From contig NZ_BCQQ01000022.1 in the NCBI RefSeq assembly GCF_001552155.1, forward strand, positions 1 through 64,000: a stretch of 64,000 bases of DNA, written 5' to 3'. The notes under the pieces are model-generated. The model saw nothing but the letters and a program-made list of their open reading frames with translations, had not been told where the DNA came from and ran no database searches. Position 1 is the stretch's first letter; each line of letters begins with the position of its first letter. Made by a program: the position numbers and the translations under genes. Below, piece by piece: positions 1 to 64,000 of the stretch. The stretch comes from Actinomadura formosensis NBRC 14204. GTDB taxonomy: Bacteria > Actinomycetota > Actinomycetes > Streptosporangiales > Streptosporangiaceae.

Positions 1-128
1 ACCAGGCACGGCACGAAGTCGTCCATGCCCCACCGGCCGGTGACCAGCCGCACGAACCGCCGCACCTCCGCGACAACTCTGAGGTCCTGCTTCACCACCA
101 TCTCGTTCTCCGCCGCCGCCTGGCCCAT
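1..128 (-). CDS. ATP-binding protein, anti-sigma-like (HATPase), 5' end only
   Basis: Only the first 42 codons are inside the window; the gene runs off the left edge. The reading starts MGQAAAENEMVVKQDL and continues with a helix (VAEVRRFVRLVTGRWG) typical of the N-terminus of the short serine-kinase-like ATP-binding proteins (HATPase_c_2) of actinomycetes. It is divergent from an XRE/DUF397 pair, which is the usual companion arrangement of this family (the WhiJ-type trio). The assignment rests on this context as much as on the short sequence, because the ATP-binding motifs lie outside the window. Confidence 0.6.
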   Translation of the reverse strand, partial: MGQAAAENEMVVKQDLRVVAEVRRFVRLVTGRWGMDDFVPCL

Positions 129-265
129 GACCTCTCCTCACTTTGTGTGGCGAACCCCACACATTGAGCCACTATCAGGCTTACGATTGGGCTTACCGCT
201 TCGAAGTGGCTTGGAGCGGTAAGGAGATCCGGTCGGCGACAAGTTGCCGAGAGGGGAAAATGATC

Positions 266-1072
266 ATGCCTCCACGGCGCCAGCATCCCAGGGAGTCGGC
301 TGCACTCATTGCCTTCGGTCGACAGATGCGCCGCCTGCGGGAGGCCAAGGACATCAAGCAGGAGACGATCGCCCATCACACGAAGGTCAGCCCTGCGCAG
401 GTGAGCCGGATCGAGGCAGGCAAGAAGCGTGCCACGCGCCCCTTCGTGGAGATCGTGGACGACTACCTGGAGGCCGGTGGAGCGCTGATCAGCCTGTGGG
501 AGGACTTGAACAAGGACGGCCACCCGGTTCCGATCTGGTTCGACTGGCCACAGATAGAGGGTGATGCGGCGATCCTGGTCTGCTGGGAGCACGGCGTGAT
601 CCCTGGACTGCTCCAAACCCTGGCTTACATGTCAGTCCTGCTGAAGGGGAACCAGGAGGCGATAGACCTCCGCCTGCGACGCCAGTCCATCCTCACCAGG
701 GACGACGGAACTCCCCCCACGCTCTTTGTGCTGTTGCTCGACGAGCATGCCCTTTACCGGCAAGTCGGCTCCGCCGAGACGATGAAGGAGCAGTTGGAGC
801 ACCTGCTCGACATGAGCATGTTGCCGAACGTCACGATTCAAGTAGTCTTGGCAAGCGGTGAGCACTCCGGCAACTCGGGCGACTTCATGATTGCAACGAT
901 GGAGGACCGCAGCGAGGTTGCCTACGTCGAGACGGCCATCCGCGGCATCGCTACGGACAATCCAGCGGACTTGTCCACTCTGGCGCGAACTTTGATCGAG
1001 CTTCGTGCACGGGCACTCACCGAAGATATGTCGCGCGAGGTGATTAGGAAGGCAATAGAAAAGTGGACCTGA
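266..1072 (+). CDS. XRE regulator, Scr1/WhiJ-like (HTH + DUF5753)
   Basis: A 268-residue DNA-binding protein. An N-terminal helix-turn-helix of the XRE/Cro type covers about residues 15-70 (FGRQMRRLREAKDIKQETIA, then SPAQVSRIEAGKK). The rest is the DUF5753 domain of Scr1-family antitoxin-like regulators, with the usual W..GVIPGLLQT and R..RQ..L elements. A longer reading from 143 is open, but GAGGGG at 251-256 lies nine bases before the ATG at 266; an ATG at 260 is possible but too close. The end overlaps the DUF397 gene by 10 bases, so the two are probably translated together. Related proteins regulate development or antibiotic production with their DUF397 partner. Confidence 0.9.
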   Translation: MPPRRQHPRESAALIAFGRQMRRLREAKDIKQETIAHHTKVSPAQVSRIEAGKKRATRPFVEIVDDYLEAGGALISLWEDLNKDGHPVPIWFDWPQIEGDAAILVCWEHGVIPGLLQTLAYMSVLLKGNQEAIDLRLRRQSILTRDDGTPPTLFVLLLDEHALYRQVGSAETMKEQLEHLLDMSMLPNVTIQVVLASGEHSGNSGDFMIATMEDRSEVAYVETAIRGIATDNPADLSTLARTLIELRARALTEDMSREVIRKAIEKWT

Positions 1073-1251
1073 GCAACGTTGCCTGGCGCCGGAGCAGCCG
1101 CAGCACCTCCAGCGGAGGCAACTGCGTCGAGCTGGCGGACGTGGCCGGTGCGGTGGCGGTGCGGGACAGCAAGGACCCGGACGGTCCCGTCCTCCTGCTG
1201 ACCCGCGCGGCCCTGCGCACCGCCGTCCAGTCCGCCGCCGACACGCACTGA
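1063..1251 (+). CDS. DUF397 protein, partner of the Scr1-like regulator
   Basis: A 62-residue DUF397 protein. It shows the family pattern: W.RSS.S..GGNCVE near residues 8-22, VAVRDSKDPDGP in the middle, and a C-terminal helix with LTRAALRTAV. The GTG start at 1063 has GGAAGG nine bases upstream and overlaps the end of the regulator gene by 10 bases. DUF397 proteins are nearly always encoded directly after an XRE/DUF5753 regulator and are proposed to bind or antagonise it. After its TGA the same frame stays open to 1587. Confidence 0.88.
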   Translation: MDLSNVAWRRSSRSTSSGGNCVELADVAGAVAVRDSKDPDGPVLLLTRAALRTAVQSAADTH

Positions 1252-1416
1252 CCCCCCGGCCCCAACCACCCCGCCGACCCCCGATCCACCAAGCAGCGGC
1301 GAGTCGTCCCGTCCCCGCCCCCCGACCCGGACGACCCGCCGCACCCCACTCTCCCCGCGGGCACCTATTCCGCCCAGGACAAGGCCGAGGAACTGGCCGA
1401 CAGCCCCAGCGGCACC

Positions 1417-1587
1417 ATGCTGCCCTTCAGCCACCACCCCGGGCTGGAGGTCATCGCCGACCCGGCGCTGCTGCGGGCACCGGAACTGTTCTTCAACGCA
1501 GCCCGGCTCGACCGCTCGATCGCCCTGCGTACCGACGACTACGTACGCCTGGCCGCCCACCGCCTCGCCCCCATCACCGCTCCCTGA
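1417..1587 (+). other. Unrecognised open fragment in frame with DUF397
   Basis: No known family is recognised. The frame of the DUF397 gene stays open past its stop to a TGA at 1585-1587. From about 1360 it reads like a real protein (TYSAQDKAEELADSPSGTML, then PGLEVIADPALLRAPELFF). The first ATG, at 1417, would give 56 residues, but no ribosome binding site precedes it. It could be the 3' remnant of a lost gene or a small unknown gene. Its position beside a broken cupin gene favours a remnant. Confidence 0.25.
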
Positions 1588-1641
1588 CCTGGCACCGCCC
1601 AGCCCAGGGGGACTCGACCCGCCGTCCGCCAGGAGGACACC

Positions 1642-2009
1642 GTGCCGCAGGCCGACTACGCGATCCACTACCAGCCGCTGTTCACCGCCCTGCAGACCAT
1701 GGACGTCCAGGCGCTGATCGACCAGGTCGAGGAGCCCTGGTACAACCAGACCCTCATCCAGGTCGGGGTGGGTGCGGCTGGGAGTCATGCAGGGCGAGTT
1801 CCACTGGCACGAACACGATGAGCAAGGTGAGTTCTTCTTCGTCCTGGACGGACTGTTCCGCATCGAACTGGAGCATGCCGACACCGTCGAACTCGGTCCC
1901 CGCCAGGCATTCACCGTCCCCGCGGGGATGCGGCACCGGCCCCGACGTCCCCGTCCGCAGCGCCGTGCTGATGATCGAAAAGGCGGGCGTCATCGCCACC
2001 GGTGACTGA
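1642..2009 (+). pseudogene. Cupin-domain protein, broken by two frameshifts
   Basis: A GTG at 1642 has AGGAGG five bases upstream, so initiation signals are intact. Three frames are needed to read the protein. Frame one gives YAIHYQPLFTALQTMDVQAL and ends near 1765. Frame two (from 1772) gives VRLGVMQGEFHWHEHDEQGE, which holds the cupin metal-binding HWHEHDEQGEFF motif, and runs to about 1940. Frame three gives VRSAVLMIEKAGVIATGD and stops at 2009. Joined, these match a single-domain cupin of about 120 residues. At least two indels separate the segments. A sequencing error cannot be excluded, but two errors in 370 bases inside a zone of remnants is unlikely. Confidence 0.75.
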
Positions 2010-2245
2010 CCCGCGGTCGGCCGGGGATCCCGGGCACGCATCACTTCCGCCGGACCGACGTGCAAGGGCCGGCCCACCGGTTCCGCCGCACCCGGCGCCA
2101 CCGCCTGATGACCTGGGCACCGACGCCGAACGGGGCCTGATCTTTGGCTGCCGGAAATGGCGGGTGGCCATAGAGGAGTTTGGCTGGGTGGGGACAGCGC
2201 GGTTTGGGCATGGATTTGTGGCGCATCCCGTGATAGGGAGCGAGT

Positions 2246-3601
2246 ATGGCACCACCTTGCCCGTTCAATACTCAGCTTCATGTCAACCCGAGTGTGATCG
2301 GCCTGGATATCACACGCCTGGTTGCGCACCTGCCTCGTTGGGCGGGTCGGCAGGCCACTGAGCCGGCCGACCGGCCCCGTGCCGAGGCCGCGATTCGGGG
2401 GCTGTACGAACTGGTCGGCGCGCCGCAGCCGCGGCTGGTGTGGATCGACTCTCCTCGCGATGACTCCGATTGGGACTGGAGCGAGTTCGGCACGCCGAAA
2501 CCCAGGGCGATTGCGGCCGCTCACGGTGAGCCGGAGCCGGGTAAGTTCCTCCTGTATCTGCTCAGCGGCGGTCAAGCCAAGAAGGGCGGCCGGCTCGCTC
2601 GTAAACGTCGGCGGGGGATCTGGGATCGCCGGCTGGCGCTGTGGAAAGAGCTCGTCGAGTCCTGCGGCGGCTGGTGGCCTTTCGAGGAAGTCTGCCTTGT
2701 GTGCGAGCGCCCCGCCGAGGTCCGTCTCGCCTCCGCGCCACGGCTCGGGGAAGAGCTTCCGGTGCTGCATTGCCGCACGGGACCGGCGATACGCTACCGC
2801 GACGGTTTCCACCTGTACGCGCTGCACGGCAAGGTCGTCGACGAGAGCGCTGTCACCGGAGACCGGACAGAAACCAGTCGGCCATCCGGCCCACCCGGGG
2901 ACCTGGCGGCACTGATCGAAGACAACAGTGCCGAGGCCATGGCCCGCCTCGCCGGCAAGGACCTGCGCGGGGCCGACCTGCGGGGCGTCCGGTTCCCCGA
3001 GGGCGCCGACCTCACCGGAGCCGACCTCAGCGGAGCCGATCTGCGTCACGCCGATCTGTCCGAGGCCGACCCGGGCCAGGCCGGGCGCCTGGGAGCTCAG
3101 TTCACCGGCGCCAAACTCATCGGCGCGGACCTTCGCGACGCCGAGTTCGGCATTGTCGGCGGTTTCGTCGGCGCCGACCTGACCGATGCCGACCTGAGCG
3201 GTGTCGGTCTCGGCGGCGCCCCCGAGGTCGGCTTCTGGTGTTTCAATGACGCCAGACTCGTGCGGACCAAGCTCATCGGCGCCCACCTGGTGGGAGCCAT
3301 TTTCACCGGTGCCGACCTTACTGGCACGGATTTCTCCGGCGCTCTCCTGAATTACATTTCTGGACCGCTTCATACGAACGACGTAATGCACCACTTCGCT
3401 CGCTGCCGGTGGGACTCCACGACGAAATGGCCGAACACGGGCTGGGCCGAGGCTGTTCGCAAGGCATCCGATCCCGTCGACGGCCTGGGCACCTTCCGAG
3501 TACGCGAAGAGTCACCAGCCTCTCCAGCCGCACGACAAGAACCTCTCCCGCAGTCGAGCGCCCTTCCGGACGGCGACCCCTTCTTCGACTTCGGCCGCTG
3601 A
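2246..3601 (+). CDS. Pentapeptide-repeat protein with DUF6745-like N-terminal domain
   Basis: A 451-residue cytoplasmic protein. The first 220 residues resemble the DUF6745 type of domain, including LHCRTGPAIRYRDGFHLYAL near residue 173. Residues 231-375 are pentapeptide repeats of the A(D/N)LXX form (DLRGADLRGVRF, ADLTGADLSGADLRHADL and so on), which fold into a right-handed quadrilateral beta-helix. The last 75 residues are low-complexity. ATG at 2246 follows GGGAGCGAGT. Similar fusions are common in actinomycetes and have no assigned function. Pentapeptide proteins can bind DNA gyrase or act as effector domains, but nothing here points to either. Confidence 0.75.
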   Translation: MAPPCPFNTQLHVNPSVIGLDITRLVAHLPRWAGRQATEPADRPRAEAAIRGLYELVGAPQPRLVWIDSPRDDSDWDWSEFGTPKPRAIAAAHGEPEPGKFLLYLLSGGQAKKGGRLARKRRRGIWDRRLALWKELVESCGGWWPFEEVCLVCERPAEVRLASAPRLGEELPVLHCRTGPAIRYRDGFHLYALHGKVVDESAVTGDRTETSRPSGPPGDLAALIEDNSAEAMARLAGKDLRGADLRGVRFPEGADLTGADLSGADLRHADLSEADPGQAGRLGAQFTGAKLIGADLRDAEFGIVGGFVGADLTDADLSGVGLGGAPEVGFWCFNDARLVRTKLIGAHLVGAIFTGADLTGTDFSGALLNYISGPLHTNDVMHHFARCRWDSTTKWPNTGWAEAVRKASDPVDGLGTFRVREESPASPAARQEPLPQSSALPDGDPFFDFGR

Positions 3602-3693
3602 TCGGCGGTCGCGGGCGGTGGCCTCCCGTCCAGGACCGGCCCATCCGGACAGATGCGCCACCCCCGGTACGCCCCGATACCGGGCGACCAGGT

Positions 3694-3790
3694 GAGGCAC
3701 TGGTCCAGGCCGCGGAGACCTTCGCGATCCTGGAGGACGCCGTGACCGCCTGCGCCGCCGCCGGGCTGCTCACCGGCGGCGAGCCGCGCG
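3694..3790 (+). pseudogene. Possible TetR-family C-terminal remnant
   Basis: About 30 codons read ALVQAAETFAILEDAVTACA and then AAGLLTGGEP, resembling the stretch near the C-terminus of TetR regulators that leads into the dimer helices. There is no helix-turn-helix and no start. At GGEPR the reading meets a carotenoid-oxygenase remnant in another frame. The family call is tentative because the piece is short. Confidence 0.3.
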
Positions 3791-4185
3791 GAGTGGTACC
3801 GCAACCGGTGGGTCCGGTCCCGGCGCGTCGCCGCCGGACTCGACGAGAAATGGCCCGAAGGGCCGGTCTTCGACAACTTCGACTTCGCCCCGAACACCAA
3901 TGTGCTCGGCCACGGTGGACACACGTTCGCCCTGATGGTGGGCGGCTGCCGGCCGTACGAGCTGAGCCGCGACCTTGACACGCTCGGACCGTGCGACTTC
4001 GGCGGCACGCTCAAGGGCGGCCCGCCGGGACGGTCGCACGGGAGACCCTCGACGACCGCGCGCAGGAGTTCCCCCGCGTCGACGAGCGCCTGACCTCGCT
4101 GCCGCATCGCTATAGCTGCACGGTCACCTCGTCCGCGACCGCCGAACTCGGCGGCGAGGGGCTCCTCAAACACGACCGGTACTGA
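3791..4185 (+). pseudogene. Carotenoid oxygenase (RPE65 family) remnant
   Basis: Two pieces of a carotenoid cleavage oxygenase are joined with most of the gene missing. The first (3791 to about 4030) gives EWYRNRWVRSRRVAAGL, then NTNVLGHGGHTFALMVGG and PYELSRDLDTLGPCDFGGTL, the characteristic N-terminal third of the family. The second, in another frame, gives ETLDDRAQEFPRVDERLTSL and PHRYSCTV, from the middle of the family, and ends at a TGA (4183-4185). The usual length is about 450-500 residues, so roughly two thirds is deleted and the iron-binding histidines are incomplete. It cannot be functional. Confidence 0.75.
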
Positions 4186-4617
4186 TCGATCATCTGCGCC
4201 GGTGAGCCGCCGTACCGACCCGCGGGCATCACCGCCGAGCCGACCGCCGCGTCCGCCGCCGGGCGCCGGGTGGAGGGGCGCCATGAGGCGGGCGATACGA
4301 GCGCTGTCCCTACTGACCGGCGGCCGACTCAAGCCGTGCCTCGGTATCCGGCAGGGCGGACGGCGACCGGGGACACCGGCCCGCCGACCTCAGCCACATG
4401 CGGGTGGAGAAGACCGGCGAGCACGACCTATGAGGCGCCCTGCGTCCGCTGTGATCTGCGGGTCGCCGAACGCCTGGCCGCAACCTCGCTGCGGATCGCC
4501 GTCCCCACCGAGGACAGTCCAGACGCACGCGCATACATCGACACCGCGATCAGCAACCTCGGCCAAGTCCTCAACACCCTCACATCACCGGCCGGCCGGA
4601 CTACCCTGCCCACGTGA
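4186..4617 (+). other. No clear gene; possible fragment before the NUDIX gene
   Basis: Most of this stretch shows no convincing coding. The last 165 bases read as ERLAATSLRIAVPTEDSPDA and then YIDTAISNLGQVLNTL in a frame whose TGA (4615-4617) overlaps the GTG start of the NUDIX gene in a GTGA. That overlap is the usual sign of a coupled upstream gene, so the piece may be the 3' end of a decayed or unrecognised partner. An open reading from 4270 exists, but its first half is arginine/proline-rich and looks non-coding. Confidence 0.25.
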
Positions 4618-5075
4618 CCACTTCATCGGGCATGGACGTCCAGCAGTTGCATGCCGACGCCGAGCGCGACGACATCGCCGAACTCGTGGTCGGCGCTGTC
4701 GTCCACACCGGCGGCCAAGTGCTTATCCTGCGCCGCTCGGCCGACGACGCGTTCATGGCCGGCATCGAGGAACTCCCCTCCGGCGGCGTCGAACCGGGCG
4801 AGGACCTGCTCACCGCGCTGGAACGTGAACTCGCCGAAGAGATCGGCGGGACCGGACCACTGCACATCGACCCTGGCTTCGTCACCCACTTCGACTACGT
4901 TTCCGGATCCGGCCGCAAGTCCCGCCAATACACCTTCGGCGTCGCCCACAACGACGGCCCCATCGTCCTGAGCACCGAACACACCGGCTACCGCTGGCTC
5001 CACCCGACCGACCTCGCCGACTCCGACGTCACCCCCGAAACCGCCCAGACAATCCGCGCCTGGGCCGCCTCCTGA
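4614..5075 (+). CDS. NUDIX hydrolase
   Basis: A 153-residue NUDIX-fold pyrophosphohydrolase. The NUDIX box is complete: a glycine-rich GGVEPGE followed by RELAEEIG, supplying the Mg2+-binding glutamates. The domain begins around residue 22 with VVGAVVHTGGQVLILRRS. The substrate (a nucleoside diphosphate linked to another group) cannot be predicted. The GTG start at 4614 overlaps an upstream TGA; an ATG at 4632 is an alternative, and neither has a strong ribosome binding site. It appears intact among remnants, so it may be a recent arrival or still under selection. Confidence 0.88.
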   Translation: MTTSSGMDVQQLHADAERDDIAELVVGAVVHTGGQVLILRRSADDAFMAGIEELPSGGVEPGEDLLTALERELAEEIGGTGPLHIDPGFVTHFDYVSGSGRKSRQYTFGVAHNDGPIVLSTEHTGYRWLHPTDLADSDVTPETAQTIRAWAAS

Positions 5076-5100
5076 CCATCCGGCCCCCGGCTGCCCCGAA

Positions 5101-5460
5101 CCCATGGCGAACGCCGCCGGGGTGGTGGCGGTGCAGGACAGCAGACCCCGGACCGTCCCGTCCTCCCACTGACCCGCGCGGCTCTGCGGACAGTCGTCGC
5201 CGGGGCTTCCGGGAGCGGCAAGTCCTCGATGGTGCAGGCGGGGTTACGGGCGCTTGCGTCCTACGACCGCACCGTCCGTCTCTGGGCGGGCAGGACCTAC
5301 GCCGAGATCGGCGTGATCGGTGTCCATCGCGGTCCGGTCGTCTCCGTCACCTGGACTCCGGACAGCCGGGCCGTCGTCTCCGCCTCCATCGACGGCACCG
5401 CCCGGCTCTGGCCCTCTGGAATCCGCGGTGTCGACCAACCCCCTGCCCTACAGAACTCAG
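5101..5460 (+). pseudogene. DUF397 piece joined to nSTAND/WD40 remnant
   Basis: Three protein fragments run together. First is a frameshifted DUF397 tail (AAGVVAVQDS, then in another frame PVLPLTRAALRTVV). It leads directly into a Walker A motif, GASGSGKSSMVQAGLRAL, typical of the nSTAND P-loop of actinomycete WD40-repeat proteins. That in turn runs, with the whole NTPase core missing, into one and a half WD40 blades (YDRTVRLW, VVSVTWTPDSRAVVSASIDG, TARLW). Intact nSTAND-WD40 proteins usually exceed 1000 residues. The reading continues open to 5618 without further similarity. Confidence 0.65.
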
Positions 5461-5566
5461 ACAACCACGGGCCATCTTCGGCATCTGTCTCTGGGTACCG
5501 TGTGTCCAGGCCCGCCGAAACGATCCCAGGTCCCGCGTTTGCGCGAGCGCTTGACGTAGGAGGCGG

Positions 5567-7780
5567 TCAGTCGCGGATATTCATCCAGTGTGACGCGACG
5601 GCAGGGTCCATGCGGTAGTGCCAGCGGCCGTTGGCGTAGACGAATTCCAGGGGCGGGTTGCTGCGCCGGTAGTCCTGGTAGGTCTTACGGGCCATCGCGC
5701 CGGTAATGCCCGCGATCTGGCCGGTGACGTACCCGGATCCTTCCAGGTCCTCCCCGAGGAACAATTCTCCGGCTTTGTTCCCGGCGACGTAGTCAAGGAA
5801 TCCCCGCGTGAGGTCGGTTGTGGACGCCGCGAATTCGGAGAGCTGCTCCCTGGTCCATTCCACACGCGGCAGTGCAATATCTTGGTCTGGGCTGCCGGTC
5901 TTTTCGATCACCTCGAGTGCCGGCACGCCTGAGGGCGGTCCCGGCCAAATCTCGCACAGGTGCGTGGTCATCTCGACTGCGCGCGTGTGAATATCGTCAT
6001 CGGTCCAGGCATCCGGGTGATCGTTGATGAGGTTCTTCGACAGCACCAGCAGGCTGTATTTCTCCAGCAGGCTGCGTTTACCGAGTCCCGCTTCGCCACC
6101 GGTGGTCAGGCCCTCGGCCTGGCTGTCGGTCCAGGGACGGTGCGACAGCGCCCCGTTCAGACTCTTGGTCACCAGGGTCAGGTTCCCGAGCGTCTGGATC
6201 CGCCGGTCCCGGTCGGCGGCCTGTTCGGGGGTGAGCCGCGGCTCGGGATTCCAGTACATCGGCCACGCCTGCGGCATGACGTGCTCGATCTCCAGCTTCG
6301 CCGGCAGCACGACGTCCTCATGGAATTCCGTGCGCAGTTTCCGCTCGATGACCTCCAGCACCACGCGCAGGCGAGACTGGCGAAGATAGCCGTAGAGTTT
6401 CAGATGGGGGAGTTCCGCTTTCATCTGTTCATCGGACGGCCACAGCCGCGTGTCAGTCACCTGCGCGGCCAGGAAGGTGCGGACCGTATCGCCGGCCACG
6501 GTCACCTCGCTGCGGTCGAGCAGTTTGAGGATCGAGACCATCATACGGTTGACATCTTTCATCGTCATCCGCAGCAGCGTGCGCCGCAGCACCCAGCTTT
6601 CCAGGGCACGCAGCGCGATCTCGATCTGCTGCTCGGGCACCTTATGGTTGTCCGAGAGCAGCCACAGCAACAAGGGACTGGTTGCTGCCAACCCCATCAT
6701 CTCGATGACACGAGAGTGGAAGGATCCCTGTGCCGTGTCCTCCGGCAGATTGGCCAGTGCCCGATAGGTATCAGCGTCCTTGCGGAACTCGCGGAGCAAC
6801 CTGTCCGCGCTCGGCTCGTCGGCCATATGCGGTCCTGCATGCGTTGTGAACACCCGGAACACCTGTTCGGTCTTCACTTCTTCGCTCAGCCGCATGGTAA
6901 GCCAGTACTGCATGAAGATGTCGATCCGGGACCGCTGGTGACGACCCTGGGTGATCTCCGCTCGCCACCAGTCATCGTCGAAGTCGACCCAGTGGGTCTC
7001 CGTCCAAGCATCGACATCGGCCCCGATCCGGTCCCCCTGCTGAAACACCCAGTTCTTGATCAGATCGGCCTTCAGCAACGGCGTCCCCCGGTCGTTGAGG
7101 GTCTCAAAGATCAACTGTGGATCGTCGTGACCGGTGAGGTTGATCGCCACCAGAAAAAGGCGGTCGCGGAGCGTGGCCGACAGCGCGGTAGCCCGCTGAT
7201 CCTCGGTTCCCGGGGGCTCGTTGCCGTCCAGATCGGGCGTGCCGGTCAACCAGGTGCGCGCCTCGTTGCCGAAGAACTTGTGCGCTTCCAGGATGCGGTG
7301 TTCGCCGCTCCAGTCAGGATCAGGGTCCATCGCCTGGGCGAACGCCGCCCGATCCTGCTTCGACGGCCACAGTTTGAACCGCTCTGGCCTTCCCCTGAAC
7401 ACCGATGACCGGTTCAGGATGAGTTCCTCGAGATCTTCAGCGAGAAGTTCGTGACCGCGCTCGGCGACAACCGATTGCACCGCATCGATCATCAACTGCA
7501 GCGTGGTGGTGCGCTGCTGCCCATCGATCACCCTGTGCCGGGTGACGTCACCCACGACTGGGGGCTTCGATTCGTAGACGACCGCGCCGAGAAAGTGGTG
7601 CGGCACTGCGGGCTGGTTACCGTCTGCGATAATTAGGCTTTCGGCGACCCGGATGACATCGGCCCACAGTGGCGCCCACTGATCCTCCTCGTTCCACACG
7701 TAGGGGCGCTGGAAGGGCGGGATCTCGTAGTGCATCTTCCCGTCGAACAACTGCCGAGGGCTCAGCGCATCAGCCTTCAC
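5567..7780 (-). CDS. GmrSD-type DUF262/DUF1524 (HNH) putative defence nuclease
   Basis: A 737-residue protein of the GmrS-GmrD fusion type. The N-terminal DUF262 (ParB/Srx-like) domain shows YEIPPFQRPYVWNEEDQW at about residue 20 and the nucleotide-binding RHRVIDGQQRTTTLQLM. The C-terminal DUF1524 HNH-nuclease domain shows EIEHVMPQAW and LGNLTLVTKSLN. Family members are NTP-dependent type IV restriction enzymes acting on modified phage DNA, or related defence proteins. Start: GTG at 7780 with GGGAG eight bases upstream, giving MKADALSPRQLF as in relatives; an ATG at 7795 is possible. No methylase or other defence partner is adjacent, which suits a modification-dependent enzyme. Confidence 0.88.
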   Translation of the reverse strand: MKADALSPRQLFDGKMHYEIPPFQRPYVWNEEDQWAPLWADVIRVAESLIIADGNQPAVPHHFLGAVVYESKPPVVGDVTRHRVIDGQQRTTTLQLMIDAVQSVVAERGHELLAEDLEELILNRSSVFRGRPERFKLWPSKQDRAAFAQAMDPDPDWSGEHRILEAHKFFGNEARTWLTGTPDLDGNEPPGTEDQRATALSATLRDRLFLVAINLTGHDDPQLIFETLNDRGTPLLKADLIKNWVFQQGDRIGADVDAWTETHWVDFDDDWWRAEITQGRHQRSRIDIFMQYWLTMRLSEEVKTEQVFRVFTTHAGPHMADEPSADRLLREFRKDADTYRALANLPEDTAQGSFHSRVIEMMGLAATSPLLLWLLSDNHKVPEQQIEIALRALESWVLRRTLLRMTMKDVNRMMVSILKLLDRSEVTVAGDTVRTFLAAQVTDTRLWPSDEQMKAELPHLKLYGYLRQSRLRVVLEVIERKLRTEFHEDVVLPAKLEIEHVMPQAWPMYWNPEPRLTPEQAADRDRRIQTLGNLTLVTKSLNGALSHRPWTDSQAEGLTTGGEAGLGKRSLLEKYSLLVLSKNLINDHPDAWTDDDIHTRAVEMTTHLCEIWPGPPSGVPALEVIEKTGSPDQDIALPRVEWTREQLSEFAASTTDLTRGFLDYVAGNKAGELFLGEDLEGSGYVTGQIAGITGAMARKTYQDYRRSNPPLEFVYANGRWHYRMDPAVASHWMNIRD

Positions 7781-7909
7781 GGTACCTACTCCCATGCCCA
7801 CACGATTTGACACGTGCCACTTTTCCAGAAGCCACCGACAGTGCGAAACCCATTCGAGGCATGAGTGGTCATGGCCAGGCGCAGGTAGTAGGGACGACGG
7901 TTCACGAGG

Positions 7910-8353
7910 ATGTCCGGGAGGGACCACGCTTGTGTGCCCAGCGCTCGTGTCCACGGGGAAGCGGAAGGTCTCCGGCCGCCTACCACGCCCACTTCGTCCG
8001 GGAGACGGCGCGTCCGCGTGGTCGAATTCCCCATCACCCCCTACGTCCAATGGGAACTGCACGCCCTCAGACTTCTCGCGGACGAAGGCTTCGGACTGAC
8101 CGTCCTCACCGCCGAACAGGTCGCCTCACTGGAAACCCGCGCCCAGCTGCCCGAGGTGCTCGTCGTGGGCGACCTCGTCCTCTACGAGGTCCAGTACGAA
8201 CCCGGCTGGACGCCCTGCGGAGCCCGCCGCATCACCGCACCCGACGTGATCCACGCGGCCACATCCGAAATCAAAGCCCTGTACGAACGCGGAGAACCCT
8301 TCCTGGACTTCTTCCACCGCGAAATCGCGCCCCTACCGGCCCCGGCCGTGTGA
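7910..8353 (+). pseudogene. DUF6879-family protein, N-terminally shortened
   Basis: The last 110 residues match the C-terminal two thirds of DUF6879 proteins (VRVVEFPITPYVQWELHALR, then LPEVLVVGDLVLYEV, GARRITAPDVI and GEPFLDFF). The family normally has about 60 more N-terminal residues before the RR.RVV strand. Here the preceding 35 codons are arginine/proline-rich without similarity, and the ATG at 7910 has no usable ribosome binding site. It probably lost its 5' end, though expression from an internal start is conceivable. DUF6879 genes often accompany Scr1/DUF397 loci, like the one at the left edge. Confidence 0.5.
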
Positions 8354-8367
8354 GTCACCATCCGTAG

Positions 8368-8658
8368 ATGCCCCCGACCCGCCCCGGCCACGGCACGGAG
8401 AGGACACTCGGCCTCACCTTCACCACCCTGGCCGTCCTCGCCCTGCTCGGCATAGCCGCCACCCTCGACCTCCAGGCACCCGACACCAAGATCGCCCGCG
8501 AGGAGGCACGCCGCTCCGCCATCACCGGCCTGCTCAAAATGGCCATGGACGACCCCGACCTGGACAAGGCGTGGGGCCCGTCCCGGAAGGCGAAACCCGC
8601 AAAGCCCGGCGGCATCGTCAGCGCACTCGATCCTCCTGCCCTGCCGTGTGATCCTTAG
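8368..8658 (+). pseudogene. DUF6082-like membrane protein, truncated
   Basis: 96 residues with one transmembrane helix near the N-terminus (LGLTFTTLAVLALLGIAATL), followed by REEARRSAITGLLKMAMDDP and DLDKAWGP. This is the pattern at the beginning of DUF6082-type actinomycete proteins, which continue for roughly another 80-100 residues. Here the reading turns into proline-rich sequence and stops. Probably the 5' part of a truncated gene; a short intact variant cannot be excluded. Confidence 0.4.
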
Positions 8659-8713
8659 GCTCACGAATGTGCCGTCCGGCTCGGGCCTCGGCGGCGGTCT
8701 GGACGGGGCGGGG

Positions 8714-10873
8714 ATGAGCGGAAGACGCGAGGTCGACCAAGCCTCGAAGAGGTACGGCCTCAACAGTCTCAGGCGTTTTGCGGTCTCCCAGCTCTTGATC
8801 GGCGTCGGGCTGCTGATGATCTGGCCCTACGCCTTCGGCCTCATGGTGGAGGAAGTCGCGGCCACCAAGCGCGCCGCGAGAGGCGAGGGGGTTCCGGGCA
8901 CGTTCACCGCACAAGCAAAGGAGTGCAGCCGAGGCGGATGTTCCTGGTACGGCGCATTCACGACCGACGGCCCCTTTCAGTTGACCGGCAGGACAGTTCA
9001 GCTGAGGGGGAAGGGCGACCATTCCGTTTACGCCGGGGAGGAGATCCCCGCCCTCGACGTCGGTTCAGGGATGTTCGTCCAGATGAAGGGCGGGTCGCCG
9101 GATTGGGGGCAGCCGTTCGGCACCGTGGTCCTCGCCGCTTTTACCGGAAGCCTCGGGGTGGGGTTGAACGCCGCGGTGCTGTGGGGCGTTCACCGGACAC
9201 GGCCTTCTCGCGCGGCGCGCAGACGGCAGGCGGGGGAACGCGGGCGCCCCGCGCTGCGCGACCTCGCCGGCCGAGACAGGTGGGGCTGGTCGGCGCGGCC
9301 CGGCTCCTCCACGATCAGGGTGAAGATGGCCAGGTCCAAGGGGCGGACCCTGGCCGGGACGGTCTGCCTGCTCTCACTGGTGGCGTCGCTGCTGCTGTTC
9401 GGCCTGATCTGGGTCGTGTTCAACAAGGAGATCACCCGGGCCGAGCTGGTCGCGGGCTTGTGGGCGCCGCTCTTCGCGGTCGTCCTCGTGGGCGTCGCGG
9501 TCCAGACGCTCAGGCTGGTGCTGGTACGGCCCCGGATGTGGGTGACCGACGATGAGATCGTCATCTGGGACGGGCTGCTGCTGTGGAAGGTGCTGCGGAT
9601 CCCGCGCACCGCAGTCGCGGCGGTCCACTGCGGCGACGAGCCGGGGCGGGGCCAGGTCAAGGGGGGCGTGGCCCAATTGACGCCGTTCCGGGAGGAACTC
9701 AACCTCGTCCTGCGGATGCGGGACGACATTTCTCTTCCCGCACGTCGGCTGCGGTGGGGGAACTGGTTCTGGGTCATGTTGACTCTGAAGGATCCGGATC
9801 CGCAGACGGGCATGCCTCAGCGGGGGCGTCCGGTCCGCCGGTTGTGCCTTCGGGTGAAGGAGCCGCGCAGAGTGGCCGCCGACCTCGACCGCTGGCTGGC
9901 GGAGGACGAGACACTTCCGTCGCCGGGGTTCGCGCCGGTCGATCACGCCCGTCACGGCACGGTCCGCACACACCGTGGCGTCGGCGGTTCGCGCGTCAAG
10001 ATCAGGGGACGGCTTCCTCAGCCGGTGCTGGCCGAGTTCGTGAACGAGGGCCCCGGGACGCTGCGGGCCTGGCTTCGACGTACCGAGTTCGGCCGGGGGA
10101 CCCCGGTCGTGGTGTGCGGCCCCGGCGCCCCGCCCGCCACAACCGTCCTGGACGACCGGCTTGTATCCGACAAGGCGCTCACGAAGAGGTTCCTGTACGT
10201 CGAGTCCGAGGGCCGGTGGACCGTCACGGTCAGCGGACCGGAACGCGCACGCGGGTTCACCGGCTCGGCCACGGGCAGCGGGTCCGAAGTGCTCGCCTAC
10301 CAGGGGCCGGCTGGAATCGCCGTCGTGACATGCCCAGGTGGGCAACCCCACCAGGTCCACCTGCACGGGCCGAACCTGGCCGCGCTCCACGGCTGCGACC
10401 CGGTCGCGTCCACCGCCGTGCTCAGCCCGCCGGCGGGGGACGAGTCCCCGCCGAGCCGGAGCACGTTCGCCGTTCCGGCGCGGGCGATACTCCAGGTGAG
10501 AACCGCCGGGGCGGACTGGCGGATCGACGTGACACCCCTGGGACAGGCCGACGTGGACGCCCTTGCCCAAGCCAGAGAACAGGACGCCATCACCGTGCCG
10601 CCCACCGGCCACGTCCGGCCGTTCGAGCACTCCATAGCGGGTGACCGAACCGCAGTAGTGCGCTACCTGGGCCCACCGGGACCTGTGCTGTTCCGCAGCG
10701 GAGACACCTTCGGCCTCCTGCACCTCGACGCCACGCTGACCCCTGTTCGGACACTCGCTCTCCCGGACGGCGACACGGAAATCCGACTCCGCTCCCACAC
10801 ACTCCTCCAGGTCACCGGAGGCCACGGCACCTGGTCCCTGGAAGAGACCCACATCCTCCACCCGCCTCACTGA
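8714..10873 (+). CDS. Large membrane protein of unknown function
   Basis: About 719 residues, family not recognised. The N-terminal third has two membrane helices (LLIGVGLLMIWPYAFGL and VVLAAFTGSLGVGLNAAVLW) around a short extracytoplasmic loop with a CSRGGC pair. A basic linker and two more helices follow (TVCLLSLVASLLLFGLIWVV and LWAPLFAVVLVGVAV). The segment after the fourth helix (MWVTDDEIVIWDGLLLWKVL, RIPRTAVAAV) resembles the PH-like domains that follow paired helices in bacterial membrane proteins. The last 330 residues look like a beta-rich soluble domain. ATG at 8714 follows GGGGCGGGG; an in-frame GTG at 8648 is possible. It stands alone and is not part of an operon. Confidence 0.65.
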   Translation: MSGRREVDQASKRYGLNSLRRFAVSQLLIGVGLLMIWPYAFGLMVEEVAATKRAARGEGVPGTFTAQAKECSRGGCSWYGAFTTDGPFQLTGRTVQLRGKGDHSVYAGEEIPALDVGSGMFVQMKGGSPDWGQPFGTVVLAAFTGSLGVGLNAAVLWGVHRTRPSRAARRRQAGERGRPALRDLAGRDRWGWSARPGSSTIRVKMARSKGRTLAGTVCLLSLVASLLLFGLIWVVFNKEITRAELVAGLWAPLFAVVLVGVAVQTLRLVLVRPRMWVTDDEIVIWDGLLLWKVLRIPRTAVAAVHCGDEPGRGQVKGGVAQLTPFREELNLVLRMRDDISLPARRLRWGNWFWVMLTLKDPDPQTGMPQRGRPVRRLCLRVKEPRRVAADLDRWLAEDETLPSPGFAPVDHARHGTVRTHRGVGGSRVKIRGRLPQPVLAEFVNEGPGTLRAWLRRTEFGRGTPVVVCGPGAPPATTVLDDRLVSDKALTKRFLYVESEGRWTVTVSGPERARGFTGSATGSGSEVLAYQGPAGIAVVTCPGGQPHQVHLHGPNLAALHGCDPVASTAVLSPPAGDESPPSRSTFAVPARAILQVRTAGADWRIDVTPLGQADVDALAQAREQDAITVPPTGHVRPFEHSIAGDRTAVVRYLGPPGPVLFRSGDTFGLLHLDATLTPVRTLALPDGDTEIRLRSHTLLQVTGGHGTWSLEETHILHPPH

Positions 10874-11083
10874 CAAAGCAGGCCCAGACCACTCCCGCTT
10901 GAGCGCCCAGGTCGCCGCCCCGGGCAGTGGACAGCGAGGAGGCCGTCATGGGCGGCCGTTCCCTGCCGTTTCAGCGCGGCGAGCATCACCTGGGCCGCTC
11001 GCCCGGCACGCGCCGGCGAGAACTCCGATGTCGAAGGCCGCGGCTGGTCGCCGCCGGTCGCCACGCGGACGGACGGCGGTCAT

Positions 11084-11122
11084 GCCGGTACCCCGGGCGG
11101 CGGCTCCGTCCGGGGTACCGGC
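11084..11122 (-). terminator. Rho-independent-type hairpin after the secreted repeat protein
   Basis: A perfect 13-bp stem, GCCGGTACCCCGG with CCGGGGTACCGGC, and a 13-base loop, six bases beyond the stop codon of the minus-strand gene at 11128. It lacks a long T run, as is common in high-GC actinomycetes. Confidence 0.7.
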
Positions 11123-11127
11123 GTGGA

Positions 11128-12747
11128 TCAGCGGACGTCCACGTAGTCCCCGGTGCCGGTGGCGGAGAGGTAGGCGGCGCTGCCCGGGTAGACGGCGCGC
11201 CAGGTGCCGTCCAGCTTGGCGGTGAAGGATGTGCGGAACACCCCGTCGGAGGCGCTGCGGGTGGTCCCGGCCAGCGCCCACGACGACGTCCCCGCCCGCC
11301 GGAAGTAGATCTTCACCGTGGCGCCCGACCCCGGCTTCCAGCCGCCCACGTACCGGCTCAGCTTGCCCTGCACCGTCAGCGCCCGCCCCTTGCGAACCGG
11401 CTCCGGGGCGGCGTTGAACGAGGTGATGGCCGTCCGGTACCGCGCGTCGACGAAGTCGGCCCCGCTCACCGCCGGACGGTAGGCGGACGACCCCGCGTAG
11501 CGCACCCGCCAGTACCCGTCGCGCGTGGCGGGCGCCCCCACCGAGAACGCCCCGGTCGAACTGGTCGTCCCCTGGCCCGCACGCGTCCACCCGGACGTGC
11601 CGTTCGCGGAGAACTCGACGTCCACGGTGGCGCCCTTCACGGCCGCGCCGCCCGCCAGCAGCCGCCCTGACATCGTGACCGTCCCATCGAGCGCGACGGG
11701 CTCCGGCCCGGCGTTCGCCCCGCTGAACGCGGTGACGGCCCGCGCGGTCCCGACCTCCAGCGGCTGCCGGATCTCGCTCCGCACGAACAGGCCGGTCGAG
11801 TTGGGCACGTACTGGACGAGCAGCTCACCCGGGGACGCCGTGAACGAGAACTCGAACGAACCACCGTCGCCGAGCTTCTCGACCTTCCCGAGGTACCTGG
11901 AGCTGCCGCCGTCGAACGGCCTGCTCCAAGCCTCGACGGACTCACCCGGCCCCAGGAACACCGGCCCGCCCGTCCCCGCGCGCGTCAGCTCCCCCCGGAC
12001 GGTGACCGTGCCGCCCGCCGGAACGGGGTTGGCGACGCCGACCCGCGCCGAGATCGCCGTGGCGGTCTGCCGGACCGTGACCGGGGTCGTCCCCCAGCCG
12101 TGGCACACCACGCCCTTCGCGTCGTTGGAGAGCTGGGGCCGTACCTCGGCATCGCCCCGCACGGTGAACCGCCCGTCGGCACCGGTCTCGGTGGCCCCCG
12201 GGGTTCCCAGGAGCTTCACGGGCAGCCCGCCCGCAGGCTGCAAGGGGGCGGCCTTGGACGTCCGGTAGGAGATGCCGCCGGACGCCGTCACCGTCCGGTG
12301 GTCGGCGTCGATCACCGCCGGCGTCGCGGTGACACCGGAGTAGACCGGCGTGTAACACGCCTGGAAGACGTTGCCGCTTTGCGCGAGCAGGCCGCCGTTC
12401 GCGTCATCCACGTTGACGACGGCCCAGTGCTCTCCCGGGTGCTCCTCAACGGAGATCGGCAGGCTCCCCTGCCAGGTGCCGTCCTGCGCGGTCCCACTGA
12501 TCAGCCGGAGATCTCCCACCGCCGCCCAGCTCCCGCCGAACCGCGAATCGGTGAACCACGCCTGCACTCGTCCCACGCCCTCGCCCCGGACGTTCACCGT
12601 GACGGTCACCGGATGCGCGGGGTCGTCCCGATCCATCGCGGCGTGCACATACACATAGGGCGCCGCGGACGCGGCGGGCGCGGCGATCACGACAGCGGGC
12701 ACCGCCAGGACGGCGGCGGAAACCAGGGTGAGAAAACGTCGCTGCAC
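11128..12747 (-). CDS. Secreted protein with Ig-like/bacterial repeat domains
   Basis: 539 residues. A clear signal peptide (MQRRFLTLVSAAVLAVPAVV, cleavage probably after ASA near residue 28) sends it out of the cell. The mature part is all beta: an N-terminal domain with two cysteines, then repeated Ig-like modules. At least two copies end in a similar phrase (DGYWRVRYAGSSAYRPAVSG and DGTWRAVYPGSAAYLSATGT, each followed by DFVDAR or DYVDVR). No catalytic motif is visible, so it may be structural or adhesive. The GTG start at 12747 has GGAGGA six bases upstream, and that site lies inside a hairpin (12753-12777). A strong terminator follows the stop. Confidence 0.75.
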   Translation of the reverse strand: MQRRFLTLVSAAVLAVPAVVIAAPAASAAPYVYVHAAMDRDDPAHPVTVTVNVRGEGVGRVQAWFTDSRFGGSWAAVGDLRLISGTAQDGTWQGSLPISVEEHPGEHWAVVNVDDANGGLLAQSGNVFQACYTPVYSGVTATPAVIDADHRTVTASGGISYRTSKAAPLQPAGGLPVKLLGTPGATETGADGRFTVRGDAEVRPQLSNDAKGVVCHGWGTTPVTVRQTATAISARVGVANPVPAGGTVTVRGELTRAGTGGPVFLGPGESVEAWSRPFDGGSSRYLGKVEKLGDGGSFEFSFTASPGELLVQYVPNSTGLFVRSEIRQPLEVGTARAVTAFSGANAGPEPVALDGTVTMSGRLLAGGAAVKGATVDVEFSANGTSGWTRAGQGTTSSTGAFSVGAPATRDGYWRVRYAGSSAYRPAVSGADFVDARYRTAITSFNAAPEPVRKGRALTVQGKLSRYVGGWKPGSGATVKIYFRRAGTSSWALAGTTRSASDGVFRTSFTAKLDGTWRAVYPGSAAYLSATGTGDYVDVR

Positions 12748-12752
12748 AGAGT

Positions 12753-12777
12753 CCTCCAGGGCTGCTCACCCTGGAGG
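12753..12777 (-). promoter_or_regulatory. Hairpin enclosing the ribosome binding site of the secreted protein
   Basis: On the minus strand CCTCCAGGG, a seven-base loop and CCCTGGAGG form a perfect 9-bp stem that ends five bases before the GTG start. The Shine-Dalgarno sequence GGAGG is part of the 3' arm, so the fold would block initiation unless opened. A role in translational control is inferred. Confidence 0.5.
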
Positions 12778-12911
12778 ACGTCCCGGCCCACCCCCGCGGA
12801 TCACCTTGGAACGATCACAACTTGATCTCCAGGCCCCTCGGGCGGGCCGGGGCGACCGGGGCTCGCGCCAGGTGACGCCCGCGGCCGCATCGGACGGACG
12901 TGTCAGTTCAG

Positions 12912-12927
12912 ATACCCTAGGGGGTAT
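12912..12927. promoter_or_regulatory. CsoR/CstR-like palindrome
   Basis: ATACCC-TAGG-GGGTAT: 6-bp arms around four bases, overlapping a possible -10 (TATATT, 12925-12930). Operators of the CsoR family (copper, persulfide or nickel sensors) have this ATACCC...GGGTAT form. It lies 75 bases upstream of the small cysteine protein at 13002. No csoR-like gene is in the window. Confidence 0.5.
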
Positions 12928-13001
12928 ATTGGTGGAAGTGGAACCTCCCACCCAGCGGTCAGGGCCAACCGGCCCGCGACCCGACCCGAAGGAGAAAGCC
13001 C

Positions 13002-13169
13002 ATGTGCCAGCGCGCCGTTTGCCGAAAGTGCCAAGGCGCCACCTACCGGGGCTGCGGCCAGCACGTCGAGCAGGTGCTCGCCGGAGTCCCCCGGTCCCAG
13101 CGCTGCACCTGCGGACAGAAGGAAGAGGCCGCCGGAAGCGTCTGGACGCGCCTGTTCCGCCGGGGCTGA
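13002..13169 (+). CDS. Small cysteine-rich conserved protein
   Basis: 55 residues beginning MCQRAVCRKCQGATYRGCGQ, then HVEQVLAGVPRSQRCTCG and a charged tail. It resembles small conserved bacterial proteins with a C..C.K.TW.GCG.HV...GVP...RC pattern, whose function is unknown; the cysteines suggest zinc or other metal binding. ATG at 13002 has AAGGAG seven bases upstream, the strongest initiation signal in this stretch. A longer reading in another frame overlaps it but lacks protein character. The CsoR-like palindrome upstream suggests metal- or sulfide-linked control (inference). Confidence 0.75.
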   Translation: MCQRAVCRKCQGATYRGCGQHVEQVLAGVPRSQRCTCGQKEEAAGSVWTRLFRRG

Positions 13170-13252
13170 CCTCCGCCGCCTACCGGCTCATCGTCTTCGC
13201 CGAACTGACCGGAACCCGCCCGTTGCGGCCGGCCGGCTTCTGAGCCGACAGG

Positions 13253-14653
13253 TCACGGCCCGGACCGCAGCGTGCGCGGCAGCCTGCGGTCGAGGACGGT
13301 CAGGACGAGGACGAGGGCGGTCACCGCGATGAGCACGTCACCGATGCGGTGCAGCCCCGCGTCGTCCGGGCCGTCCCGGAACACCAGGCCGACAAGGCTG
13401 CCGGAGGCGATCGCACCCACATAACCGGAGGTCCTCAGCAGTCCCGCGGCGATACCGGTCTCCTGCGGGCCGGCCTGGGCGAAGACGGCGGCCTGGTTGC
13501 CGACGGTCGCGAGGCCGATCGCCACTCCCACCAGGGTCGTCAGGGCGACGATCAGTACCAGCGGTGTGCCACCGCCGGTGAACCTGATGGCCACCCCGAC
13601 GGCGAGGGCCAGGGCGGCGCTCGCCGTGAGCGGCGCCTTGACCAGGCCGCGTTTCGAGACGGGACGGGTGACGAGGGCGCCGGCCGCGCTCATCGGCACG
13701 ATGAGCATCCCCGCCAGCGTCGCCGGCAGGCCGCGGTCTTCCTGGAGCCACTGGGTGAGCCCGTACATCACGCAGTACGCGACGAGCATCGTTCCGGCGG
13801 TCCTCACGTAGGTGAGGGTGAGGCTTGCGTTGTCGAGGAGTGAGCGCACGTCGATGAAGGGATGGCGGGCCTTCGGCTCCCACCAGAGGAGCCCCGCGCC
13901 CAGCCCCGCTGAGGCGGCCGCGAATGGCCAGCGCGCGAGGTGCGGGTCGGCGAGGAAGGCGACCAGGAGGCAGAGCATGCCGCCGAAGAGCACCATGCCG
14001 GGGACGTCGAGGTCGGCGACGATTCGGCGCACGCCCCGGGCTGGTACGGGCCCGTCCGCGGGCGACCATCTCCAGGCCATGGCGAACACGGCCAGCGCCA
14101 GGGGGATGTTGATCCAGAACGTGGACCGCCAGCCGGCGAGGCTGACCAGGAGCCCGCCGAGCGGGAGCCCGAGCAGGACCGTCACCTGACTGGCGATCAC
14201 GAGCGCGCCGAGTGTGCTTCCGGCCGGTGCGCCGCTGGCGTCGGCGCGGCGGCGGATCATGAGCATCGCCGTCGGGAAGGCGGCCGAGGTGCCGACTCCG
14301 AGCAGGACGCGTGCGGCCAGGAGGGTCGTCAGGTTCGCGGCGAGGGCGCCCACCGCGCCGCCGGCCGCCACGAGCAGTGTGCCCGCCAGGAACAGGCGGC
14401 GCGGGCCGAGCAGTTCGGCGAACCGTCCCATGGCGGGTTGCGCCACCGCGCTGGCGACGTACAGGACGGTCACCAGGAGCGCCACCCGGCCGACCGAGGA
14501 GTCCATGGCCGCCGCGATCGGAACGAGCGCGGTGGCGACGATCGAGCTGTTGACGGGGTTGAGGGTGGCGCCCAGGATCAGCGGGGTCGAGAACCGCCGG
14601 CCGAACGGGGGCCCGGGGTTCTCGGTGACGCGGGCCACCGGATGCGAGGTCAT
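13253..14653 (-). CDS. MFS transporter, DHA2-like drug/metabolite exporter
   Basis: 466 residues and about 14 predicted membrane helices, the topology of the DHA2 drug:H+ antiporter family. It shows family signatures: NPVNSSIVATALVPIAAAM in helix 1 (antiporter motif D1-like), GRFAELLGPRRLFLAG (motif A) after helix 2, and GWRSTFWINIPLAL in the middle. It probably exports a toxic compound or metabolite using the proton gradient. The ATG at 14653 overlaps the stop of a small upstream reading (ATGA). Two palindromic operators lie just upstream. It borders the catabolic island but is read away from it. Confidence 0.88.
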   Translation of the reverse strand: MTSHPVARVTENPGPPFGRRFSTPLILGATLNPVNSSIVATALVPIAAAMDSSVGRVALLVTVLYVASAVAQPAMGRFAELLGPRRLFLAGTLLVAAGGAVGALAANLTTLLAARVLLGVGTSAAFPTAMLMIRRRADASGAPAGSTLGALVIASQVTVLLGLPLGGLLVSLAGWRSTFWINIPLALAVFAMAWRWSPADGPVPARGVRRIVADLDVPGMVLFGGMLCLLVAFLADPHLARWPFAAASAGLGAGLLWWEPKARHPFIDVRSLLDNASLTLTYVRTAGTMLVAYCVMYGLTQWLQEDRGLPATLAGMLIVPMSAAGALVTRPVSKRGLVKAPLTASAALALAVGVAIRFTGGGTPLVLIVALTTLVGVAIGLATVGNQAAVFAQAGPQETGIAAGLLRTSGYVGAIASGSLVGLVFRDGPDDAGLHRIGDVLIAVTALVLVLTVLDRRLPRTLRSGP

Positions 14654-14817
14654 GGCCGCCGGGTCCCGGACGCCGTGTCGCGGCGGTCCCCGGCGGCGTG
14701 CTCGCGTCCGCGGACGGGGTCCGCCGAGGTCCGGACCGGCGGGTCGCGCTCCAGTACGGCGATCGTCTCGATGACCGGCCTGGCGGGGGCGAGAGGGGGC
14801 GGCGTATGGATGTTCAT
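14650..14817 (-). CDS. Possible leader ORF before the MFS gene
   Basis: 55 codons starting MNIHTPPPLAPARPVIETIA and ending RRP, with a TGA that overlaps the MFS start codon as ATGA. No family is recognised. Its ATG lies directly next to the operator palindromes, so it would be the first reading on the transcript. The ribosome binding site is weak. It may couple translation of the transporter, or the overlap may be chance. Confidence 0.35.
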   Translation of the reverse strand: MNIHTPPPLAPARPVIETIAVLERDPPVRTSADPVRGREHAAGDRRDTASGTRRP

Positions 14818-14821
14818 TGTA

Positions 14822-14866
14822 AGCAGGTTACCTGCTAAACAGGCAACCTAAACAGGTTGCCTGTTT
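14822..14866. promoter_or_regulatory. Two palindromic operators upstream of the MFS gene
   Basis: Two perfect palindromes lie side by side. The first is AGCAGGT-T-ACCTGCT (14822-14836). The second has 13-bp arms, AAACAGGCAACCT and AGGTTGCCTGTTT, around four bases (14837-14866). Both carry the same CAGGT core. This is the form of TetR- or MarR-family operators guarding efflux genes. No divergent regulator gene adjoins it; the nearest regulator is the MarR gene at 15985. Confidence 0.7.
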
Positions 14867-14933
14867 AGTTGAGATACGGCACTTCGAGGGACGCGGAAGG
14901 CTCCCGAAGTCCTCCCTCCGATTCACTCCCCTC

Positions 14934-14995
14934 TTGCCAAGGATCCTGAACATGCTTAATGTGATCAGCATAAGGGTGTTCAGGGCTCCTGAACA
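14934..14995 (+). promoter_or_regulatory. Promoter with repeated CCTGAACA operator sites (first dioxygenase gene)
   Basis: Possible -35 TTGCCA (14934-14939) and -10 TAATGT (14957-14962) with 17 bases between. Within and after it are three copies of one 8-mer: CCTGAACA at 14945-14952, TGTTCAGG at 14977-14984 and CCTGAACA at 14988-14995. The last two form a palindrome with a 3-base centre. Probably the binding region of the MarR regulator encoded downstream. Confidence 0.5.
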
Positions 14996-15082
14996 TCAGA
15001 TGGCCTGATCCCGGTCGCCGGCGACTCTCGCCGTGGTGCGGAAGCAAGCCGACGTTGCCCGCTACTCGAGAAAGGCACCAGC

Positions 15083-15910
15083 ATGAGGGCAGTCCCACTC
15101 ACCGACAGCATCGGCGTCGAGCTCCAGGACCTCGACATGTCCAAGCCCTTCGGCCCCGACGAGGTCGAGGTCCTGCGAGAGGCGTTCGACACCGGGGGCG
15201 TCGTGCTGGTCCGAGGCCAGAAGCTCGCCGACGAGGACCAGGACCGGTTCGTCACCACGCTCGGCGAACTGCACACCTTCCGGTGGGGCACGACCGTCGA
15301 GTACCTCTCCAACGTCATCGAGGACAACCCGAGCCTGGCCGGCAGCCGCCGCCTGCTCTTCCACAACGACGGCGCCTACCGCGAAGACGTCGCGGCCGGT
15401 ACCTGCCTCTACGCCCAGGACGTCTCGCCCACGTCCCCGCCCACCGCCTTCGCGAACAGCGTGCGCGCCTACGAGAACCTGCCGGAAGAGATCAAGGTCA
15501 AGATCGAGGGCCTGCACGCCTACAACATGTTCGACCTCAACGACGCGGACGCCGAGCAGAAGCGGATGCGGCTGTCCGACTACCCCGAGGGCGCCGACCT
15601 CTCCAGCGTCCAGGCCGCCGAGCACCCGGTCGTGATCACCGTGCCGCACTCCGGGCGGAAGGCGCTGTTCGTCAACGAGTTCAACACCAGCCACATCGTT
15701 GAGTACGGCCCGGATTCCGAGGAGGGGGAGGAGCTCCTCCAGACCCTTTTCGCCGCCCTCTACGACGACGCCAACGTCTACACCCACCACTACGAGAACG
15801 ACGATCTCGTCCTGTTCAACAACCGCGCGGTCCAGCACGCTCGAACGGGTCAGGTCGACCACAACCCGCGCACCCTGCGCCGGCTCGTCCTGAAGACCCT
15901 GAACTGGTGA
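15083..15910 (+). CDS. TauD/TfdA-family Fe(II)/2-oxoglutarate dioxygenase (copy 1)
   Basis: 275 residues, the usual family length. The iron ligands are visible: H94-x-D96 in FHNDGAYRE and the distal H252 in VQHAR, with arginines just after (RTLRRLVLK) for 2-oxoglutarate binding. Such enzymes hydroxylate a substrate while decarboxylating 2-oxoglutarate; relatives act on taurine, phenoxyacetates and natural products. ATG at 15083 follows GAGAAAGG. A MarR regulator is encoded immediately downstream (15985). A paralogue lies at 37950 in the same island, with the catalytic motif at the same residue numbers and roughly half of the residues alike by eye. Confidence 0.9.
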   Translation: MRAVPLTDSIGVELQDLDMSKPFGPDEVEVLREAFDTGGVVLVRGQKLADEDQDRFVTTLGELHTFRWGTTVEYLSNVIEDNPSLAGSRRLLFHNDGAYREDVAAGTCLYAQDVSPTSPPTAFANSVRAYENLPEEIKVKIEGLHAYNMFDLNDADAEQKRMRLSDYPEGADLSSVQAAEHPVVITVPHSGRKALFVNEFNTSHIVEYGPDSEEGEELLQTLFAALYDDANVYTHHYENDDLVLFNNRAVQHARTGQVDHNPRTLRRLVLKTLNW

Positions 15911-15984
15911 GCCGTCCGGCGGGGCCCGCGGCGGTGAACCGGCCGCGGGCCCCCGCCACCCCACCCGTCACCGAAGGGCGGATC

Positions 15985-16482
15985 GTGTCTCGTGAAACGG
16001 CGACGGCCGGCATCGTCTCGCCCGTGCCGCCGGCGGGCGACGCGGCGAAGCTCGCCGCCGACATACGGGCGGCCGCGGGGCGGCTGATCCGGCGCGTCAG
16101 GCACGAGAGCGGGACGACGCTCACCTGGTCCCAGAGCGTCCTGCTGAGCGGACTGGCGAAGCACGGTCACGCGACGGCCAGCGAACTCGCCGTCGAGAAC
16201 GGCCTGCGGACGCAGACCGTCTGGTCGAGCCTCGTCACCCTGGAAGAGCGCGGGCTGGTCACGCGCCGGCGCGACGCGGCCGACCGCCGGAACGTGCACG
16301 CGTCCCTGACCCTGAGCGGCCAGAAGGAGCTGGAGGCGGACCGGCGGGCCCGCGAAGCCTGGATCGAGGGGGTCCTCGAACGCGAGTTCACCGTGGCGCA
16401 ACGGGAGGTCCTCGCCCAGGCGGTACCCCTGCTCGTGCGGCTTGCCGGCTCCGCCGGCCAGACCGCGCCGGGCGGCGGCTGA
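15985..16482 (+). CDS. MarR-family transcriptional regulator
   Basis: 165 residues with a winged helix-turn-helix in the middle: ATASELAVENGLRTQTVWSS as helix-turn-helix, then GLVTRRRDAADRRNVHASLT as wing. The GTG at 15985 has GAAGGG a short distance upstream. An earlier GTG at 15907 overlaps the dioxygenase stop (GTGA) but would add 26 proline/alanine-rich residues unlike the family. It probably controls the dioxygenase operon, whose upstream region holds repeated CCTGAACA sites, and responds to an aromatic or acidic ligand as many MarR proteins do (inference). Confidence 0.87.
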   Translation: MSRETATAGIVSPVPPAGDAAKLAADIRAAAGRLIRRVRHESGTTLTWSQSVLLSGLAKHGHATASELAVENGLRTQTVWSSLVTLEERGLVTRRRDAADRRNVHASLTLSGQKELEADRRAREAWIEGVLEREFTVAQREVLAQAVPLLVRLAGSAGQTAPGGG

Positions 16483-16512
16483 CCGGCGGCCGGGCCTGGA
16501 GCGGCCGCTTCT

Positions 16513-16557
16513 TGTGGCGGGCGGCCACCCTCTCTAGAATATGCGCATGGTATCCAT
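16513..16557 (+). promoter_or_regulatory. Shared-type promoter/operator (site 1), VOC/CoA-transferase unit
   Basis: -35 TTGTGG (16513-16518), 16 bases, -10 TAGAAT (16535-16540), ATGCGC, then the palindrome ATGG-TAT-CCAT (16547-16557). The same order of elements occurs at 29916, 35783 (minus strand) and 36939. The operator covers the expected transcription start. Confidence 0.65.
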
Positions 16558-16603
16558 ATTTGGATGCCCGCGCCGCGTCGCCCCTCGAACACGTGGAGTC
16601 AAC

Positions 16604-17455
16604 ATGCTTCTGTCGCGTCTGGGCTACATCACCCTCACCGTCGCCGATCTCGCCCCCGCGGTCGACCTGTTCGAGACGTGCGGCCAGTTGCAGCTCAACG
16701 GGAGAACGCACGACCGTGCCTTCCTCGGCGGCGCCGGCGAACACCACTGGATCGAGCTTCGCCAGGATCCCTCCCGGCCACCGGGCCTCGCGAAGATGGC
16801 GTTCGAGCTCGATCCCGGCGCCGCGTTCGAGGACGTCGAGAAGGCCCTCGCCGGGGTGGGAGTCGGCTACGAGCGCTCCCGCAGCCTCCGGGAGGACTTC
16901 GTCCAGGAGGCCCTCCGGTTCACCGACATGGACGGCACCGAGGTCGAGGTGTTCAGGGGGATGGCGCGCATCGCGGGCGGTGCCCAGCCGAAGTGGGCGC
17001 GGCTCGAACGCCTCGTGCACGTCGCGGTGTCCGCGTCCGACTTCGACGCCTCGCTGGCCTTCTACACCGAAGTACTCGGGCTGGGCGTCTCCGACTTCAT
17101 CGAGGACACCACCGCCTTCCTGCACGCGTCCGACGGCGCCCATCACTCCCTGGTGCTCCAGCGCCGTCCCGGCGCGCCCCGCTCGGTCGACCACGTCTGC
17201 TTCCAGACCGAGACCTTCGACGACGTCATGCGTGCCAGGGCGGTGGTCCGCCGCGCGGGTCTGGAACTGCGCGACGACCTCATCCGCCACGAGACCTCCG
17301 GGTCCATCGGCTTCTACTTCGAAGGACTTCCGGAAGGACTGGGCATCGAGTTCTGCTTCGAGCACGGGACCGTCGACCCGGCCACCCACCGCCCGAGGAC
17401 GTTCGTCCGGAGCCTGCAGGCCAAGGACGTCTACGAACCGCCGGCAGGGTTCTGA
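16604..17455 (+). CDS. Two-domain VOC protein, extradiol-dioxygenase-like
   Basis: 283 residues with two vicinal-oxygen-chelate domains, about 1-125 and 138-283. The second begins LERLVHVAVSASDFDASLAF and has DGAHHSLVLQ, DHVCFQTETFDDVM and GFYFEGLPEGLGIEFCFEHG. The arrangement and length recall type I extradiol ring-cleavage dioxygenases, whose metal ligands are two His and one Glu of the C-terminal domain; H139, H202 or H217 and E276 are candidates. A glyoxalase or isomerase role is possible instead. Start: ATG at 16604 with GGAG six bases upstream. The CoA-transferase gene follows without a gap. Confidence 0.8.
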   Translation: MLLSRLGYITLTVADLAPAVDLFETCGQLQLNGRTHDRAFLGGAGEHHWIELRQDPSRPPGLAKMAFELDPGAAFEDVEKALAGVGVGYERSRSLREDFVQEALRFTDMDGTEVEVFRGMARIAGGAQPKWARLERLVHVAVSASDFDASLAFYTEVLGLGVSDFIEDTTAFLHASDGAHHSLVLQRRPGAPRSVDHVCFQTETFDDVMRARAVVRRAGLELRDDLIRHETSGSIGFYFEGLPEGLGIEFCFEHGTVDPATHRPRTFVRSLQAKDVYEPPAGF

Positions 17456-18721
17456 GTGGACGGCGAACGCGAGGCCGCGCCCGCCGCCGCACCGGCCGAG
17501 GCGGCCTGCGAGAACGCGCGGGGGCCGCTGCACGGTGTCCGCGTGCTGGATCTGACCGGCACCATGTCCGGGCCCTTCTGCACGCTCCTGCTCGCCCAGC
17601 TCGGCGCCCGGATCGACAAGATCGAACCCCCCACCGGTGACGTCGTGCGGCACCTCACCCCCGGCAGGACCCCCGCCATGTCGCCGATCTTCCTCGCGCT
17701 CAACGCGGGGAAGCGGTCCATCGTCCTCGACCTCGCGAGGGAGCCCGACCGCGAGCTCCTCATGAGTTCGCTGCCCGAATACGACGTGGTCGTCCACAAC
17801 ATGCGCCCGCGGGCGGCGGCGCGGCTCGGGCTCACGGCGGAGAAGCTCGCCGCGGCCGGGTCCGAAGCCCTGCTGTGCGAGCTGGTGGGATTCGGGCCAG
17901 GCCCCTACGAGGACCGGCCCGCCTACGATGACACGATCCAGGCCGAGTCCGGCATGGCATGGGTGCAGGGCAACGGCGGGGAACCCGCCTACGTCCGCAC
18001 GGCGGTGGCCGACAAGACCGCGGGCATGTACGCGGCGCTCGCGATCTGCGCGGAGCTGGCGTCCCGGGCGGCCGGCGGGCCGCGGCGCTCGGTCAAGATC
18101 CCCATGTTCGAGACCATGGTGGCCTTCACCGCCGTCGAGCAGATGGGCGGTCTCACCTACGAGCCCGCCAACGGCCCCGCTCTCTATCCGAGGACCGCGT
18201 CACCGCACCGCAAGCCCTTTCCCACCCGTGACGGCCACGTCAGCCTGATGCTCTACACCGACCGGCACTGGGCGGCCTTCCTGAGCCGGATCGGCCGGTA
18301 CGACCTCGTCGACGAGCCCGCGTTCGCCACGCTCGCCGGGCGTACGGCGAACATCGACGAGGTCTATGCACTCGTGGCCGCCGAACTGCTCCAGAGGACC
18401 ACGGCGGAGTGGCTCGACATCCTTGAGGAGATAGACGTCCCTCACGCGCGCGTCCGCTCGCTGCCTGATCTGCTCACCGACCGCCACCTCGCCGCCGCCG
18501 CGCTGTTCCACGAGGTGGAGCACCCGACCGAAGGGACGGTCCGGTCCGTGCGCGCCCCCTTCCTGTTCGACGGCCGGCGACCCGCGGACCTGGCCCCGGC
18601 GCGAGCGCTCGGCCAGGACTCCGCCGGCTTCAGGCGGGCCGGGCGGGGACGGACCGCGACGCAGCGGACGTCGCCGCCGGCCGAAGCGTCCCTCGGCTCC
18701 ACCCCGCCCGATGAAGGGTGA
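17456..18721 (+). CDS. CaiB/BaiF family III CoA-transferase
   Basis: 421 residues. The N-terminus has the family opening GVRVLDLTGTMSGPFCTLLL followed by GARIDKIEPPTGD. The nucleophilic aspartate is expected in VADKTAGMYAAL. Such enzymes move CoA between carboxylic acids and start the degradation of compounds as CoA thioesters. The GTG start directly follows the TGA of the VOC gene, so the two form one unit under the shared-type promoter at 16513. The last 35 residues are low-complexity. The acid it activates is unknown; it provides substrate for the acyl-CoA dehydrogenase and enoyl-CoA hydratase elsewhere in the island (inference). Confidence 0.9.
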   Translation: MDGEREAAPAAAPAEAACENARGPLHGVRVLDLTGTMSGPFCTLLLAQLGARIDKIEPPTGDVVRHLTPGRTPAMSPIFLALNAGKRSIVLDLAREPDRELLMSSLPEYDVVVHNMRPRAAARLGLTAEKLAAAGSEALLCELVGFGPGPYEDRPAYDDTIQAESGMAWVQGNGGEPAYVRTAVADKTAGMYAALAICAELASRAAGGPRRSVKIPMFETMVAFTAVEQMGGLTYEPANGPALYPRTASPHRKPFPTRDGHVSLMLYTDRHWAAFLSRIGRYDLVDEPAFATLAGRTANIDEVYALVAAELLQRTTAEWLDILEEIDVPHARVRSLPDLLTDRHLAAAALFHEVEHPTEGTVRSVRAPFLFDGRRPADLAPARALGQDSAGFRRAGRGRTATQRTSPPAEASLGSTPPDEG

Positions 18722-18860
18722 TCGGAGTGCCGCCCTCCCCGTTCGGCCGGCGCCGCCGCCGGACGGGGAACCTCCGCATCCGTTGCGGCAGGGCACGGAT
18801 CACGCTTCGACCGAGGGCTGCGAATCCTGGCTCGGATGTATTGCTCGTCACACCACGGGG

Positions 18861-18890
18861 TTGTACTGTCTATCGCATGAACAGTCCTAA
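18861..18890 (+). promoter_or_regulatory. Possible promoter with imperfect palindrome before the SDR gene
   Basis: TTGTAC (18861-18866) could be a -35, with TCCTAA at 18885-18890 as a weak -10. Between them CTGTCTAT-CGC-ATGAACAG is a palindrome with two mismatched positions in eight. The region is clearly AT-richer than its surroundings. Confidence 0.35.
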
Positions 18891-18944
18891 CATAGGCATA
18901 TTTACCCGCTTTTAGCGGGGGTGCCCCGGCAGAAGGGAAGCACG

Positions 18945-19751
18945 ATGACGTCAACCCGACCCCACGACCCCTCGGAGGAGCAATTGAGCTCGCGGAACGG
19001 CGCCGGCCGCCTGGACGGTCGAGTCGCGATCGTCTCCGGAGGCGCGGGCGGGATCGGCCAAGGCGTGGCCGGGCTCTTCGTGGCGGAAGGCGCCTCCGTC
19101 ATGGTGTGCGACCTGCCCGAGTCCGAGGGCAAGGCCGTCGCCCAGTCCCTGGGGCCCGCCGCCGGGTACACGGCGCTCGATGTACGCGACCCCCGGCAGT
19201 GGCGGAACGCCGTCGAGGCGTGCACCGCTCAGTTCGGCGCCGAACCCGACATCCTCGTCCAGACGGCGGGGATCATGGTTTTCGGTCCCGTCGACACGGG
19301 CGACCCCGAGCAGTTCCGGACCGCTTTCGAGGTCAATGTCATGGGAACCCTGAACGGCATCCAGGCGGTCGCACCCGGCATGCGGCGGGGAGGCCGGGGC
19401 GCCATCGTGGTGGTCACGTCCATGGCGGGTGTGACCTTCGCCTGCAAGGCCATGGGCCCCTACGCCGCCAGCAAGGCCGCGGCGTCCTCGCTGGTGCGAA
19501 CGGCGGCCCTCGACTTCGCCGGCACCGGCATCCGGGTGAACTCCATCGTGCCGGGCCAGATCGACACGCCCATGTCGCGAGCGGCCGGCGTGACGGCCGA
19601 GTTCTTCGAGCAGATGCCCATTCCCCGCATCGGGCAGCCGCGCGACATCGCGAACGCGGCCCTGTATCTCTCCTCGGACGAGAGCTCCTGGGTGACCGGC
19701 ACGGATCTGCTCGTCGACGGCGGCATGGAGGCCGGGCCCGTCCTGGGGTGA
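18945..19751 (+). CDS. Short-chain dehydrogenase/reductase (SDR)
   Basis: 268 residues of classical SDR type. The cofactor-binding GGAGGIGQG is near residue 32, VCDLPESEGK follows beta-2, and the catalytic serine and Tyr-x3-Lys are in VVTSMAG and YAASKAA. The C-terminus carries WVTGTDLLVDGGM. Aspartate at the end of beta-2 suggests NAD rather than NADP. ATG at 18945 has AAGGGA upstream; an upstream start at 18921 would add eight residues. Probably oxidises an alcohol made by the island's oxygenases. An isochorismatase-fold gene follows 72 bases later in the same direction. Confidence 0.9.
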   Translation: MTSTRPHDPSEEQLSSRNGAGRLDGRVAIVSGGAGGIGQGVAGLFVAEGASVMVCDLPESEGKAVAQSLGPAAGYTALDVRDPRQWRNAVEACTAQFGAEPDILVQTAGIMVFGPVDTGDPEQFRTAFEVNVMGTLNGIQAVAPGMRRGGRGAIVVVTSMAGVTFACKAMGPYAASKAAASSLVRTAALDFAGTGIRVNSIVPGQIDTPMSRAAGVTAEFFEQMPIPRIGQPRDIANAALYLSSDESSWVTGTDLLVDGGMEAGPVLG

Positions 19752-19823
19752 GCACCGCTCCCGCCGCACGGTCGTGACGAACCCGCCGCAGACATCGACC
19801 CCCGACAACATGAGGAAGCACAC

Positions 19824-20384
19824 ATGAGTGACCAGGCTCTGCTCGTCATGGACTTTCAACCCGCCGTCCTCCAGGCCGTCGGAGGTGATGAGAGCCCTGC
19901 CCTCGCGGCGGCCGTCTCAGCCGTCGAGGCCGCCCGCCGGGCGCAGGTTCCCGTCATCTTCGTCCGGGTCGCCTTCCGCTCGGGCTACCCGGAGGTGAAC
20001 CCCTCCAACAAGGGCCTGTCTCCCCTTTCCGGGTACGGCGACCTCTTCGTCGAGACCGAACCGACCACCCAGGTGCACTCGGCCCTCGGCGGCGACGCCG
20101 GGGACATCATCGTGACCAAGCGTCGCATCAGCGCGTTCGCCGGCACCGACCTCGGCTCGATCCTCACCGGGCTCGGCGTCTCCCGCCTCGTTCTCGCCGG
20201 CGTCGTCACCAGCGGTGTCGTGCTGTCGACCGTCCGCCACGCCGGCGACGCCGACTTCGAGATCACCGTTCTGTCCGACGCGTGCGCCGACACCGACGAC
20301 GAGGTCCACCAGGTCCTCATGGAAAAGGTCTTCCCCGGCCAGGCCGATGTCGTATCGACCAAGGAGTGGGCCGCCTCCCTCTGA
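19824..20384 (+). CDS. Isochorismatase-fold hydrolase lacking the usual cysteine
   Basis: 186 residues with the isochorismatase/cysteine hydrolase fold: Asp10 in LLVMDFQPAV and the lysine in IIVTKRRISAF. The position that carries the nucleophilic cysteine in amidohydrolases of this fold (GVxTxxCV) is valine here (GVVTSGVVLST, V132), as in isochorismatase-like members that need no cysteine. It is therefore unlikely to be a simple amidase; vinyl-ether hydrolysis or a non-enzymatic role is possible. ATG at 19824 follows GAGGAAGCACAC. A strong terminator ends the unit. Confidence 0.85.
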   Translation: MSDQALLVMDFQPAVLQAVGGDESPALAAAVSAVEAARRAQVPVIFVRVAFRSGYPEVNPSNKGLSPLSGYGDLFVETEPTTQVHSALGGDAGDIIVTKRRISAFAGTDLGSILTGLGVSRLVLAGVVTSGVVLSTVRHAGDADFEITVLSDACADTDDEVHQVLMEKVFPGQADVVSTKEWAASL

Positions 20385-20402
20385 CCACGAACCGCAGCGG
20401 CG

Positions 20403-20427
20403 GGGCCCGGCCTCTTCGGCCGGGCCC
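20403..20427 (+). terminator. Hairpin terminator after the SDR/isochorismatase unit
   Basis: Perfect 10-bp stem GGGCCCGGCC/GGCCGGGCCC with a TCTTC loop, followed by TT, 18 bases beyond the stop. Confidence 0.8.
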
Positions 20428-20444
20428 TTCACATGCCGTCCGCC

Positions 20445-20468
20445 GAGTCGGCGAGGATCGAACCCCCG
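20445..20468 (-). other. tRNA 3'-end-like fragment
   Basis: On the minus strand CGGGG-GTTCGAT-CCTCG forms a T-arm (5-bp stem with one G-T pair, 7-base loop with TTCGAT), followed by GCCGACTC like the 3' side of an acceptor stem. No anticodon arm or matching 5' acceptor strand is found, so it is not a complete tRNA. It could be an integration scar or coincidence. Confidence 0.2.
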
Positions 20469-20514
20469 CACCCCGTGCGTGGGCCCTTCGAGTGCCGCGC
20501 GGGTCGAACCGGCT

Positions 20515-21648
20515 TCAGATGCGGAACGCGAGGAGTTTCGAGCCGGGCACCGAAACGTAAGCCTCACTGCCCGCCGCGGGGAGGTCGCGATCCACACTCC
20601 ACACGCGCTGCTTCAACGGCCCCACGGACAGATCGGCCTCGGTGTGCGTACCGACGAACACCGAGGCGGCCACTGAGGCGAGCCAGGTGTTGGGAGAATC
20701 CGCCGGTGCCTCAGGCGCCACCGTGGCGCTTTCCGGACGCCAGATCAGCACCAGCTCGTCACCGACCGCCAGAGCGCGATCCCGATCGGTCGCCGACACC
20801 TTCCCGAGAGGCGTGTCCGCGATCACCTGCCCGTCGCCGTCCACCGACAGGACGGTGCCGGGGATCTTGTTCGCGGTGCCGATGAACGTCGCGACCTCCA
20901 GGGAGGCCGGCCGCGTGTACACGTCCCGAGGCGAGCCGAGCTGCCGGATCCTGCCACCGCCGAGGACCGCGATCCGGTCGGCCATCGCCATGGCCTCGCC
21001 CTGGTCGTGCGTCACGTACACGGCCGCGAATCCGATCTCCCGCTGCATCTCCAGCAGCTCGAACCGCAGTTCGTCCCGGACCCTCGCGTCGACGTTCGAC
21101 AACGGCTCGTCGAAGAGGACGAGTTCGTCGTTGGTGACCAGGGCCCTGGCCAAGGCGACGCGTTGCTGCTGCCCCCCGCTTATCTGGGACGGGTAGGAGT
21201 TCCTGAGATCCCCGATGCCGATCCGCTCGAGAGCACGCGCCACCCGCCCGGGTATGTCATGCCTGGCGACCTTGCGGTGGCGCAGCGGGAACGCGATGTT
21301 GTCGTAGACGGTCATGTGCGGCCACAGCGCGTACGACTGGAAGACCATGCTGAGGTTCCGTCGTTCCGGTGGGACGAAGACCCGCGATCGGCCCGAGAAG
21401 TAGGTCCTGCCGCGCATCCGGATCTCCCCGCCATCGGGCTCTTCGAGACCCGCGAGGCAGCGCAGCAGCGTCGTCTTGCCGCAGCCGCTGGGCCCGAGCA
21501 GGACGACGAACTCCCCCTGGGCGATCTTCAGCGACACCCCGTCCATCGCGGGCACGGTCTGACCGTCTCGCCGTGTGAACGACTTGTGCAGGTCCTCGAT
21601 CTCCACCAGGAGGTCCGGGGAAGGCCGCGCGGGGGTCACCTTGCTCAC
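20515..21648 (-). CDS. ABC transporter ATPase with TOBE domain (Fbp/Pot type)
   Basis: 377 residues. The ATPase domain (about 10-245) has Walker A GPSGCGKTT, signature QISGGQQQRVALARAL and Walker B ELVLFDEPLSNVD, with VTHDQGEA as the switch histidine region. A C-terminal TOBE domain (about 280-377) is typical of importers for ferric iron, thiamine, polyamines or phosphonates. The GTG at 21648 overlaps the TGA of the permease gene (GTGA), so translation is coupled. It energises the permease encoded upstream, together with the lipoprotein at 23520. Confidence 0.95.
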   Translation of the reverse strand: MSKVTPARPSPDLLVEIEDLHKSFTRRDGQTVPAMDGVSLKIAQGEFVVLLGPSGCGKTTLLRCLAGLEEPDGGEIRMRGRTYFSGRSRVFVPPERRNLSMVFQSYALWPHMTVYDNIAFPLRHRKVARHDIPGRVARALERIGIGDLRNSYPSQISGGQQQRVALARALVTNDELVLFDEPLSNVDARVRDELRFELLEMQREIGFAAVYVTHDQGEAMAMADRIAVLGGGRIRQLGSPRDVYTRPASLEVATFIGTANKIPGTVLSVDGDGQVIADTPLGKVSATDRDRALAVGDELVLIWRPESATVAPEAPADSPNTWLASVAASVFVGTHTEADLSVGPLKQRVWSVDRDLPAAGSEAYVSVPGSKLLAFRI

Positions 21649-23387
21649 TTGTTCCTCGCTGTCCTGACTCGGCGTTCGGAGCGGCCGGAGAGCCGCCTGC
21701 CCAGGCCGGTTCCGATCAGGACGCACAAGGTCGTGATCAGGACGAGCATCAGGGCCATGGCGGCGAGATCGGCGAACTCTCCCTTGTTGTAGGTGTCGAG
21801 GAGCTGGAATCCGACGACGGGTTGCCGGCTGGAGGCGAGCATCGAGGCGACCTCCATGTCGCCGGTGATGTTGACGAAGACCAGCGTCCAGCCGGCGACG
21901 AGTCCGGGAGCCATGAGCGGAAGCTGGACGCGGCCGAAGATCCGGCCGTCTCCGGCGCCCGACACCGACGCCGCCTCGACCATGTCGTCGCTCACCTGGG
22001 CCGCCGCGGCGTCGGAGACGATCGACGCCTGGGGGATGGACGTGGCCATGTAGGCGACGACGAACAGGACGAACGTGCCCTGCAACTCGAAGGGTGGCCC
22101 CGAGTACGCCAGGATCATGCCGACGATCACGATGAAGCCCGAGACCACGATCGGCAGCCGGATGGCCGCCTCCAGCAGGCGTGTGACCACGCCGCCGTCG
22201 CGGCGGACGTGCACCGCCATCAGCGCGGCGAACAGGATGATGCCCGTGCCGGCCACGGCACCCAGCAGCAGGCTGTTGCCGAAGGCCGAAACGGTCAGTT
22301 CGTCCTCCCAGACCCGCCGGAAGGAGTCGAATCCGAGGTCGCCCCAATGGATGTTCGGGGTCCAGAATCCGTTGAGCGCGGTGATCAGCAGCCCCAGCAC
22401 CGGCAGGATGCCGGAGACGACGAGGAAGCCGGCGATGAAGGCGCGGGCCGGCCATCGCAGCCGTCCGAGGCGCACCGTGCTCGCGTGCGCCCCGCGACCA
22501 CCGGCCTGGACGAACATCCCGCTCTTCATGATGCGCACCTGGAGAGCCCAGGCGCCTCCGACGATCACCAGGATGAACAGGCTCAACGAGACGGCCAGGT
22601 CGGTCCGCGGCGGATAGGTGAAGTTGATGAGGCGGACGATCCGGACCGTCAGGACGTCGATGCCGGCCGGTGTGCCGATGATGAGCGGGATGGAGAACAT
22701 CGCGAACCCGAACCAGACGACGATGACCGACGCCGCGGCGATGCTCGGCTTGAGGCCGGGGAGCGTGATGCGCCAGAACGTGCCGGCGGAGCCGGCGCCG
22801 GCGACACGGGCCTGCTCTTCGAGGTCTCCGGGCATGTTGCGCAGTCCGGCGGAGACGAACAGGAAGACGTACGGCACGAGCACGACGAAGTAGCAGAAGA
22901 TCATGCCGTGGATCGAGAAGATGTTCAGGGGGCCGGTCTCGATCTCGATGCCGGCCAGGCCCAGAAGGTCTCGAAGCCACACGTTCAGCAGGCCCGCGCG
23001 CGGGGAGAGCAGCAGCGTCCAGCCGATGGCCATGGCGATCGAGGGAAGCAGGAACGGCAGCAGCGGAACGATGCCGGTGATGCCCCGGATCCGGGCGTCG
23101 GTTCGCTCGTTGAGCCAGGCCAGCAACGAGCCGATGACGACCGCGCATGCCCCCGCGACAGCGACGATGAGCGTGGAGTCGCGGACCAGCTCGCCGACGC
23201 CCGGCGCGGTGAACGCCCGTTCGACCGGATCGACGCTGGGCGCGCCGTCCACCCAGAACAGGCGCCACACGACCCGCACGAAGGGATAGGCGACCACCAC
23301 CGCGACCACGGTGATGACGGCCAGCGAAGCGATCTTGAACGGGGTGGGCCGGCGCGTCGCGCGCGTTCTCGATGCGGCTGCGTTCAT
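21645..23387 (-). CDS. ABC transporter permease, double-length FbpB type
   Basis: 580 residues with about 12 membrane helices in two homologous halves, as in FbpB/ThiP permeases. Each half carries the EAA loop that contacts the ATPase: EEQARVAGAGSAGTFWRITL in the first and VEAASVSGAGDGRIFGRVQL in the second. It forms the channel of an importer with the ATPase (GTGA overlap downstream) and the binding lipoprotein encoded 132 bases upstream. The substrate is not predictable; this subfamily imports iron, thiamine, 2-aminoethylphosphonate and organic anions. Confidence 0.93.
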   Translation of the reverse strand: MNAAASRTRATRRPTPFKIASLAVITVVAVVVAYPFVRVVWRLFWVDGAPSVDPVERAFTAPGVGELVRDSTLIVAVAGACAVVIGSLLAWLNERTDARIRGITGIVPLLPFLLPSIAMAIGWTLLLSPRAGLLNVWLRDLLGLAGIEIETGPLNIFSIHGMIFCYFVVLVPYVFLFVSAGLRNMPGDLEEQARVAGAGSAGTFWRITLPGLKPSIAAASVIVVWFGFAMFSIPLIIGTPAGIDVLTVRIVRLINFTYPPRTDLAVSLSLFILVIVGGAWALQVRIMKSGMFVQAGGRGAHASTVRLGRLRWPARAFIAGFLVVSGILPVLGLLITALNGFWTPNIHWGDLGFDSFRRVWEDELTVSAFGNSLLLGAVAGTGIILFAALMAVHVRRDGGVVTRLLEAAIRLPIVVSGFIVIVGMILAYSGPPFELQGTFVLFVVAYMATSIPQASIVSDAAAAQVSDDMVEAASVSGAGDGRIFGRVQLPLMAPGLVAGWTLVFVNITGDMEVASMLASSRQPVVGFQLLDTYNKGEFADLAAMALMLVLITTLCVLIGTGLGRRLSGRSERRVRTARNK

Positions 23388-23519
23388 GTGGGGCTCTCTC
23401 GGAGGCTCGTCGGCCGGTGCGGGCGGCTGGGCGGCGGCCGGGCGAGAACGCCCGCCGGGCCGGAACGCCCGAGCGTTCCCGCCCGCTGCCGTTGGAACCC
23501 GTGCGAGGGCGGACGGCGC

Positions 23520-24566
23520 TCAGCCGGTGCCGAGTGCCGCGCCGACCTTGGCGGCCGTCTCCTCGGTCACCGTGGCCGGCTGCTTGTACTTCTCTCCCAG
23601 CTTGACGCCCTGGTCGAACGGCCCCGCCGTGTAGAGTTCCTCGACTCCGTTGACCGCTTCGCTACCGGACTTCGACAGCAGGTAGCTCAGGAAGAGGCGG
23701 GCGGCATTGGGGTTCGGGGCTTGGGCGCTCAATCCGGCGCACAGCGGGGCGCCTGTGGTGTCCTCGGGAAGGTTGAAGGCAAGGGGCGCCCCCTTCTTGG
23801 CGCCGGCCCCGGTCACCTGACCGGCGGTCGGAATGAGGATGGCGCCCTCACCGGCCGCGAGAGCCGCCACGGCCTGGCCGGTGTCGGGGTAGAAGCGTGC
23901 AGCCTGGGCGCCGAGGTCGCGCAGGAACCGCTCGCCGCGGCTCTCCAGGAGGAAGTCGTACACCTGGACGCGCGTCGCCGACCCCTTCGGGCTGGTCATG
24001 AGGATCCTGCCTTTCCACCTGGGATCGAGCAGGTCGTCCCACGTGGTCGGTGCTTCGGCCTTGTTGATCTCGTCCGTGTTGTACCCGATGCCGTAGGGAG
24101 CCGTCTGGATCGACGGCACCGCTCCACCGTCGAGCTTGAAGTTCTCTGGGTACTTCTCGTAGCCGGGCACGTTCGCCTTGTTCATGGCCACGACGATGCC
24201 CTTGCCGACCTGGGCTCTGACGAAGGAGCAGTCCGCGCTGACCAGGATGTCGGCCCGCACGGCACGGGCTTCGGCCTCCGAAGCGAACCTGGTGTTGATG
24301 GAGGAGCTGGCGATCTTCTCGATGGTCACCGGCAGGCCGATGGCCTTGGCATAGCCGTCGCTGAGGCGCTTGTTGAGGACCTCTTCGAGGTTCGAGTAGA
24401 CGTAGACCGCCTTCTCGTCGACGGCCTTGTCGAACAACGCGGCTTGGTCGGGGTCCCGGGGACGTTTGGCGTCCTCGGCCGCGCCGCCTCCGCAGCCGAC
24501 CAGCAGCGCTCCGGTGACGGCCAGGGTGAGCGCCGTCGCAGCGGCACGACGGATCAGTGAGGTCAT
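23520..24566 (-). CDS. ABC transporter substrate-binding lipoprotein
   Basis: 348 residues. A lipoprotein signal (TALTLAVTGALLVGC) has a lipobox with Cys25, so the mature protein is anchored outside the membrane. The body fits the FbpA-like cluster of extracellular solute-binding proteins (VYVYSNLEE, VRADILVSADCSF, YGIGYNT, WDDLLDPRWKGRI). The last motif is typical of iron/phosphonate/organic-anion binders. It delivers its ligand to the permease encoded downstream. Upstream is a good promoter (24607-24635) containing a perfect palindrome. Location inside the island suggests it imports the island's substrate (inference). Confidence 0.92.
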   Translation of the reverse strand: MTSLIRRAAATALTLAVTGALLVGCGGGAAEDAKRPRDPDQAALFDKAVDEKAVYVYSNLEEVLNKRLSDGYAKAIGLPVTIEKIASSSINTRFASEAEARAVRADILVSADCSFVRAQVGKGIVVAMNKANVPGYEKYPENFKLDGGAVPSIQTAPYGIGYNTDEINKAEAPTTWDDLLDPRWKGRILMTSPKGSATRVQVYDFLLESRGERFLRDLGAQAARFYPDTGQAVAALAAGEGAILIPTAGQVTGAGAKKGAPLAFNLPEDTTGAPLCAGLSAQAPNPNAARLFLSYLLSKSGSEAVNGVEELYTAGPFDQGVKLGEKYKQPATVTEETAAKVGAALGTG

Positions 24567-24606
24567 GGGGGGCTCCTGCGGGTGAGACGGAGGTCACCGA
24601 CACTTC

Positions 24607-24635
24607 ATTCTGCTTATTCTAATCATGATTGTCAA
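24607..24635 (-). promoter_or_regulatory. Promoter of the ABC importer operon with inner palindrome
   Basis: On the minus strand TTGACA (24635-24630), 17 bases, CAGAAT (24612-24607). The spacer contains the perfect 10-bp palindrome AATCATGATT (24621-24630), placed where a repressor would block RNA polymerase. The start codon is 40 bases downstream. Confidence 0.55.
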
Positions 24636-24785
24636 CTATTGGGTGACAACCTGCCGGCTTCTCACGACCGAGGGGGACGATGCCCCCTACCCCCTGACGG
24701 CAACGCCCGGCTTCATGAGGCGACCCCCAAGCCCGGCGGAGTGCGGCCAGCCGCCGCTTGACGAACAACGAATTAAAAGTGACTA

Positions 24786-25256
24786 TCATCCGCCCTGATG
24801 CGGCTGCTTCATGCCCGGTGCCACGCCGGGGTAGTACTTTGCGAGCCCCGGACGCTCGATGGTGGAGTTGCAGCCCTCGATGAGGATGCCGAGCGTGCTC
24901 GCGAAGAACGCCGCCCGGGAGTCGGGTTCGGTGGGCCCGCCCCGGTGCAGCCAGTCGCACGCGGCGAGCCGCTCGCGCTCCTTGGACAGGTCCTCGGTCC
25001 AGTAGCCCATGTGGTGGAACGCCGTGCCCTTGGCCGGCTCGTTGGGTGTGCCCGGCACTCGTTCGAACAGTTCGAGCGCGCATGGCCCGGCAGTGGCGAA
25101 GGTCAGGCGGGTCTTGAGGGTGTAGGGCCGGCCGTTCTGGTCGACCGACTCTCCGACGTAGTGCTTCACCGGGAGCCAGTCGAGGTTGAGGGCGGCGCCG
25201 AACCGCTCCATTCCCTCTTCGAGGTTGTCGAGGGCGAAGGCGATGTGCCAGATCAA
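24786..25256 (-). CDS. VOC-family protein (downstream gene of the pair)
   Basis: 156 residues, one VOC-type unit: IWHIAFALDNLEEGMERFGA at the start, GPCALELFERVPGTPNEPAK in the middle and FHHMGYWTEDLSKERERL as the second metal-site strand. Start: TTG at 25256 overlaps the TGA of the preceding VOC gene (TTGA) and has GGAGG six bases upstream; no ATG or GTG fits. It resembles its neighbour (25253-25738) in order of motifs (HHxGYW, GxPN, RPGL..(Y/F)YP), so the pair probably arose by duplication and may form a heteromer. Reaction unknown; isomerase, lyase or ligand binding are possible. Confidence 0.82.
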   Translation of the reverse strand: MIWHIAFALDNLEEGMERFGAALNLDWLPVKHYVGESVDQNGRPYTLKTRLTFATAGPCALELFERVPGTPNEPAKGTAFHHMGYWTEDLSKERERLAACDWLHRGGPTEPDSRAAFFASTLGILIEGCNSTIERPGLAKYYPGVAPGMKQPHQGG

Positions 25257-25738
25257 CGCGATCCTCCGTTGGGGTAGAAGTGCTCCAGGCCGGGACGCGA
25301 AGTCAGCGTGCTGGTGGCCTCCAGCAGCACGTCGTAGGGACCCTGGGTGATCAGGATCCGCCGCAGCGCGGTCTCGGTCTGGTCGGCGAGGAAGGCGACG
25401 CACGGCAGGCCCAGGTCGGCCAGCCGTCGCTCTTCGGCCATCAGGTCGTCCGCCCAGTAGCCCAGGTGGTGGAACGCGGAATCGCCCCGGCGGACGTTGG
25501 GCGTGCCGGGGGAGGGCTCGATCAGCTCGATGGACAGGGGCAGGTCGAGGGAGAAGACCACGCGGGTGTCCAGCTCCCACGCGGCTCCGCCGGGGCCCTC
25601 AAGGGTCCGCTTGACGGTGTGGAGGTCCGCCCACTTCACGCCGAGGGCCGCCGACAGTTCGTCCATGGCGGGTTCGAGTTCGTCCACGATGAATCCCGCA
25701 TGCCAGATCTGCCGTGCGGTCGGCGCTACTATGTTCAT
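25253..25738 (-). CDS. VOC-family protein (upstream gene of the pair)
   Basis: 161 residues of VOC fold. IWHAGFIVDELEPAMDELSA opens the first beta-alpha unit, LSIELIEPSPGTPNVRRGDS follows, then FHHLGYWADDLMAEERRLAD and a C-terminal RPGLEHFYPNGG. Candidate metal ligands are the histidines in IWHAG and FHHLG and a glutamate in SIELIE. The start codon lies only about ten bases from an AT-rich -10-like TAGATAAT, so the transcript may be nearly leaderless. The gene pair is read as one unit by stop-start overlap. A single ATGGTA element overlaps the start. Confidence 0.82.
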   Translation of the reverse strand: MNIVAPTARQIWHAGFIVDELEPAMDELSAALGVKWADLHTVKRTLEGPGGAAWELDTRVVFSLDLPLSIELIEPSPGTPNVRRGDSAFHHLGYWADDLMAEERRLADLGLPCVAFLADQTETALRRILITQGPYDVLLEATSTLTSRPGLEHFYPNGGSR

Positions 25739-25813
25739 GGTATGCAGATTATCTAAGCGGAGCCCTCTCGTCCAGACGGGGCGCCGACATCGCTGGGCGA
25801 TCGGGTGGGAAGT

Positions 25814-27268
25814 TCAGGGCGTGGACCACGTGATCCGGTCGGCGGACGGGAAGTTGACGGACTTGAGTTCCAGGAACTGCTCGATGCCGAACCTTCCGAA
25901 CTCGCGGCCGTGCCCCGACTGCTTGTAGCCGCCGAACGGAGCCCTGACGTTGAGACGGCCGCCGTTGACACCGACCATTCCCATGCGCATCCGGGCGGCC
26001 GCCTCGGCGGCCTCGGCGTCCGGGCCCCAGACCGCGCCGACGAGGCCGTACTCGCCGTCGTTAGCGATCGCGATGCCCTCCTCGACGTCGTCGTAGGCCA
26101 GCACGCACAGCACCGGTCCGAAGACCTCCACCCTGGCGATCGTCATGGCGGGATCGACATCGGAGAGAACGGTCGGAGCCACATAGTGCCCGCCGCCGGG
26201 CACCGGGCCGCCGGGACCGCCGGCCACGACGCGCGCGCCGTCCTCGATTCCCCGGGTCAGCAACGCAAGGACCCGCTCCTTCTGCGCGGCGGAGATCAAG
26301 GGGCCGACGGTGACGCCTTCGGTGAACGGGTCGCCGATCCGCTGGGCCTCCACGAAGGCGGCCAGTGCCGCCTCGGCCGGGCCGACCTGATCGCGAGGGA
26401 CGATGAGACGGGTCAGCGCCGCGCACACCTGGCCGGAGTTGGTGAAGCAGCGGGCGGCCGTCGCCGCCGCCGCGGTCTCGGTGTCGGCACCGGGAAGCAC
26501 CAGCGAAGGGCCTTTGCCGCCCAGTTCGAGGGCGACTCGTTTCACCGACCGCGCGGCGACCGCTCCGATCTGGCGGCCGACCGCGCTCGACCCCGTGAAC
26601 GAGATGCCATCGACGTCCGGATGCGCCGTCAGCGCCTCTCCGACGGTGGAGCCGAGACCGGTCACCACGTTGAGCGCTCCCGCCGGAAGGCCCGCGTCGT
26701 GCAGCGCGTCGGCCAGCGCGTAGGCGCTCAACGGCGCCAGCTCGGACGGCTTGAGGACGACCGTGCAGCCGGCCAGCAACGCCGCGCCGACCTTGGCCAC
26801 CACCTGGTGGAGCGGGAAGTTCCACGGGGTGATGGCCACCACCACCCCCAGAGGCTCGCGCACGACCACCGTGCTGTCGATCCGCTCGGACCAGGCGACC
26901 TCCGAGGCCGCGTCGCAGAGCGACCCGAGCACCTCGATGGGCCGGACGACCTGGGCGGCCCTGGAGACCGGCAAAGGCGTCCCCACCTCTTTGGAGATGA
27001 GCTCGGCGAGATCGTCCACCTCGTTCGAGAGCCGCGCGCAGGCGTCCCGGACGATCCGGACGCGAGTCTCCAGGGGAGTCGCCGACCATCCGGGAAACGC
27101 GCTCCGGGCGGCACTGACCGCCTGTTCCGCGTCCGCGGAATCCCCCGTGCAGACACGGGCGAGGATCTCGCCCGTGGCGGGATTCTCAACATAGATCCGG
27201 CCGATCGAGGCCGAGCGCTCCCAGCGTCCGCCGATGAACTGGCCGCCGGCGCGGCCCACCGGGTTCAC
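25814..27268 (-). CDS. NAD(P)-dependent aldehyde dehydrogenase
   Basis: 484 residues, full length for the family. It has ITPWNFPLHQ (cofactor site), GISFTGSSAVGRQIG, the catalytic glutamate in LELGGKGPSLV, the catalytic cysteine in FTNSGQVCAAL and EVFGPVLCVLAY. It oxidises an aldehyde to its acid. GTG at 27268 overlaps the TGA of the Dabb gene (GTGA). Last gene of the hydrolase-Dabb-aldehyde dehydrogenase run. Confidence 0.95.
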   Translation of the reverse strand: MNPVGRAGGQFIGGRWERSASIGRIYVENPATGEILARVCTGDSADAEQAVSAARSAFPGWSATPLETRVRIVRDACARLSNEVDDLAELISKEVGTPLPVSRAAQVVRPIEVLGSLCDAASEVAWSERIDSTVVVREPLGVVVAITPWNFPLHQVVAKVGAALLAGCTVVLKPSELAPLSAYALADALHDAGLPAGALNVVTGLGSTVGEALTAHPDVDGISFTGSSAVGRQIGAVAARSVKRVALELGGKGPSLVLPGADTETAAAATAARCFTNSGQVCAALTRLIVPRDQVGPAEAALAAFVEAQRIGDPFTEGVTVGPLISAAQKERVLALLTRGIEDGARVVAGGPGGPVPGGGHYVAPTVLSDVDPAMTIARVEVFGPVLCVLAYDDVEEGIAIANDGEYGLVGAVWGPDAEAAEAAARMRMGMVGVNGGRLNVRAPFGGYKQSGHGREFGRFGIEQFLELKSVNFPSADRITWSTP

Positions 27269-27579
27269 GCCGCACCCTCCCCGGCGGGGGTGAACTCGAA
27301 CTGGACGACGGCCTGGGACGCGACGAGCCCGCGCATCACCTCGCGCACCACGTCATGCGCGGGATGAGCGCTGTAGGCGCGCCAGCCGCCGGCGTCGTCG
27401 AAGTCCGCGACGAGCGCGTAGTCACCGCCGCCCGGCCGCACGCCCGCGTCGGGCCCGTGGCTGAACGACCGCACGTCCGGCGACCGGGCGCCGAGGTCGT
27501 CCAGTGCGGTACGCACCCGCGCCGCCTGGTTCTCGTCGAGTGCCTGCTTCCAGGTCATCAGGACCACATGGCGGAACAT
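27265..27579 (-). CDS. Dabb-domain (stress-responsive A/B barrel) protein
   Basis: 104 residues of the dimeric alpha-beta barrel (Dabb, PF07876) family: MFRHVVLMTWK, then GARSPDVRSFSHGPDAGV, DYALVADFDDAGGWRAY and HPAHDVVREVM. Relatives include cyclases such as olivetolic acid cyclase and proteins of unknown role. Start: ATG at 27579, four bases after the hydrolase stop; an upstream ATG in frame would overlap that gene. Its coupling with the aldehyde dehydrogenase and hydrolase suggests an enzymatic or product-binding role in the same pathway. Confidence 0.85.
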   Translation of the reverse strand: MFRHVVLMTWKQALDENQAARVRTALDDLGARSPDVRSFSHGPDAGVRPGGGDYALVADFDDAGGWRAYSAHPAHDVVREVMRGLVASQAVVQFEFTPAGEGAA

Positions 27580-27583
27580 CCGT

Positions 27584-28501
27584 TCACCCCGCACTCGTCA
27601 CGGCCGCGGGCTGGGCGCTCTGCGCCGGTTCGCCGCGGAGGAACCCGACCTGCACGCGGTTGTACTCCTCGGGCTGCTCGAACTGCGGCCAGTGGGCGGC
27701 CTCCTTGATCAGGTGGAACCGCACGTCGGGAATGTGGGAGAACCCCGCGCGGGCGTCCTCCCACGAGTGGATCGGATTGCGGTCGCTCCAGATCACCAGC
27801 GTCTGGGCCTGCACCCGGTTCAGCCGCTCGGGAGTGAGCCAGTAGTTCCGCGCGTCCTCGGGATCGAAGATCTTCTCGAACAGCTTGGTGAGGGACTTCT
27901 TGATCCCCGGTCGCGCGTAGATCGCCTGCCGGATGCGCACGAACTCCTCGGGGACCTGCGCGGGGTCCGCGAACAGCCACGCGATCCGGGAGCGGACGGC
28001 CTCGTCCGTGGTGTGCCGCAGCGAGGCGGTCGTGCGCGCGAGCAGGTCGCCCACGTCCTCGGCCTGCCGTCCCCCGGTCGCGGGGAGGCCGCCGGAGGTG
28101 TTGAGGACCAGCTTGTTCACGCGGTCGGGATGCTTGATCGCCATCCACGCGGAGACGCGCCCGCCGAACGACTCGCCGCAGAAGTCGGCCTTGTCGATGC
28201 CGGCGACGTCAAGGAACCGCACCACGTGGTCGAGCACCTCCGCGGTGGTGTAGTCGCTGGTCTCGGGAGCGTCGGTGTAGCCGTGGCCGAGCATGTCGAT
28301 GGCGTAGCAGCGGCGGTCCCGGCTGTGCGCCCCGAGATTGCGGACCCACGTTTCGGCGTGTCCGCCGCCGCCGTGCAGGAACACGATCGGGGCGCCTTCG
28401 CCCGCCTCGATGCTCCGGGTGCGCACACCGCCGACGTCATAGAAGCGCTGCTCGAAAGCGGTGCCGAGGAGATCGACCCAAATGGTGTCGCTGGGTGCCA
28501 T
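27584..28501 (-). CDS. Alpha/beta hydrolase, meta-cleavage-product hydrolase-like
   Basis: 305 residues. The oxyanion region is IVFLHGGGGHAETWVRN, the nucleophile elbow GESFGGR (Ser), the acid lies near VIWSDRNPI and the histidine in KEAAHWPQFEQP. The HGGGGHAETW opening and overall order resemble the C-C bond hydrolases of aromatic meta-cleavage pathways (BphD/MhpC type), though esterase activity is possible. ATG at 28501 has AAGG eight bases upstream. It heads the hydrolase-Dabb-aldehyde dehydrogenase run and is separated from the acyl-CoA dehydrogenase by a strong hairpin. Confidence 0.88.
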   Translation of the reverse strand: MAPSDTIWVDLLGTAFEQRFYDVGGVRTRSIEAGEGAPIVFLHGGGGHAETWVRNLGAHSRDRRCYAIDMLGHGYTDAPETSDYTTAEVLDHVVRFLDVAGIDKADFCGESFGGRVSAWMAIKHPDRVNKLVLNTSGGLPATGGRQAEDVGDLLARTTASLRHTTDEAVRSRIAWLFADPAQVPEEFVRIRQAIYARPGIKKSLTKLFEKIFDPEDARNYWLTPERLNRVQAQTLVIWSDRNPIHSWEDARAGFSHIPDVRFHLIKEAAHWPQFEQPEEYNRVQVGFLRGEPAQSAQPAAVTSAG

Positions 28502-28552
28502 ATCGCTGCCTTTCGTTGCGGGAGAGTCGGGCCCCGCGTGCCGGAGGGATGA

Positions 28553-28592
28553 CGCGGCTCGCGGCCCGCAGGGGCGGGGGCCGCGAGCCGCG
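28553..28592 (-). terminator. 15-bp hairpin between acyl-CoA dehydrogenase and hydrolase genes
   Basis: Perfect stem CGCGGCTCGCGGCCC/GGGCCGCGAGCCGCG with a 10-base loop, starting four bases after the acyl-CoA dehydrogenase stop. No T run. It may terminate or reduce transcription into the next three genes. Confidence 0.65.
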
Positions 28593-28596
28593 GGAT

Positions 28597-29742
28597 TCAA
28601 CCGCGGGGATTCAGTAGCGCGCGCGAGATGAGGAGCCGGTGGATCTCGTTGGTGCCCTCGACCAGCTGGAAGACCTTCGCGTCCCGGTAGGCGCGGCCGA
28701 CGCGGAACTCGGGGGAGACGCCATAGGCGCCATGGATCTGGACGGCCTCGGTCGCCACCCGCTGGGCGACGTCGCTGGCGAACATCTTGGCCATGCTCGC
28801 CTCCGTCCGCGCGCGCGAGCCGCGGTCCATCTCCTCTGCGCACCGGCGGACGAGGAGCCTGGCGGCCTGGATCCCGGTGGCCATGTCGGCGAGCTTCTGC
28901 CGGATGAGCTGGTGGTTCCCGATGGGCGTCCCGGCGATGACCCGATCGCGCGCATATGTGATCGAGTCGTCGAGGCAGCCCTGTGCGAGGCCGACCGCTC
29001 GTGCGGCGACGGAGAGCCTGCCCCGCTCGACGGCTCCCATGGCGATGCGGTAGCCCTCGCCCTCTTCGCCGAGAAGGCACTCGGGACCGACGCGAACATC
29101 CTCCAGCACGACCTCCCCGCTGCACAGGGGACGGAAGCCGAGCTTGTCCTTGAACGGATGGGTGGACAGGCCCGGAGTGTCGATCGGGATCACGAACGCG
29201 CTGACTCCGGCGCGTCCGAGGGCGCGGTCGCGCGTGGCGAAGGTGACGATGAAGCCGGCGATGTCGATGTTGGTGATCCACGTCTTGGCGCCGTTGATCA
29301 CGAACCCGTCGCCGTCGCGGCGGTAGGCCGTCTCCATCGCGGCCACATTGCTGCCGGACTGGGGTTCGGTGACGCCCGCGCATCCGAAGATCTCGCCCGC
29401 GGCCAGCGGAACGAGCCATCTCTTCTGCTGCTCGGCCGTGCCGTGGTCGAGCAGGCCCGAACCGACGAGTGCGGAAGGCATGCTCATCAGGACACCGAGG
29501 CAATGGTCGGCGGTCGACATCGCCTCGATGACCGCCGCGTACGTGACGTGGTCCAAACCGGCGCCGCCCAGTTCCACCGGAACGGTCCCGCCGAACAGCC
29601 CGAGTTCGCGCATGCGGTCGAGGATGTCGCGGGGCAGTTCCTCGGCCTTGTCGTAGCCGGCGACACGCGGGGCCACGACGTCTCGTGCGAACGAGGACAC
29701 CAGGTCCACCAGCGCTGCGGACTCTTCGGCGGAAGTGCTCAC
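28597..29742 (-). CDS. Acyl-CoA dehydrogenase
   Basis: 381 residues, full length. It has CAGVTEPQSGSN and KTWITNIDIAGFIV (FAD/substrate region), RGRLSVAARAVGLAQ, and the C-terminal VQIHGAYGVSPEFRVGRAYR-type FAD contact followed by EGTNEIHRLLISRALL. The usual catalytic glutamate is probably in the EGTNEIH region, as in short/medium-chain enzymes. It introduces a double bond into an acyl-CoA, feeding the enoyl-CoA hydratase at 37023. GTG at 29742; AGGCAGGAC upstream. Divergent from the decarboxylase-family gene at 29990. Confidence 0.93.
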   Translation of the reverse strand: MSTSAEESAALVDLVSSFARDVVAPRVAGYDKAEELPRDILDRMRELGLFGGTVPVELGGAGLDHVTYAAVIEAMSTADHCLGVLMSMPSALVGSGLLDHGTAEQQKRWLVPLAAGEIFGCAGVTEPQSGSNVAAMETAYRRDGDGFVINGAKTWITNIDIAGFIVTFATRDRALGRAGVSAFVIPIDTPGLSTHPFKDKLGFRPLCSGEVVLEDVRVGPECLLGEEGEGYRIAMGAVERGRLSVAARAVGLAQGCLDDSITYARDRVIAGTPIGNHQLIRQKLADMATGIQAARLLVRRCAEEMDRGSRARTEASMAKMFASDVAQRVATEAVQIHGAYGVSPEFRVGRAYRDAKVFQLVEGTNEIHRLLISRALLNPRG

Positions 29743-29861
29743 GGTGTCCTGCCTTTCGAACGGGCGGTCCGGTCATTCGCGGAGCGGCGGGACCGGGCTC
29801 GGCGGAAACGGGAGGGGACGGGGACGCGAGCCGGCGCTCATCGGCACCCGCCCAGCGCCGT

Positions 29862-29895
29862 GTCAACGTCCAGCGGCCCCGTCCGGCACGTTGAC
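29862..29895. promoter_or_regulatory. Back-to-back inverted repeat with divergent -35 elements
   Basis: GTCAACGT (29862-29869) and ACGTTGAC (29888-29895) are perfect inverted copies 18 bases apart. Each contains a -35-like TTGAC reading outwards, one toward the acyl-CoA dehydrogenase gene and one toward the decarboxylase-family gene. The leftward -10 is weak (CGATGA). Confidence 0.45.
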
Positions 29896-29938
29896 GACGA
29901 GCCGAGTCAGGTCTCTATAATATGAGCATGGTAACTAT
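29891..29938 (+). promoter_or_regulatory. Shared-type promoter/operator (site 2), decarboxylase-ADH-hydrolase unit
   Basis: -35 TTGACG (29891-29896), 19 bases, consensus -10 TATAAT (29916-29921), ATGAGC, then ATGGTAACTAT (29928-29938), which would lie over the transcription start. The ATGGTAACTAT core is identical to site 3 at 35761-35771. Confidence 0.75.
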
Positions 29939-29989
29939 GATTAATCACCCGATCAAGCGCCGCCCCGCGCCGGTACGGGCCCCCGCTCG

Positions 29990-30958
29990 ATGAGCGGGTC
30001 CCTGAAGTTCGTCTTCGGCGGCCGTTACGACCGCCTCGCCGACGTGCCGGAGGTCGCCGCTCGCACCGGGATCGCGTTGGAGCTGGAGACGCTCGCCAGC
30101 CCCAAGGACGCCTTCGCCGCCCTGCGCGACTCCCCGGACGTCGCCGGCGGCGAGATGTCGGTGTCCTTCTATATGACCGAGCGATCCCGCCTCCGGGACG
30201 CCTGCGATCTCGTGGCGCTTCCCGTGTGGGTCTCGCGCGCGTTCCGGCACTCCAACATCTACGTGCGGCGGGACTCCGGCCTCCGCACGCCGGCCGACCT
30301 GCGGGGCAAGCGCATCGGGTTGCCCGAGTACGGGATGACGATGGCGGTCTGGCTGCGCGGTCTCTTCGCGGACGAGTACGGCCTGGCGCCCGGGGACGTG
30401 CGATGGATCACCCACCGGGCCGCGACCGGACTGACCGAGGACGCGGTGAAGTACCCGTCCGGGGTCGAGATCGTGGCCGCGCCGCCGGGACGGTCCCCGC
30501 AGCGGCACCTTCTCTCAGGCCACATCGATGCCTGGATCGGGGCCGGGGTCGCCCCGCCGGCGCCCGGAGTGCGCCGCCTCTTCGAGGATCCGTTCGCCGA
30601 GGAGCGCGAGTACTTCGCCAAGTCCGGCGTCTTTCCGGTGATGCACGTGCTCGTGGTCAAGCGCGATGTCCTGGACGGTGACCGCTCCCTGGCGCCCCGG
30701 CTCTTCGCGATCTTCGACGAGAGCAAACGCCGGGCACAGGAGCGGCTGTGGTCGACCGGCGTCGCCTACTCCACTCTGCCGTGGGCCTTGCAGGCGGCAG
30801 AGGAGCAGACCCGGTTCATGGGCGGGGACCCCTGGCCGTACGGGCTGGCGGCGAACGCGCCCACGCTCGACGCCCTGATGCGCTACATGGACCAGCAGGG
30901 CCTTCTCTGGGACGACCTGCCGCTCAACGAGTTCTTCCTGCCGCTTGAGCCGGCATGA
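29990..30958 (+). CDS. 4,5-dihydroxyphthalate decarboxylase-family protein
   Basis: 322 residues, soluble, without a signal peptide. It has the family order: GRYDRLADV near the start, ALPVWVSRAFRHSNIYVRRD, GLRTPADLRGKRIGLPEYGM, MAVWLRGLFADEYG, GVFPVMHVLVVKRDVL and WPYGLAANAPTLDALMRYM. This family (Pht5-like) shares the periplasmic-binding-protein fold, which explains frequent annotation as an ABC binding protein. The known reaction removes a carboxyl group from 4,5-dihydroxyphthalate. Here the substrate may be another aromatic or cyclic acid. ATG at 29990 has a weak ribosome binding site, 52 bases after the operator. First gene of a three-gene unit. Confidence 0.85.
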   Translation: MSGSLKFVFGGRYDRLADVPEVAARTGIALELETLASPKDAFAALRDSPDVAGGEMSVSFYMTERSRLRDACDLVALPVWVSRAFRHSNIYVRRDSGLRTPADLRGKRIGLPEYGMTMAVWLRGLFADEYGLAPGDVRWITHRAATGLTEDAVKYPSGVEIVAAPPGRSPQRHLLSGHIDAWIGAGVAPPAPGVRRLFEDPFAEEREYFAKSGVFPVMHVLVVKRDVLDGDRSLAPRLFAIFDESKRRAQERLWSTGVAYSTLPWALQAAEEQTRFMGGDPWPYGLAANAPTLDALMRYMDQQGLLWDDLPLNEFFLPLEPA

Positions 30959-30989
30959 GCGGTCGCGCCGCCCCTCCCCGGGAGTCATC

Positions 30990-32078
30990 ATGACCACGGA
31001 AACGACGACCGCCCCGATCGCGCGGGCGGCGGTGCTCACCGGCCGCCGGCGGATCGAGATCCGCGAGTTCCCGATCCCCGCGGTCGGACCCCGCGACGGA
31101 GTCCTCGCGATCGAGGTCAACGGTGTCTGCGGCTCCGACGCGGAGTTCTACGATGCTGCCCTCGACGGCTATCCGATGCCGATGACGCTGGGGCACGAGC
31201 CTGTCGGCCGGGTCGTCGCGCTGGGGGAGGAACTGCGCCGTGCCTCCGGCGTCGATGTCGGCGACAGGGTCGTCGTCAACTCGGCGATCCGCTGCGGACG
31301 GTGCGCGGACTGCGCGGCGGGCGGGGACTGCCGCTCTCGTTCCTACGGGACCGTCTCCCCCGACGAGCCGCCCGGACTGTGGGGCGGAATGGCGACGCAC
31401 CTGTACCTGGCGCCGGGTGCCACGCTCATCCCGCTCGCCGAGCACGTCACGCCGGCCGCCGCGGCGTTCCACAACCCGCTCGCCAACGGCTTCCAGTGGA
31501 CGGTCGAGTCCGGCCGCGTCGGCCCCGGAACGACGGTGGCCGTCCTCGGCGCGGGCCCCCGCGGCCTCGCCTGTGCGCTCGTCGCGGTCCACTCGGGTGC
31601 CGAGCACGTCACCTGGGTCGGCCTTCCCCGCGATCGCGAACGGCTCGCGCTCGCGGCCGGGTTCGGGATCCATGACACCTACGAGACGGGTTCCGACGAC
31701 CCCGACGAGTTGCGGGACGCGCTCGGCCGGCCCGTGGACGTCGTCGTCGACACCACGCCCTACTCGACGTCGGCGGTCGAGCAGGGCCTCCACGCGCTCA
31801 AGCGGGACGGGCGGCTGGTCCTGGCCGGGTTGAAGGGCTCGGGTCGCAGGCTCGAACTCGAGATCGACCTGATCGCCCGGCGAAGGCTCACCGTCACCGG
31901 TCCCCACAGCAAGGGGCTGCGATCTCTTCGGCTGGCCGTCCGAGCACTGAACGACGGCGGCTGGAACCTGGACGCCGTCCCCTCGCGGGCGTATCCGCTC
32001 GACCATGCGGCGGCGGCCATCGAGTCGCTCGCCTCGGCCGACCCGGCGCGCCCGCTGCAGGTGCGCGTCCAGAACTGA
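30990..32078 (+). CDS. Zinc-type alcohol dehydrogenase (MDR family)
   Basis: 362 residues. Catalytic zinc site: Cys in VNGVCGSDAEFYD and His-Glu in LGHEPVGRVV. Structural zinc cysteines are in IRCGRCADCAAGGDC, and the cofactor-binding glycines are in VAVLGAGPRGLAC. It probably oxidises a secondary or polyol-like alcohol with NAD(P). ATG at 30990 has GGGAG five bases upstream. It is 31 bases after the decarboxylase-family gene and 21 before the epoxide-hydrolase-like gene, so the three should be cotranscribed. Confidence 0.92.
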   Translation: MTTETTTAPIARAAVLTGRRRIEIREFPIPAVGPRDGVLAIEVNGVCGSDAEFYDAALDGYPMPMTLGHEPVGRVVALGEELRRASGVDVGDRVVVNSAIRCGRCADCAAGGDCRSRSYGTVSPDEPPGLWGGMATHLYLAPGATLIPLAEHVTPAAAAFHNPLANGFQWTVESGRVGPGTTVAVLGAGPRGLACALVAVHSGAEHVTWVGLPRDRERLALAAGFGIHDTYETGSDDPDELRDALGRPVDVVVDTTPYSTSAVEQGLHALKRDGRLVLAGLKGSGRRLELEIDLIARRRLTVTGPHSKGLRSLRLAVRALNDGGWNLDAVPSRAYPLDHAAAAIESLASADPARPLQVRVQN

Positions 32079-32099
32079 CGGACGAGAGGAGTGAACGGC

Positions 32100-33173
32100 G
32101 TGCGGACGGCATCGGCGCCGATCGGTCCGGCCGGGGGAGGTCTCCGATCGATCTTCGTGCGGACCCCCGGGTTGACCATGCACGCCCTGGCCGCCGGCAT
32201 CGGCCGGCCCCGGGTGCCGATCGTGCTGATCCACGGCTTTCCGCAGACCTCGCACGCGTTCCGCCATCAGGTCACCGCCCTGGCGGCGCACGGCCATCCC
32301 ACGTACGCGGTGGACACGCGCGGTTACGGCCGGACCGACAAGCCGGGCACCCGGGTGAGCCGCGCCCTTCTCGCCGAGGACATCCGGCGGTTCTGCCTTG
32401 CCGAGGGGTTGTCCGACGTCACCGTGGTCGGTCATGACTGGGGAGGTCTGATCGCCTTCAAGGCGGCCATCGACCATCCGGCGATGTTCACGCGCCTGGG
32501 ACTCATCGACTCCCCCTGCACGGTCATCTCCCCCGACATCCCCCACCCGTACTGGTTCAAGGCGGAGCCGCTGCCCGAGGCGTTCCTCGCGTCCCACGCC
32601 GCGGACATGATCGAGGTCCGGCTGGGCGGCCGTGCCGGCACCGTCCTGGGCGATCGCCCGGGCAACGCCTACGGCAACACCCAACCCGAGCGCGATGTGC
32701 CTTTCTTCTCGGACGCGGACATCGCCCACTACGTCGCGAGCCTCGACGCGGCCTCGCGGGCGAACGCCGTCCAGTACTACCGCTACGCCATGCCGCTCCA
32801 CCGGGTCATCGCGGATCCCGACGCACCGAACGGCGAGCGCTACCAGGCGCTCTCGGAGCGGGAGGTGGCGGCCATGTGGCTGCACCACGAGGGTTATGAC
32901 GCGCACCCGTGGCGGCACGAGTTCCATGACTTCGGTCCCGAGGACCGTCACAAGCGGTTCCACGGGCCGTCGCTGCTGATCTACGGGAAGCAGTACGCGG
33001 CCCGCTTCCCCGCACACGCCGACGGGGTCCTGCCCAGTGGCGACCCGTTCGCCGAGCAGTATGCGCGGTATTTCACCGACATGACGGTCCGCGAGACCGA
33101 GGCCGGTCACTACATCGCCGAGGAACTCCCGGAACTGGTGACCGGGGAAGTGCTCGCTCTGGCCGATCGCTGA
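32100..33173 (+). CDS. Alpha/beta hydrolase, epoxide hydrolase/haloacetate dehalogenase type
   Basis: 357 residues. The oxyanion motif is HGFPQTSHAF and the nucleophile elbow GHDWGGLIAF carries aspartate, as in epoxide hydrolases and fluoroacetate dehalogenases. The C-terminal histidine is in EAGHYIAEELPE. A long cap domain lies between. It opens an epoxide (perhaps made by a P450) or removes a halogen. Start: GTG at 32100 has AGGAG eight bases upstream; the GTG at 32091 overlaps that site and is less likely. Last gene of the unit; a bidirectional terminator follows. Confidence 0.88.
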   Translation: MRTASAPIGPAGGGLRSIFVRTPGLTMHALAAGIGRPRVPIVLIHGFPQTSHAFRHQVTALAAHGHPTYAVDTRGYGRTDKPGTRVSRALLAEDIRRFCLAEGLSDVTVVGHDWGGLIAFKAAIDHPAMFTRLGLIDSPCTVISPDIPHPYWFKAEPLPEAFLASHAADMIEVRLGGRAGTVLGDRPGNAYGNTQPERDVPFFSDADIAHYVASLDAASRANAVQYYRYAMPLHRVIADPDAPNGERYQALSEREVAAMWLHHEGYDAHPWRHEFHDFGPEDRHKRFHGPSLLIYGKQYAARFPAHADGVLPSGDPFAEQYARYFTDMTVRETEAGHYIAEELPELVTGEVLALADR

Positions 33174-33223
33174 CGACCAGGGCCGCTGCCGCCCGTCCCG
33201 GGGGCGGGGCCCGCGACGCCGGA

Positions 33224-33256
33224 AGCCCGGCCGCCCGTTGTCCCGGCGGCCGGGCT
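33224..33256. terminator. Bidirectional hairpin between convergent genes
   Basis: Perfect 12-bp stem AGCCCGGCCGCC/GGCGGCCGGGCT with a nine-base loop, between the plus-strand epoxide-hydrolase-like gene and the minus-strand reductase gene. Confidence 0.75.
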
Positions 33257-33281
33257 CCGCGGTCCGGCGGGGCCTGGAGTC

Positions 33282-34253
33282 CTACAGGTCGAGGACGAGC
33301 TTCGGTGTATGGGAGCGGCCCACACAGATCAGCATCGTGCCCTCTTCGTCGTGCTCTTCGGGCGACATGAGGGTCCCCCGGTGATCCGGCCGCCCGGCGA
33401 GCACCCGGGTCTCGCAGCTGCCGCAGTAGCCCTCCTGGCACGAGAAGCCCAGGTCGCTCCTGATCGATTGGGCCGCCTCCAGGATGCTCTCATCCGCCGC
33501 GATCGTCAGCGTCACGCCCGAAGCCGCGAGCTCGACCTCGAACGCGGTGTCCTCGCCGCCCGCCGCCGGAGCGGCCCCCGATGCCGTGAACCGTTCCAGG
33601 TGCAGCCGGTCGGCGACTCCGGCGGCCGTGCACGCGTCCGTCATGGCATCGAGCAGCCCGGCGGGACCGCAGCAGTACAGAAGAGCCCCTTCGGGCAGTG
33701 CTCGCACGATGCCGGGCACGTCCAGAAGACCGGCCTCGTCCTGGGGGACCACGGTCGTCCGCTCTCCGCCGAGGGCCGCGAGTTCCGAGACGAACGCCAT
33801 GGAGGCTCGGGCGCGGCCGCCGTAGACCAGCCGCCAGGAGGCGCCGCGGCGCTCGACCTCCTCCACCATCGCCTTGATCGGCGTGATGCCGATACCGCCG
33901 GCCACGAACAGGTACTCGTCCGCGTCGACGAGCGGGAAGTGGTTGCGGGGAAGGCGAGCCTCGATCTCATCGCCGGCCTTGAGGTCACGGTGCACCTCGA
34001 CCGATCCCCCTCGTCCCTGCTCCTCCCTGAGGACGCAGAACGTGTAGGAACTCGTGTCCGCGGGGTCCCCGCACAGCGAGTACTGGCGGGACAGCCCGGA
34101 GGGCAGCCGCAGTTCCAGGTGCGCCCCCGGCTCCCACGGCGGGAGCGGGCCGCCGCCGACGGCCTCGAACTCGAGCAGGAGAACGCTCTCGGCGACCTGC
34201 TCGGTACGGTCGAGGATCAGCTTGAGCCTGGAGTCGCCGGTGCCGTCGGCCAT
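33282..34253 (-). CDS. Phthalate-dioxygenase-reductase-type oxidoreductase (FMN, NADH, 2Fe-2S)
   Basis: 323 residues in the order flavin domain, NAD domain, ferredoxin. The flavin motif RQYSLCGDP is near residue 66, the pyridine-nucleotide motif GGIGITPIKAM near 120, and a plant-type 2Fe-2S site C-x4-C-x2-C (FSCQEGYCGSCETRV) plus a final cysteine in MLICVGRS near the C-terminus. It passes electrons from NAD(P)H to a partner oxygenase. ATG at 34253 lies two bases after the P450 stop with GGGGGGA upstream, so the partner is almost certainly the P450 at 34256. Confidence 0.93.
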   Translation of the reverse strand: MADGTGDSRLKLILDRTEQVAESVLLLEFEAVGGGPLPPWEPGAHLELRLPSGLSRQYSLCGDPADTSSYTFCVLREEQGRGGSVEVHRDLKAGDEIEARLPRNHFPLVDADEYLFVAGGIGITPIKAMVEEVERRGASWRLVYGGRARASMAFVSELAALGGERTTVVPQDEAGLLDVPGIVRALPEGALLYCCGPAGLLDAMTDACTAAGVADRLHLERFTASGAAPAAGGEDTAFEVELAASGVTLTIAADESILEAAQSIRSDLGFSCQEGYCGSCETRVLAGRPDHRGTLMSPEEHDEEGTMLICVGRSHTPKLVLDL

Positions 34254-34255
34254 GG

Positions 34256-35518
34256 TCAGTTCCCCCCGCTCCTGTCCACCGGCATCGTGACGTCGTAGCG
34301 GATGTACCGGCTGCTCCCCTCCACGCCGGCGAGCTTCTGGACGCCCTCGGGGTCCTTGGTGACGCCGCGTTCCAGAAGGAGGCGCACCATCTTCGTCTGG
34401 ATCCCCTGAGCCTCCTCCGAACCCTGCTCCCACAGCAGCATGGGACGGCCGAGGCAGACGTGCGGCCCGGCGCCGAAGGCCATCCCGAAATGCGGCACCC
34501 TCGGGTCCTCGACCGTCCGGTTCAGGTTGTAGACGCCGGCGTCGTCACCGAAGACCGACGGGTCGTGATTCGCCTTCTCGACCCAGCCGGAGACCCAGGC
34601 GCCGGCGGGGATGAAGCGGCCGCTGGACTCCAGCACGGTGTCCTCGACGGCCATCCGGACCAGGTACGGACGGGAGGCCCGGTGCAGACGCAGCGATTCC
34701 TTCACGGCGAGATTGATGAACTCCCGGTCGCCGACCCTCGCCCGGTCCCCGGGATGGTCGGCGAGCCACGTGAGCAGGTCGTCGATGGCCCAGGCGACCT
34801 GCCAGACGGGATTGTTGACCGAGGCCGAGAGCAGCGCGACCATCTCGCGGAAGATGAGTTCCTCGTCGAGCCGGGCGTCTTCGGGGACCAGGAGCAGGCT
34901 CGTGAGGAGGTCGGCGGGAAGCGCGTCGCGCTTCTCGGGATCATCGCCCGCCTCAAGGATCAAGGCCCTGCGGCGGGCGAGGCTGGGTGCGAACATCTCT
35001 TCGCGGATCTGGCGGCGCGCCTCCCGGGCGGTGTCCAGGATCCGCCGGCGCGCCTCGGGGGTGGCGTACTCGACGGTCAGGCCGCTGACGACGTCGGACC
35101 CCAGCCGCTGGAACCGCGCGACCGTTTCGTCGTCGTCGACGTTGTCCAGCCCGACGAAGGCGGCCGTGACGCGCCAGATCACCCGCTTGCAGAAGTCGAT
35201 GAGATCAAAATGGATCATCCCGTCGCGGGGCTCGGCGGTCTCCTGGACGCGCTTGAGGTTGTGCGCGTACACGGCGTCGATGAGCTTGCCCTCGGCGCCC
35301 CACGGCTGCGACGCCCTGATCATCTTCATCACGGCGCGCCGGCGGTTCAGGTGCTCGCGCCCGTCGATCGCGATGAGGCTGCCATGGACGAACTCGTCGG
35401 ACTCCGCCTTGGTGCCCGCGACGACGAAGTCGCGGCCTCGCCGCAGAACCTCCTCGACCTCCCGGTATTCGGTCAGGTCGATGAAGCTCCGCGCATCCCA
35501 GGACTGTGCTTGGCTCAT
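34256..35518 (-). CDS. Cytochrome P450 with unusual I-helix
   Basis: 420 residues. The heme loop FGAGPHVCLGR supplies the thiolate Cys355, and the K-helix ExxR is ESLR. The I-helix reads LLSASVNNPVWQ. The acid-alcohol pair normally found as [A/G]Gx[D/E]T is Asn235-Asn236, which should alter proton delivery and oxygen activation. ATG at 35518 has GAGGAA six bases upstream; an open frame extends to 35758 but is not protein-like. Coupled with a PDR-type reductase, it resembles the two halves of class VII (P450-PFOR) fusions. The promoter/operator lies 240 bases upstream, leaving a long leader. Confidence 0.9.
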   Translation of the reverse strand: MSQAQSWDARSFIDLTEYREVEEVLRRGRDFVVAGTKAESDEFVHGSLIAIDGREHLNRRRAVMKMIRASQPWGAEGKLIDAVYAHNLKRVQETAEPRDGMIHFDLIDFCKRVIWRVTAAFVGLDNVDDDETVARFQRLGSDVVSGLTVEYATPEARRRILDTAREARRQIREEMFAPSLARRRALILEAGDDPEKRDALPADLLTSLLLVPEDARLDEELIFREMVALLSASVNNPVWQVAWAIDDLLTWLADHPGDRARVGDREFINLAVKESLRLHRASRPYLVRMAVEDTVLESSGRFIPAGAWVSGWVEKANHDPSVFGDDAGVYNLNRTVEDPRVPHFGMAFGAGPHVCLGRPMLLWEQGSEEAQGIQTKMVRLLLERGVTKDPEGVQKLAGVEGSSRYIRYDVTMPVDRSGGN

Positions 35519-35760
35519 GCTGAGTTCCTCAATTCGCGTTCCGGCCGGCCGAAGGTTGACGTTGTCTGCTCGCTGGGCGTGGGCCACGGTCCGACGGCTC
35601 CGTCCGGTCCGCCTCGGCCCCGAGCCGGGCGGGCGGCGGCGCGCCGGTCCCGCGTGAAGCCGTGCGCCGCCGGCGGGTACGTCATCGGCGTCGGGATCGG
35701 CGTGGCCGAGCCGAGAAGGGCTCTCTCCCGCGGGCCGGCGAGGACATCCAATGGCCAAGT

Positions 35761-35806
35761 ATAGTTACCATGCACATAGTATAGGTGGATGCCGGCGACG
35801 CCACAA
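35761..35806 (-). promoter_or_regulatory. Shared-type promoter/operator (site 3), P450-reductase unit
   Basis: On the minus strand: -35 TTGTGG (35806-35801), 17 bases, -10 TATACT (35783-35778), ATGTGC, then ATGGTAACTAT (35771-35761). The core is identical to site 2 and the -35 identical to site 1. It also lies between the P450 and GntR genes, so it may serve both. The 35519-35760 leader holds no recognisable gene. Confidence 0.75.
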
Positions 35807-35945
35807 CGGACCCGCATCCTCTTGGATCAGGGAGTTCCGACGGGGTCGGAACGCCGCGGATCTTTCCCTGCATTTGGTCGTCACAGATGTCAGGGAGGTT
35901 GTACTAGGCTGGAGGGCGGCGAACAGCCGAGAAGAAGGGCTCCCC

Positions 35946-36719
35946 GTGGCAGGTCCTGTGCAGAGGCCGATGAAGCAGTCCGAGATCGTGGCGCGCGACC
36001 TCACCAACCGCATCGTGTCCGAGAACCTGGCCGAAGGCACCCGGCTGCCGAACGAGCGCGAGATGCTGGAGACCTACCAGGTCGGTCGCAGCACCCTGCG
36101 CGAGGCTCTGCGGCTGCTGGAGAGCCGGGGTGTGCTCACCATCAGGTCCGGCCGCGACGGCGGACCGGTCGTGCGCGGTCCCCGCGCCTCGGACCTGGGC
36201 GAGGCGCTGACGCTGCTGCTGCAGTTCGAGCGCGTGCCGTTCTCCGAGGTCTTCGCCGCCCGGCAGGCGCTGGAGCCCCGGCTCGCGCGGATGGCGGCCG
36301 AGAACATGGACGACGAGACGCTCACCGAGATGGCCGCCTGCAACGAGCGGATGGCCGCCAACCTCGACGATCGCGAGCTGTTCCGCAAAGAGAACTTCCG
36401 GTTCCACGAGCTGGTGGCCGCGGCGGCGCAGAACAAGGTGCTCGAACTGTTCTCCGCGGCGCTGGAGTCGGTCGCGGACGGGCTCGCCTTCGGTGTGGTG
36501 GCCGGTCAGTTCACGCACGCCCACCGCGCCGTCGCGCTGGACGCCCACCGCAATCTGCTCAAGGCGTTCATCACACGCGATCCCGACGCCGCCGAAGAAG
36601 CGATGCGCGTCCACCTCGAAGAGGGCCGGGCCTCGTGGGTCGCCGCCTACCGGGACCTGTCACGCCGTCCCGTCCAGTGGGCATCAGCGGCCACACAGGC
36701 CACGCGCACCGAATTCTGA
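35946..36719 (+). CDS. GntR regulator, FadR subfamily
   Basis: 257 residues. The N-terminal winged helix (about 10-80) has LTNRIVSENLAEGTRLPNER, the recognition helix VGRSTLREALRLLESRGVL and a wing. The C-terminal FCD domain (about 100-240) shows the helical pattern with a metal site (acid and histidines such as NFRFHELV and HRAVALDAHRN). FadR-type regulators usually bind acyl-CoAs or small acids and repress nearby genes through T.GT..AC.A-like operators, compatible with the ATGGTA sites of this island. GTG at 35946 has AAGAAGGG eight bases upstream; a longer frame from 35751 is not protein-like. Best candidate for the island's main regulator. Confidence 0.92.
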   Translation: MAGPVQRPMKQSEIVARDLTNRIVSENLAEGTRLPNEREMLETYQVGRSTLREALRLLESRGVLTIRSGRDGGPVVRGPRASDLGEALTLLLQFERVPFSEVFAARQALEPRLARMAAENMDDETLTEMAACNERMAANLDDRELFRKENFRFHELVAAAAQNKVLELFSAALESVADGLAFGVVAGQFTHAHRAVALDAHRNLLKAFITRDPDAAEEAMRVHLEEGRASWVAAYRDLSRRPVQWASAATQATRTEF

Positions 36720-36936
36720 TCCCGAGCGGCTCCCTCCATCTGGCAGGCGGGCGCTTCCCGCTTCCATGGGCGCCGCAAACCCCGGCGTTCCTTCACCCGG
36801 GCTTGCCGGCCCCCTGCGGCACGAGGCCGCTCTTATCGGGCCGGCCGAGGTCACCGCCGTCGAACTCGGCGTCCCTGGAATCCGCACCGAGCGGCCGCGC
36901 CCACGCCCGTTCCCTCTTCCGGGCTCGCAGCTCTGG

Positions 36937-36973
36937 ACCATAACATGATTATGGTAGGGAGTTTTGTTATGGT
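36937..36973 (+). promoter_or_regulatory. Shared-type promoter/operator (site 4) with three TTATGGT half-sites
   Basis: ACCATAA (36937-36943), five bases, TTATGGT (36949-36955) is a perfect 7-bp-arm palindrome; another TTATGGT lies at 36967-36973. Read as a promoter it repeats the island layout: CATAAC, ATGATT, ATGGTA (36939-36956). It precedes the enoyl-CoA hydratase gene. Bases 36720-36936 between it and the GntR gene show no gene. Confidence 0.6.
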
Positions 36974-37022
36974 CGATCGACCTCGTGGCCCTGCCGGGTC
37001 GTCCGAACTGGAGGGGGTTCGC

Positions 37023-37787
37023 ATGAGCGTGACATCGCCGGTCGAGTACCGGGTCGTCGACAAGATCGCCTACATCCGGCTCAACCGGCCCGAAACGGCC
37101 AACGCACTCGACCTCGACCTTGCCCTCGCGCTGTGCGCCGCCGCGCAGGCGGCCGGCGGCGACGAGTCGGTCCATCTCGTGACACTGACGGCGGCAGGCG
37201 GACGTTTCTGCGCCGGTGGCGACCTCGCCGCCATGGCGGCCGACGGCGACACCGGGAAGTACGTGTACAAGCTCGCGACGGCCGTCGACACGTTCACGAA
37301 GATGCTGTGGGAGATGCCGAAGCCCGTACTGGCGAGCGTCCAGGGCGTGGCCGCCGGCGCCGGCCTGGCGCTCGTGCTGGCCGCCGACCTCGTCGTGGCG
37401 AGCCGCGATGCGCGGTTCCTGGCCGCGTACGGTGCGGTCAACCTGACTCCGGACTGCGGCCTGTCCTACCTTCTGCCGAGGAGCGTGGGCGAGCACCGCG
37501 CGCTGGAGATGACGCTCCTGGACCGGGTGCTGACCGCGGACGAGGCCGGCGAATGGGGCATCGTCACCATGGTCTGCGACAACGCCGAGCTGGCCGCCAC
37601 GACGGACGCCCTCGCCCGCAGGCTGCTCGCCAGATCGTCGTTCGCGCTCGGCAACACCAAGCGGCTCATCAGGCAGGGCTGGGAGCAGACACGGGTGGAC
37701 AGCGGCTGGGCGGAGACCGCTTCCATCGCACGGGCCGCCGCGACTCCCGAGGCCGCCGACGCCATCACGGCGCTCTTCCAACGCTGA
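37023..37787 (+). CDS. Enoyl-CoA hydratase/isomerase family protein
   Basis: 254 residues of the crotonase fold: IRLNRPETANALDLDL near residue 20, the CoA/oxyanion region AGGRFCAGGDLAAMA and GVAAGAGLALVLAADLVVAS. At the positions of the two catalytic glutamates of hydratases, the second region reads VNLTPDCGLSYLLPRSVG, where aspartate replaces the usual glutamate, as in isomerase-like members. The exact reaction is therefore uncertain. ATG at 37023 has GGAGGG upstream; an in-frame ATG at 36945 lies inside the operator and is rejected. Probably acts after the acyl-CoA dehydrogenase. Confidence 0.92.
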   Translation: MSVTSPVEYRVVDKIAYIRLNRPETANALDLDLALALCAAAQAAGGDESVHLVTLTAAGGRFCAGGDLAAMAADGDTGKYVYKLATAVDTFTKMLWEMPKPVLASVQGVAAGAGLALVLAADLVVASRDARFLAAYGAVNLTPDCGLSYLLPRSVGEHRALEMTLLDRVLTADEAGEWGIVTMVCDNAELAATTDALARRLLARSSFALGNTKRLIRQGWEQTRVDSGWAETASIARAAATPEAADAITALFQR

Positions 37788-37880
37788 ACCGGCAGCGTCC
37801 GGGCGTGCGGCCATGCCGGCGCCGGCGGCCAGGCGGCCAAGGGCCCGCTCGGAGGGACCGCCGAAAACACAGGCAGCCTG

Positions 37881-37934
37881 TTGACTTGGGGGTCACCGGC
37901 AACCTACGCTCTATTTCTGTTAAGTCTTATCAGA
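37881..37934 (+). promoter_or_regulatory. Promoter and palindromic operator of the second dioxygenase gene
   Basis: -35 TTGACT (37881-37886), 18 bases, -10 TACGCT (37905-37910). Immediately downstream TCTGTTAAG-T-CTTATCAGA (37916-37934) is a 9-bp-arm palindrome with one mismatch, placed over the transcription start. It differs from the ATGGTA sites, implying a separate regulator. Confidence 0.6.
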
Positions 37935-37949
37935 GATAGGAGTACGGGT

Positions 37950-38789
37950 GTGGAGGTCGTTCCGCTCAAAGCCGCGCTGGGTGCAGAACTGCGAGGCGTG
38001 GACCTCACCGAACCTCTGGACGACCGCGACGTCGAGACCGTGCGCAACGCGTTCGCCGACCACTTCCTGCTGGTCGTCCGCGATCAGCGCCTCAGCGGCG
38101 AGGACCAGGACCGGTTCGTCCGCTACCTGGGCCCGCTCCAGCGGTTCGACAACGGCGCCTATCACCAGTTCATGACGAACCAGGCCGTGGAGAACGCCGC
38201 GGAGGCCGGTTCGGGACGGCTGCTCTTCCACAACGACGGCGCCTACCGTGAACGCCCCCGTGCCGGGACGTCGCTCTACGCCATCGACGTCTCACCGACG
38301 TCCCCTCCGACGAGCTTCGCCAACGGCGTCCGCGCCTACGAGCTCCTGCCCGGGGAGCTTCGGCGGAGAATCGAGTCGCTCAGCGCGGTCCACATCCTCG
38401 ACTACGACGACCCCGAGCAGGAGTCGAACCGTGTCCGGGAGGCCGACTTCCCAGCCGGAAGGACCTTGGCGGACGTCCGTCATGCCGTCCACCCGATGGT
38501 GGTGACCCTGCCCCACAGCGACCGCAAGGCCGTGTTCGTCAGCGAGTTCTACACCAGTCACATCAAGGAGCTCGGGCCCACCTCCGAGGAGGGCGAGGAT
38601 CTCCTGCAGCAGGTCTTCAAGATCCTCTACCAGGAGTCCAACGTCCACTCGCACCACTACCGCAACGGCGACCTCGTCGTATGGGACAACCACGCCGCGC
38701 AGCACGCCCGCTCGGGCTCGGTCGACTCCAACCCGCGCCACCTGCGTCGCCTGGTCCTCGACCGGCTGTCGTGGAGCCGGACGGCATGA
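37950..38789 (+). CDS. TauD/TfdA-family Fe(II)/2-oxoglutarate dioxygenase (copy 2)
   Basis: 279 residues, paralogous to the gene at 15083. The iron ligands are H94-x-D96 in FHNDGAYRE and a distal histidine in AAQHARSG, followed by RHLRRLVLDRL for 2-oxoglutarate. Shared stretches such as DVSPTSPPT, FANxVRAYE and GEDLLQ indicate duplication, while the first 85 residues differ more. GTG at 37950 has AGGAG eight bases upstream; an earlier in-frame start at the -35 element is rejected. Its TGA overlaps an ATG of the next gene. Confidence 0.9.
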   Translation: MEVVPLKAALGAELRGVDLTEPLDDRDVETVRNAFADHFLLVVRDQRLSGEDQDRFVRYLGPLQRFDNGAYHQFMTNQAVENAAEAGSGRLLFHNDGAYRERPRAGTSLYAIDVSPTSPPTSFANGVRAYELLPGELRRRIESLSAVHILDYDDPEQESNRVREADFPAGRTLADVRHAVHPMVVTLPHSDRKAVFVSEFYTSHIKELGPTSEEGEDLLQQVFKILYQESNVHSHHYRNGDLVVWDNHAAQHARSGSVDSNPRHLRRLVLDRLSWSRTA

Positions 38790-38839
38790 GCACCGAGCCG
38801 GCCCCTCGGCCCAACGCCTCCACCGGACAGGAGCCACCA

Positions 38840-39769
38840 GTGAAGGTCGGAATCATCGGTCTCGGCAACATGGGCGAACAGATCGCCGCCGCCGTCATCC
38901 GGGCGGGAATCGAGACACACGTCTACGACATTCGTCCCGAAGCGATCGCGAAGCTCGTGGCACAGGGTGGCCACGGCGCCGCCTCGGTCAAGGAGCTGGC
39001 CGAGGCGGTGGACGTCATCGGAGTGGTGGTCCTCAACGAACAGCAGGTCAGCCGGGTCGCGGACGACATTGCCGCGGCGGGGCGGCCCCGTACGATGGTC
39101 GTCCACAGCACCGTCACGCCCTCCTATGTCCAGGAACTCCACACGCGCCTCGCCTCATGCGGGGTGGCCGTCGTCGACGCCCCGGTCGCCGGCGGCGTCG
39201 CACGTGCCAGGACCGGTGACCTCACCGTCATGATCGGTGGAGACGACGCGGTGGTGGCCGGCCTCGGTCCCGTGTTCGAGGCCATCGGCCGCGACATCTT
39301 CCACGTGGGCCCGGCGGGCGCCGGAACGGCGGTCAAGCTGGCCGTGAACTTCATGACCATCGCGGGCTACGCCCTTGAGATCGAAGCGATGGAGATGGTC
39401 CGGGCCTACGGGCTCACCGAGGACGCGCTGAGCACCGTCCTCACCACCAGCTCCGCGGACTCGCGTGCCGTGCGCCGGTGGGGCTTCCATGATCGTCTTC
39501 GGCGTGCGGCGCCCCCGGGGACCGAACCGTCGCACCTCGTCATGCGCAAGGACGTCGCCTCCTTCGCGACCGCCGGGGGCCAGGCCGGCCTGATCCTTCC
39601 GCTGGCGGCCGTCGCCGCGCAGACCCTCCTCGGCACGATCGAGAAACGCGACCGGTACCTCGACGAACTGGGCGACGTGCCTCCCGTTCCGTGCTGCGCG
39701 GCCTGCACCCAGGAACTGATCCCGCCGTTCCGGGAGGCGGGCGTGCACCCTGAGTGCGCCACCTCGTAG
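38840..39769 (+). CDS. 3-hydroxyisobutyrate dehydrogenase-like NAD(P)-dependent oxidoreductase
   Basis: 309 residues. Rossmann motif VGIIGLGNMGEQIA at the N-terminus, DAPVAGGVARARTGDLTVMI (substrate-binding signature) near residue 120 and the catalytic lysine in GAGTAVKLAVNFM. The helical domain follows. The last 40 residues are unusual for the family, with a CCAAC cluster and a final cysteine. Start: GTG at 38840 has AGGAG six bases upstream; an ATG at 38786 overlaps the dioxygenase stop (ATGA) and would add 18 unconserved residues. Probably oxidises a hydroxy acid formed by the preceding dioxygenase. Confidence 0.9.
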   Translation: MKVGIIGLGNMGEQIAAAVIRAGIETHVYDIRPEAIAKLVAQGGHGAASVKELAEAVDVIGVVVLNEQQVSRVADDIAAAGRPRTMVVHSTVTPSYVQELHTRLASCGVAVVDAPVAGGVARARTGDLTVMIGGDDAVVAGLGPVFEAIGRDIFHVGPAGAGTAVKLAVNFMTIAGYALEIEAMEMVRAYGLTEDALSTVLTTSSADSRAVRRWGFHDRLRRAAPPGTEPSHLVMRKDVASFATAGGQAGLILPLAAVAAQTLLGTIEKRDRYLDELGDVPPVPCCAACTQELIPPFREAGVHPECATS

Positions 39770-39778
39770 CCCGGACGA

Positions 39779-39839
39779 TCCACGCCCGCTCTTCGACATC
39801 CCGGGTCGGATGGTCCCGCTGACCAGGGGCGGGCGTGGA
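39779..39839 (+). terminator. Possible hairpin terminator after the dehydrogenase gene
   Basis: TCCACGCCCGC and GCGGGCGTGGA form a perfect 11-bp stem with a 39-base loop containing a smaller stem. It begins 10 bases after the stop. The large loop makes it less certain. Confidence 0.4.
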
Positions 39840-39899
39840 CGGCGAAAGATGCACAGGAAGACTGCGTAGGCCGCCTGAGGAAAGCGATAGGGTGGGCGC

Positions 39900-40382
39900 G
39901 TGGAGACCGATTCGACAACGCCGGAACTCGCCATGGCGCTGTCACTCGCGACCGCCAGGCTGCGGGCCCGCCTGCGCAGCGAACAGGCCGAGGTCACCAC
40001 CGGCCAGAACATGTCCCAGCTTTCGGTGCTCGGCCGCATCTCCGAGGCGGGCACGACGACCGCCAGCGAGCTCGCCAAGGCCGAACACGTCCGCCAGCAG
40101 TCCATCGCCGAGACGGTGGCCGGCCTCAAACGGCAGGGGCTCGTGTACAGCCGGCCCGATCCGTCCGACGGCCGCAAAGCGCTCCTCAGCCTCACCGAAT
40201 CCGGCGCGGATCTCGTCCGCTCGATCGTCGAGCACCGCGGGGCATGGCTCGCCCGCGCCCTCGACGCCCACGTCACGGCCGCCGAGCGGGCGGTGCTGGC
40301 GCAGGCCACCGAGATCATGTTCCGGCTGGCCGACTGCCCCCCGCTGCGCGAGGCACCCCCGCCCGAGCGCGAGACGCCCTGA
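39900..40382 (+). CDS. MarR-family transcriptional regulator (second)
   Basis: 160 residues with a MarR winged helix: LSVLGRISEAGTTTASELAK, recognition helix region VRQQSIAETVAGLKRQGLVY and wing SRPDPSDGRKALLSLTESG. The GTG start has no strong ribosome binding site. It lies between the dioxygenase-dehydrogenase unit and the convergent P450 gene, and may act on the TCTGTTAAG palindrome at 37916 or the GTTAC palindrome at 41790 (inference). Confidence 0.87.
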   Translation: METDSTTPELAMALSLATARLRARLRSEQAEVTTGQNMSQLSVLGRISEAGTTTASELAKAEHVRQQSIAETVAGLKRQGLVYSRPDPSDGRKALLSLTESGADLVRSIVEHRGAWLARALDAHVTAAERAVLAQATEIMFRLADCPPLREAPPPERETP

Positions 40383-40449
40383 GACGCATTCTCGACCCAG
40401 ACCCGAAGCCTCGCCGGGCGCCGCACGGGTGCGCCGAACCTGTGTCAGC

Positions 40450-40487
40450 GCACCTGTCGCGGCGGCGGCGCCGGCCGCGACAGGTGC
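40450..40487. terminator. Bidirectional hairpin between MarR and P450 genes
   Basis: Perfect 14-bp stem GCACCTGTCGCGGC/GCCGCGACAGGTGC with a 10-base loop, between convergent genes. Confidence 0.75.
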
Positions 40488-40539
40488 CCGCCACGGCGTG
40501 ATTCGCTCCGCGCCCGGCCACAGCGGGGACGGGGCGAGA

Positions 40540-41769
40540 TCAGCGGTGGAATCGCACCGGCATCGCCGTCCAGCTGTTGCGGATGATGTGGATCACCGGA
40601 GTGGCCGGCGCGGCGAGCTCGATGCGCGTGAACTCGTCCAGCAGCGCATTGAGCACGATCGGTGCCTCAAGGCGGACGAGTCGCGACCCCGCGCACACGT
40701 GCGCTCCGGCCGAGAAACTGAGGTGCTTGACGCTTTCGGCCCGGCTGACGTCGAAGCGGTACGGATCGGGGAAGACCGCCTCGTCACGGTTGGCGGCCAT
40801 GTACATCAGGTAGACGTGCTGACCTTCCCGGATGAGCTGACCGTTGAGCTCGGTGTCCGCGACAGCTGTACGCAGGAACGCGCGCGCGGGAGTGACCCAG
40901 CGAAGTGTCTCCTCGATCGCGAGAGGGACCAGCGACCGGTCATCGCGGAGCTTCTGCCACTGGTCGGGGTGCTGGGCCAGTTGATGGACCAGCCCGGCGA
41001 GCAGCGCGCGGGTCGTGTCGCTCCCGGCCGCCATCATGGTCATGGCGAACATGACGACGTTGGCCTCGGAGACCTTCTTCTGGTCCAGCTCCGCCTCTAG
41101 CAGGACGGTGAGCAGGTCCTCGCCACCGGGATTCTGCTTCTTGGCCTCGATGCTCTCGATGATGTACCGCTGGAGGCTCTGGAACTCGGTCGCCGCGGCG
41201 CGGAGCTCGTCGAACGTGAGGTCGGCGCCGAGCTTCTCCAGCTCGTCGCTCCAGTGCTGGACCCGCTTGACGTCGGTGTCGGGGAGTCCGATCAGGTGCG
41301 TCGCGGCGATGATCGGGACCACGCTCGCGCTGGGGATCCAGTCGACCACCTCGCCGGATCCGATCCCGCGGACCAGGTCGCGGACGACCTCGGTGAGCGT
41401 GCCCCGCATCCGTTCCAGTGCGCGGGCCGAGAACGCGGGGGCGATGACGCGGCGAAGCTCCTGGTGCCGGGGCGGGTCGGTGGTGCCGACCTGCTCGCCG
41501 CCCTTGGGGAAGAAGCTGTCGGTCAGCAGCTCGCCGCCGGCCTGGGCCTGGTACTTCACGTCGTTCAGGAACAGGCCCCTGGAGCTGACGAACTCCGACG
41601 GGCGGCGGGTCACGGCGTGGATGTCGGCGTGCCGGGTGAGGACGAACGTGTCCAGGGGCTCGTAGTAGTAGAAGGGCTGCTCTCTCCGCATCCACTCGAA
41701 CGTGGGCCACGGGTCGTCGAGGTAGAAGTGCGGGTCCTCGATCGGGACGGTTGGTGCGGCGACGGACAT
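40540..41769 (-). CDS. Cytochrome P450 (canonical)
   Basis: 409 residues, typical bacterial class I P450. The I-helix has AAGSDTTR with the standard acid-alcohol pair, the K-helix EETLR and the heme loop FSAGAHVCAGSRL with the thiolate cysteine. ATG at 41769 has GGAGG 8-9 bases upstream. The divergent ferredoxin gene at 41869 is its likely electron donor. Unlike the other P450 of this island it has no reductase beside it. The 99-base shared upstream region holds a GTTAC palindrome. Confidence 0.95.
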   Translation of the reverse strand: MSVAAPTVPIEDPHFYLDDPWPTFEWMRREQPFYYYEPLDTFVLTRHADIHAVTRRPSEFVSSRGLFLNDVKYQAQAGGELLTDSFFPKGGEQVGTTDPPRHQELRRVIAPAFSARALERMRGTLTEVVRDLVRGIGSGEVVDWIPSASVVPIIAATHLIGLPDTDVKRVQHWSDELEKLGADLTFDELRAAATEFQSLQRYIIESIEAKKQNPGGEDLLTVLLEAELDQKKVSEANVVMFAMTMMAAGSDTTRALLAGLVHQLAQHPDQWQKLRDDRSLVPLAIEETLRWVTPARAFLRTAVADTELNGQLIREGQHVYLMYMAANRDEAVFPDPYRFDVSRAESVKHLSFSAGAHVCAGSRLVRLEAPIVLNALLDEFTRIELAAPATPVIHIIRNSWTAMPVRFHR

Positions 41770-41789
41770 CTGCGCCCTCCGTAAATAGT

Positions 41790-41800
41790 GTTACTGTAAT
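41790..41800. promoter_or_regulatory. Palindrome between P450 and ferredoxin genes
   Basis: GTTAC-T-GTAAT, with a perfect TTAC-T-GTAA core, in an AT-rich 30-base stretch between the divergent P450 and ferredoxin genes. It is placed to control one or both promoters. No clear -35/-10 pair could be fixed. Confidence 0.4.
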
Positions 41801-41868
41801 CAACGTAATGAGGGTCACATTGGGTCGTCAAGAGTCCGTGGCCCGCCGTCCATCGACCGGAGAGGCGG

Positions 41869-42075
41869 ATGAGTCAGATGCAGCGTGTCGGAGCTGACCC
41901 CCGCGTATGCATGGGGTCCGGGCTCTGCGAACACATCGCGCCGACCCACTTCAAGGTGGAGAACGGCGCCGTGACCCTGATCGAGGAGGTCGTGGCTCCG
42001 GACCGGGAGGACGAGGTCACGGAGGCCGTCGACGCCTGCCCGACCAGGGCTCTTCGCCTTCTCTCGGGGCCCTGA
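41869..42075 (+). CDS. 3Fe-4S ferredoxin
   Basis: 68 residues. Cluster ligands: C14 and C20 in RVCMGSGLCEHIAP (C-x5-C, with serine where a fourth cysteine would be, hence 3Fe-4S) and the distal cysteine in DACPTRALRL. Such small ferredoxins carry electrons to actinomycete P450s. ATG at 41869 has GGAG six bases upstream; an ATG at 41878 is possible. Divergent from the P450 gene at 40540, its probable partner. Confidence 0.92.
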   Translation: MSQMQRVGADPRVCMGSGLCEHIAPTHFKVENGAVTLIEEVVAPDREDEVTEAVDACPTRALRLLSGP

Positions 42076-42156
42076 GCGCGTCCCTGGTCTGGATGACGGT
42101 CTCGGGTTCTTCGCCCTGCGGCCGGCCGGGCGTCGTTCACGGCCTTTGCAGGCGGT

Positions 42157-44766
42157 TCAGGTGGACGCGCTGTGGACGAGGTCGTGGACGGCCTCGCTCA
42201 TGGTGACCGGATCGATCTCGCCGAGCGGCACCGAGTCCTTCGGGGCATGGGCCGGGGCGGGGCCCGCCCACAGAACATTGATCTTCTGGTCCTCGCCCTC
42301 GCCGTACATGTAGTAGGAGAGGCCGGGGCTCAGGCCAGCCACGACGTACAGGCCCGCGGGGTCGCGCCGGGCGAGCCAGCCGCCCGCGAACTCGCCGGCC
42401 GCGTCCACGGACTCCCAGCGTCCCTGGGAATGACCCTTGGCCTTGCCGTAGGACAGCACCAGGCCCTCTACCCGGGCGAGCCGGTGCGCGGCGCGCTCGT
42501 CGGCCGTGAGCCGGTAGACGGGCCGTCCGAGCTGCGCGAACGGCTGGAGGATCTCGTAGCCGGCGAACAGTTCCGCCCAGGCGTCGAGGTCGTCCAGCAG
42601 GATCGGGTGGGCGATGCCGATGCGGGCGTCCGGCGCCGGGGTGAACGGGGCGCCGTCGACGTCGGCGCAGGTGCGGTCCTCGGCGACGCGGAAGGCGGTA
42701 CCGCCATCGGTGATCCACACCAGCCGGCGGACGATGTGCCCCATCAGCGGGTGGGCGACGAACAGGGTGCGGAAGTCGTCCGGCGTCCAGCTCCGCCGGG
42801 TGGTCATGGCCTTTTCGAGGCGCTTGATCTCCTGGTCGGCGATCGTCCGCAGGTCCTTCTTGAGGCCGGTGAACAGGGCGTGCGCGGCCGGGGCGAGGGC
42901 CGGATCGTCCTTGGGGCCGGGCTTGGGCGCGCTCTTGCGGACTTTGCCGTTCGGCTCCACGACCAGCGGGACGAGCTGCCGGTCGAAGGTCACGGTGAAC
43001 CGGCGCGGGCCGTAGTCCAGGACGAGGGCGCCCTGGGCGTCCAGGCCGAAGTCCGGGACGGCGCGGTCGGCCAGGGCGTCCGGGGTGATGCCGCGCGCGG
43101 CGGCGATCTCGTCGATCTTCCGGGTCGCCTTGGCTTTGAGCCCCTTGTACCTGCCCCGCCGGGTCAGCTCGAACAGGTGGGTGAGGGCGACGTCGGAGCC
43201 GATCTGGGCGAGGACGTCCAGTGCGGCGGCGGCCCGGCTGCCGGCGCCTTCGCCGGGCCAGATTTTGATCAGCGGGCTGAGCCGCCGCACCGTCGTGTCG
43301 TCGCCGATCAGGCCGAGCTGCGCCAGCGCCCAGTTGTGCCGGGTGGGCGCGCCGACCGCATACCAGCGCTGGAACAGCGCCCAGGAGAACTCGGCCAGCG
43401 AGTGCCGGTCGCAGAACTCGCGGACGGCCATGACATCGGGGGCCTTCTTGGCGAGCAGGTTCAGCAGGCACCTGGTCGCGTTCACGGGCAGTGCGCGGTC
43501 GCGGCCGCGGGTGAGGATCCGCGGAAGCAGCGCCGGGTCGGCCCAGTCCACCTTCGCGCTGTGGGCGGGCTTGCCCGCGAGCACGCCGGGCAGGTCGCCG
43601 CCGTCGGGGACCGCCGGTCGCGGCAGCAGCGCCTCGACGGCCCCCGAGGGCGGCGCCTCGGCCAGGCCGGGCTCGGTGTACAGCAGCCCGCGCAGCAGCC
43701 CGGCCGCTTGCAGGCCGCGGGTCGTGCCGTTGTCGGCCAGCGGCGCCAGCACCCGGAGCGCAAGCTCCGGATACCGTTCGGCCGCCTCCTGCAAGGCGGC
43801 GGGCACCCCCTTTTCACCCATGTGGTCGAGCAGGACGGGGAAGATTTCCTCGTCGGCGATCTCCAGGAGGGCCCGCACCACGATCGGACGCGTCTCATCG
43901 GCGTCGTCGTAGGGGTACCCGAGTGCCCTGCCGAGCAGCGGGAAAGCATCCGAGCCCAGCCCGTCGAGCAGCGTCCCGATCACGGCGGGGGTCACCGGTA
44001 TCCAGCCGATCCGGTTGACGTGCGCGGCCCTGGACAGCGAGCAGAGCACGTGTTCGTGGTCGAGGACGCTCAGGCCGGAGGGGTCGTCGAGGGACTCGTC
44101 CGTCCAGGCCCTCTCGGTCGGGACGAGATAGGAGGCCGTGCAGCGCCTCCAGGCGTCGCCGCGGTGTGCCGCCAGACGCGCGACGGCGTCGCGGTATTCG
44201 GCGTCGGGAGCCGCCGCCAGCAGCGTGCGGAGCCGCTTGACCACCGTGTCCCCGGCGATCCACCGGCCCGCGGCGACGTGGTCGTCGCAGATCGCACGCC
44301 GGATCTCGCCGCGCCATCCCCTGGGCGGGTCGTCGTGGGCGTAGGAGACGAGCCAGACGACACCGCCGGAGTCGGAGGTCATCGGCCGCGGCACCGGGCC
44401 GAGTTCGATGGAGGACACCTCGGTGACCGCGCAGGCGGCGAAGGCGAGCCCGTGGTCCAGTACCCAGGCGTCCAGGAAGGCCGCGCCGTCGACGTCCTCC
44501 AGGTACTTCACCGCCACCGCGGCGGCGGCCGCCGCGCCCGCCGGGTCGGGCTCGCCGTCCAGCCATGCCCGGACGGCCTTGCCGAGTTCCGGGACGGTGC
44601 GCTCGTGCTCCAGCATCTCCTCGGCGATCGGGCGTGCCACGCGCGCCCAGTCGCGCGCCCTCCGCGCAGCGTCCTCGTCCAGAACGGGCCTCGGCCCCGG
44701 GATGCCGCCGTGCCTCGGATGGAAGTGCTCACGCCACTCGACCGGAATGTTCACTCTCTTGACCAT
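42157..44766 (-). CDS. DUF4132-domain protein
   Basis: 869 residues, cytoplasmic. The C-terminal 300 residues match DUF4132: RFTVTFDRQLVPLVVEPNGK near residue 590, RTIADQEIKRLEKAMTTRRS and RTLFVAHPLMGHIVRRLVW. The middle part is alpha-helical with HEAT-like repeats (LLPRILTRGRDRALPV, VLAQIGSDVALTHLFEL). DUF4132 proteins, often linked with WGR domains or MolR, have no established biochemical role. No WGR domain or partner gene is present. Its frame has long shadow readings on both strands, but protein-like features occur only here. It lies outside the catabolic island. Confidence 0.85.
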   Translation of the reverse strand: MVKRVNIPVEWREHFHPRHGGIPGPRPVLDEDAARRARDWARVARPIAEEMLEHERTVPELGKAVRAWLDGEPDPAGAAAAAAVAVKYLEDVDGAAFLDAWVLDHGLAFAACAVTEVSSIELGPVPRPMTSDSGGVVWLVSYAHDDPPRGWRGEIRRAICDDHVAAGRWIAGDTVVKRLRTLLAAAPDAEYRDAVARLAAHRGDAWRRCTASYLVPTERAWTDESLDDPSGLSVLDHEHVLCSLSRAAHVNRIGWIPVTPAVIGTLLDGLGSDAFPLLGRALGYPYDDADETRPIVVRALLEIADEEIFPVLLDHMGEKGVPAALQEAAERYPELALRVLAPLADNGTTRGLQAAGLLRGLLYTEPGLAEAPPSGAVEALLPRPAVPDGGDLPGVLAGKPAHSAKVDWADPALLPRILTRGRDRALPVNATRCLLNLLAKKAPDVMAVREFCDRHSLAEFSWALFQRWYAVGAPTRHNWALAQLGLIGDDTTVRRLSPLIKIWPGEGAGSRAAAALDVLAQIGSDVALTHLFELTRRGRYKGLKAKATRKIDEIAAARGITPDALADRAVPDFGLDAQGALVLDYGPRRFTVTFDRQLVPLVVEPNGKVRKSAPKPGPKDDPALAPAAHALFTGLKKDLRTIADQEIKRLEKAMTTRRSWTPDDFRTLFVAHPLMGHIVRRLVWITDGGTAFRVAEDRTCADVDGAPFTPAPDARIGIAHPILLDDLDAWAELFAGYEILQPFAQLGRPVYRLTADERAAHRLARVEGLVLSYGKAKGHSQGRWESVDAAGEFAGGWLARRDPAGLYVVAGLSPGLSYYMYGEGEDQKINVLWAGPAPAHAPKDSVPLGEIDPVTMSEAVHDLVHSAST

Positions 44767-44929
44767 GGCCCTGCAAGCTAGCGAGCCCGGCCGACATTTC
44801 CGTTACCCGTGGTAGTCGGCCGGTTGAGGACGCCGCGGGTGGTCCGGCCCTGTCCGCTGATAGCGGTGCCGGCCGTGGGATCGGTCGCTACCGTGGGCAC
44901 ATCGGACAATTTCACAAGGGGAGCGCAGG

Positions 44930-45775
44930 GTGACCGACGACCGTGAACCAATGATCCGCGACGACATCCCCGCCTCGGCGCGGGTGTACGGATGGGCGCT
45001 GGGCGGCAAGGACAACTACCAGGTCGACCGTGACTTCGCGTTGAAGACGGCGCCCGCCTTCCCGGAGTCGATCGACATCAGCCGGCAGAACCGGCTGTTC
45101 CTGTACCGGGCCGTGCGCTACCTGGCGACCGAGGCCGGGATCCGCCAGTTCCTGGACATGGGCTGCGGGCTGCCCACCAACAACAACGTCCACCAGGTCG
45201 CCCAGCGGTTCACCCCCGATGCCCGCGTCGTCTACGTCGACATCGACCCCATCGTGCTGGCCTACGGCCGCGCGCTGCTGGCGGGGGACGGCTCCACCAT
45301 CGTGATCAACGCCGACTTCCGCGACCAGGAGGCCCTGCTGGCCCACCCCGACGTGCGGCGGCTGATCGACTTCGACGAACCGCTCGCGGTGCTCTTCCTG
45401 TCGGTCGGACACCACCTGACCGACGCCGACGATCCGCGCGGCATCCTGCACAACGTCATGGACCGTGCCGCGCCCGGCAGCCACCTGGCGTTCTCCCAGA
45501 TCGTCTGCTCCGACCCCGACCGGGCCGCCGACCTGGAGGCCCGGATGAGCGCCGCCGGCATCCCCTGGCAGAACCGCACCCGCGAACAGGTCCACGCGCT
45601 CCTGGAGAACGGTCTGGAGCCGGTCGAGCCGGGTCTGGTGAACCTCCTGCACTGGCGGCCCGATCCCGACCAGCCGCCGCTGCCGCCCGTCCCCGACGAA
45701 CTGGCCCAGTTCGTCGGCGCCTCCAGGATGGGGCGGGACATGTGCGAATACGGCGGTGTCCTCCGCAAACCGTGA
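44930..45775 (+). CDS. SAM-dependent methyltransferase, PF04672 family (first copy)
   Basis: 281 residues of the actinomycete-specific S-adenosyl methyltransferase family (SAV2177-like): the opening IPASARVYGWALGGKDNYQVD, the SAM motif FLDMGCGLPTNNNVHQVAQ and VVYVDIDPIVLAYGRALL. The motif before the C-terminus (GLEPVEPGLVNLLHWRPD) is also typical. Substrates are unknown. GTG at 44930 has AGGGGAG six bases upstream. Its end is nine bases from the convergent aldolase gene. A second member lies at 54903. Confidence 0.92.
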   Translation: MTDDREPMIRDDIPASARVYGWALGGKDNYQVDRDFALKTAPAFPESIDISRQNRLFLYRAVRYLATEAGIRQFLDMGCGLPTNNNVHQVAQRFTPDARVVYVDIDPIVLAYGRALLAGDGSTIVINADFRDQEALLAHPDVRRLIDFDEPLAVLFLSVGHHLTDADDPRGILHNVMDRAAPGSHLAFSQIVCSDPDRAADLEARMSAAGIPWQNRTREQVHALLENGLEPVEPGLVNLLHWRPDPDQPPLPPVPDELAQFVGASRMGRDMCEYGGVLRKP

Positions 45776-45784
45776 CGAGGGCGG

Positions 45785-46426
45785 TCATCGGGCGGCCGCG
45801 ACGGCGGCGAGGAGGCGCCCCGCCCGGTCCGCCAGTTCGACCAGGGAGCCGCCGTCGAGGGCGTCGCCGAGCAGCGAGCCGCCGGCGCCGACCGCGAGGG
45901 CGCCCGCCGCGATGTAGCCGGCGGCGTCGTCGGGCCCGATGCCGCCCGCCGGCAGCAGGAGGACGTCCCGGAACGGGGCGCGGAGGTCGCGCAGGTACCG
46001 CGGCCCGAACACGCGGGCCGGGAACACCTTGACGGCGGTGGCGCCGAGATCCCAGGCACGGGCGACCTCGGTCGGGGTGAGGGCGCCCGGGTAGTAGGCG
46101 ATGCCGTGCTCGCGCGCCACCGCCGCGACCTCCTCGCGGGTGTCGGCGGCGCCGAGGAACGACGCGCCCGCGGCCACGGCGGCGGACGCCTCGGCGGCCG
46201 TCCGGACCGTTCCGGCGCCGAGTTCGACACCGGCGGGCAGCCGGTCCCGGGCGGCGCGCAGCGCGTCCGGCGCGCCCGGGGCGTTCAGCGTGATCTCCAG
46301 GCAGCGGACGCCGGCCGCGACGAGGGTGTCCAGGACGGCGGGGACGCGGCCGGGGCGGGTGCCGTGCACGACCGCGACGACTCCGGTCGCCGTGAGCGCG
46401 TCTCCCGGCGCCAAGCGGGGACTCAT
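45785..46426 (-). CDS. eda: 2-dehydro-3-deoxyphosphogluconate / 4-hydroxy-2-oxoglutarate aldolase
   Basis: 213 residues of the class I KDPG aldolase family. VVAVVHGTRPGRVPAVLDTL opens the barrel. LEITLNAPGAPDALR carries the catalytic glutamate, and the Schiff-base lysine is in LGATAVKVFPARVFGPRYLR. GGIGPDDAAGYIAAGALAVG forms the phosphate-binding loops. It cleaves KDPG to pyruvate and glyceraldehyde 3-phosphate, or a related 2-keto-3-deoxy sugar acid. It lacks other Entner-Doudoroff genes nearby, so a role in a different sugar acid pathway is possible. Confidence 0.9.
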   Translation of the reverse strand: MSPRLAPGDALTATGVVAVVHGTRPGRVPAVLDTLVAAGVRCLEITLNAPGAPDALRAARDRLPAGVELGAGTVRTAAEASAAVAAGASFLGAADTREEVAAVAREHGIAYYPGALTPTEVARAWDLGATAVKVFPARVFGPRYLRDLRAPFRDVLLLPAGGIGPDDAAGYIAAGALAVGAGGSLLGDALDGGSLVELADRAGRLLAAVAAAR

Positions 46427-46649
46427 GGTCGTCCTCCCAGAGGTACGTGCGGATCAGGTCGCCGGGGCGCGGCGGCGGCCCGTCCGCTCCACGGTCGTCC
46501 ATCCCGTACCCCGTGAGCCGGACCCATTTCAGTTCGGCGAGCCGCTCAAGGCTCGCGGCGTACTCGGGCACGCGCGTGTCATGCGGGTTTTGCGGCGAGA
46601 ACCGGCCGCCGGTGAACCTCTTATTAGAGCCTCGCCATTTGGTGATCAA
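46427..46649 (-). pseudogene. Unrecognised reading, probably 5' part of a truncated gene
   Basis: About 74 codons look protein-like: ITKWRGSNKRFTGGRFSPQN, then PEYAASLERLAELKWVRLTG and DLIRTYLWEDD. In this frame there is no stop before the aldolase gene begins, and the rest of the frame (to 45456) is an out-of-frame shadow of that gene. Either the true 3' end was lost or a frameshift near 46430 removed a stop that would have overlapped the aldolase ATG (ATGA). No family recognised. Confidence 0.35.
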
Positions 46650-46709
46650 GAAAATCGCCGCACGCCGGGCTTAAATACGACCGGAAAGGCTCGCCATACA
46701 GAAAAGGCT

Positions 46710-46740
46710 CGGGGCCGGACCATTGTGCGGTCCGGCCCCG
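46710..46740 (-). terminator. Terminator of the collagenase gene
   Basis: Perfect 12-bp stem CGGGGCCGGACC/GGTCCGGCCCCG with a seven-base loop, 27 bases beyond the stop on the minus strand and followed there by AGCCTTTTCTG. Confidence 0.85.
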
Positions 46741-46767
46741 ATTGGGGTTTCAGCTACGAGTCAGAGC

Positions 46768-49332
46768 TCAGAACTGAGTCTGCACCGTGACCCCGCTGAA
46801 GGCGTTCTTTCCGTAGAGGGTGATGTAGTGGTAGCCGGCGGCCGGGCTGGCGACCGTGATGGACTCGTTGTTGCCGGCGTTGATGGACCGCTTGGTGTAG
46901 CTGGTCTCAGTGGCCCACGTGCTGCCGTTGTAGTACATGTCGGCGTCACCCGTCCCACCGGACGAGGTGATGGTCAGCGAGCTGACGCCCGACGGGACGT
47001 ACAGGTACATGTAGTACAGGTCGCCCTGGGCACCCGACAGGTTGCTGCGCTTGCAGTTCCGGTCGAGCTGGCGGGCGTCGGTGCCGGTGCACTCGGTGCC
47101 GCCGCCTCCGCCGCCGCCACCGGCGGCCACGGCGACCTGCTGGGACGTGGTGCCGGTGGCACCGCCGTTGTCGGTCACCGTGAGGGAGACGGTGTAGGTG
47201 CCGTCGGCCCCGAAGGTGTGGGACGGGTTCGCCGCCGTCGAGGTGGCGCCGTCACCGAAGTCCCAGCGGCGGGAAGCGATCGTGCCGTCGCTGTCGGTGG
47301 ACTGGTCGGTGAAGGAGACCCCGAGACCGTTCGCGGAGTAGGTGAACCGGGCGGACGGCGCCTGGTTGCCGCCACCGCCGCCACCGCCGGCGCAGGCACC
47401 CGACGCGCACGCGGCGAGCCAGGTCCACCAGTCGCTGTCGTAGCGGCTGCCGATCGTGCTGGTCAGGAACGTACGGGCGGCGTTCCAGTTACCGCTCCGG
47501 TAGTAGCCGAGCACCGTGGCGATGTCGTTCGGGTGCTTCTCGAACATGTACCGCACCGCCAGGTAGCCCCAGTAGTAGATGCGGGTCGTGTCGTGGCTGT
47601 AGGTGGTGTCGAACAGGGTGCTGAGCGCGTAGGTCCTGTTGGCGGCCTGCGCGATCGCCGAGTCGTTGACCACCTGGCGGTAGGAGTAGGAGACGTACTC
47701 GGCGAATCCTTCGATCCACCAGATGGTCGGCGTGGTGACGTTGGAGTTGAAGTCTCCGTACATGTCGAACCGGCCATCGAGGTAGTGCGTGTACTCGTGG
47801 TTGAGGTTCCAGATCTGGAAGGTGGGACGCACCCACTCGGCCTCGTAGGCGATGAACCTCGGCTGGTTGCCGGCCGCGGCGGGGTCGCCCTCCAGGTACA
47901 TGCCACCGTTGTTGGTGTCGATGCCGAACATCGCACCGGCGTACGTCTGGTAGTCGGTGCTGGAGTTGAAGACGCAGACCTCGATCGTGCTGTTGTTGTC
48001 GTTCGCGACGGGCCTGTTCCCGTCCTTCACGAGGCTGTGGAAGTAGGCGTCCTGGTTCGTCAGGCTGGCGCAGCTCTGCTGCAGCTCCGACGAGGTCATG
48101 TCCTGCGCCCGGATCTTGATGCTGGAGCTGCAGGTGTAGTTGATCGTCAGGACGCTCGCCGCGAGCCGCTGCGAAAGGTTGCACGTGTCGTAGTACGTGC
48201 AGTTCGCCTTGTCGTAGGAGTCGGTCATCTCGGCGACACCGACCCACAGCGGGGCGGTCGGGCCGGTGATGGCGCTCTGGCCGAGCAGGCCCTTGGCCTG
48301 GGGCCTGACCGTGCTCTGGAGTGCGGTGTGCTGGAGGAACCGGGCCAGCTCACGTCCGGCGTTGGACGCCAGGTAGCTGCGGTCGGTGCTGAGCAGCGAA
48401 AGGTGGCTGGTGGCGAAGTTGTTGAGCGTGGTGAGGACGCTCGGGTCCGACTGGACCGCGGTGACGAACTCCGGCACCTGGTGGCCGCGGAACAGCACCG
48501 TGTAGACGTTGTTGACCGCGTTGAGCATCCACCAGGACGCGTCGTAGGAGCTGTTGTAGCCGGTCAGGAGCCGCTTGATCACGTAGATGTAGCGGGCGTT
48601 CTCCTCGGCGCTGTCGATCAGCGTGACCGCCTCGGCGAGGACCTCGCCGTTGGCGTCACTGACCGTCGACGACTTGGCGTTGCCGAAGAAGGCGTCCAGG
48701 CCGGACTGGATCGCGGCCTTCAGCGACGGGCCGTAGGTCCCCACGGTGGAGGAGTTGTACCAGTGGACGTAGTAACCGGCGCGCAGGTACAGCACGAGCT
48801 GGGCGGTGCCGCCGGTGTTGTCACCGGTGTAGTAGAGCCCGTTGTCGCGCAGCCCGTACGCGACGCTCGTCATCTGCGACTCGCGGAACGCGTAGTAGGC
48901 GTCCGTGCCGGTCAGGCTGAACAGCGAGTTGATGCAGTCGGTCGTCGACGCCTTGATCTGCTGAACAAGGGCGCTACCGGAGCGGCTGGTGAAGTCGCTC
49001 GCGCTGCACGTGGCGGCCGCCTTGGTGGTGGCGGTCGCGCCCTTCGCGCCCTTCTTCGTGACGTTCTTCATGGACGGACGCTGGTGCTTCGCCGGCTTGC
49101 GAGGCAGGTCCAGGTCGGTCTTCAGCGCGTCCTTGTTGGCGGCCAGCGGCGGGCGGTCCTTGGCCTGGAGCGGGGTCTTCTGGACGTGCTTGGCATCGTC
49201 ACCGCCGAGCCGCGCGCTGATGGGCGGGGGCTTCGGAGCGGCGTCGGCGGCGGGCGCGGCCATGACGGCCGCGCCGAGAGCGACCGCCACCGACGCCACC
49301 AGGCATCGGGCTGATCTGCGTCTGTTACTCAC
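46768..49332 (-). CDS. Secreted M9-type (collagenase-like) metalloprotease with PKD and PPC domains
   Basis: 854 residues. Signal peptide (RCLVASVAVALGAAVMAAPA, cleavage near residue 31), a basic linker, then a helical activator region. The catalytic part has zinc ligands H512 and H516 in HEYTHYLDGRF and a probable third ligand E541 in WWIEGFAEYVS. A PKD domain (about 655-735; DFGDGATSTAANPSHTFGAD) and a PPC domain (about 750-854) follow, joined by glycine runs; both usually bind substrate. GTG at 49332 has GGAGGAAA six bases upstream; a start at 49398 would spoil the signal peptide. Likely degrades collagen-like or other extracellular protein for nutrition. Confidence 0.93.
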   Translation of the reverse strand: MSNRRRSARCLVASVAVALGAAVMAAPAADAAPKPPPISARLGGDDAKHVQKTPLQAKDRPPLAANKDALKTDLDLPRKPAKHQRPSMKNVTKKGAKGATATTKAAATCSASDFTSRSGSALVQQIKASTTDCINSLFSLTGTDAYYAFRESQMTSVAYGLRDNGLYYTGDNTGGTAQLVLYLRAGYYVHWYNSSTVGTYGPSLKAAIQSGLDAFFGNAKSSTVSDANGEVLAEAVTLIDSAEENARYIYVIKRLLTGYNSSYDASWWMLNAVNNVYTVLFRGHQVPEFVTAVQSDPSVLTTLNNFATSHLSLLSTDRSYLASNAGRELARFLQHTALQSTVRPQAKGLLGQSAITGPTAPLWVGVAEMTDSYDKANCTYYDTCNLSQRLAASVLTINYTCSSSIKIRAQDMTSSELQQSCASLTNQDAYFHSLVKDGNRPVANDNNSTIEVCVFNSSTDYQTYAGAMFGIDTNNGGMYLEGDPAAAGNQPRFIAYEAEWVRPTFQIWNLNHEYTHYLDGRFDMYGDFNSNVTTPTIWWIEGFAEYVSYSYRQVVNDSAIAQAANRTYALSTLFDTTYSHDTTRIYYWGYLAVRYMFEKHPNDIATVLGYYRSGNWNAARTFLTSTIGSRYDSDWWTWLAACASGACAGGGGGGGNQAPSARFTYSANGLGVSFTDQSTDSDGTIASRRWDFGDGATSTAANPSHTFGADGTYTVSLTVTDNGGATGTTSQQVAVAAGGGGGGGGTECTGTDARQLDRNCKRSNLSGAQGDLYYMYLYVPSGVSSLTITSSGGTGDADMYYNGSTWATETSYTKRSINAGNNESITVASPAAGYHYITLYGKNAFSGVTVQTQF

Positions 49333-49500
49333 GGGGGATTTCCTCCGGGGGTCATCCGGCAGGTACCGGATGGGTTCGCAGGGGCTCCGGGGGTCCAACT
49401 CCCGGAGGGTCGAAGGAAAGCGTGCGCCCGCAGTGTGCGGAGTGGATTCGCGCCGTGGTCATATCAGGTCCCATCGATCTGGGTTATGGACCTCTCACCC

Positions 49501-49530
49501 TTGACAATGGCTGAAATTTCACACTGCAAT
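49501..49530 (+). promoter_or_regulatory. Possible promoter of the TAP-like peptidase gene
   Basis: TTGACA (49501-49506) is a consensus -35. The best -10 is TGCAAT (49525-49530) at an 18-base spacing. The start codon is 28 bases further on, behind AGGAGG. The 49333-49500 stretch to the divergent protease gene shows nothing else. Confidence 0.45.
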
Positions 49531-49557
49531 TGCACGTCCCCCCTTCAGGAGGTATCT

Positions 49558-51138
49558 GTGAGACTCCCGAGCAAGAGACGTGCTGGCGCCGCGATTGCCG
49601 CGTGCGGAGCCGTCCTGACCGCTACGGCACTGGCCGGCCCGCCACCGGCCGGCGCCGCACCGGTGAAGAAGCCGGTGCTGGACTGGAAGTCCTGCGGCGA
49701 TCCCGACTACCCGACGCTGCAGTGCGCGATGCTGGAGGTGCCGCTCGACCACGCCCACCCGGACGGGCGCACCGTCAAGATCGCGGTGAACCGGCTGCCC
49801 GCCACCGCGCCGAAGGAGAAGCAGCAGGGGCCGATCCTGCTCAACCCCGGCGGTCCGGGCATCAGCGGGCTGTGGATGGCGTCCTGGATCCCGTCGCAGC
49901 TGCCGCCCGACGTCGCCGCCGCCTACGACTGGATCGGCTTCGACCTGCGCGGCTCCCAGGGCAGCGAGCCGCACATGGCCTGCGACCCGAACTACTTCGT
50001 GGGGCCCCGCCCCGACTTCCAGCCCAGCCAGGGCACCACGAACACCTGGCTCAAGAAGACGGCCGGGTACGTTAAGAGCTGCACCGAGAAGTACTCCTGG
50101 CTGCTGCCGCACCTGTCGACCGTCGACCACGTCCAGGACATGGAGAGCATCCGGCAGGCCCTCGGCGCGAAGAAGATCAACTTCTTCGGCTGGTCGTACG
50201 GGACCACGCTTGGCTCGACCTACACCCAGCTGTACCCCAACCGCGTCCGCCGGTTCGTCCTGGACAGCATCGTCGGGCCGTCGATCTCCTGGTACGACCA
50301 CAACGTCCAGCAGGACCTCCAGCACGAGAAGCGGTTCAAGGCGTTCACCGAGTGGGTCGCCAAGGCCGACAACGTGTACCACCTCGGCACCGACGCGGAC
50401 GACATCGAGGCGAAGTGGTACGCGATGCGCGCCAAGCTGCGCGCGAACCCCGTCGGCACCATCGGCCCGGACGAGTTCGACGACACCCAGGTCGCCGGCG
50501 GCTACAACATCCTGCGTTGGCCGAGGCTGGCCACCGTGCTGTCGGCCTACACCAACTCGGGTGACACGGCCCCGCTCGTCACGGCCTACAACCGGTACGC
50601 GGCGCCGGACCCGTCCGACGACTCGTTCGATCTGTACAACTCCGTGATGTGCAGCGACAGCAAGTGGCCGCGCAACTTCCGGTACTGGCAGAAGGACCAG
50701 GCCAAGGTCAACGAGAAGGCGCCCTTCTACACCTACAACAACATGTGGTTCAACGCCCCCTGCCTGTACTGGCCGGTCAAGGCGGGGCACCGCACCAAGA
50801 TCACCGGGAAGGGGCTGCCTCCGGTGCTGCTCTTCCAGGCGACCGACGACCCGGCGACCCCGTACGAGGGCGGCCTGGACATGGCACGCGCCATGCCGAG
50901 CGCCAGCCTCGTCGTGGAGAGGGGCGGCGGCAGCCACGCCATCACCTTCTCCGGCAACCAGTGCCTGGACGACCTCCTGGTCGACTACCTCCGGGACGGG
51001 AAGGTGCCCGCCAACCGCGGCCTCATCGACCGTACCTGCGAGAAGAACCCCGACCCCGACCCGGTCTGGGTCGCCCCCGCTCCCGCGATCAAGGCCACCT
51101 CGGTGACCGGGAACGTTCCGCGCCAGTTCCGCACCTGA
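49558..51138 (+). CDS. Secreted alpha/beta hydrolase, TAP-like tripeptidyl aminopeptidase
   Basis: 526 residues. Signal peptide RRAGAAIAACGAVLTATALA with cleavage near AGA (about residue 32). The fold begins with GPILLNPGGPGISG (oxyanion), the nucleophile elbow is FGWSYGTTLGS (Ser), the acid DDPATPYEGG and the histidine GGGSHAITF lie in the C-terminal TAP-like domain. Family members remove tripeptides from exported proteins in actinomycetes. GTG at 49558 has AGGAGG five bases upstream; an earlier start at 49435 would bury the signal peptide. Divergent from the collagenase-like gene, which would make the larger peptides it trims (inference). Confidence 0.92.
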   Translation: MRLPSKRRAGAAIAACGAVLTATALAGPPPAGAAPVKKPVLDWKSCGDPDYPTLQCAMLEVPLDHAHPDGRTVKIAVNRLPATAPKEKQQGPILLNPGGPGISGLWMASWIPSQLPPDVAAAYDWIGFDLRGSQGSEPHMACDPNYFVGPRPDFQPSQGTTNTWLKKTAGYVKSCTEKYSWLLPHLSTVDHVQDMESIRQALGAKKINFFGWSYGTTLGSTYTQLYPNRVRRFVLDSIVGPSISWYDHNVQQDLQHEKRFKAFTEWVAKADNVYHLGTDADDIEAKWYAMRAKLRANPVGTIGPDEFDDTQVAGGYNILRWPRLATVLSAYTNSGDTAPLVTAYNRYAAPDPSDDSFDLYNSVMCSDSKWPRNFRYWQKDQAKVNEKAPFYTYNNMWFNAPCLYWPVKAGHRTKITGKGLPPVLLFQATDDPATPYEGGLDMARAMPSASLVVERGGGSHAITFSGNQCLDDLLVDYLRDGKVPANRGLIDRTCEKNPDPDPVWVAPAPAIKATSVTGNVPRQFRT

Positions 51139-51290
51139 CGCGGCTGCTCCCCCTGTGATCGCCCGGGCTACGTAGCGGGCGAGGGCCGGGCGCCGTCATC
51201 GGCGGCCCGCACGGACGCGGTACACGACCGCGACCGGCGGCACCGCGATGGCGGCGCCCGCGCCGTTTCCGGCCGCGGATCCCGGCGGCG

Positions 51291-51335
51291 CGGCCGACAC
51301 CGGCCAACGGGGGCGGCCGACACCGGCCAACGGGG
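51291..51335. repeat. Two tandem 22-bp copies
   Basis: CGGCCGACAC followed by CGGCCAACGGGG occurs twice (51291-51312 and 51314-51335), identical, one base apart, upstream of the DUF72 gene. Probably a simple duplication without known role. Confidence 0.7.
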
Positions 51336-51400
51336 CGGGCGGCGCCCGCCGGTGGTCCGGCCGCGGCGGCCGCGCCGCGGTGCCGGTAGCGTCGGGCGGC

Positions 51401-52252
51401 ATGCGGGTTCATGTGGGGTGCGCGATGTGGGCGCACACGCGGTGGCAGGGACGGTTCCTGCCACCGTCGCTGCCACCGGGGGAACGGCTGCGCGCCTACG
51501 CGAGCTGGTGCGACGCGGTGGAGGGCAACACGACGTTCTACGCGACACCCGCGCGGAGCGCGGTCGAGTCGTGGGCGGAGCAGACCTCGCCCGACTTCCG
51601 GTTCGTCGTCAAGCTGCCGAAGACGGTCACGCATGAGCGGCGGCTCGCCGGGGCCGGCGAGGAACTCCGGTCGTTCCTCTGGGCGATCGAGCCGCTGGAG
51701 TCGCGGACGCACGCGCTCTGGGTGCAGCTGCCGGGGTCGTTCGGCCCCGGGGACCTCGGGACGCTGGCCGCGTTCCTGCGCCGGCTCCCCACCGCGCACA
51801 GGTATGCCGTCGAGGTGCGCCATCCCGCGTTCTTCGAGGACGCCGGATGCGCGCGGGACCTGGAGCGGGTGCTCGGCCGGGTCGGCGCCGAATGGGTCCC
51901 GTTCGACACCACCGCGTTCTTCCAGAGCCCGCCGACCAGTGACGCCGAACGGGACGCGTGGACGAAGAAGCCGCGCGTGCCACGCCGGTCGGCCGCCCTC
52001 ACCGAGCGTCCGATCGTCCGCTATCTGGGGCGGGACGACACCGAGCGCACCGTCCAGGGCTGGCGGTTCTGGGTGGAGCGGGTCGCCGGGTGGGTGCGCG
52101 AGGGCCGCTCACCGACCGTGTTCGTCCACACCCCCGACAACGCGGACGCCCTCCCGCTCGCCCGCCGCTTCCACGACGAGGTGAGAGCGCTGGCGCCGCA
52201 GGTCGAGCCGCTGCCGGAGCCGGTGCCGGCGGAGCCGCCCACGCTGTTCTAG
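51401..52252 (+). CDS. DUF72-domain protein
   Basis: 283 residues of the DUF72 TIM-barrel-like family: RVHVGCAMWAHTRWQGRFLP at the start, YASWCDAVEGNTTFYATPAR, FVVKLPKTVTHERRL, YAVEVRHPAFFEDAGC and the C-terminal VFVHTPDNADALPLA, all characteristic. Function unknown despite wide distribution. ATG at 51401 lacks a good ribosome binding site; longer readings from 51248 are repeat-rich and unlike the family. Confidence 0.9.
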   Translation: MRVHVGCAMWAHTRWQGRFLPPSLPPGERLRAYASWCDAVEGNTTFYATPARSAVESWAEQTSPDFRFVVKLPKTVTHERRLAGAGEELRSFLWAIEPLESRTHALWVQLPGSFGPGDLGTLAAFLRRLPTAHRYAVEVRHPAFFEDAGCARDLERVLGRVGAEWVPFDTTAFFQSPPTSDAERDAWTKKPRVPRRSAALTERPIVRYLGRDDTERTVQGWRFWVERVAGWVREGRSPTVFVHTPDNADALPLARRFHDEVRALAPQVEPLPEPVPAEPPTLF

Positions 52253-52384
52253 CCGCCGGCGGGCCGGGACCAGGACGTTCGGCCCTGGGCTTTCACCGCC
52301 CCCTCGGCGATCATGGACGGGCAGGGGTCAGAAATGTCCTGCTCGGGTAGGTGAACGGCGTCCTCGCCGGAAGGAGAACACGCC

Positions 52385-52981
52385 ATGCTGGTCCGGGAGG
52401 CGATGACCTCGCCCGTCGTCACGATCCCGCGGACGGCCACGGTCCGCCAGGCGATCCGCGTCCTGCACGAGCACGACATCACCGCGCTGCCCGTCGTGGA
52501 CGCGGCGGGGCGGCTGGCCGGCATCGTCAGCGAGATGGACCTGCTGCGCGGGGTGTTCGAGCGGGATCCGCGCGCCTTCGCCCGGCCGGTCGCGACGACC
52601 GACAGCCCGCCGCCGCGCCTGGTCGAGGAGGTCATGACCCGCGAGGTGGAGACCGCGCGTCCCAACGGCGACGTCGCCACGCTCGCCGACACGATGATGC
52701 GGACGCGGATCAAGAGCGTTCCGGTGCTGGCGGGCTCGGAGATCGTCGGCATCGTCAGCCGCCGCGACCTCATCGCGATCCTCACCCGCGGCGACGCCCG
52801 CATCCGCGACGACGTGCTGGCCGCGATCGAGGAGTACGGGCCGGACGGGCGCACCTGGGACGTCTCGGTGCGGGACGGCGCCGTCGAACTGCGCGGCGTC
52901 GCCGGCGATCAGGCGCGCCGGATCGCCGACGTCCTCGCCCGGACCGTCCCCGGCGTCACCCACGTCTCGATCCAAGGATGA
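52385..52981 (+). CDS. CBS-domain pair protein with C-terminal BON domain
   Basis: 198 residues. Two CBS motifs (about 1-60: VREAMTSPVVTIPRTATVRQ and DITALPVVDAAGRLAGIVSE; about 80-140: VEEVMTREVETARPNGDVAT and KSVPVLAGSEIVGIVSRRDL) form an adenine-nucleotide-sensing module. A short BON domain (about 143-198; WDVSVRDGAVELRGVAGD) follows. This combination is common in actinomycetes, often in dormancy or stress regulons. ATG at 52385 follows GGAAGGAGAACACGCC. Confidence 0.93.
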   Translation: MLVREAMTSPVVTIPRTATVRQAIRVLHEHDITALPVVDAAGRLAGIVSEMDLLRGVFERDPRAFARPVATTDSPPPRLVEEVMTREVETARPNGDVATLADTMMRTRIKSVPVLAGSEIVGIVSRRDLIAILTRGDARIRDDVLAAIEEYGPDGRTWDVSVRDGAVELRGVAGDQARRIADVLARTVPGVTHVSIQG

Positions 52982-53015
52982 GGACCACCATGCCGACCAA
53001 CCGGGGGCGTTCCTG

Positions 53016-54248
53016 ATGCGCGTCATATCCGAGTCCCACCTCGCCACGGTGCTGGCGGACCTGCCCGGCCGGCCGCGGGTCGTGGCCGGCGGCAACTTCG
53101 CCACCCCGTGGCGCGCCCTCGCCGTGCTGGACGCGGCCGCCGCCGAGTACCGGCTGTTCATGCTCAACGCCCAGGGCGACCTGCCCGAGCGCGACGGCGT
53201 GGAGCTGGAGACCCCGTTCGTCGGGGCGGGCATGCGGGGGCGGGCGAACCTGCGCTACTTCCCGTCGCGGCTGTCGCTCGTCCCGAACCTGCTGAAGGGG
53301 TCGCTGCCGCCCGACGTCGTGATCATGCAGACGTCGGCTCCGCGCAACGGGACGGTCTCCCTCGGCGTCGAGGTCAACATCCTGCCCGCCGCCGTCGAGG
53401 CGGTACGCGCCCGGGGCGGGCTGGTGATCGCCCAGCTCAACCCGCGGATGCCGCACACCTACGGCGACGCCGTGATGACGATGGACGAGATCGACTACGC
53501 GATCGAGTCCGACGAGCCGCTCGCCTGCCCGGTGCCGCGGCCACCCGGCGACGTCGCCCGCGAGATCGGGGGACGGGTGGCGCGGCTCGTCCCCGAGCGG
53601 GCGACGCTGCAACTCGGCATCGGCGCCGTCCCGGACGCCGTGCTCGCCTCGCTCCTCGACCGGCGGGGCATCGGGATCTGGTCGGAGATGTTCAGCGACG
53701 GCGTCCTCGCGCTGGAGAAGGCCGGGGCGCTCGACCCGGACACGCCGATCACCGCCTCGTTCGCGTTCGGCAGCACGGAGCTGTACGACTGGGCGGACGG
53801 CAACCAGCGCGTCCGGATGCTGCGCACCGAGAAGACCAACGACCCGAGCCTGATCGCGCGCCGGCCCCGGCTGGTGTCGGTGAACTCCGCGCTCCAGGTC
53901 GACCTGTTCGCGCAGGCCAACGCCAGCCGGGTGCGCGGGGCGATCTACTCGGGGTTCGGCGGGCAGACCGACTTCGTGGTGGGCGCGCTGCACTCGGCCG
54001 GCGGCCGGGCGATCATCGCGCTGCCGTCCTGGCATCCGCGGGCGGACGTGTCCACGGTCATCCCGCGGCTGGCCGGGCCGGTCACCTCGTTCCAGCACAG
54101 CTTCATCGTGAGCGAGCAGGGCACGGCCACGATCTGGGGGCGCGACGCGGTGACGCAGGCCCAGCAGATCGTGGACCGGGTGGCGCACCCGTCCGCCCGC
54201 GACGAGCTGCGCGAGCAGGGACGGGAGCTCGGGTTCCCGCTGCGGTGA
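53016..54248 (+). CDS. Acetyl-CoA hydrolase/transferase family protein
   Basis: 410 residues. It has the two-domain fold of class I CoA transferases: MLNAQGDLPERDGVELETPF and AGMRGRANLRYFPSRLSLVP in the N-terminal domain, LQLGIGAVPDAVLASL and SEMFSDGVLALEKAGAL, then the C-terminal signature TASFAFGSTELYDWADGN and YSGFGGQTDFVVGALHS. Relatives move CoA between acetate, propionate, 4-hydroxybutyrate or succinate. ATG at 53016; GGGGGCG precedes. It starts 34 bases after the CBS-BON gene and may be cotranscribed. Confidence 0.92.
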   Translation: MRVISESHLATVLADLPGRPRVVAGGNFATPWRALAVLDAAAAEYRLFMLNAQGDLPERDGVELETPFVGAGMRGRANLRYFPSRLSLVPNLLKGSLPPDVVIMQTSAPRNGTVSLGVEVNILPAAVEAVRARGGLVIAQLNPRMPHTYGDAVMTMDEIDYAIESDEPLACPVPRPPGDVAREIGGRVARLVPERATLQLGIGAVPDAVLASLLDRRGIGIWSEMFSDGVLALEKAGALDPDTPITASFAFGSTELYDWADGNQRVRMLRTEKTNDPSLIARRPRLVSVNSALQVDLFAQANASRVRGAIYSGFGGQTDFVVGALHSAGGRAIIALPSWHPRADVSTVIPRLAGPVTSFQHSFIVSEQGTATIWGRDAVTQAQQIVDRVAHPSARDELREQGRELGFPLR

Positions 54249-54254
54249 GCCGGG

Positions 54255-54821
54255 TCACTTGCCGGCCTTGACGCGGGCCTTCGCCTTCCCCGCCCTCTTC
54301 TTCCCGCCCTTCGGGCTCTTCGCGTCCTTGGTGTCCTTGGCGCTCTTGGTGTCCTTGGCGGGCGGGGAGGCGACCGCCTTGGCCTTGCCCGACGGCTTCT
54401 TGGCCTTCTTGCCGCCCTTGCCGCCCTTCGGCTTCTTCGGGGCGGGCGGCTCGACCGGCACGGTCACCGCCGTCGCCGGTTCGGCGGCGGCCTCCACGGC
54501 CGGGGCGGCGGGCTCCACGGCCGGCGCGGAGGCCGGGGCGGAGTCGCTCGCGGCGACGCGGTTCCGGAACGTCTGCCCGGACCGGAACCGCGGCACCTGC
54601 GCGGCGGGAACCTCGACCGGCAGGCCGGTGCGCGGGTTGCGGGCGCTGCGGGCCGGACGGGCGAGCCGGTCGAACGTCCCGAATCCGGTCACGATGACAC
54701 GCTCCCCGGCGGACACCCGCTCCATCACGGTGTCGAACACGGCGTCCACATGCCGGCGAGCGGCGGTCTCGTCGCTTCCCGCGCGTTCCGCCACGACCCT
54801 GACCAGTTCACTGCGGTTCAT
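54255..54821 (-). CDS. HU-family DNA-binding protein with lysine/alanine-rich tail (HupS-like)
   Basis: 188 residues. The first 90 form an HU fold: MNRSELVRVVAERAGSDETA, VIVTGFGTFDRLARPARSAR and NPRTGLPVEVPAAQVPRFRS with the DNA-intercalating proline arm (NPRTG). The tail (about 95-188) is rich in Lys, Ala and Pro (KPKGGKGGKKAKKPSGK), like the histone-H1-like tail of Streptomyces HupS. It compacts the nucleoid, and such tails are linked to spore maturation. Confidence 0.93.
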   Translation of the reverse strand: MNRSELVRVVAERAGSDETAARRHVDAVFDTVMERVSAGERVIVTGFGTFDRLARPARSARNPRTGLPVEVPAAQVPRFRSGQTFRNRVAASDSAPASAPAVEPAAPAVEAAAEPATAVTVPVEPPAPKKPKGGKGGKKAKKPSGKAKAVASPPAKDTKSAKDTKDAKSPKGGKKRAGKAKARVKAGK

Positions 54822-54902
54822 GCGCCATGTCCTTCGCTAGGGCGGTATGTGCGGCCAGCCTAATGCCGCACGGCGCTCCGGTCCCGGCGATCCACGCCCT
54901 GG

Positions 54903-55691
54903 TCAGGGTGTTTTCCGGGCGACACCGCCGAGGGTGCCGACCCGGGCGGTGGCCGGGGCGTCGAACGGGGTCGGTTCGGGACGCCACCGGACGATCGGCA
55001 CGAGGCCGGGTTCGACGAGATCGAGGCCGTCGAAGAACCCGGCGATCTCCTCCGCCGAACGCAGCAGGTAGGGGACGGCGCCGGTCTCCTTGTAGCGGTC
55101 GTGCGCCCGGATGTGGTCCTCGCCGGCCGAGACGCTGTCGGCGAGCGCGAGATGGCTGCCGGGCGGCAGGGCGTCCATCAGGCGGCGCACGATCGACCGC
55201 GCCTCCTCGTACTCCTGGACGTGCCCGAGCACGCCGATCATGGTCAGCGCGACGGGCCGGGACAGATCGAGCGTCCGCGCCGCGGCCCGGATGATCGCCG
55301 CGGGGTCGCGCATGTCGGCGTCGATGTAGTCCGTCGCGCCTTCGGGGGCGCTGGTGAGCAGCGCGCGGGCGTGCGCCAGCACCAGCGGATCGTTGTCGAC
55401 GTAGACGATCCGGCATTCGGGCGCCACCCGCTGGGCGATCTCGTGGGTGTTGTCGACCGTCGGCAGCCCGGTTCCGACGTCGAGGAACTGGCGGATGCCG
55501 ACCTCGCCCGCCAGATACCGGACGGAACGGGCGAGGAAGTGCCGGGCCGCGCGGGCGACCTCGACGATCGAGGGGAAGACCTGCCGGTACTGCTCCCCCG
55601 CCTCCCGGTCGACGGGATAGTTGTCCTTCCCGCCCAGCCAGTAGTTCCAGACCCGCGCCGAATGCGGGACGCTCGTGTCGATCTCGTCCAT
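54903..55691 (-). CDS. SAM-dependent methyltransferase, PF04672 family (second copy)
   Basis: 262 residues, same family as the gene at 44930: VPHSARVWNYWLGGKDNYPV at the start, QFLDVGTGLPTVDNTHEIAQ as SAM site, RIVYVDNDPLVLAHARALL, and VEPGLVPIVRWRPE near the end. The GTG at 55694 directly precedes the ATG at 55691; the ATG is preferred. The two copies differ in substrate-lid regions, so different targets are likely. Confidence 0.92.
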   Translation of the reverse strand: MDEIDTSVPHSARVWNYWLGGKDNYPVDREAGEQYRQVFPSIVEVARAARHFLARSVRYLAGEVGIRQFLDVGTGLPTVDNTHEIAQRVAPECRIVYVDNDPLVLAHARALLTSAPEGATDYIDADMRDPAAIIRAAARTLDLSRPVALTMIGVLGHVQEYEEARSIVRRLMDALPPGSHLALADSVSAGEDHIRAHDRYKETGAVPYLLRSAEEIAGFFDGLDLVEPGLVPIVRWRPEPTPFDAPATARVGTLGGVARKTP

Positions 55692-55985
55692 CACTCGCCC
55701 TATCCGCCGATGAAACCCTTGGATTTCAGCCGCATTTCGGCGACGTCCGCCCCCGGCCTCGCCGCCGGATTCCCGCAGGTCAGCCCCGGTACCTCGCTGC
55801 GCCCGCCGATGGCGGCGGCCTTGCCGAAATCGCGCTGATCGCCCTTGCCGCTGGCATCATAAATGGCACCCTCGGCCAATGTCGCGAGTCAGCGGCGGGG
55901 CGGCGCAGAAGACAGGGCTTGACCCTGCCGAGGCCCTGGAGAGGTCGAACCGGCGCGCCCGGCGGGCGGGCCGCCGGCTGAGCCG

Positions 55986-57575
55986 TCACAGCAGCGTGGC
56001 GCCCCAGACGACCGTCACCTGACGGGTCGCGCCCTCGGAGTCGGTGAACGTCAGCGTGCCCTGGCCGGGCAGGCCGATGAGCGCCGTGCGGAGGGTCAGT
56101 GTCACCCGCATCGTGGTGCCCTCCGACATCCCGCCCTGCATGTCCGACAGGACAAGCTGGTTCGTCGACGTCACCGCCGTCCACGACACCGGCCCGCTCC
56201 GCGCGGCGAGCTTCACCTGCGCGGTCTTGGTGCCGTGCATCTCGACCTTCACGGGGTGCACCACGAGGACGCCCGGCTCGGCGGGCGTATCGGGCGACGG
56301 CGACGGCGGCGACGGCGTCTGCGACGGGTCCTTGGGCTGCTGCGGGTCCTTCTGCTCGGTCTGCGGGCTGGCGAGCGGCGGTGCGGGACGGCCCTGAGGT
56401 CCGCCGCCGCCGTCGGGCCCCGGCGACGACGGCCTGCCATGCCCCGGGCCGCCCCCCGGCGCGTCGTGCGTGATCGACGGCTGTGGACGCGTGCGGAACG
56501 GCGGCCACGACAGCGTGCCGCCGCCGGGCCCCATCACCAACGTCGCGATGAGGGCGGAGACCAGCGCACCCACCATGCCTCCCCCGGTGAACAGCCACCG
56601 GCGGGTGAACGGCGACGGGACGTCCGGCTGGCTGGGCAGCCCGGACGGGGTGAGCGAGCCGCCCCGCGCGGCGATGTCGACCCGGTATCCGGCCAGTTCG
56701 GGGTCGGTGGCGGTGTGCATGACACGGTGCCGCAGCGCGGCCGGCAGCACGGGCGCGGGCGCCCGGCGCAGCAGCGCGGCGGACGTCACCCGGCGGCGGC
56801 GCAGGCAGCCGGCACAGCCGGCGACGTGCCGTTCGGCCGCCGGGTCGGTGGGGGAGTCGTCGGCCCGGCGATGCAGCACCCGCAACGCCCCCCTGCCCGG
56901 ACGAGGCCCGGTGCCCTCCGCCCCGGCCGGGGCGCTCGCGGCCGGCCGGGTGACCGCCGCGGTTCCCTCGCGCCCGGCGGCGCACGCCTTCTCGGCGCGC
57001 TGGATCTCCTCCAGGAGCGCGGCCTCCAGCTGGGCGCGTCCCCTGCGCACGCGCGTCACGGCCCGCCGCGGCGACAGGCCGAGCGTCGCCCCGAGCCGGG
57101 CGGGACGCAGCCCGTGCCGGAACGCCAGGAGCATCACCTCCTGGTCGACGGGCTCCAGCCGGGAGAGGGCGCCGCGGAGGAGCCGGTGCAGCTCGTCCGA
57201 AGGCGGCCAGTCGAGCCCGGCGTCGTCGGTCTCGGCGTGGTCCGGGAACGGTGCATCGGAGAACTCGGCGCCCCGGTCCCAGAACAGGACCTTCGCGCGC
57301 CCCCGCCGGACGCAGCGGCGCCGGGCCGCCCCGTACACCCAGGAGCCCAGATGCAGGGGGTCGCGCATCCGGGGGGCGCGGCGGCAGGCGTCGATGAACG
57401 TGTCATGGACGATGTCGGCGGCGACCTTCTCGTCCCCCGTCATCGACATTGCGTAGTCGTAGAGGCGCTCGGCGTACTCGTCGTAGAGCGCGGCAAGGGC
57501 GGCCTCGTCGCCTTCATTCAGCCCCTTGACCAGTTTGCGGTCGGCTGAGTGTGCGGAGGTGGACAGCCTGGGCAT
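55986..57575 (-). CDS. ECF sigma factor fused to zinc-binding and membrane-spanning tail
   Basis: 529 residues, three times the size of a simple ECF factor. Sigma2 (about 15-85; LAALYDEYAERLYDYAMSMT) and sigma4 (about 135-190; RLEPVDQEVMLLAFRHGL with a following helix-turn-helix) come first. A zinc-finger-like H250-x3-C254-x2-C257 (ERHVAGCAGC) follows, as in ZAS anti-sigma factors, then a membrane helix (about 328-349; GGMVGALVSALIATLVMG), a proline-rich stretch and an extracellular beta domain ending VTVVWGATLL. The layout suggests a sigma factor held at the membrane by its own anti-sigma-like part. No separate anti-sigma gene is adjacent. Confidence 0.9.
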   Translation of the reverse strand: MPRLSTSAHSADRKLVKGLNEGDEAALAALYDEYAERLYDYAMSMTGDEKVAADIVHDTFIDACRRAPRMRDPLHLGSWVYGAARRRCVRRGRAKVLFWDRGAEFSDAPFPDHAETDDAGLDWPPSDELHRLLRGALSRLEPVDQEVMLLAFRHGLRPARLGATLGLSPRRAVTRVRRGRAQLEAALLEEIQRAEKACAAGREGTAAVTRPAASAPAGAEGTGPRPGRGALRVLHRRADDSPTDPAAERHVAGCAGCLRRRRVTSAALLRRAPAPVLPAALRHRVMHTATDPELAGYRVDIAARGGSLTPSGLPSQPDVPSPFTRRWLFTGGGMVGALVSALIATLVMGPGGGTLSWPPFRTRPQPSITHDAPGGGPGHGRPSSPGPDGGGGPQGRPAPPLASPQTEQKDPQQPKDPSQTPSPPSPSPDTPAEPGVLVVHPVKVEMHGTKTAQVKLAARSGPVSWTAVTSTNQLVLSDMQGGMSEGTTMRVTLTLRTALIGLPGQGTLTFTDSEGATRQVTVVWGATLL

Positions 57576-57764
57576 GCACGCTCCCGGCAGCGGTGTGAGG
57601 GGGCCGCCCCCACGGGGTCATCCGGACGATCAGCCCACCTTGCATACACCCGCGAACCTCATCCGCACCACACCATCGCCCGAAATCACCATGAAGGTAA
57701 CGCTGGGGTAAGTTATCGACCCACCCGGTGTCGGGACGGGCCGGCGGAGTGGCCCGGCGCCGCG

Positions 57765-59387
57765 TCAGTCGGCCCGCCGAACCTCCAGATCACCGTCCGC
57801 ATAGCGGCGCCGCAGCACCTTCTTGTCGAACTTGCCGACACTGGTCTTCGGGACCTCGGTGATGAACGACCAGCGCTCGGGGAGCTGCCACTTCGGGATC
57901 CGTCCGGCGAGGAACTCCTTCAGCTCCGCCGCCGTGACGGCCGCCCCCTCCCGCAGCACGACCGAGGCGAGCGGACGCTCCTGCCACCGCTCGTCGGGGA
58001 CGCCGACGACGGCCGCCTCCACGATGTCGGGATGCGCCATCAGGTGGTTCTCCAGTTCCACCGAGGAGATCCACTCGCCACCCGACTTGATGACGTCCTT
58101 CGCCCGGTCGGTGAGCACGAGGTAGCCGTCCGGCGAGAGCGTTCCCACGTCGCCGGTGCGCAGCCAGCCGTCGTGGAACTTCCCGGGGTCCTCGTCGCGG
58201 TGGTACGCGCCGGTGATCCACGGCCCGCGGATCTCGACCTCGCCGACGGCCTCCCCGTCGCTTGCCAGCACCCGGTCGCCGTCGCCGACGATCCGCATCT
58301 CCAGGCCGGCGAGGACGCGGCCCTGGCTGATCCGCGCCCGCCACGCGTCCGCGCCCTCCGCCCGTACCGGCGGATGCGCCACGGTCGCGACCGGCGACGT
58401 CTCCGTCATCCCCCATGCCTGGACGATCCGGACACCGAGCTCGTCGAACCCGCGCATCAGCGACTCCGGCACCGCCGACCCGCCGCACGGCACCAGCCGC
58501 AGCGAACGGAGGTCCGACCCGTGCTCCTTGGCGTGGCGCAGGACGTCCGACCAGATCGTCGGCACCGCCCCCGCGACCGTCGGGCGCTCCGTCTCGATCA
58601 GCCGGACGAGCGGCTCCGCCTGCAGGAACCGGTCCGGCATGACCAGCGAGGCGCCCGCCATGACCGCCGCGTAGGGCAGCCCCCACGCGTTCGCGTGGAA
58701 CATCGGCACCACCGGCAGGACGATGTCGGACGCGCTGATCCCGATCGCGTTGCCCGTGCACGCCGCCATCGAATGCAGGTACGCGGACCGGTGCGAGTAC
58801 ACGACGCCCTTGGGGTTCCCGGTCGTCCCGCTCGTGTAGCACATCGCGGCGGCCGACCGCTCGTCGAGTTCCGGCCACGCGAAGCTCGCGGGCGCCGCGG
58901 CGAGCAGTTCCTCGTACGCGTGCAGTTCCTTGCCCGCGCCCTCCAGCGGGGCGGTGTCCCCCGCGCCCACGACGATCACGTGCCGGACGGTCTCGAACCG
59001 CGGCAGCACCGGCGCCAGCAGCGGGATCAGCGACCCGTCGACGATGACGACCCGGTCCTCGGCGTGGTTCGCGATGTAGACGAGCTGGTCGGGGAAGAGC
59101 CGCAGGTTGAGCGTGTGCAGCACCGCACCCATCGACGGGACCGCGAGGTACGCCTCCAGGTGCTCGCCGTTGTTCCACATGAACGTGGCGACGCGCTGGT
59201 CTCCGTCCACTCCGAGGCCGCGCAGCGCCCCCGCCAGCCGGGCGGCGCGCTCACCGACCTCCGCGTAGCTCCGGCGCCGAACCCCGTCCCCCGTCCAGGT
59301 GGAGACCCCGGCGTCGCCGAAGACCTCCGCGCCGTAGCGCATGATCGTGGTAATCGTCAGCGGGAAATCCTGCATGGTGCTCCGCAT
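57765..59387 (-). CDS. Long-chain fatty-acid-CoA ligase (acyl-CoA synthetase)
   Basis: 540 residues, ANL superfamily. P-loop-like AMP motif CYTSGTTGNPKGVVYSHRS, QAWGMTETSPVA (A5 motif), LRTGDVGTLSPDGYLVLTDR and the C-terminal catalytic lysine in VPKTSVGKFDKKVLRRRY. It activates a carboxylic acid to its CoA thioester through an acyl-AMP. ATG at 59387 has GGAGG six bases upstream; a second ATG at 59375 is possible. Related enzymes are annotated as fatty acid or alkanoate ligases; chain length cannot be told from sequence. Confidence 0.93.
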   Translation of the reverse strand: MRSTMQDFPLTITTIMRYGAEVFGDAGVSTWTGDGVRRRSYAEVGERAARLAGALRGLGVDGDQRVATFMWNNGEHLEAYLAVPSMGAVLHTLNLRLFPDQLVYIANHAEDRVVIVDGSLIPLLAPVLPRFETVRHVIVVGAGDTAPLEGAGKELHAYEELLAAAPASFAWPELDERSAAAMCYTSGTTGNPKGVVYSHRSAYLHSMAACTGNAIGISASDIVLPVVPMFHANAWGLPYAAVMAGASLVMPDRFLQAEPLVRLIETERPTVAGAVPTIWSDVLRHAKEHGSDLRSLRLVPCGGSAVPESLMRGFDELGVRIVQAWGMTETSPVATVAHPPVRAEGADAWRARISQGRVLAGLEMRIVGDGDRVLASDGEAVGEVEIRGPWITGAYHRDEDPGKFHDGWLRTGDVGTLSPDGYLVLTDRAKDVIKSGGEWISSVELENHLMAHPDIVEAAVVGVPDERWQERPLASVVLREGAAVTAAELKEFLAGRIPKWQLPERWSFITEVPKTSVGKFDKKVLRRRYADGDLEVRRAD

Positions 59388-59460
59388 GAGCGCCTCCAGC
59401 TCGAAGCTGATTCCAGAACCGGATTCTTGCAGTGTTGTCCCAGGGTGACGAGCCCCCGAA

Positions 59461-59940
59461 CTAGTACAGCTCGCGGAGGCGGGCCATGGCCCGCGAGACG
59501 GTGGATTTCACGGTGCCCACGCTGACGCCCAGGACTTCGGCCACCTCACGTTCGGACATGTCCTCGTAGTAGCGGAGCATGACGGCGAGGCGCTGGCGTT
59601 CCGGGAGGCGGTCGAGGGCGCGGCCGAGGGCGTCGTGCATCTCGCTGCGGTCGGCGTGGTCCTCGACGGGACGGTCGGGGAGCCGATCGGTGGGGTAGAC
59701 GTCGAGTTTACGGCGGCGCCACCAGGAGATCTGGGTATTGACCATGGCGCGGCGGACGTAGCCGTCGACGGAGGAGCGGTCCTCGATGCGGTCCCAGGCA
59801 AGGTAGGTCTTGGCAAGAGCGGCCTGGAGAAGGTCCTCGGCCTCGGCACGGTCACTGGTCAGCCGGGTGGCGGCACGCAGCAGCACGGGCCTGCGTTCCG
59901 CCACGTACGCGCGGAACTCCTCATGCCGAGTCGCGTTCAC
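59461..59940 (-). CDS. SigE-family RNA polymerase sigma factor
   Basis: 159 residues, ECF type of the SigE family: FRAYVAERRPVLLRAATRLT and EDLLQAALAKTYLAWDRI (sigma2), then LPERQRLAVMLRYYEDMSER and LGVSVGTVKSTVSRAMARLR (sigma4). GTG at 59940. No anti-sigma gene is adjacent; family members are often controlled by neighbouring membrane proteins or by expression alone. A 24-bp palindrome lies 67 bases upstream in the divergent region. Confidence 0.92.
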   Translation of the reverse strand: MNATRHEEFRAYVAERRPVLLRAATRLTSDRAEAEDLLQAALAKTYLAWDRIEDRSSVDGYVRRAMVNTQISWWRRRKLDVYPTDRLPDRPVEDHADRSEMHDALGRALDRLPERQRLAVMLRYYEDMSEREVAEVLGVSVGTVKSTVSRAMARLRELY

Positions 59941-60006
59941 ATCATCACCGGACCAGGGGTCGGGGAGCCGCCGTCCGGCCGCTCCCGGGTATGGTCGACG
60001 ATCGCA

Positions 60007-60030
60007 GAAGGATCGTAATTACGGTCCTTC
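60007..60030. promoter_or_regulatory. 24-bp near-perfect palindrome in the SigE/DPBB divergent region
   Basis: Arms GAAGGATCGTAA and TTACGGTCCTTC, one mismatched position in twelve, no spacer, in an AT-rich stretch between divergent genes. It is followed by AAAAAC on the plus strand. Probably an operator; a terminator is less likely because both neighbouring genes read outwards. Confidence 0.6.
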
Positions 60031-60202
60031 AAAAACTACATATCCGGGTCAACCAGTTCATAATCCTCTGCCGAGGTGGATGAGACATCCACCGCGTGTC
60101 GACTTATCGCGACAAAACCGTCGACAGCCAAGGTCAAGGACGTGACTCTTAACGCAGCGTCTCCATGCCAACCGCCAGAGTGATCGATGTCGAGGTGCCG
60201 CG

Positions 60203-61147
60203 ATGCCGTCCACACACTGTGACCTGCGCCGCCACCGTCGCGCGGCCGTGTTCGGGGCGGGGTCCGGGGCCGGTTTCGCGGGGGCGGGCCGCCCGCTGCG
60301 GGTGGTGAGCGGGGTCGTCCTGGACGCCAGTCCGCACCTGCTGATGCTGAACGCGGGCGGTACGGAGATCCGCCTCGCGATGAGCGGGGCCACGAAGGTC
60401 TGGCACGGCGGGCGCGGGAACCTCGCCGCGCTCCGGCCGGGCCGGCCGGTGATCGCCCGGCCCGGGAAGGACGGCCCGGCCGTCGAGCGGATCTGGGTCG
60501 GGATCGAACGTGTCGCCGGCACGATCCTCGCGTGCGGGAAGGACGCCGCGGAGGTGGACATGGGCCCCCACCGCGGGCGCGCCCACGTGGTGATCCCCCC
60601 GGACGTCCTGCAGCGGGTGCTGGTCCGGCATCCGCGCATGGAGCCCGGATACCTGATCGACGTGATCTGCGTCGGCTCCCCGGACGGGCCGCGGGCGGTG
60701 CGCCCCGGCACGTCCCAGCCCGGCTACCGGGCCGATGACCTCGCCGCGCCGGAGGTGACCGCACCCGTGCCCGGGGTGCTGCGCGGGACGGCGACCTGGT
60801 TCGGGGACGCCGGCGGTGAGGCGCCGGCCGGGGCGGCCTACCCCGCGGTCGACTCCGAGGGGGCCGCCGGGGGATGCGCGGACGCCCCGTCCGGCTGCGT
60901 GCCGTTCCCGTACCTGTCGGTGGGAAGCGAGGTCACCGTGCACAACGAGTGCGGCGGGCGCGCCGCGACCGTGCCGGTGGTCGAGTGCGGCTGCACGGCG
61001 GCCCGGTTCTGCGACCGGTGCGTGGACTGCGCCGCGTCCCCGCGCGGGCGGATCGTCGAGCTGACCCCCGCCGTGTTCGCGGGGCTCGGCGGCGATCTGG
61101 AGGCCGGCTGCTTCAACGCGGCCGTCCGGGTGGAGGGGCCATGGTGA
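60203..61147 (+). CDS. Cysteine-rich RlpA-like (DPBB) domain protein
   Basis: 314 residues. The N-terminal part (about 30-170) contains OB-like strands (RVVSGVVLDASPHLLMLNAG). The C-terminal part (about 195-314) is a double-psi beta-barrel of the RlpA/expansin type: VLRGTATWFGD, VGSEVTVHNECGGRAATVPV and RGRIVELTPAVFAGLGGDLE. Eight cysteines lie in the C-terminal domain (VECGC, FCDRCVDC), suggesting disulfides and an extracytoplasmic place, though no clear signal peptide is seen. ATG at 60203 has GAGGTG seven bases upstream. Overlaps the MauE-like gene by seven bases. Confidence 0.7.
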   Translation: MPSTHCDLRRHRRAAVFGAGSGAGFAGAGRPLRVVSGVVLDASPHLLMLNAGGTEIRLAMSGATKVWHGGRGNLAALRPGRPVIARPGKDGPAVERIWVGIERVAGTILACGKDAAEVDMGPHRGRAHVVIPPDVLQRVLVRHPRMEPGYLIDVICVGSPDGPRAVRPGTSQPGYRADDLAAPEVTAPVPGVLRGTATWFGDAGGEAPAGAAYPAVDSEGAAGGCADAPSGCVPFPYLSVGSEVTVHNECGGRAATVPVVECGCTAARFCDRCVDCAASPRGRIVELTPAVFAGLGGDLEAGCFNAAVRVEGPW

Positions 61148-61950
61148 CGGCGTTCCAGAACACCCAGGTGCTGCTGCTCGCGGCGGTGCTGCTGGCCGCG
61201 TGCCTGGCGAAACTGACGGTCCGCGAGCAGGCGGCGGGCGCGCCCGACCACGTGCACGGCGTGCCGGTGCCCGCCGGGCTCGCGCGGCTGACGGCGCTGC
61301 GCCGCAACCGGGGGATGACGGTCGGGCTCGGGCTCGGCGAGGGCGTCCTCGGGCTGGCGCTGCTGGTGACCTCGCATCTGTCGGTGCGGCTCGCGACGAC
61401 GATGGCGTTCGCGGCGGCGGCGTGGGTGGTCGGTGAGCTGCGGGTCCGCCGGCCGGACGCCGGTTGCGGCTGTTTCGGCGGCCTCAGCGCCAAGCGGGTC
61501 GGCCGGCGCAGCGTGCTGCGGGCCGTGCTGTTCACGGGCGCGGGGGTGGCCTCGCTCGGCGCGCCGCTCACGGGCGTGGACGTGCTGCGGGACGTGCAGG
61601 TCCAGGTCGGGCTCGTCTTCACGGTGGAACTGGCGCTGTTCGCGGCGCTGTCCCCGGAGCTGTCGGAACTGCTGGAGCGGTGCAGAGCGTCCGCCGACCC
61701 CCCGTGCGAGCGGCGGCGCAGCCCCATCGCGGAAACGTACGCGACACTCCACCGCAGCGCGGCCTGGGCCGAGCACGAGAACCTCATCGCGAGCGCCGTC
61801 CCGCTGGACGTGTGGCGGGAGGGCTGCTGGCGGTTCGTGGTCTACCCCGCCCGGGTGGACGGACGGGACGCGGAGATCGTGTTCGCGGTGTCGACCGCCG
61901 CGCACGACCGGCCCGTCCGGGCGGCGGTCGTCGTCTCTGCGCCCGTCTAG
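61141..61950 (+). CDS. MauE/DoxX-like membrane protein
   Basis: 269 residues. The first 170 hold four to five membrane helices in the MauE pattern (VLLLAAVLLAACLAKL, VGLGLGEGVLGLALLVTS, TMAFAAAAWVVGEL) with the typical AGCGCFGG motif between helices. MauE proteins act in redox or disulfide chemistry of exported proteins, first seen for methylamine dehydrogenase. A soluble C-terminal part (about 180-269) is not recognised. Its start overlaps the end of the cysteine-rich DPBB gene, so it may help that protein form disulfides (inference). Confidence 0.8.
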   Translation: MVTAFQNTQVLLLAAVLLAACLAKLTVREQAAGAPDHVHGVPVPAGLARLTALRRNRGMTVGLGLGEGVLGLALLVTSHLSVRLATTMAFAAAAWVVGELRVRRPDAGCGCFGGLSAKRVGRRSVLRAVLFTGAGVASLGAPLTGVDVLRDVQVQVGLVFTVELALFAALSPELSELLERCRASADPPCERRRSPIAETYATLHRSAAWAEHENLIASAVPLDVWREGCWRFVVYPARVDGRDAEIVFAVSTAAHDRPVRAAVVVSAPV

Positions 61951-62052
61951 CCCTTTCTACGACCATCTACACCGAACGCTAGATAGCCGAATATTCACCG
62001 GACGGCACGGCTCGATGCAGCTTTCTACCGCCCTCTAGCATCGACGCTAGAG
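61946..62052. repeat. Two nested CTAG-type inverted repeats between convergent genes
   Basis: TCTAGC (61946-61951) with GCTAGA (61978-61983), and CTCTAGC (62033-62039) with GCTAGAG (62046-62052). The second forms a 7-bp hairpin with a six-base loop. CTAG is rare in such genomes, so four copies in about 110 bases stand out. They may act as terminators for the MauE-like and ATPase genes. Confidence 0.5.
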
Positions 62053-62073
62053 AACCCGATAGAGCCGGACCGG

Positions 62074-63267
62074 TCAGGAGGGTTGCGAGCGGAGGAACCT
62101 GCCGAAGTGCGGGACGGTGAACGCGACCATGCCGCGTTCGGCGCTGTAGATGAGGCCCTTCTTGATGAGCCCGTCGCGGGCGGGCGACAGGCTGGACGGC
62201 TTGCGGCCCAGCTCGTCCGCGACCGACGCCGTGGGCACCGGATCGTCGCCGAGCACGGCCATGGCGCGCATGTAGTCGCGCTCGGCGGGGGTGGCGCGCT
62301 CGTAACGGCTGCCGAAGAAGCCGACCGCGAGTTCGCTCTCCGCCTCCGGGGCGGCGACCCTGATGTCGTCGACGGTGATCGGGGTGTCGGGGGCGACGTC
62401 CCAGACGACCTTGGCGTACGCCTGGACGAAGTAGGGGTAGCCGTCGGCCGCGCCGTACAGCGCGTCGAGGGCCTCCTCGGTGAACGTGACGTCCTCCCGC
62501 TCGGCCGGCGCCAGCAGCGCGAAGTCGGTCGCCTCCCGATCGAGCCGGTCGATGCGGGCGTACCGGAAGAGCCGCTCGGAGTACGACTTGCCGGCGGACA
62601 GGACGGCCGGCAGATGCGGCAGCCCCGCCCCCACCACGATCAGCGGCCCGCCCACCTGCGACAGCTCGTGGCACGCGGCGCACAGCGCCGACACGTCGTC
62701 GGCCGGGATGTCCTGCATCTCGTCCACGAACAGGGCGATGCCGGCCCCGACGTCCGTGGCCACGGAAGCCGCGTCCACGAACAACTCGGTGAGGTCGATC
62801 TCCAGATCACCGGAATCCGCACGCCCCCGCGCGGCGGGCACGTCGATACCGGGCTGCCAGCGGTGCGCCCGCGCCCTGCCCTTCCCGGACGGCTCCGGCC
62901 CCGACTGCGCGAACGCCTTCAGCACGCCGAGGAACTCCTCGATGCGGTCGGGCGCGCGGTGCCGGGGCGCCAGCTCCCGGACGGCCCGGTGCAGCGCCGA
63001 GGCGATCGGCCGCCGGATCGACTGGTCGGGCCGGGCCTCGATCTTCCCCGTCCCCCACAGCCGCTGGATCGCCATCGACCGGAACGCGTTGAGCAGCACG
63101 GTCTTGCCCACCCCGCGCAGCCCGGTCACGATCATGCTGCGCTCGGGACGGCCGCGCGCCACGCGTTCGAGCACCACCTCGAACTGCTTGAGCTCACGGT
63201 CGCGGCCGGCCAGCTCTGGGGGGCGCTGCCCGGCGCCGGGGGCATAGGGGTTGCGCACGGGGTCCAC
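62074..63267 (-). CDS. AAA ATPase (P-loop) of unknown role
   Basis: 397 residues. Walker A GLRGVGKTVLLNAFRSMA near residue 50, Walker B GIALFVDEMQDI and a C-terminal winged-helix-like region (VPTASVADELGRKPSSLSPA, RDGLIKKGLIYS). The order recalls Cdc6/ORC-like and AAA_16 ATPases. The GTG at 63267 gives VDPVRNPYAPGAGQRPPELA, the usual beginning of relatives. An ATG at 63402 has GGGGAGG upstream, but the added 45 codons have low third-position GC and look non-coding. A perfect SOS box lies 171 bases before the GTG, suggesting DNA-damage induction. Confidence 0.85.
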   Translation of the reverse strand: MDPVRNPYAPGAGQRPPELAGRDRELKQFEVVLERVARGRPERSMIVTGLRGVGKTVLLNAFRSMAIQRLWGTGKIEARPDQSIRRPIASALHRAVRELAPRHRAPDRIEEFLGVLKAFAQSGPEPSGKGRARAHRWQPGIDVPAARGRADSGDLEIDLTELFVDAASVATDVGAGIALFVDEMQDIPADDVSALCAACHELSQVGGPLIVVGAGLPHLPAVLSAGKSYSERLFRYARIDRLDREATDFALLAPAEREDVTFTEEALDALYGAADGYPYFVQAYAKVVWDVAPDTPITVDDIRVAAPEAESELAVGFFGSRYERATPAERDYMRAMAVLGDDPVPTASVADELGRKPSSLSPARDGLIKKGLIYSAERGMVAFTVPHFGRFLRSQPS

Positions 63268-63437
63268 GCTTGCGGACTCTATGAGGCGATATAGCTGCGG
63301 CCGTAGATTTGCGTAGAAATCGGCATGGCGTGTCGCGTGCTCCCGCCGCCGCCCGCAGCGCGCCGGGGCCTCCGGCCCCCTCGTGGCCACCGTCGCCACC
63401 ATGTCGCCTCCCCGGGCGAGCGCGTCCGAACAACCCG

Positions 63438-63453
63438 TCGAACCTCTGTTCGA
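63438..63453 (-). promoter_or_regulatory. LexA SOS box before the AAA ATPase gene
   Basis: TCGAAC-CTCT-GTTCGA matches the actinobacterial SOS box TCGAAC-N4-GTTCGA exactly. A further TTCGAA (63457-63462) lies beside it. The only gene downstream in either direction within 300 bases is the minus-strand ATPase. The 63268-63618 stretch otherwise shows no gene. Confidence 0.8.
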
Positions 63454-63618
63454 CTATTCGAACACACTAGCGCACCCCCGGCCTCCCGTCACCCGGAACC
63501 GCACATCCCCGCCCGACGATGCGGAGGGGCCGCAGCCCCCGACGACGAAACCCCGGCGCGGCGCGCGGGACGGACCCCCGGACATGCCTCGGTCCAGGGG
63601 TCCCCTTCACGTCGGTCG

Positions 63619-64000
63619 TCAGAGTTGTTCGTCGGCTTCGGTGTGGTGGGGGACCTGTTCGGCCGGGACCGTGCCCATGCGTCCGGCCTGGAAGTCCTCG
63701 AATGCCTGGAGGATCTCGTCGCGGGTGTTCATGACGAACGGGCCGTAGCGGGCGATCGGCTCGCGGATCGGCAGGCCGCCGAGGATCAGGATCTCCCAGC
63801 CGTTCGCGCTGGCGAGAGGCTGGGTGTCGGCGGCGCGGACGACCAGGCCGTCTCCCGTGCCCCTGTGGTGGGAGCCCGCGAAGACCGCCAGTTGCCCCTC
63901 GTCCAGCCCGATCTCTTCCACGCCGGCCGTCCCGCGGCCGGAGAGGACGTAGACCATCGCGTTGAAGTCGCGCGGCCAGGGCAGCGTGAGCCGGGCGCCG
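63619..64000 (-). CDS. Pirin family protein, C-terminal part (cut by right edge)
   Basis: The last 126 codons of a pirin: ARLTLPWPRDFNAMVYVLSG, GQLAVFAG, WEILILGGLPIREPIARYGP and FVMNTRDEILQAFEDFQAGR are typical of the C-terminal cupin domain. The reading continues beyond base 64000, so the N-terminal metal-binding cupin is outside. Pirins bind iron and act as redox-sensing cofactors or quercetinases. The frame stays open at the right edge, so the first internal ATG at 63957 is not the start. Confidence 0.9.
   Translation of the reverse strand, partial: GARLTLPWPRDFNAMVYVLSGRGTAGVEEIGLDEGQLAVFAGSHHRGTGDGLVVRAADTQPLASANGWEILILGGLPIREPIARYGPFVMNTRDEILQAFEDFQAGRMGTVPAEQVPHHTEADEQL

Follow-up and report, generated by a model that had tools for sequence, protein, structure and literature searches.

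A conserved gene island in Actinomadura formosensis predicted to encode extradiol cleavage of an aromatic compound

Introduction

The p-cymene/p-cumate (cym/cmt) pathway of Pseudomonas putida F1 and Burkholderia xenovorans LB400 (PMC4097962, PMC5224996) is among the closest described counterparts of the locus considered here. According to the available portions of these sources, both have alcohol and aldehyde dehydrogenases, an extradiol dioxygenase, a decarboxylase and a meta-cleavage-product (MCP) hydrolase. The likeness extends to the hydratase, aldolase and acetaldehyde dehydrogenase, and to isobutyrate as a product, which in our case is a predicted one. A second relative is the rhodococcal Aph system; as far as its available description goes, this is likewise an actinobacterial genomic island with extradiol and lower-pathway genes, to which a P450 and a reductase are linked (PMC6710988).

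The locus lies in a 64,000-nucleotide stretch of DNA from A. formosensis NBRC 14204 (the window). It is a 27-gene stretch, the majority of which is common to two Streptomyces genomes, those of S. odonnellii and Streptomyces sp. MnatMP-M17.

Sequence analysis

Genes were called with our own codon-usage script. Pfam was run on 30 proteins (g14–g43), while the NCBIfam scan covered 20 of the 28 island proteins; among the best 25 models listed, none of these 20 reached an NCBIfam cut-off. In the Streptomyces clusters, no Rieske oxygenase was recognised by domain scans of 19 S. odonnellii proteins and one MnatMP-M17 protein, the others being judged by homology alone. An operator matrix was built from three island promoter sites (g17, g29/g30 and g34/g35), which it therefore recovers by construction.

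Conservation and joint control

On one 86-kb contig of S. odonnellii, 23 of the 28 genes g14–g41 have reciprocal best hits, and 18 of the 28 are present at 64–87% identity over at least 80% of their length. Twelve of those 18 well-conserved genes are found in MnatMP-M17, spread over two contigs, and conservation is seen as far as these extend. The synteny check proposed in an earlier note on this DNA thus finds the neighbourhood conserved in both genomes, and the island borders drawn there hold: the 30 flanking window genes (g01–g13, g42–g58) have no match on the S. odonnellii contig at E <= 1e-8. Gene order is rearranged between the genera. The conserved core excludes the ABC importer g21–g23, which has no match on the S. 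odonnellii contig, and the hydrolase g32, for which both Streptomyces genomes offer only short, weak paralog matches. At the left edge, the MFS transporter g14 (13253..14653, minus strand; Pfam MFS_1) is possibly linked; its reciprocal best hit (53%) adjoins the S. odonnellii cluster. In both Streptomyces clusters, genes of the lower meta-cleavage route and an operon for isobutyryl-CoA mutase are added. Neither g17 nor g30 has a close homolog in the other 64 genomes searched of the window's genus. The island has probably spread by horizontal transfer.

The shared promoter motifs reported earlier are real, in that matrix sites occur inside the island and nowhere in the remaining window: four score at least 20 and five at least 14. 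The three seed sites lie in the g17 promoter (16536..16559, plus strand; score 39.4), the g29/g30 divergent promoter (29917..29940, plus; 43.2) and the g34/g35 divergent promoter (35759..35782, minus; 42.2). Two further sites are non-seed, one in the g25–g24 promoter (25726..25749, plus; 25.1) and a weak candidate in the g36 promoter (36940..36963, plus), whose score of 15.0 compares with 14.6 for the best of 20 resampled windows. On the S. odonnellii contig, the eight best sites all fall inside the cluster and directly before genes, with centres 18–47 bp upstream of the nearest called gene start; they precede o72 (g29), o41 (g17), o36, o63 (g25), o68 (g30), o55 (g31), o64 and o56 (a remnant of g40). 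Six score at least 14, exceeding the controls (0 of 300 column-permuted matrices reached six such sites), and the other 38 kb contains none. Because gene set and operator are conserved in both genera, most of the island is almost certainly one conserved, jointly controlled regulon. The single pathway, which had been proposed from density, coupling and motifs, is now supported by the conserved gene set and by the success of the island's operator matrix in a second genus.

A palindrome with 12-bp arms and no mismatch, detected as a minus-strand self-match in the g14/g15 divergent promoter (14835..14868, unstranded), is a candidate operator of an unassigned regulator. A second dyad, of the GTTCAGG...CCTGAAC type, was seen by eye upstream of g15 (14975..14997, unstranded), and a like dyad, also seen by eye, occurs in the TauD/GntR promoter region of S. 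odonnellii. The regulators are the MarR proteins g16 (16024..16482, plus; Pfam; 76% ortholog) and g39 (39933..40382, plus; Pfam; 50% over 62% of length) and the GntR/FCD protein g35 (35970..36719, plus; Pfam; 80% ortholog). All three were absent from the earlier note, as were an isochorismatase-fold protein (g20) and a Dabb-domain protein (g27).

Enzymes of the predicted pathway

The families listed in the earlier note are all recovered, namely two TauD/TfdA dioxygenases, two P450s with separate redox partners, three VOC proteins (g17, g24, g25), a 4,5-dihydroxyphthalate-decarboxylase-family protein, a C–C hydrolase and, for the epoxide-type one, a haloalkane-dehalogenase-like hydrolase, a family III CoA-transferase, an acyl-CoA dehydrogenase, an enoyl-CoA hydratase and an ABC importer. 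Of its five dehydrogenases, four stand (g19, g26, g31, g38); a fifth is reached only by counting g29 again.

The TauD/TfdA alpha-ketoglutarate dioxygenase g15 (15083..15910, plus; Pfam; 87% ortholog) has TauD, RdpA and AtsK as PDB relatives. Its paralog g37 (37950..38789, plus; Pfam) finds only a 52% match in S. odonnellii, to the g15 ortholog and not reciprocal. Active-site residues are kept: both proteins carry HND at 94–96, His-252 and an Arg-rich motif at 261–267, and g15 was also aligned to TauD. We take the HxD...H residues to form the facial triad and the arginine to serve 2-oxoglutarate. The divergent P450 g34 (34256..35518, minus; Pfam; 64–65% orthologs) has Asn-235/Asn-236 at the place of the usual Asp-Thr pair, which is present in the P450 g40 (40540..41769, minus; Pfam). 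The presumed partner of g34 is the FAD/NAD/2Fe-2S reductase g33 (33282..34253, minus; Pfam/NCBIfam), with a 64% ortholog in S. odonnellii and none at the corresponding place in MnatMP-M17. That of g40 is the small ferredoxin g41 (41911..42075, plus; Pfam; 50% reciprocal best hit), whose S. odonnellii match sits in the same divergent arrangement; for g40 itself that genome has the remnant of an ortholog and, at 37%, a full-length relative. A GcoAB guaiacol O-demethylase identity was rejected: among the best 60 of 102 matches, GcoA-type entries scored 28–29 bits, which many other P450s equalled or exceeded, and the top PDB match was 4wpz (45.8 bits). Since the island lacks a Rieske oxygenase (Pfam finds no such domain among g14–g43), the P450s and TauD enzymes presumably take its place.

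Ring cleavage would fall to g17 (16604..17455, plus; Pfam/NCBIfam; 82% ortholog), a two-domain type I extradiol dioxygenase. Aligned to BphC (1dhy/1han), it has the His-His-Glu triad of this type at the metal-ligand places (His-139, His-197, Glu-249), and an HH pair at 180–181 falls at the catalytic His. A further His of 1han (...NDHMVSFY) is Gly in g17 and Gln in 1dhy. The alpha/beta C–C hydrolase g28 (27584..28501, minus; 82% ortholog) has MCP hydrolases as its best PDB relatives (2d0d, 1iun, 4lxg, 1j1i); 2d0d and 1iun are 2-hydroxy-6-oxo-7-methylocta-2,4-dienoate hydrolase. Its scores (94.7 bits to 2d0d, 94.3 to 4lxg, 90.2 to 1j1i) do not discriminate the acyl group, which weakens an isopropyl reading. 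The second hydrolase, g32 (32157..33173, plus; Pfam/NCBIfam), is of the alpha/beta fold and haloalkane-dehalogenase-like. The candidate decarboxylase g30 (29990..30958, plus; 66% ortholog) matches PDB 9jp7 over residues 13–318 (phmmer, E 3.9e-52); relatives at 26–43% identity occur in 20 of the 64 other genus genomes, in up to seven copies, so that family membership does not give its function. Genes for 2-hydroxypentadienoate hydratase, acetaldehyde dehydrogenase and DmpG aldolase are present in both Streptomyces clusters; outside the island, the genome of the window has homologs of them (44–55%) on contig C9, next to an IclR gene in divergent orientation. Overall, it is very likely that the island encodes an extradiol (meta) ring-cleavage pathway for an aromatic compound.

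CoA chemistry is represented by the family III CoA-transferase g18 (17456..18721, plus; Pfam; 84% ortholog), the acyl-CoA dehydrogenase g29 (28597..29742, minus; Pfam; 83% ortholog), whose closest named relatives are short-chain enzymes, and the enoyl-CoA hydratase-family protein g36 (37023..37787, plus; Pfam/NCBIfam). The reciprocal best hit of g36 (47%) is the hydratase of the S. odonnellii isobutyryl-CoA mutase operon. In S. odonnellii this operon, an IcmF–3HBDH–thiolase–ECH run, is flanked by the orthologs of g41 and of g24/g25, and in MnatMP-M17 it adjoins the g41 homolog; the S. odonnellii IcmF matches the solved enzyme PDB 4xc6 with 1609 bits over residues 12–1083 of 1083. IcmF can serve general branched-acid metabolism. 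From this operon and the lower meta-cleavage genes of the Streptomyces clusters we infer an isopropyl-bearing aromatic. The isobutyryl reading gains from the short-chain kinship of g29 and from an IcmF homolog (76–77%) in the window's own genome; it is weakened by the location of that homolog, on another contig outside the island, and by the 16 best matrix sites on the S. odonnellii contig, none of which directly precedes the IcmF gene o58. On balance, an isobutyryl product is slightly favoured.

Further enzymes are the SDR dehydrogenase g19 (18984..19751, plus; Pfam/NCBIfam; 71% ortholog), the isochorismatase-fold hydrolase g20 (19824..20384, plus; Pfam; 80%), the aldehyde dehydrogenase g26 (25814..27268, minus; Pfam/NCBIfam; 69%), the Dabb-domain protein g27 (27265..27567, minus; Pfam; 73%), the zinc alcohol dehydrogenase g31 (30990..32078, plus; Pfam/NCBIfam; 64%) and the 3-hydroxyisobutyrate-dehydrogenase (HIBADH)-family protein g38 (38840..39769, plus; Pfam; 75%). 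The single-domain VOC (Glyoxalase_4) proteins g24 and g25 (24786..25687, minus; Pfam) have orthologs in S. odonnellii (77% and 74%) that are likewise paired. The importer g21–g23 (20515..24566, minus; Pfam/NCBIfam) consists of ATPase, fused permease and binding protein. Its assignment to 2-aminoethylphosphonate (PhnS2/T2/U2 and relatives) was rejected, the NCBIfam equivalog cut-offs being missed (g21 328/458, g22 118/593, g23 at best 49/310).

Substrate and alternative explanations

The substrate is most likely a small aromatic with an isopropyl group. In the proposed order, the P450s (g34/g33, g40/g41) and one or both TauD enzymes would hydroxylate side chain and ring, and g31 and g26 would convert alcohol to acid. 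The resulting catechol would be opened by g17, a carboxyl group would be taken off by g30, and g28 would cut the product of ring fission, giving isobutyrate and 2-hydroxypenta-2,4-dienoate. The acid could then be activated by g18, isobutyryl-CoA converted to butyryl-CoA by isobutyryl-CoA mutase, and beta-oxidation of the latter begun by g29 and g36, while hydratase, aldolase and acetaldehyde dehydrogenase would complete the other half. A plain cymene/cumate scheme leaves the TauD, VOC pair, Dabb, isochorismatase-fold and HIBADH roles unexplained, which counts against it. Also counting against the preferred reading are the missing Rieske dioxygenase, the NCBIfam outcome for the 20 proteins scanned and the lack of a g33 ortholog at its place in MnatMP-M17. 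Taken together, one regulon, meta-cleavage and an isopropyl-type product stand at an even chance, and any one named substrate (p-cymene, p-cumate, thymol, carvacrol) is unlikely.

The same conserved meta-cleavage regulon might instead serve an aromatic with another substituent, such as an alkylphenol, a phenylpropanoid, a phthalate-like diacid or a TauD-cleaved aryl ether, the mutase operon being a Streptomyces addition for a different acid. This is a tentative but substantial possibility: several MCP hydrolases match g28 equally well, the PDB matches of g15 include (R)-phenoxypropionate and 2,4-D dioxygenases, and g17-type extradiol, g30-type decarboxylase-family and Rieske genes occur together in three other genomes (L103, L105, L106), a phthalate-like setting. 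The rhodococcal Aph alkylphenol meta-cleavage island, in its available description, also links a P450 and a reductase (PMC6710988). In S. odonnellii a neighbour of the P450 ortholog is a gene for a phenolic-acid decarboxylase, an enzyme that would fit a phenylpropanoid better than an isopropyl arene; MnatMP-M17 lacks this gene at the corresponding place, and Pfam finds none among g14–g43. Against another substituent speaks the IcmF operon itself, flanked by island-gene orthologs in one Streptomyces genome and adjoining one in the other, together with the reciprocal match of g36 to its hydratase, even if at 47% only.

Breakdown of a larger ring system, terpenoid or steroid (an abietane diterpenoid or an oestrogen), with extradiol cleavage as only one part of it, is improbable. 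Abietanes also bear an isopropyl group, and distant P450 relatives occur in catabolic clusters, for example on a Sphingobium plasmid with TauD, CoA-transferase and SDR genes; yet g14–g43 hold few beta-oxidation genes (one acyl-CoA dehydrogenase, one enoyl-CoA hydratase, no thiolase), and among the models listed for the 20 of 28 proteins scanned no steroid-specific NCBIfam model reaches its cut-off. Mere adjacency of two or more unrelated catabolic units would fit the three regulators, the non-conserved importer and g32, the lack of an own ortholog for g37 and the rearranged order, but is very improbable and already largely refuted by the grouping of the same genes in another genus under a common operator. 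Least credible of all is a biosynthetic tailoring cluster of the kind in which P450 and TauD enzymes make pentalenolactone-type terpenoids: g15, g37 and g40 resemble such enzymes weakly (NCBIfam, far below cut-off), but Pfam finds no terpene synthase, ketosynthase or condensation domain among g14–g43, and ring-cleavage and CoA-catabolic genes are there instead.

Relation to described pathways

The isopropyl-type scheme preferred here places the island beside cym/cmt. The island has both the extradiol dioxygenase and the MCP hydrolase, and the hydratase, aldolase and acetaldehyde dehydrogenase are found in both Streptomyces clusters and elsewhere in the window's genome. As far as the available cym/cmt descriptions show, the differences are a Rieske cumate dioxygenase, which the island lacks, other regulators, and the island's additional P450s, TauD enzymes, CoA-transferase, VOC pair and Dabb protein, besides IcmF in the Streptomyces clusters; the LB400 decarboxylase CmtD is listed there at 244 aa, g30 having 322 aa. 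IcmF (PDB 4xc6) has its counterpart in the S. odonnellii cluster, whereas the window's homolog lies outside the island. The Aph system, as described in the available text, ends in butyryl-CoA, as proposed here, but its first enzyme is the two-component alkylphenol hydroxylase AphAB, and that text mentions no TauD, family III CoA-transferase or dihydroxyphthalate-decarboxylase-family gene (PMC6710988).

Closer in lineage, a Rieske-type extradiol/CoA-transferase cluster of cumate-like gene content (hydrolase, SDR, extradiol, amidohydrolase, acyl-CoA dehydrogenase, CoA-transferase) occurs in three genomes of the genus (G009, G034, G055) and on the Pseudonocardia plasmid pBCI1-2, where IclR and lower meta-cleavage genes accompany it. 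Its hydrolase is 40–43% identical to g28 and its extradiol enzyme 35–38% to g17, and SDR, acyl-CoA dehydrogenase, CoA-transferase and GntR genes are clustered as in the island. These clusters use a Rieske oxygenase and an amidohydrolase, whereas the island has P450/TauD enzymes and a dihydroxyphthalate-decarboxylase-family protein. What sets the island apart is the presumed use of P450s and ketoglutarate-dependent oxygenases where related known pathways employ a Rieske oxygenase.

Gene content and conservation of the island

The stretch of about 27 kb (14822–42075) that the earlier note had described as a catabolic island is a genuine pathway, conserved and for the most part jointly regulated. 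It belongs to a 7.08-Mb assembly of 339 contigs with 70% G+C; this composition and the closest orthologs indicate an actinomycete. Genes were called with our own codon-usage script (the set compared here is g14–g41), and g14–g43 were scanned with Pfam, which found every enzyme family listed in the note at its given position. Dehydrogenases are likewise present, but they number four besides the acyl-CoA dehydrogenase rather than the five claimed. Absent from the list were the isochorismatase-fold protein g20, the Dabb protein g27, and three regulators, namely g16 and g39 (MarR) and g35 (GntR). None of the 20 proteins (out of the 28 in g14–g41) scanned with NCBIfam reached a cut-off among the models listed, and hence no hint of the substrate was obtained.

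To the left of the island lies a GmrSD-type restriction endonuclease homolog with both Pfam domains (5567–7780, minus strand). Directly to the right is a DUF4132 protein (42157–44766, minus strand), followed by an S-adenosyl methyltransferase (Methyltransf_19; 44930–45775, plus strand) and a collagenase homolog (Peptidase M9) that carries PKD and PPC domains (46768–49299, minus strand).

A search of named genomes with the P450 g34 gave 12 stretches fitting the pattern, two of which were confirmed; exact short peptides were required, so that orthologs can be missed. The confirmed relatives (64–65% identity) belong to Streptomyces sp. MnatMP-M17 (locus L048) and S. odonnellii NRRL B-24891 (L049). 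The S. odonnellii contig, all 86,141 bp, was compared with the window protein by protein (E ≤ 1e-8). Reciprocal best hits were found for 23 of the 28 island genes, and 18 of these (g15–g20, g24–g31, g33–g35 and g38) share at least 64% identity over at least 80% of their length. The other five are weaker: g14 (53%), g36 (47%), g39 (50% over 62%), g40 (37%) and g41 (50%). The only match of the TauD protein g37 is the ortholog of g15, the other TauD protein; the ABC importer genes g21, g22 and g23 and the hydrolase g32 have no match on the contig at this threshold, and the same holds for all 30 flanking genes of the window. Because reciprocal hits abound inside the island and none occurs among its neighbours, the borders proposed in the note lie close to those of the conserved gene set. 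Within that set, the genes have been reordered from one genus to the other.

Two contigs of MnatMP-M17 hold 12 of the 18 core orthologs (g15–g20, g24, g25, g30, g34, g35 and g38). These two contigs are short and showed no ortholog of g26–g29 or g31. An ortholog of the reductase g33 is absent from the position it occupies in S. odonnellii, and the second contig carries just a relative with 54% identity. Since the cluster genes of this strain are 85–98% identical to those of S. odonnellii, they provide no independent evidence.

A shared operator

Alignment of upstream regions in the window revealed three near-identical sites: before g17 (extradiol dioxygenase), between g29 (acyl-CoA dehydrogenase) and g30 (4,5-dihydroxyphthalate (DHP)-decarboxylase family), and between g34 and g35. 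A matrix was built from these three sites, with the S. odonnellii contig left unused; it replaced a guessed operator pattern that gave one match at three mismatches. Among the 12-mers common to window and S. odonnellii promoters, most were noise or coding ends, and a few A+T-rich ones led to the matrix. In the window, further sites precede g25 (25726, score 25.1) and g36 (36940, score 15.0); a site before g19 (18881, score 8.8) is within noise, the best score outside the island being 10.2.

On the S. odonnellii contig, the eight top-scoring sites are all intergenic, centred 18–47 bp before the nearest called start. The genes concerned are o72 (g29), o41 (g17), o36, o63 (g25), o68 (g30), o55 (g31, zinc alcohol dehydrogenase), o64 and o56, with window counterparts in brackets. 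The last is a remnant of the P450 g40, and o57, a homolog of the ferredoxin g41, starts 70 bp from the same operator site on its opposite side. Six sites score at least 14 in the cluster half of the contig and none in the remaining 38 kb; 300 column-permuted matrices gave a mean of 0.26 such sites and a maximum of 2. The seventh and eighth sites (12.8 and 12.5) fall under this line. As a second control, the sequences were resampled 20 times under a first-order Markov model. Chance scores then reached at most 14.6 in the window and 16.5 in S. odonnellii; the six S. odonnellii sites (31.7 to 16.9) exceed the latter value and the remaining sites do not.

Candidate regulators are g16 and g35, both conserved, and the weakly conserved g39. 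The g15 promoter carries different dyads. In S. odonnellii, the shared operator also occurs at an aldehyde dehydrogenase promoter (43412); this gene and an MmgE/PrpD gene adjoin the cluster (L066 3464–6625, contig 43464–46625), and the Streptomyces regulon is therefore wider than that of the window.

Predicted chemistry and substrate

Aromatic meta-cleavage is well supported. g17 aligns with 2,3-dihydroxybiphenyl dioxygenases and conserves His-139, His-197 and Glu-249 at the metal-ligand positions, together with the catalytic His pair. The closest solved relatives of g28 are meta-cleavage-product hydrolases, with 2-hydroxy-6-oxo-7-methylocta-2,4-dienoate hydrolase (2d0d) first by a negligible margin. 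Both Streptomyces clusters contain genes for an IclR regulator, a 2-hydroxypentadienoate hydratase-type enzyme, an acylating acetaldehyde dehydrogenase and a DmpG-type aldolase; homologs in the same arrangement (44–55%) are found on contig C9 of the window's genome.

The nature of the acid released is the weakest link of the pathway. Between its g41 and g24/g25 (VOC pair) orthologs, S. odonnellii has a run of genes for isobutyryl-CoA mutase (IcmF), 3-hydroxyacyl-CoA dehydrogenase, thiolase and enoyl-CoA hydratase, and the same IcmF run stands beside the g41 homolog of MnatMP-M17, at a contig end. The alignment of the S. odonnellii IcmF to the solved enzyme spans residues 12–1083. The window's genome has a 76–77% homolog on contig C139. 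That contig showed no orthologs of island genes; its acyl-CoA dehydrogenase shares just 34% identity with g29. The nearest named relatives of g29 are short-chain acyl-CoA dehydrogenases. Ring cleavage would free an acid whose CoA ester would be isomerised to butyryl-CoA by IcmF, which would make isobutyrate the best guess for the acid and an isopropyl-bearing ring that for the substrate. A phenolic acid decarboxylase gene (Pfam E 2.3e-74) directly beside the S. odonnellii g34 ortholog (L049 11498–11968, contig 46818–47288) points rather to a phenylpropanoid and speaks against an isopropyl arene. Because it is missing from that place in MnatMP-M17 and, by Pfam, from g14–g43, it leaves our estimate for the isopropyl arene unchanged. 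Steroid, biosynthetic and AEP-importer readings of the island were weighed and set aside.

For an isopropyl arene, Rieske-free entry through a P450 of an Asn-Asn lineage and a TauD-type dioxygenase would yield a carboxylated isopropylcatechol; the DHP-decarboxylase-family protein would act within the meta-cleavage pathway, and the isobutyrate released would reach butyryl-CoA via IcmF. That these four components form one such route, controlled mostly by a single operator and exchanged among genera of actinomycetes, is a tentative proposal that we consider less likely than not as a whole.

The Asn-Asn lineage is that of g34, which has Asn-235/Asn-236 where g40 has Asp-Thr; the pair recurs in all three orthologs (g34, L048, L049). 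In ten distant relatives aligned, an acid stands at the first place in none and Ser or Thr at the second in all. The g34 lineage lacks the usual P450 acid-threonine pair. No gene set common to the clusters of g34 relatives (about 27–33%) was seen from which to derive the substrate; gene calls were poor on one of them, L070, from plasmid pTK2 of Sphingobium sp. TKS. In this proteobacterial catabolic cluster, a distant g34 relative lies beside ferredoxin, TauD, SDR, CoA-transferase and AMP-binding genes. Three tandem P450s about 30–33% identical to g34 occur in another actinomycete (L085 7789–11832, genome G133). Because the S. odonnellii g40 ortholog is a remnant (residues 89–190 and 355–407), the second P450 is either dispensable there or replaced by a 37% relative, o66. 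The S. odonnellii cluster also has an extra P450 and PaaE-like reductase (L067 16789–19173; 37% to g40 and 51% to g33), with counterparts in MnatMP-M17 (L069) and no ortholog in the window. No function can be assigned with confidence to g20, g24/g25, g27 and g38.

Distribution

The genus, family and class genome samples overlap, and several searches scored few candidates per genome. Orthologs of g17 (82–83%) occur in 2 of 392 genomes sampled from the genus of S. odonnellii, which are the two Streptomyces already known. Counting the window's own genome each time, g17 has matches in 13 of 65 genomes of its genus (E ≤ 1e-20; others all at most 39%), 3 of 298 of its family (others 35–36%) and 4 of 394 of its class (E ≤ 1e-50; remainder 37–39%); the corresponding figures are 6 of 394 in the class for g34 (E ≤ 1e-30; others 29–33%) and 21 of 65 in the genus for g30 (best-scoring other 39%). 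Among plasmid records, neither g34 (28–30% among the matches listed covering at least 80%) nor g17 (best 38%) has a close ortholog. Overall, the cluster shows a rare and patchy distribution, which we read as probable horizontal transfer between actinomycete genera. At 69.7%, the G+C content of the island lies between those of its flanks (68.8 and 71.8%), and therefore gives no compositional sign of recent import.

Relation to known pathways

Among the matches listed in the open-licence literature (titles and abstract beginnings), no pathway with this gene set was found described; nor did that literature yield thymol catabolism, or cumate catabolism with a P450, matching it. The outcome is a testable gene set and regulon for such a pathway. 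Should the substrate prove to be an aromatic monoterpenoid from plants, this would demonstrate that a meta-cleavage route of the cumate type can be supplied by non-Rieske oxygenases, and there would be a role for an unusual P450 lineage and for the poorly assigned DHP-decarboxylase-like, Dabb and paired VOC families.

According to two papers on the cym/cmt pathway (PMC4097962, PMC5224996), a Rieske enzyme dioxygenates p-cumate, after which cleavage by CmtC and decarboxylation by CmtD give a product that CmtE splits into isobutyrate and 2-hydroxypenta-2,4-dienoate. The island and genes elsewhere in the genome hold candidates for most of the later steps; in contrast to cym/cmt, the island has no Rieske oxygenase. 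Three other genomes (G009, G034, G055) and a Pseudonocardia plasmid share a related cluster with Rieske subunits, SDR, amidohydrolase, acyl-CoA dehydrogenase and CoA-transferase, in which the hydrolase is 40–43% identical to g28 and the extradiol enzyme 35–38% to g17; the plasmid annotation is the source of the Rieske and amidohydrolase names, which were linked to G034 by BLAST (69% and 53%) and to G009 and G055 by visual comparison. Neither a g30-like nor a Rieske gene was seen at two loci with a g17-like gene (L102, L104; 37–38%). At three loci from three further genomes (L103, L105, L106), a g17-like extradiol gene (35–37%) accompanies a g30-like gene (31–33%) and Rieske genes. Because such related clusters pair similar genes with a Rieske oxygenase, the island is the P450/TauD variant within a wider actinobacterial cluster family.
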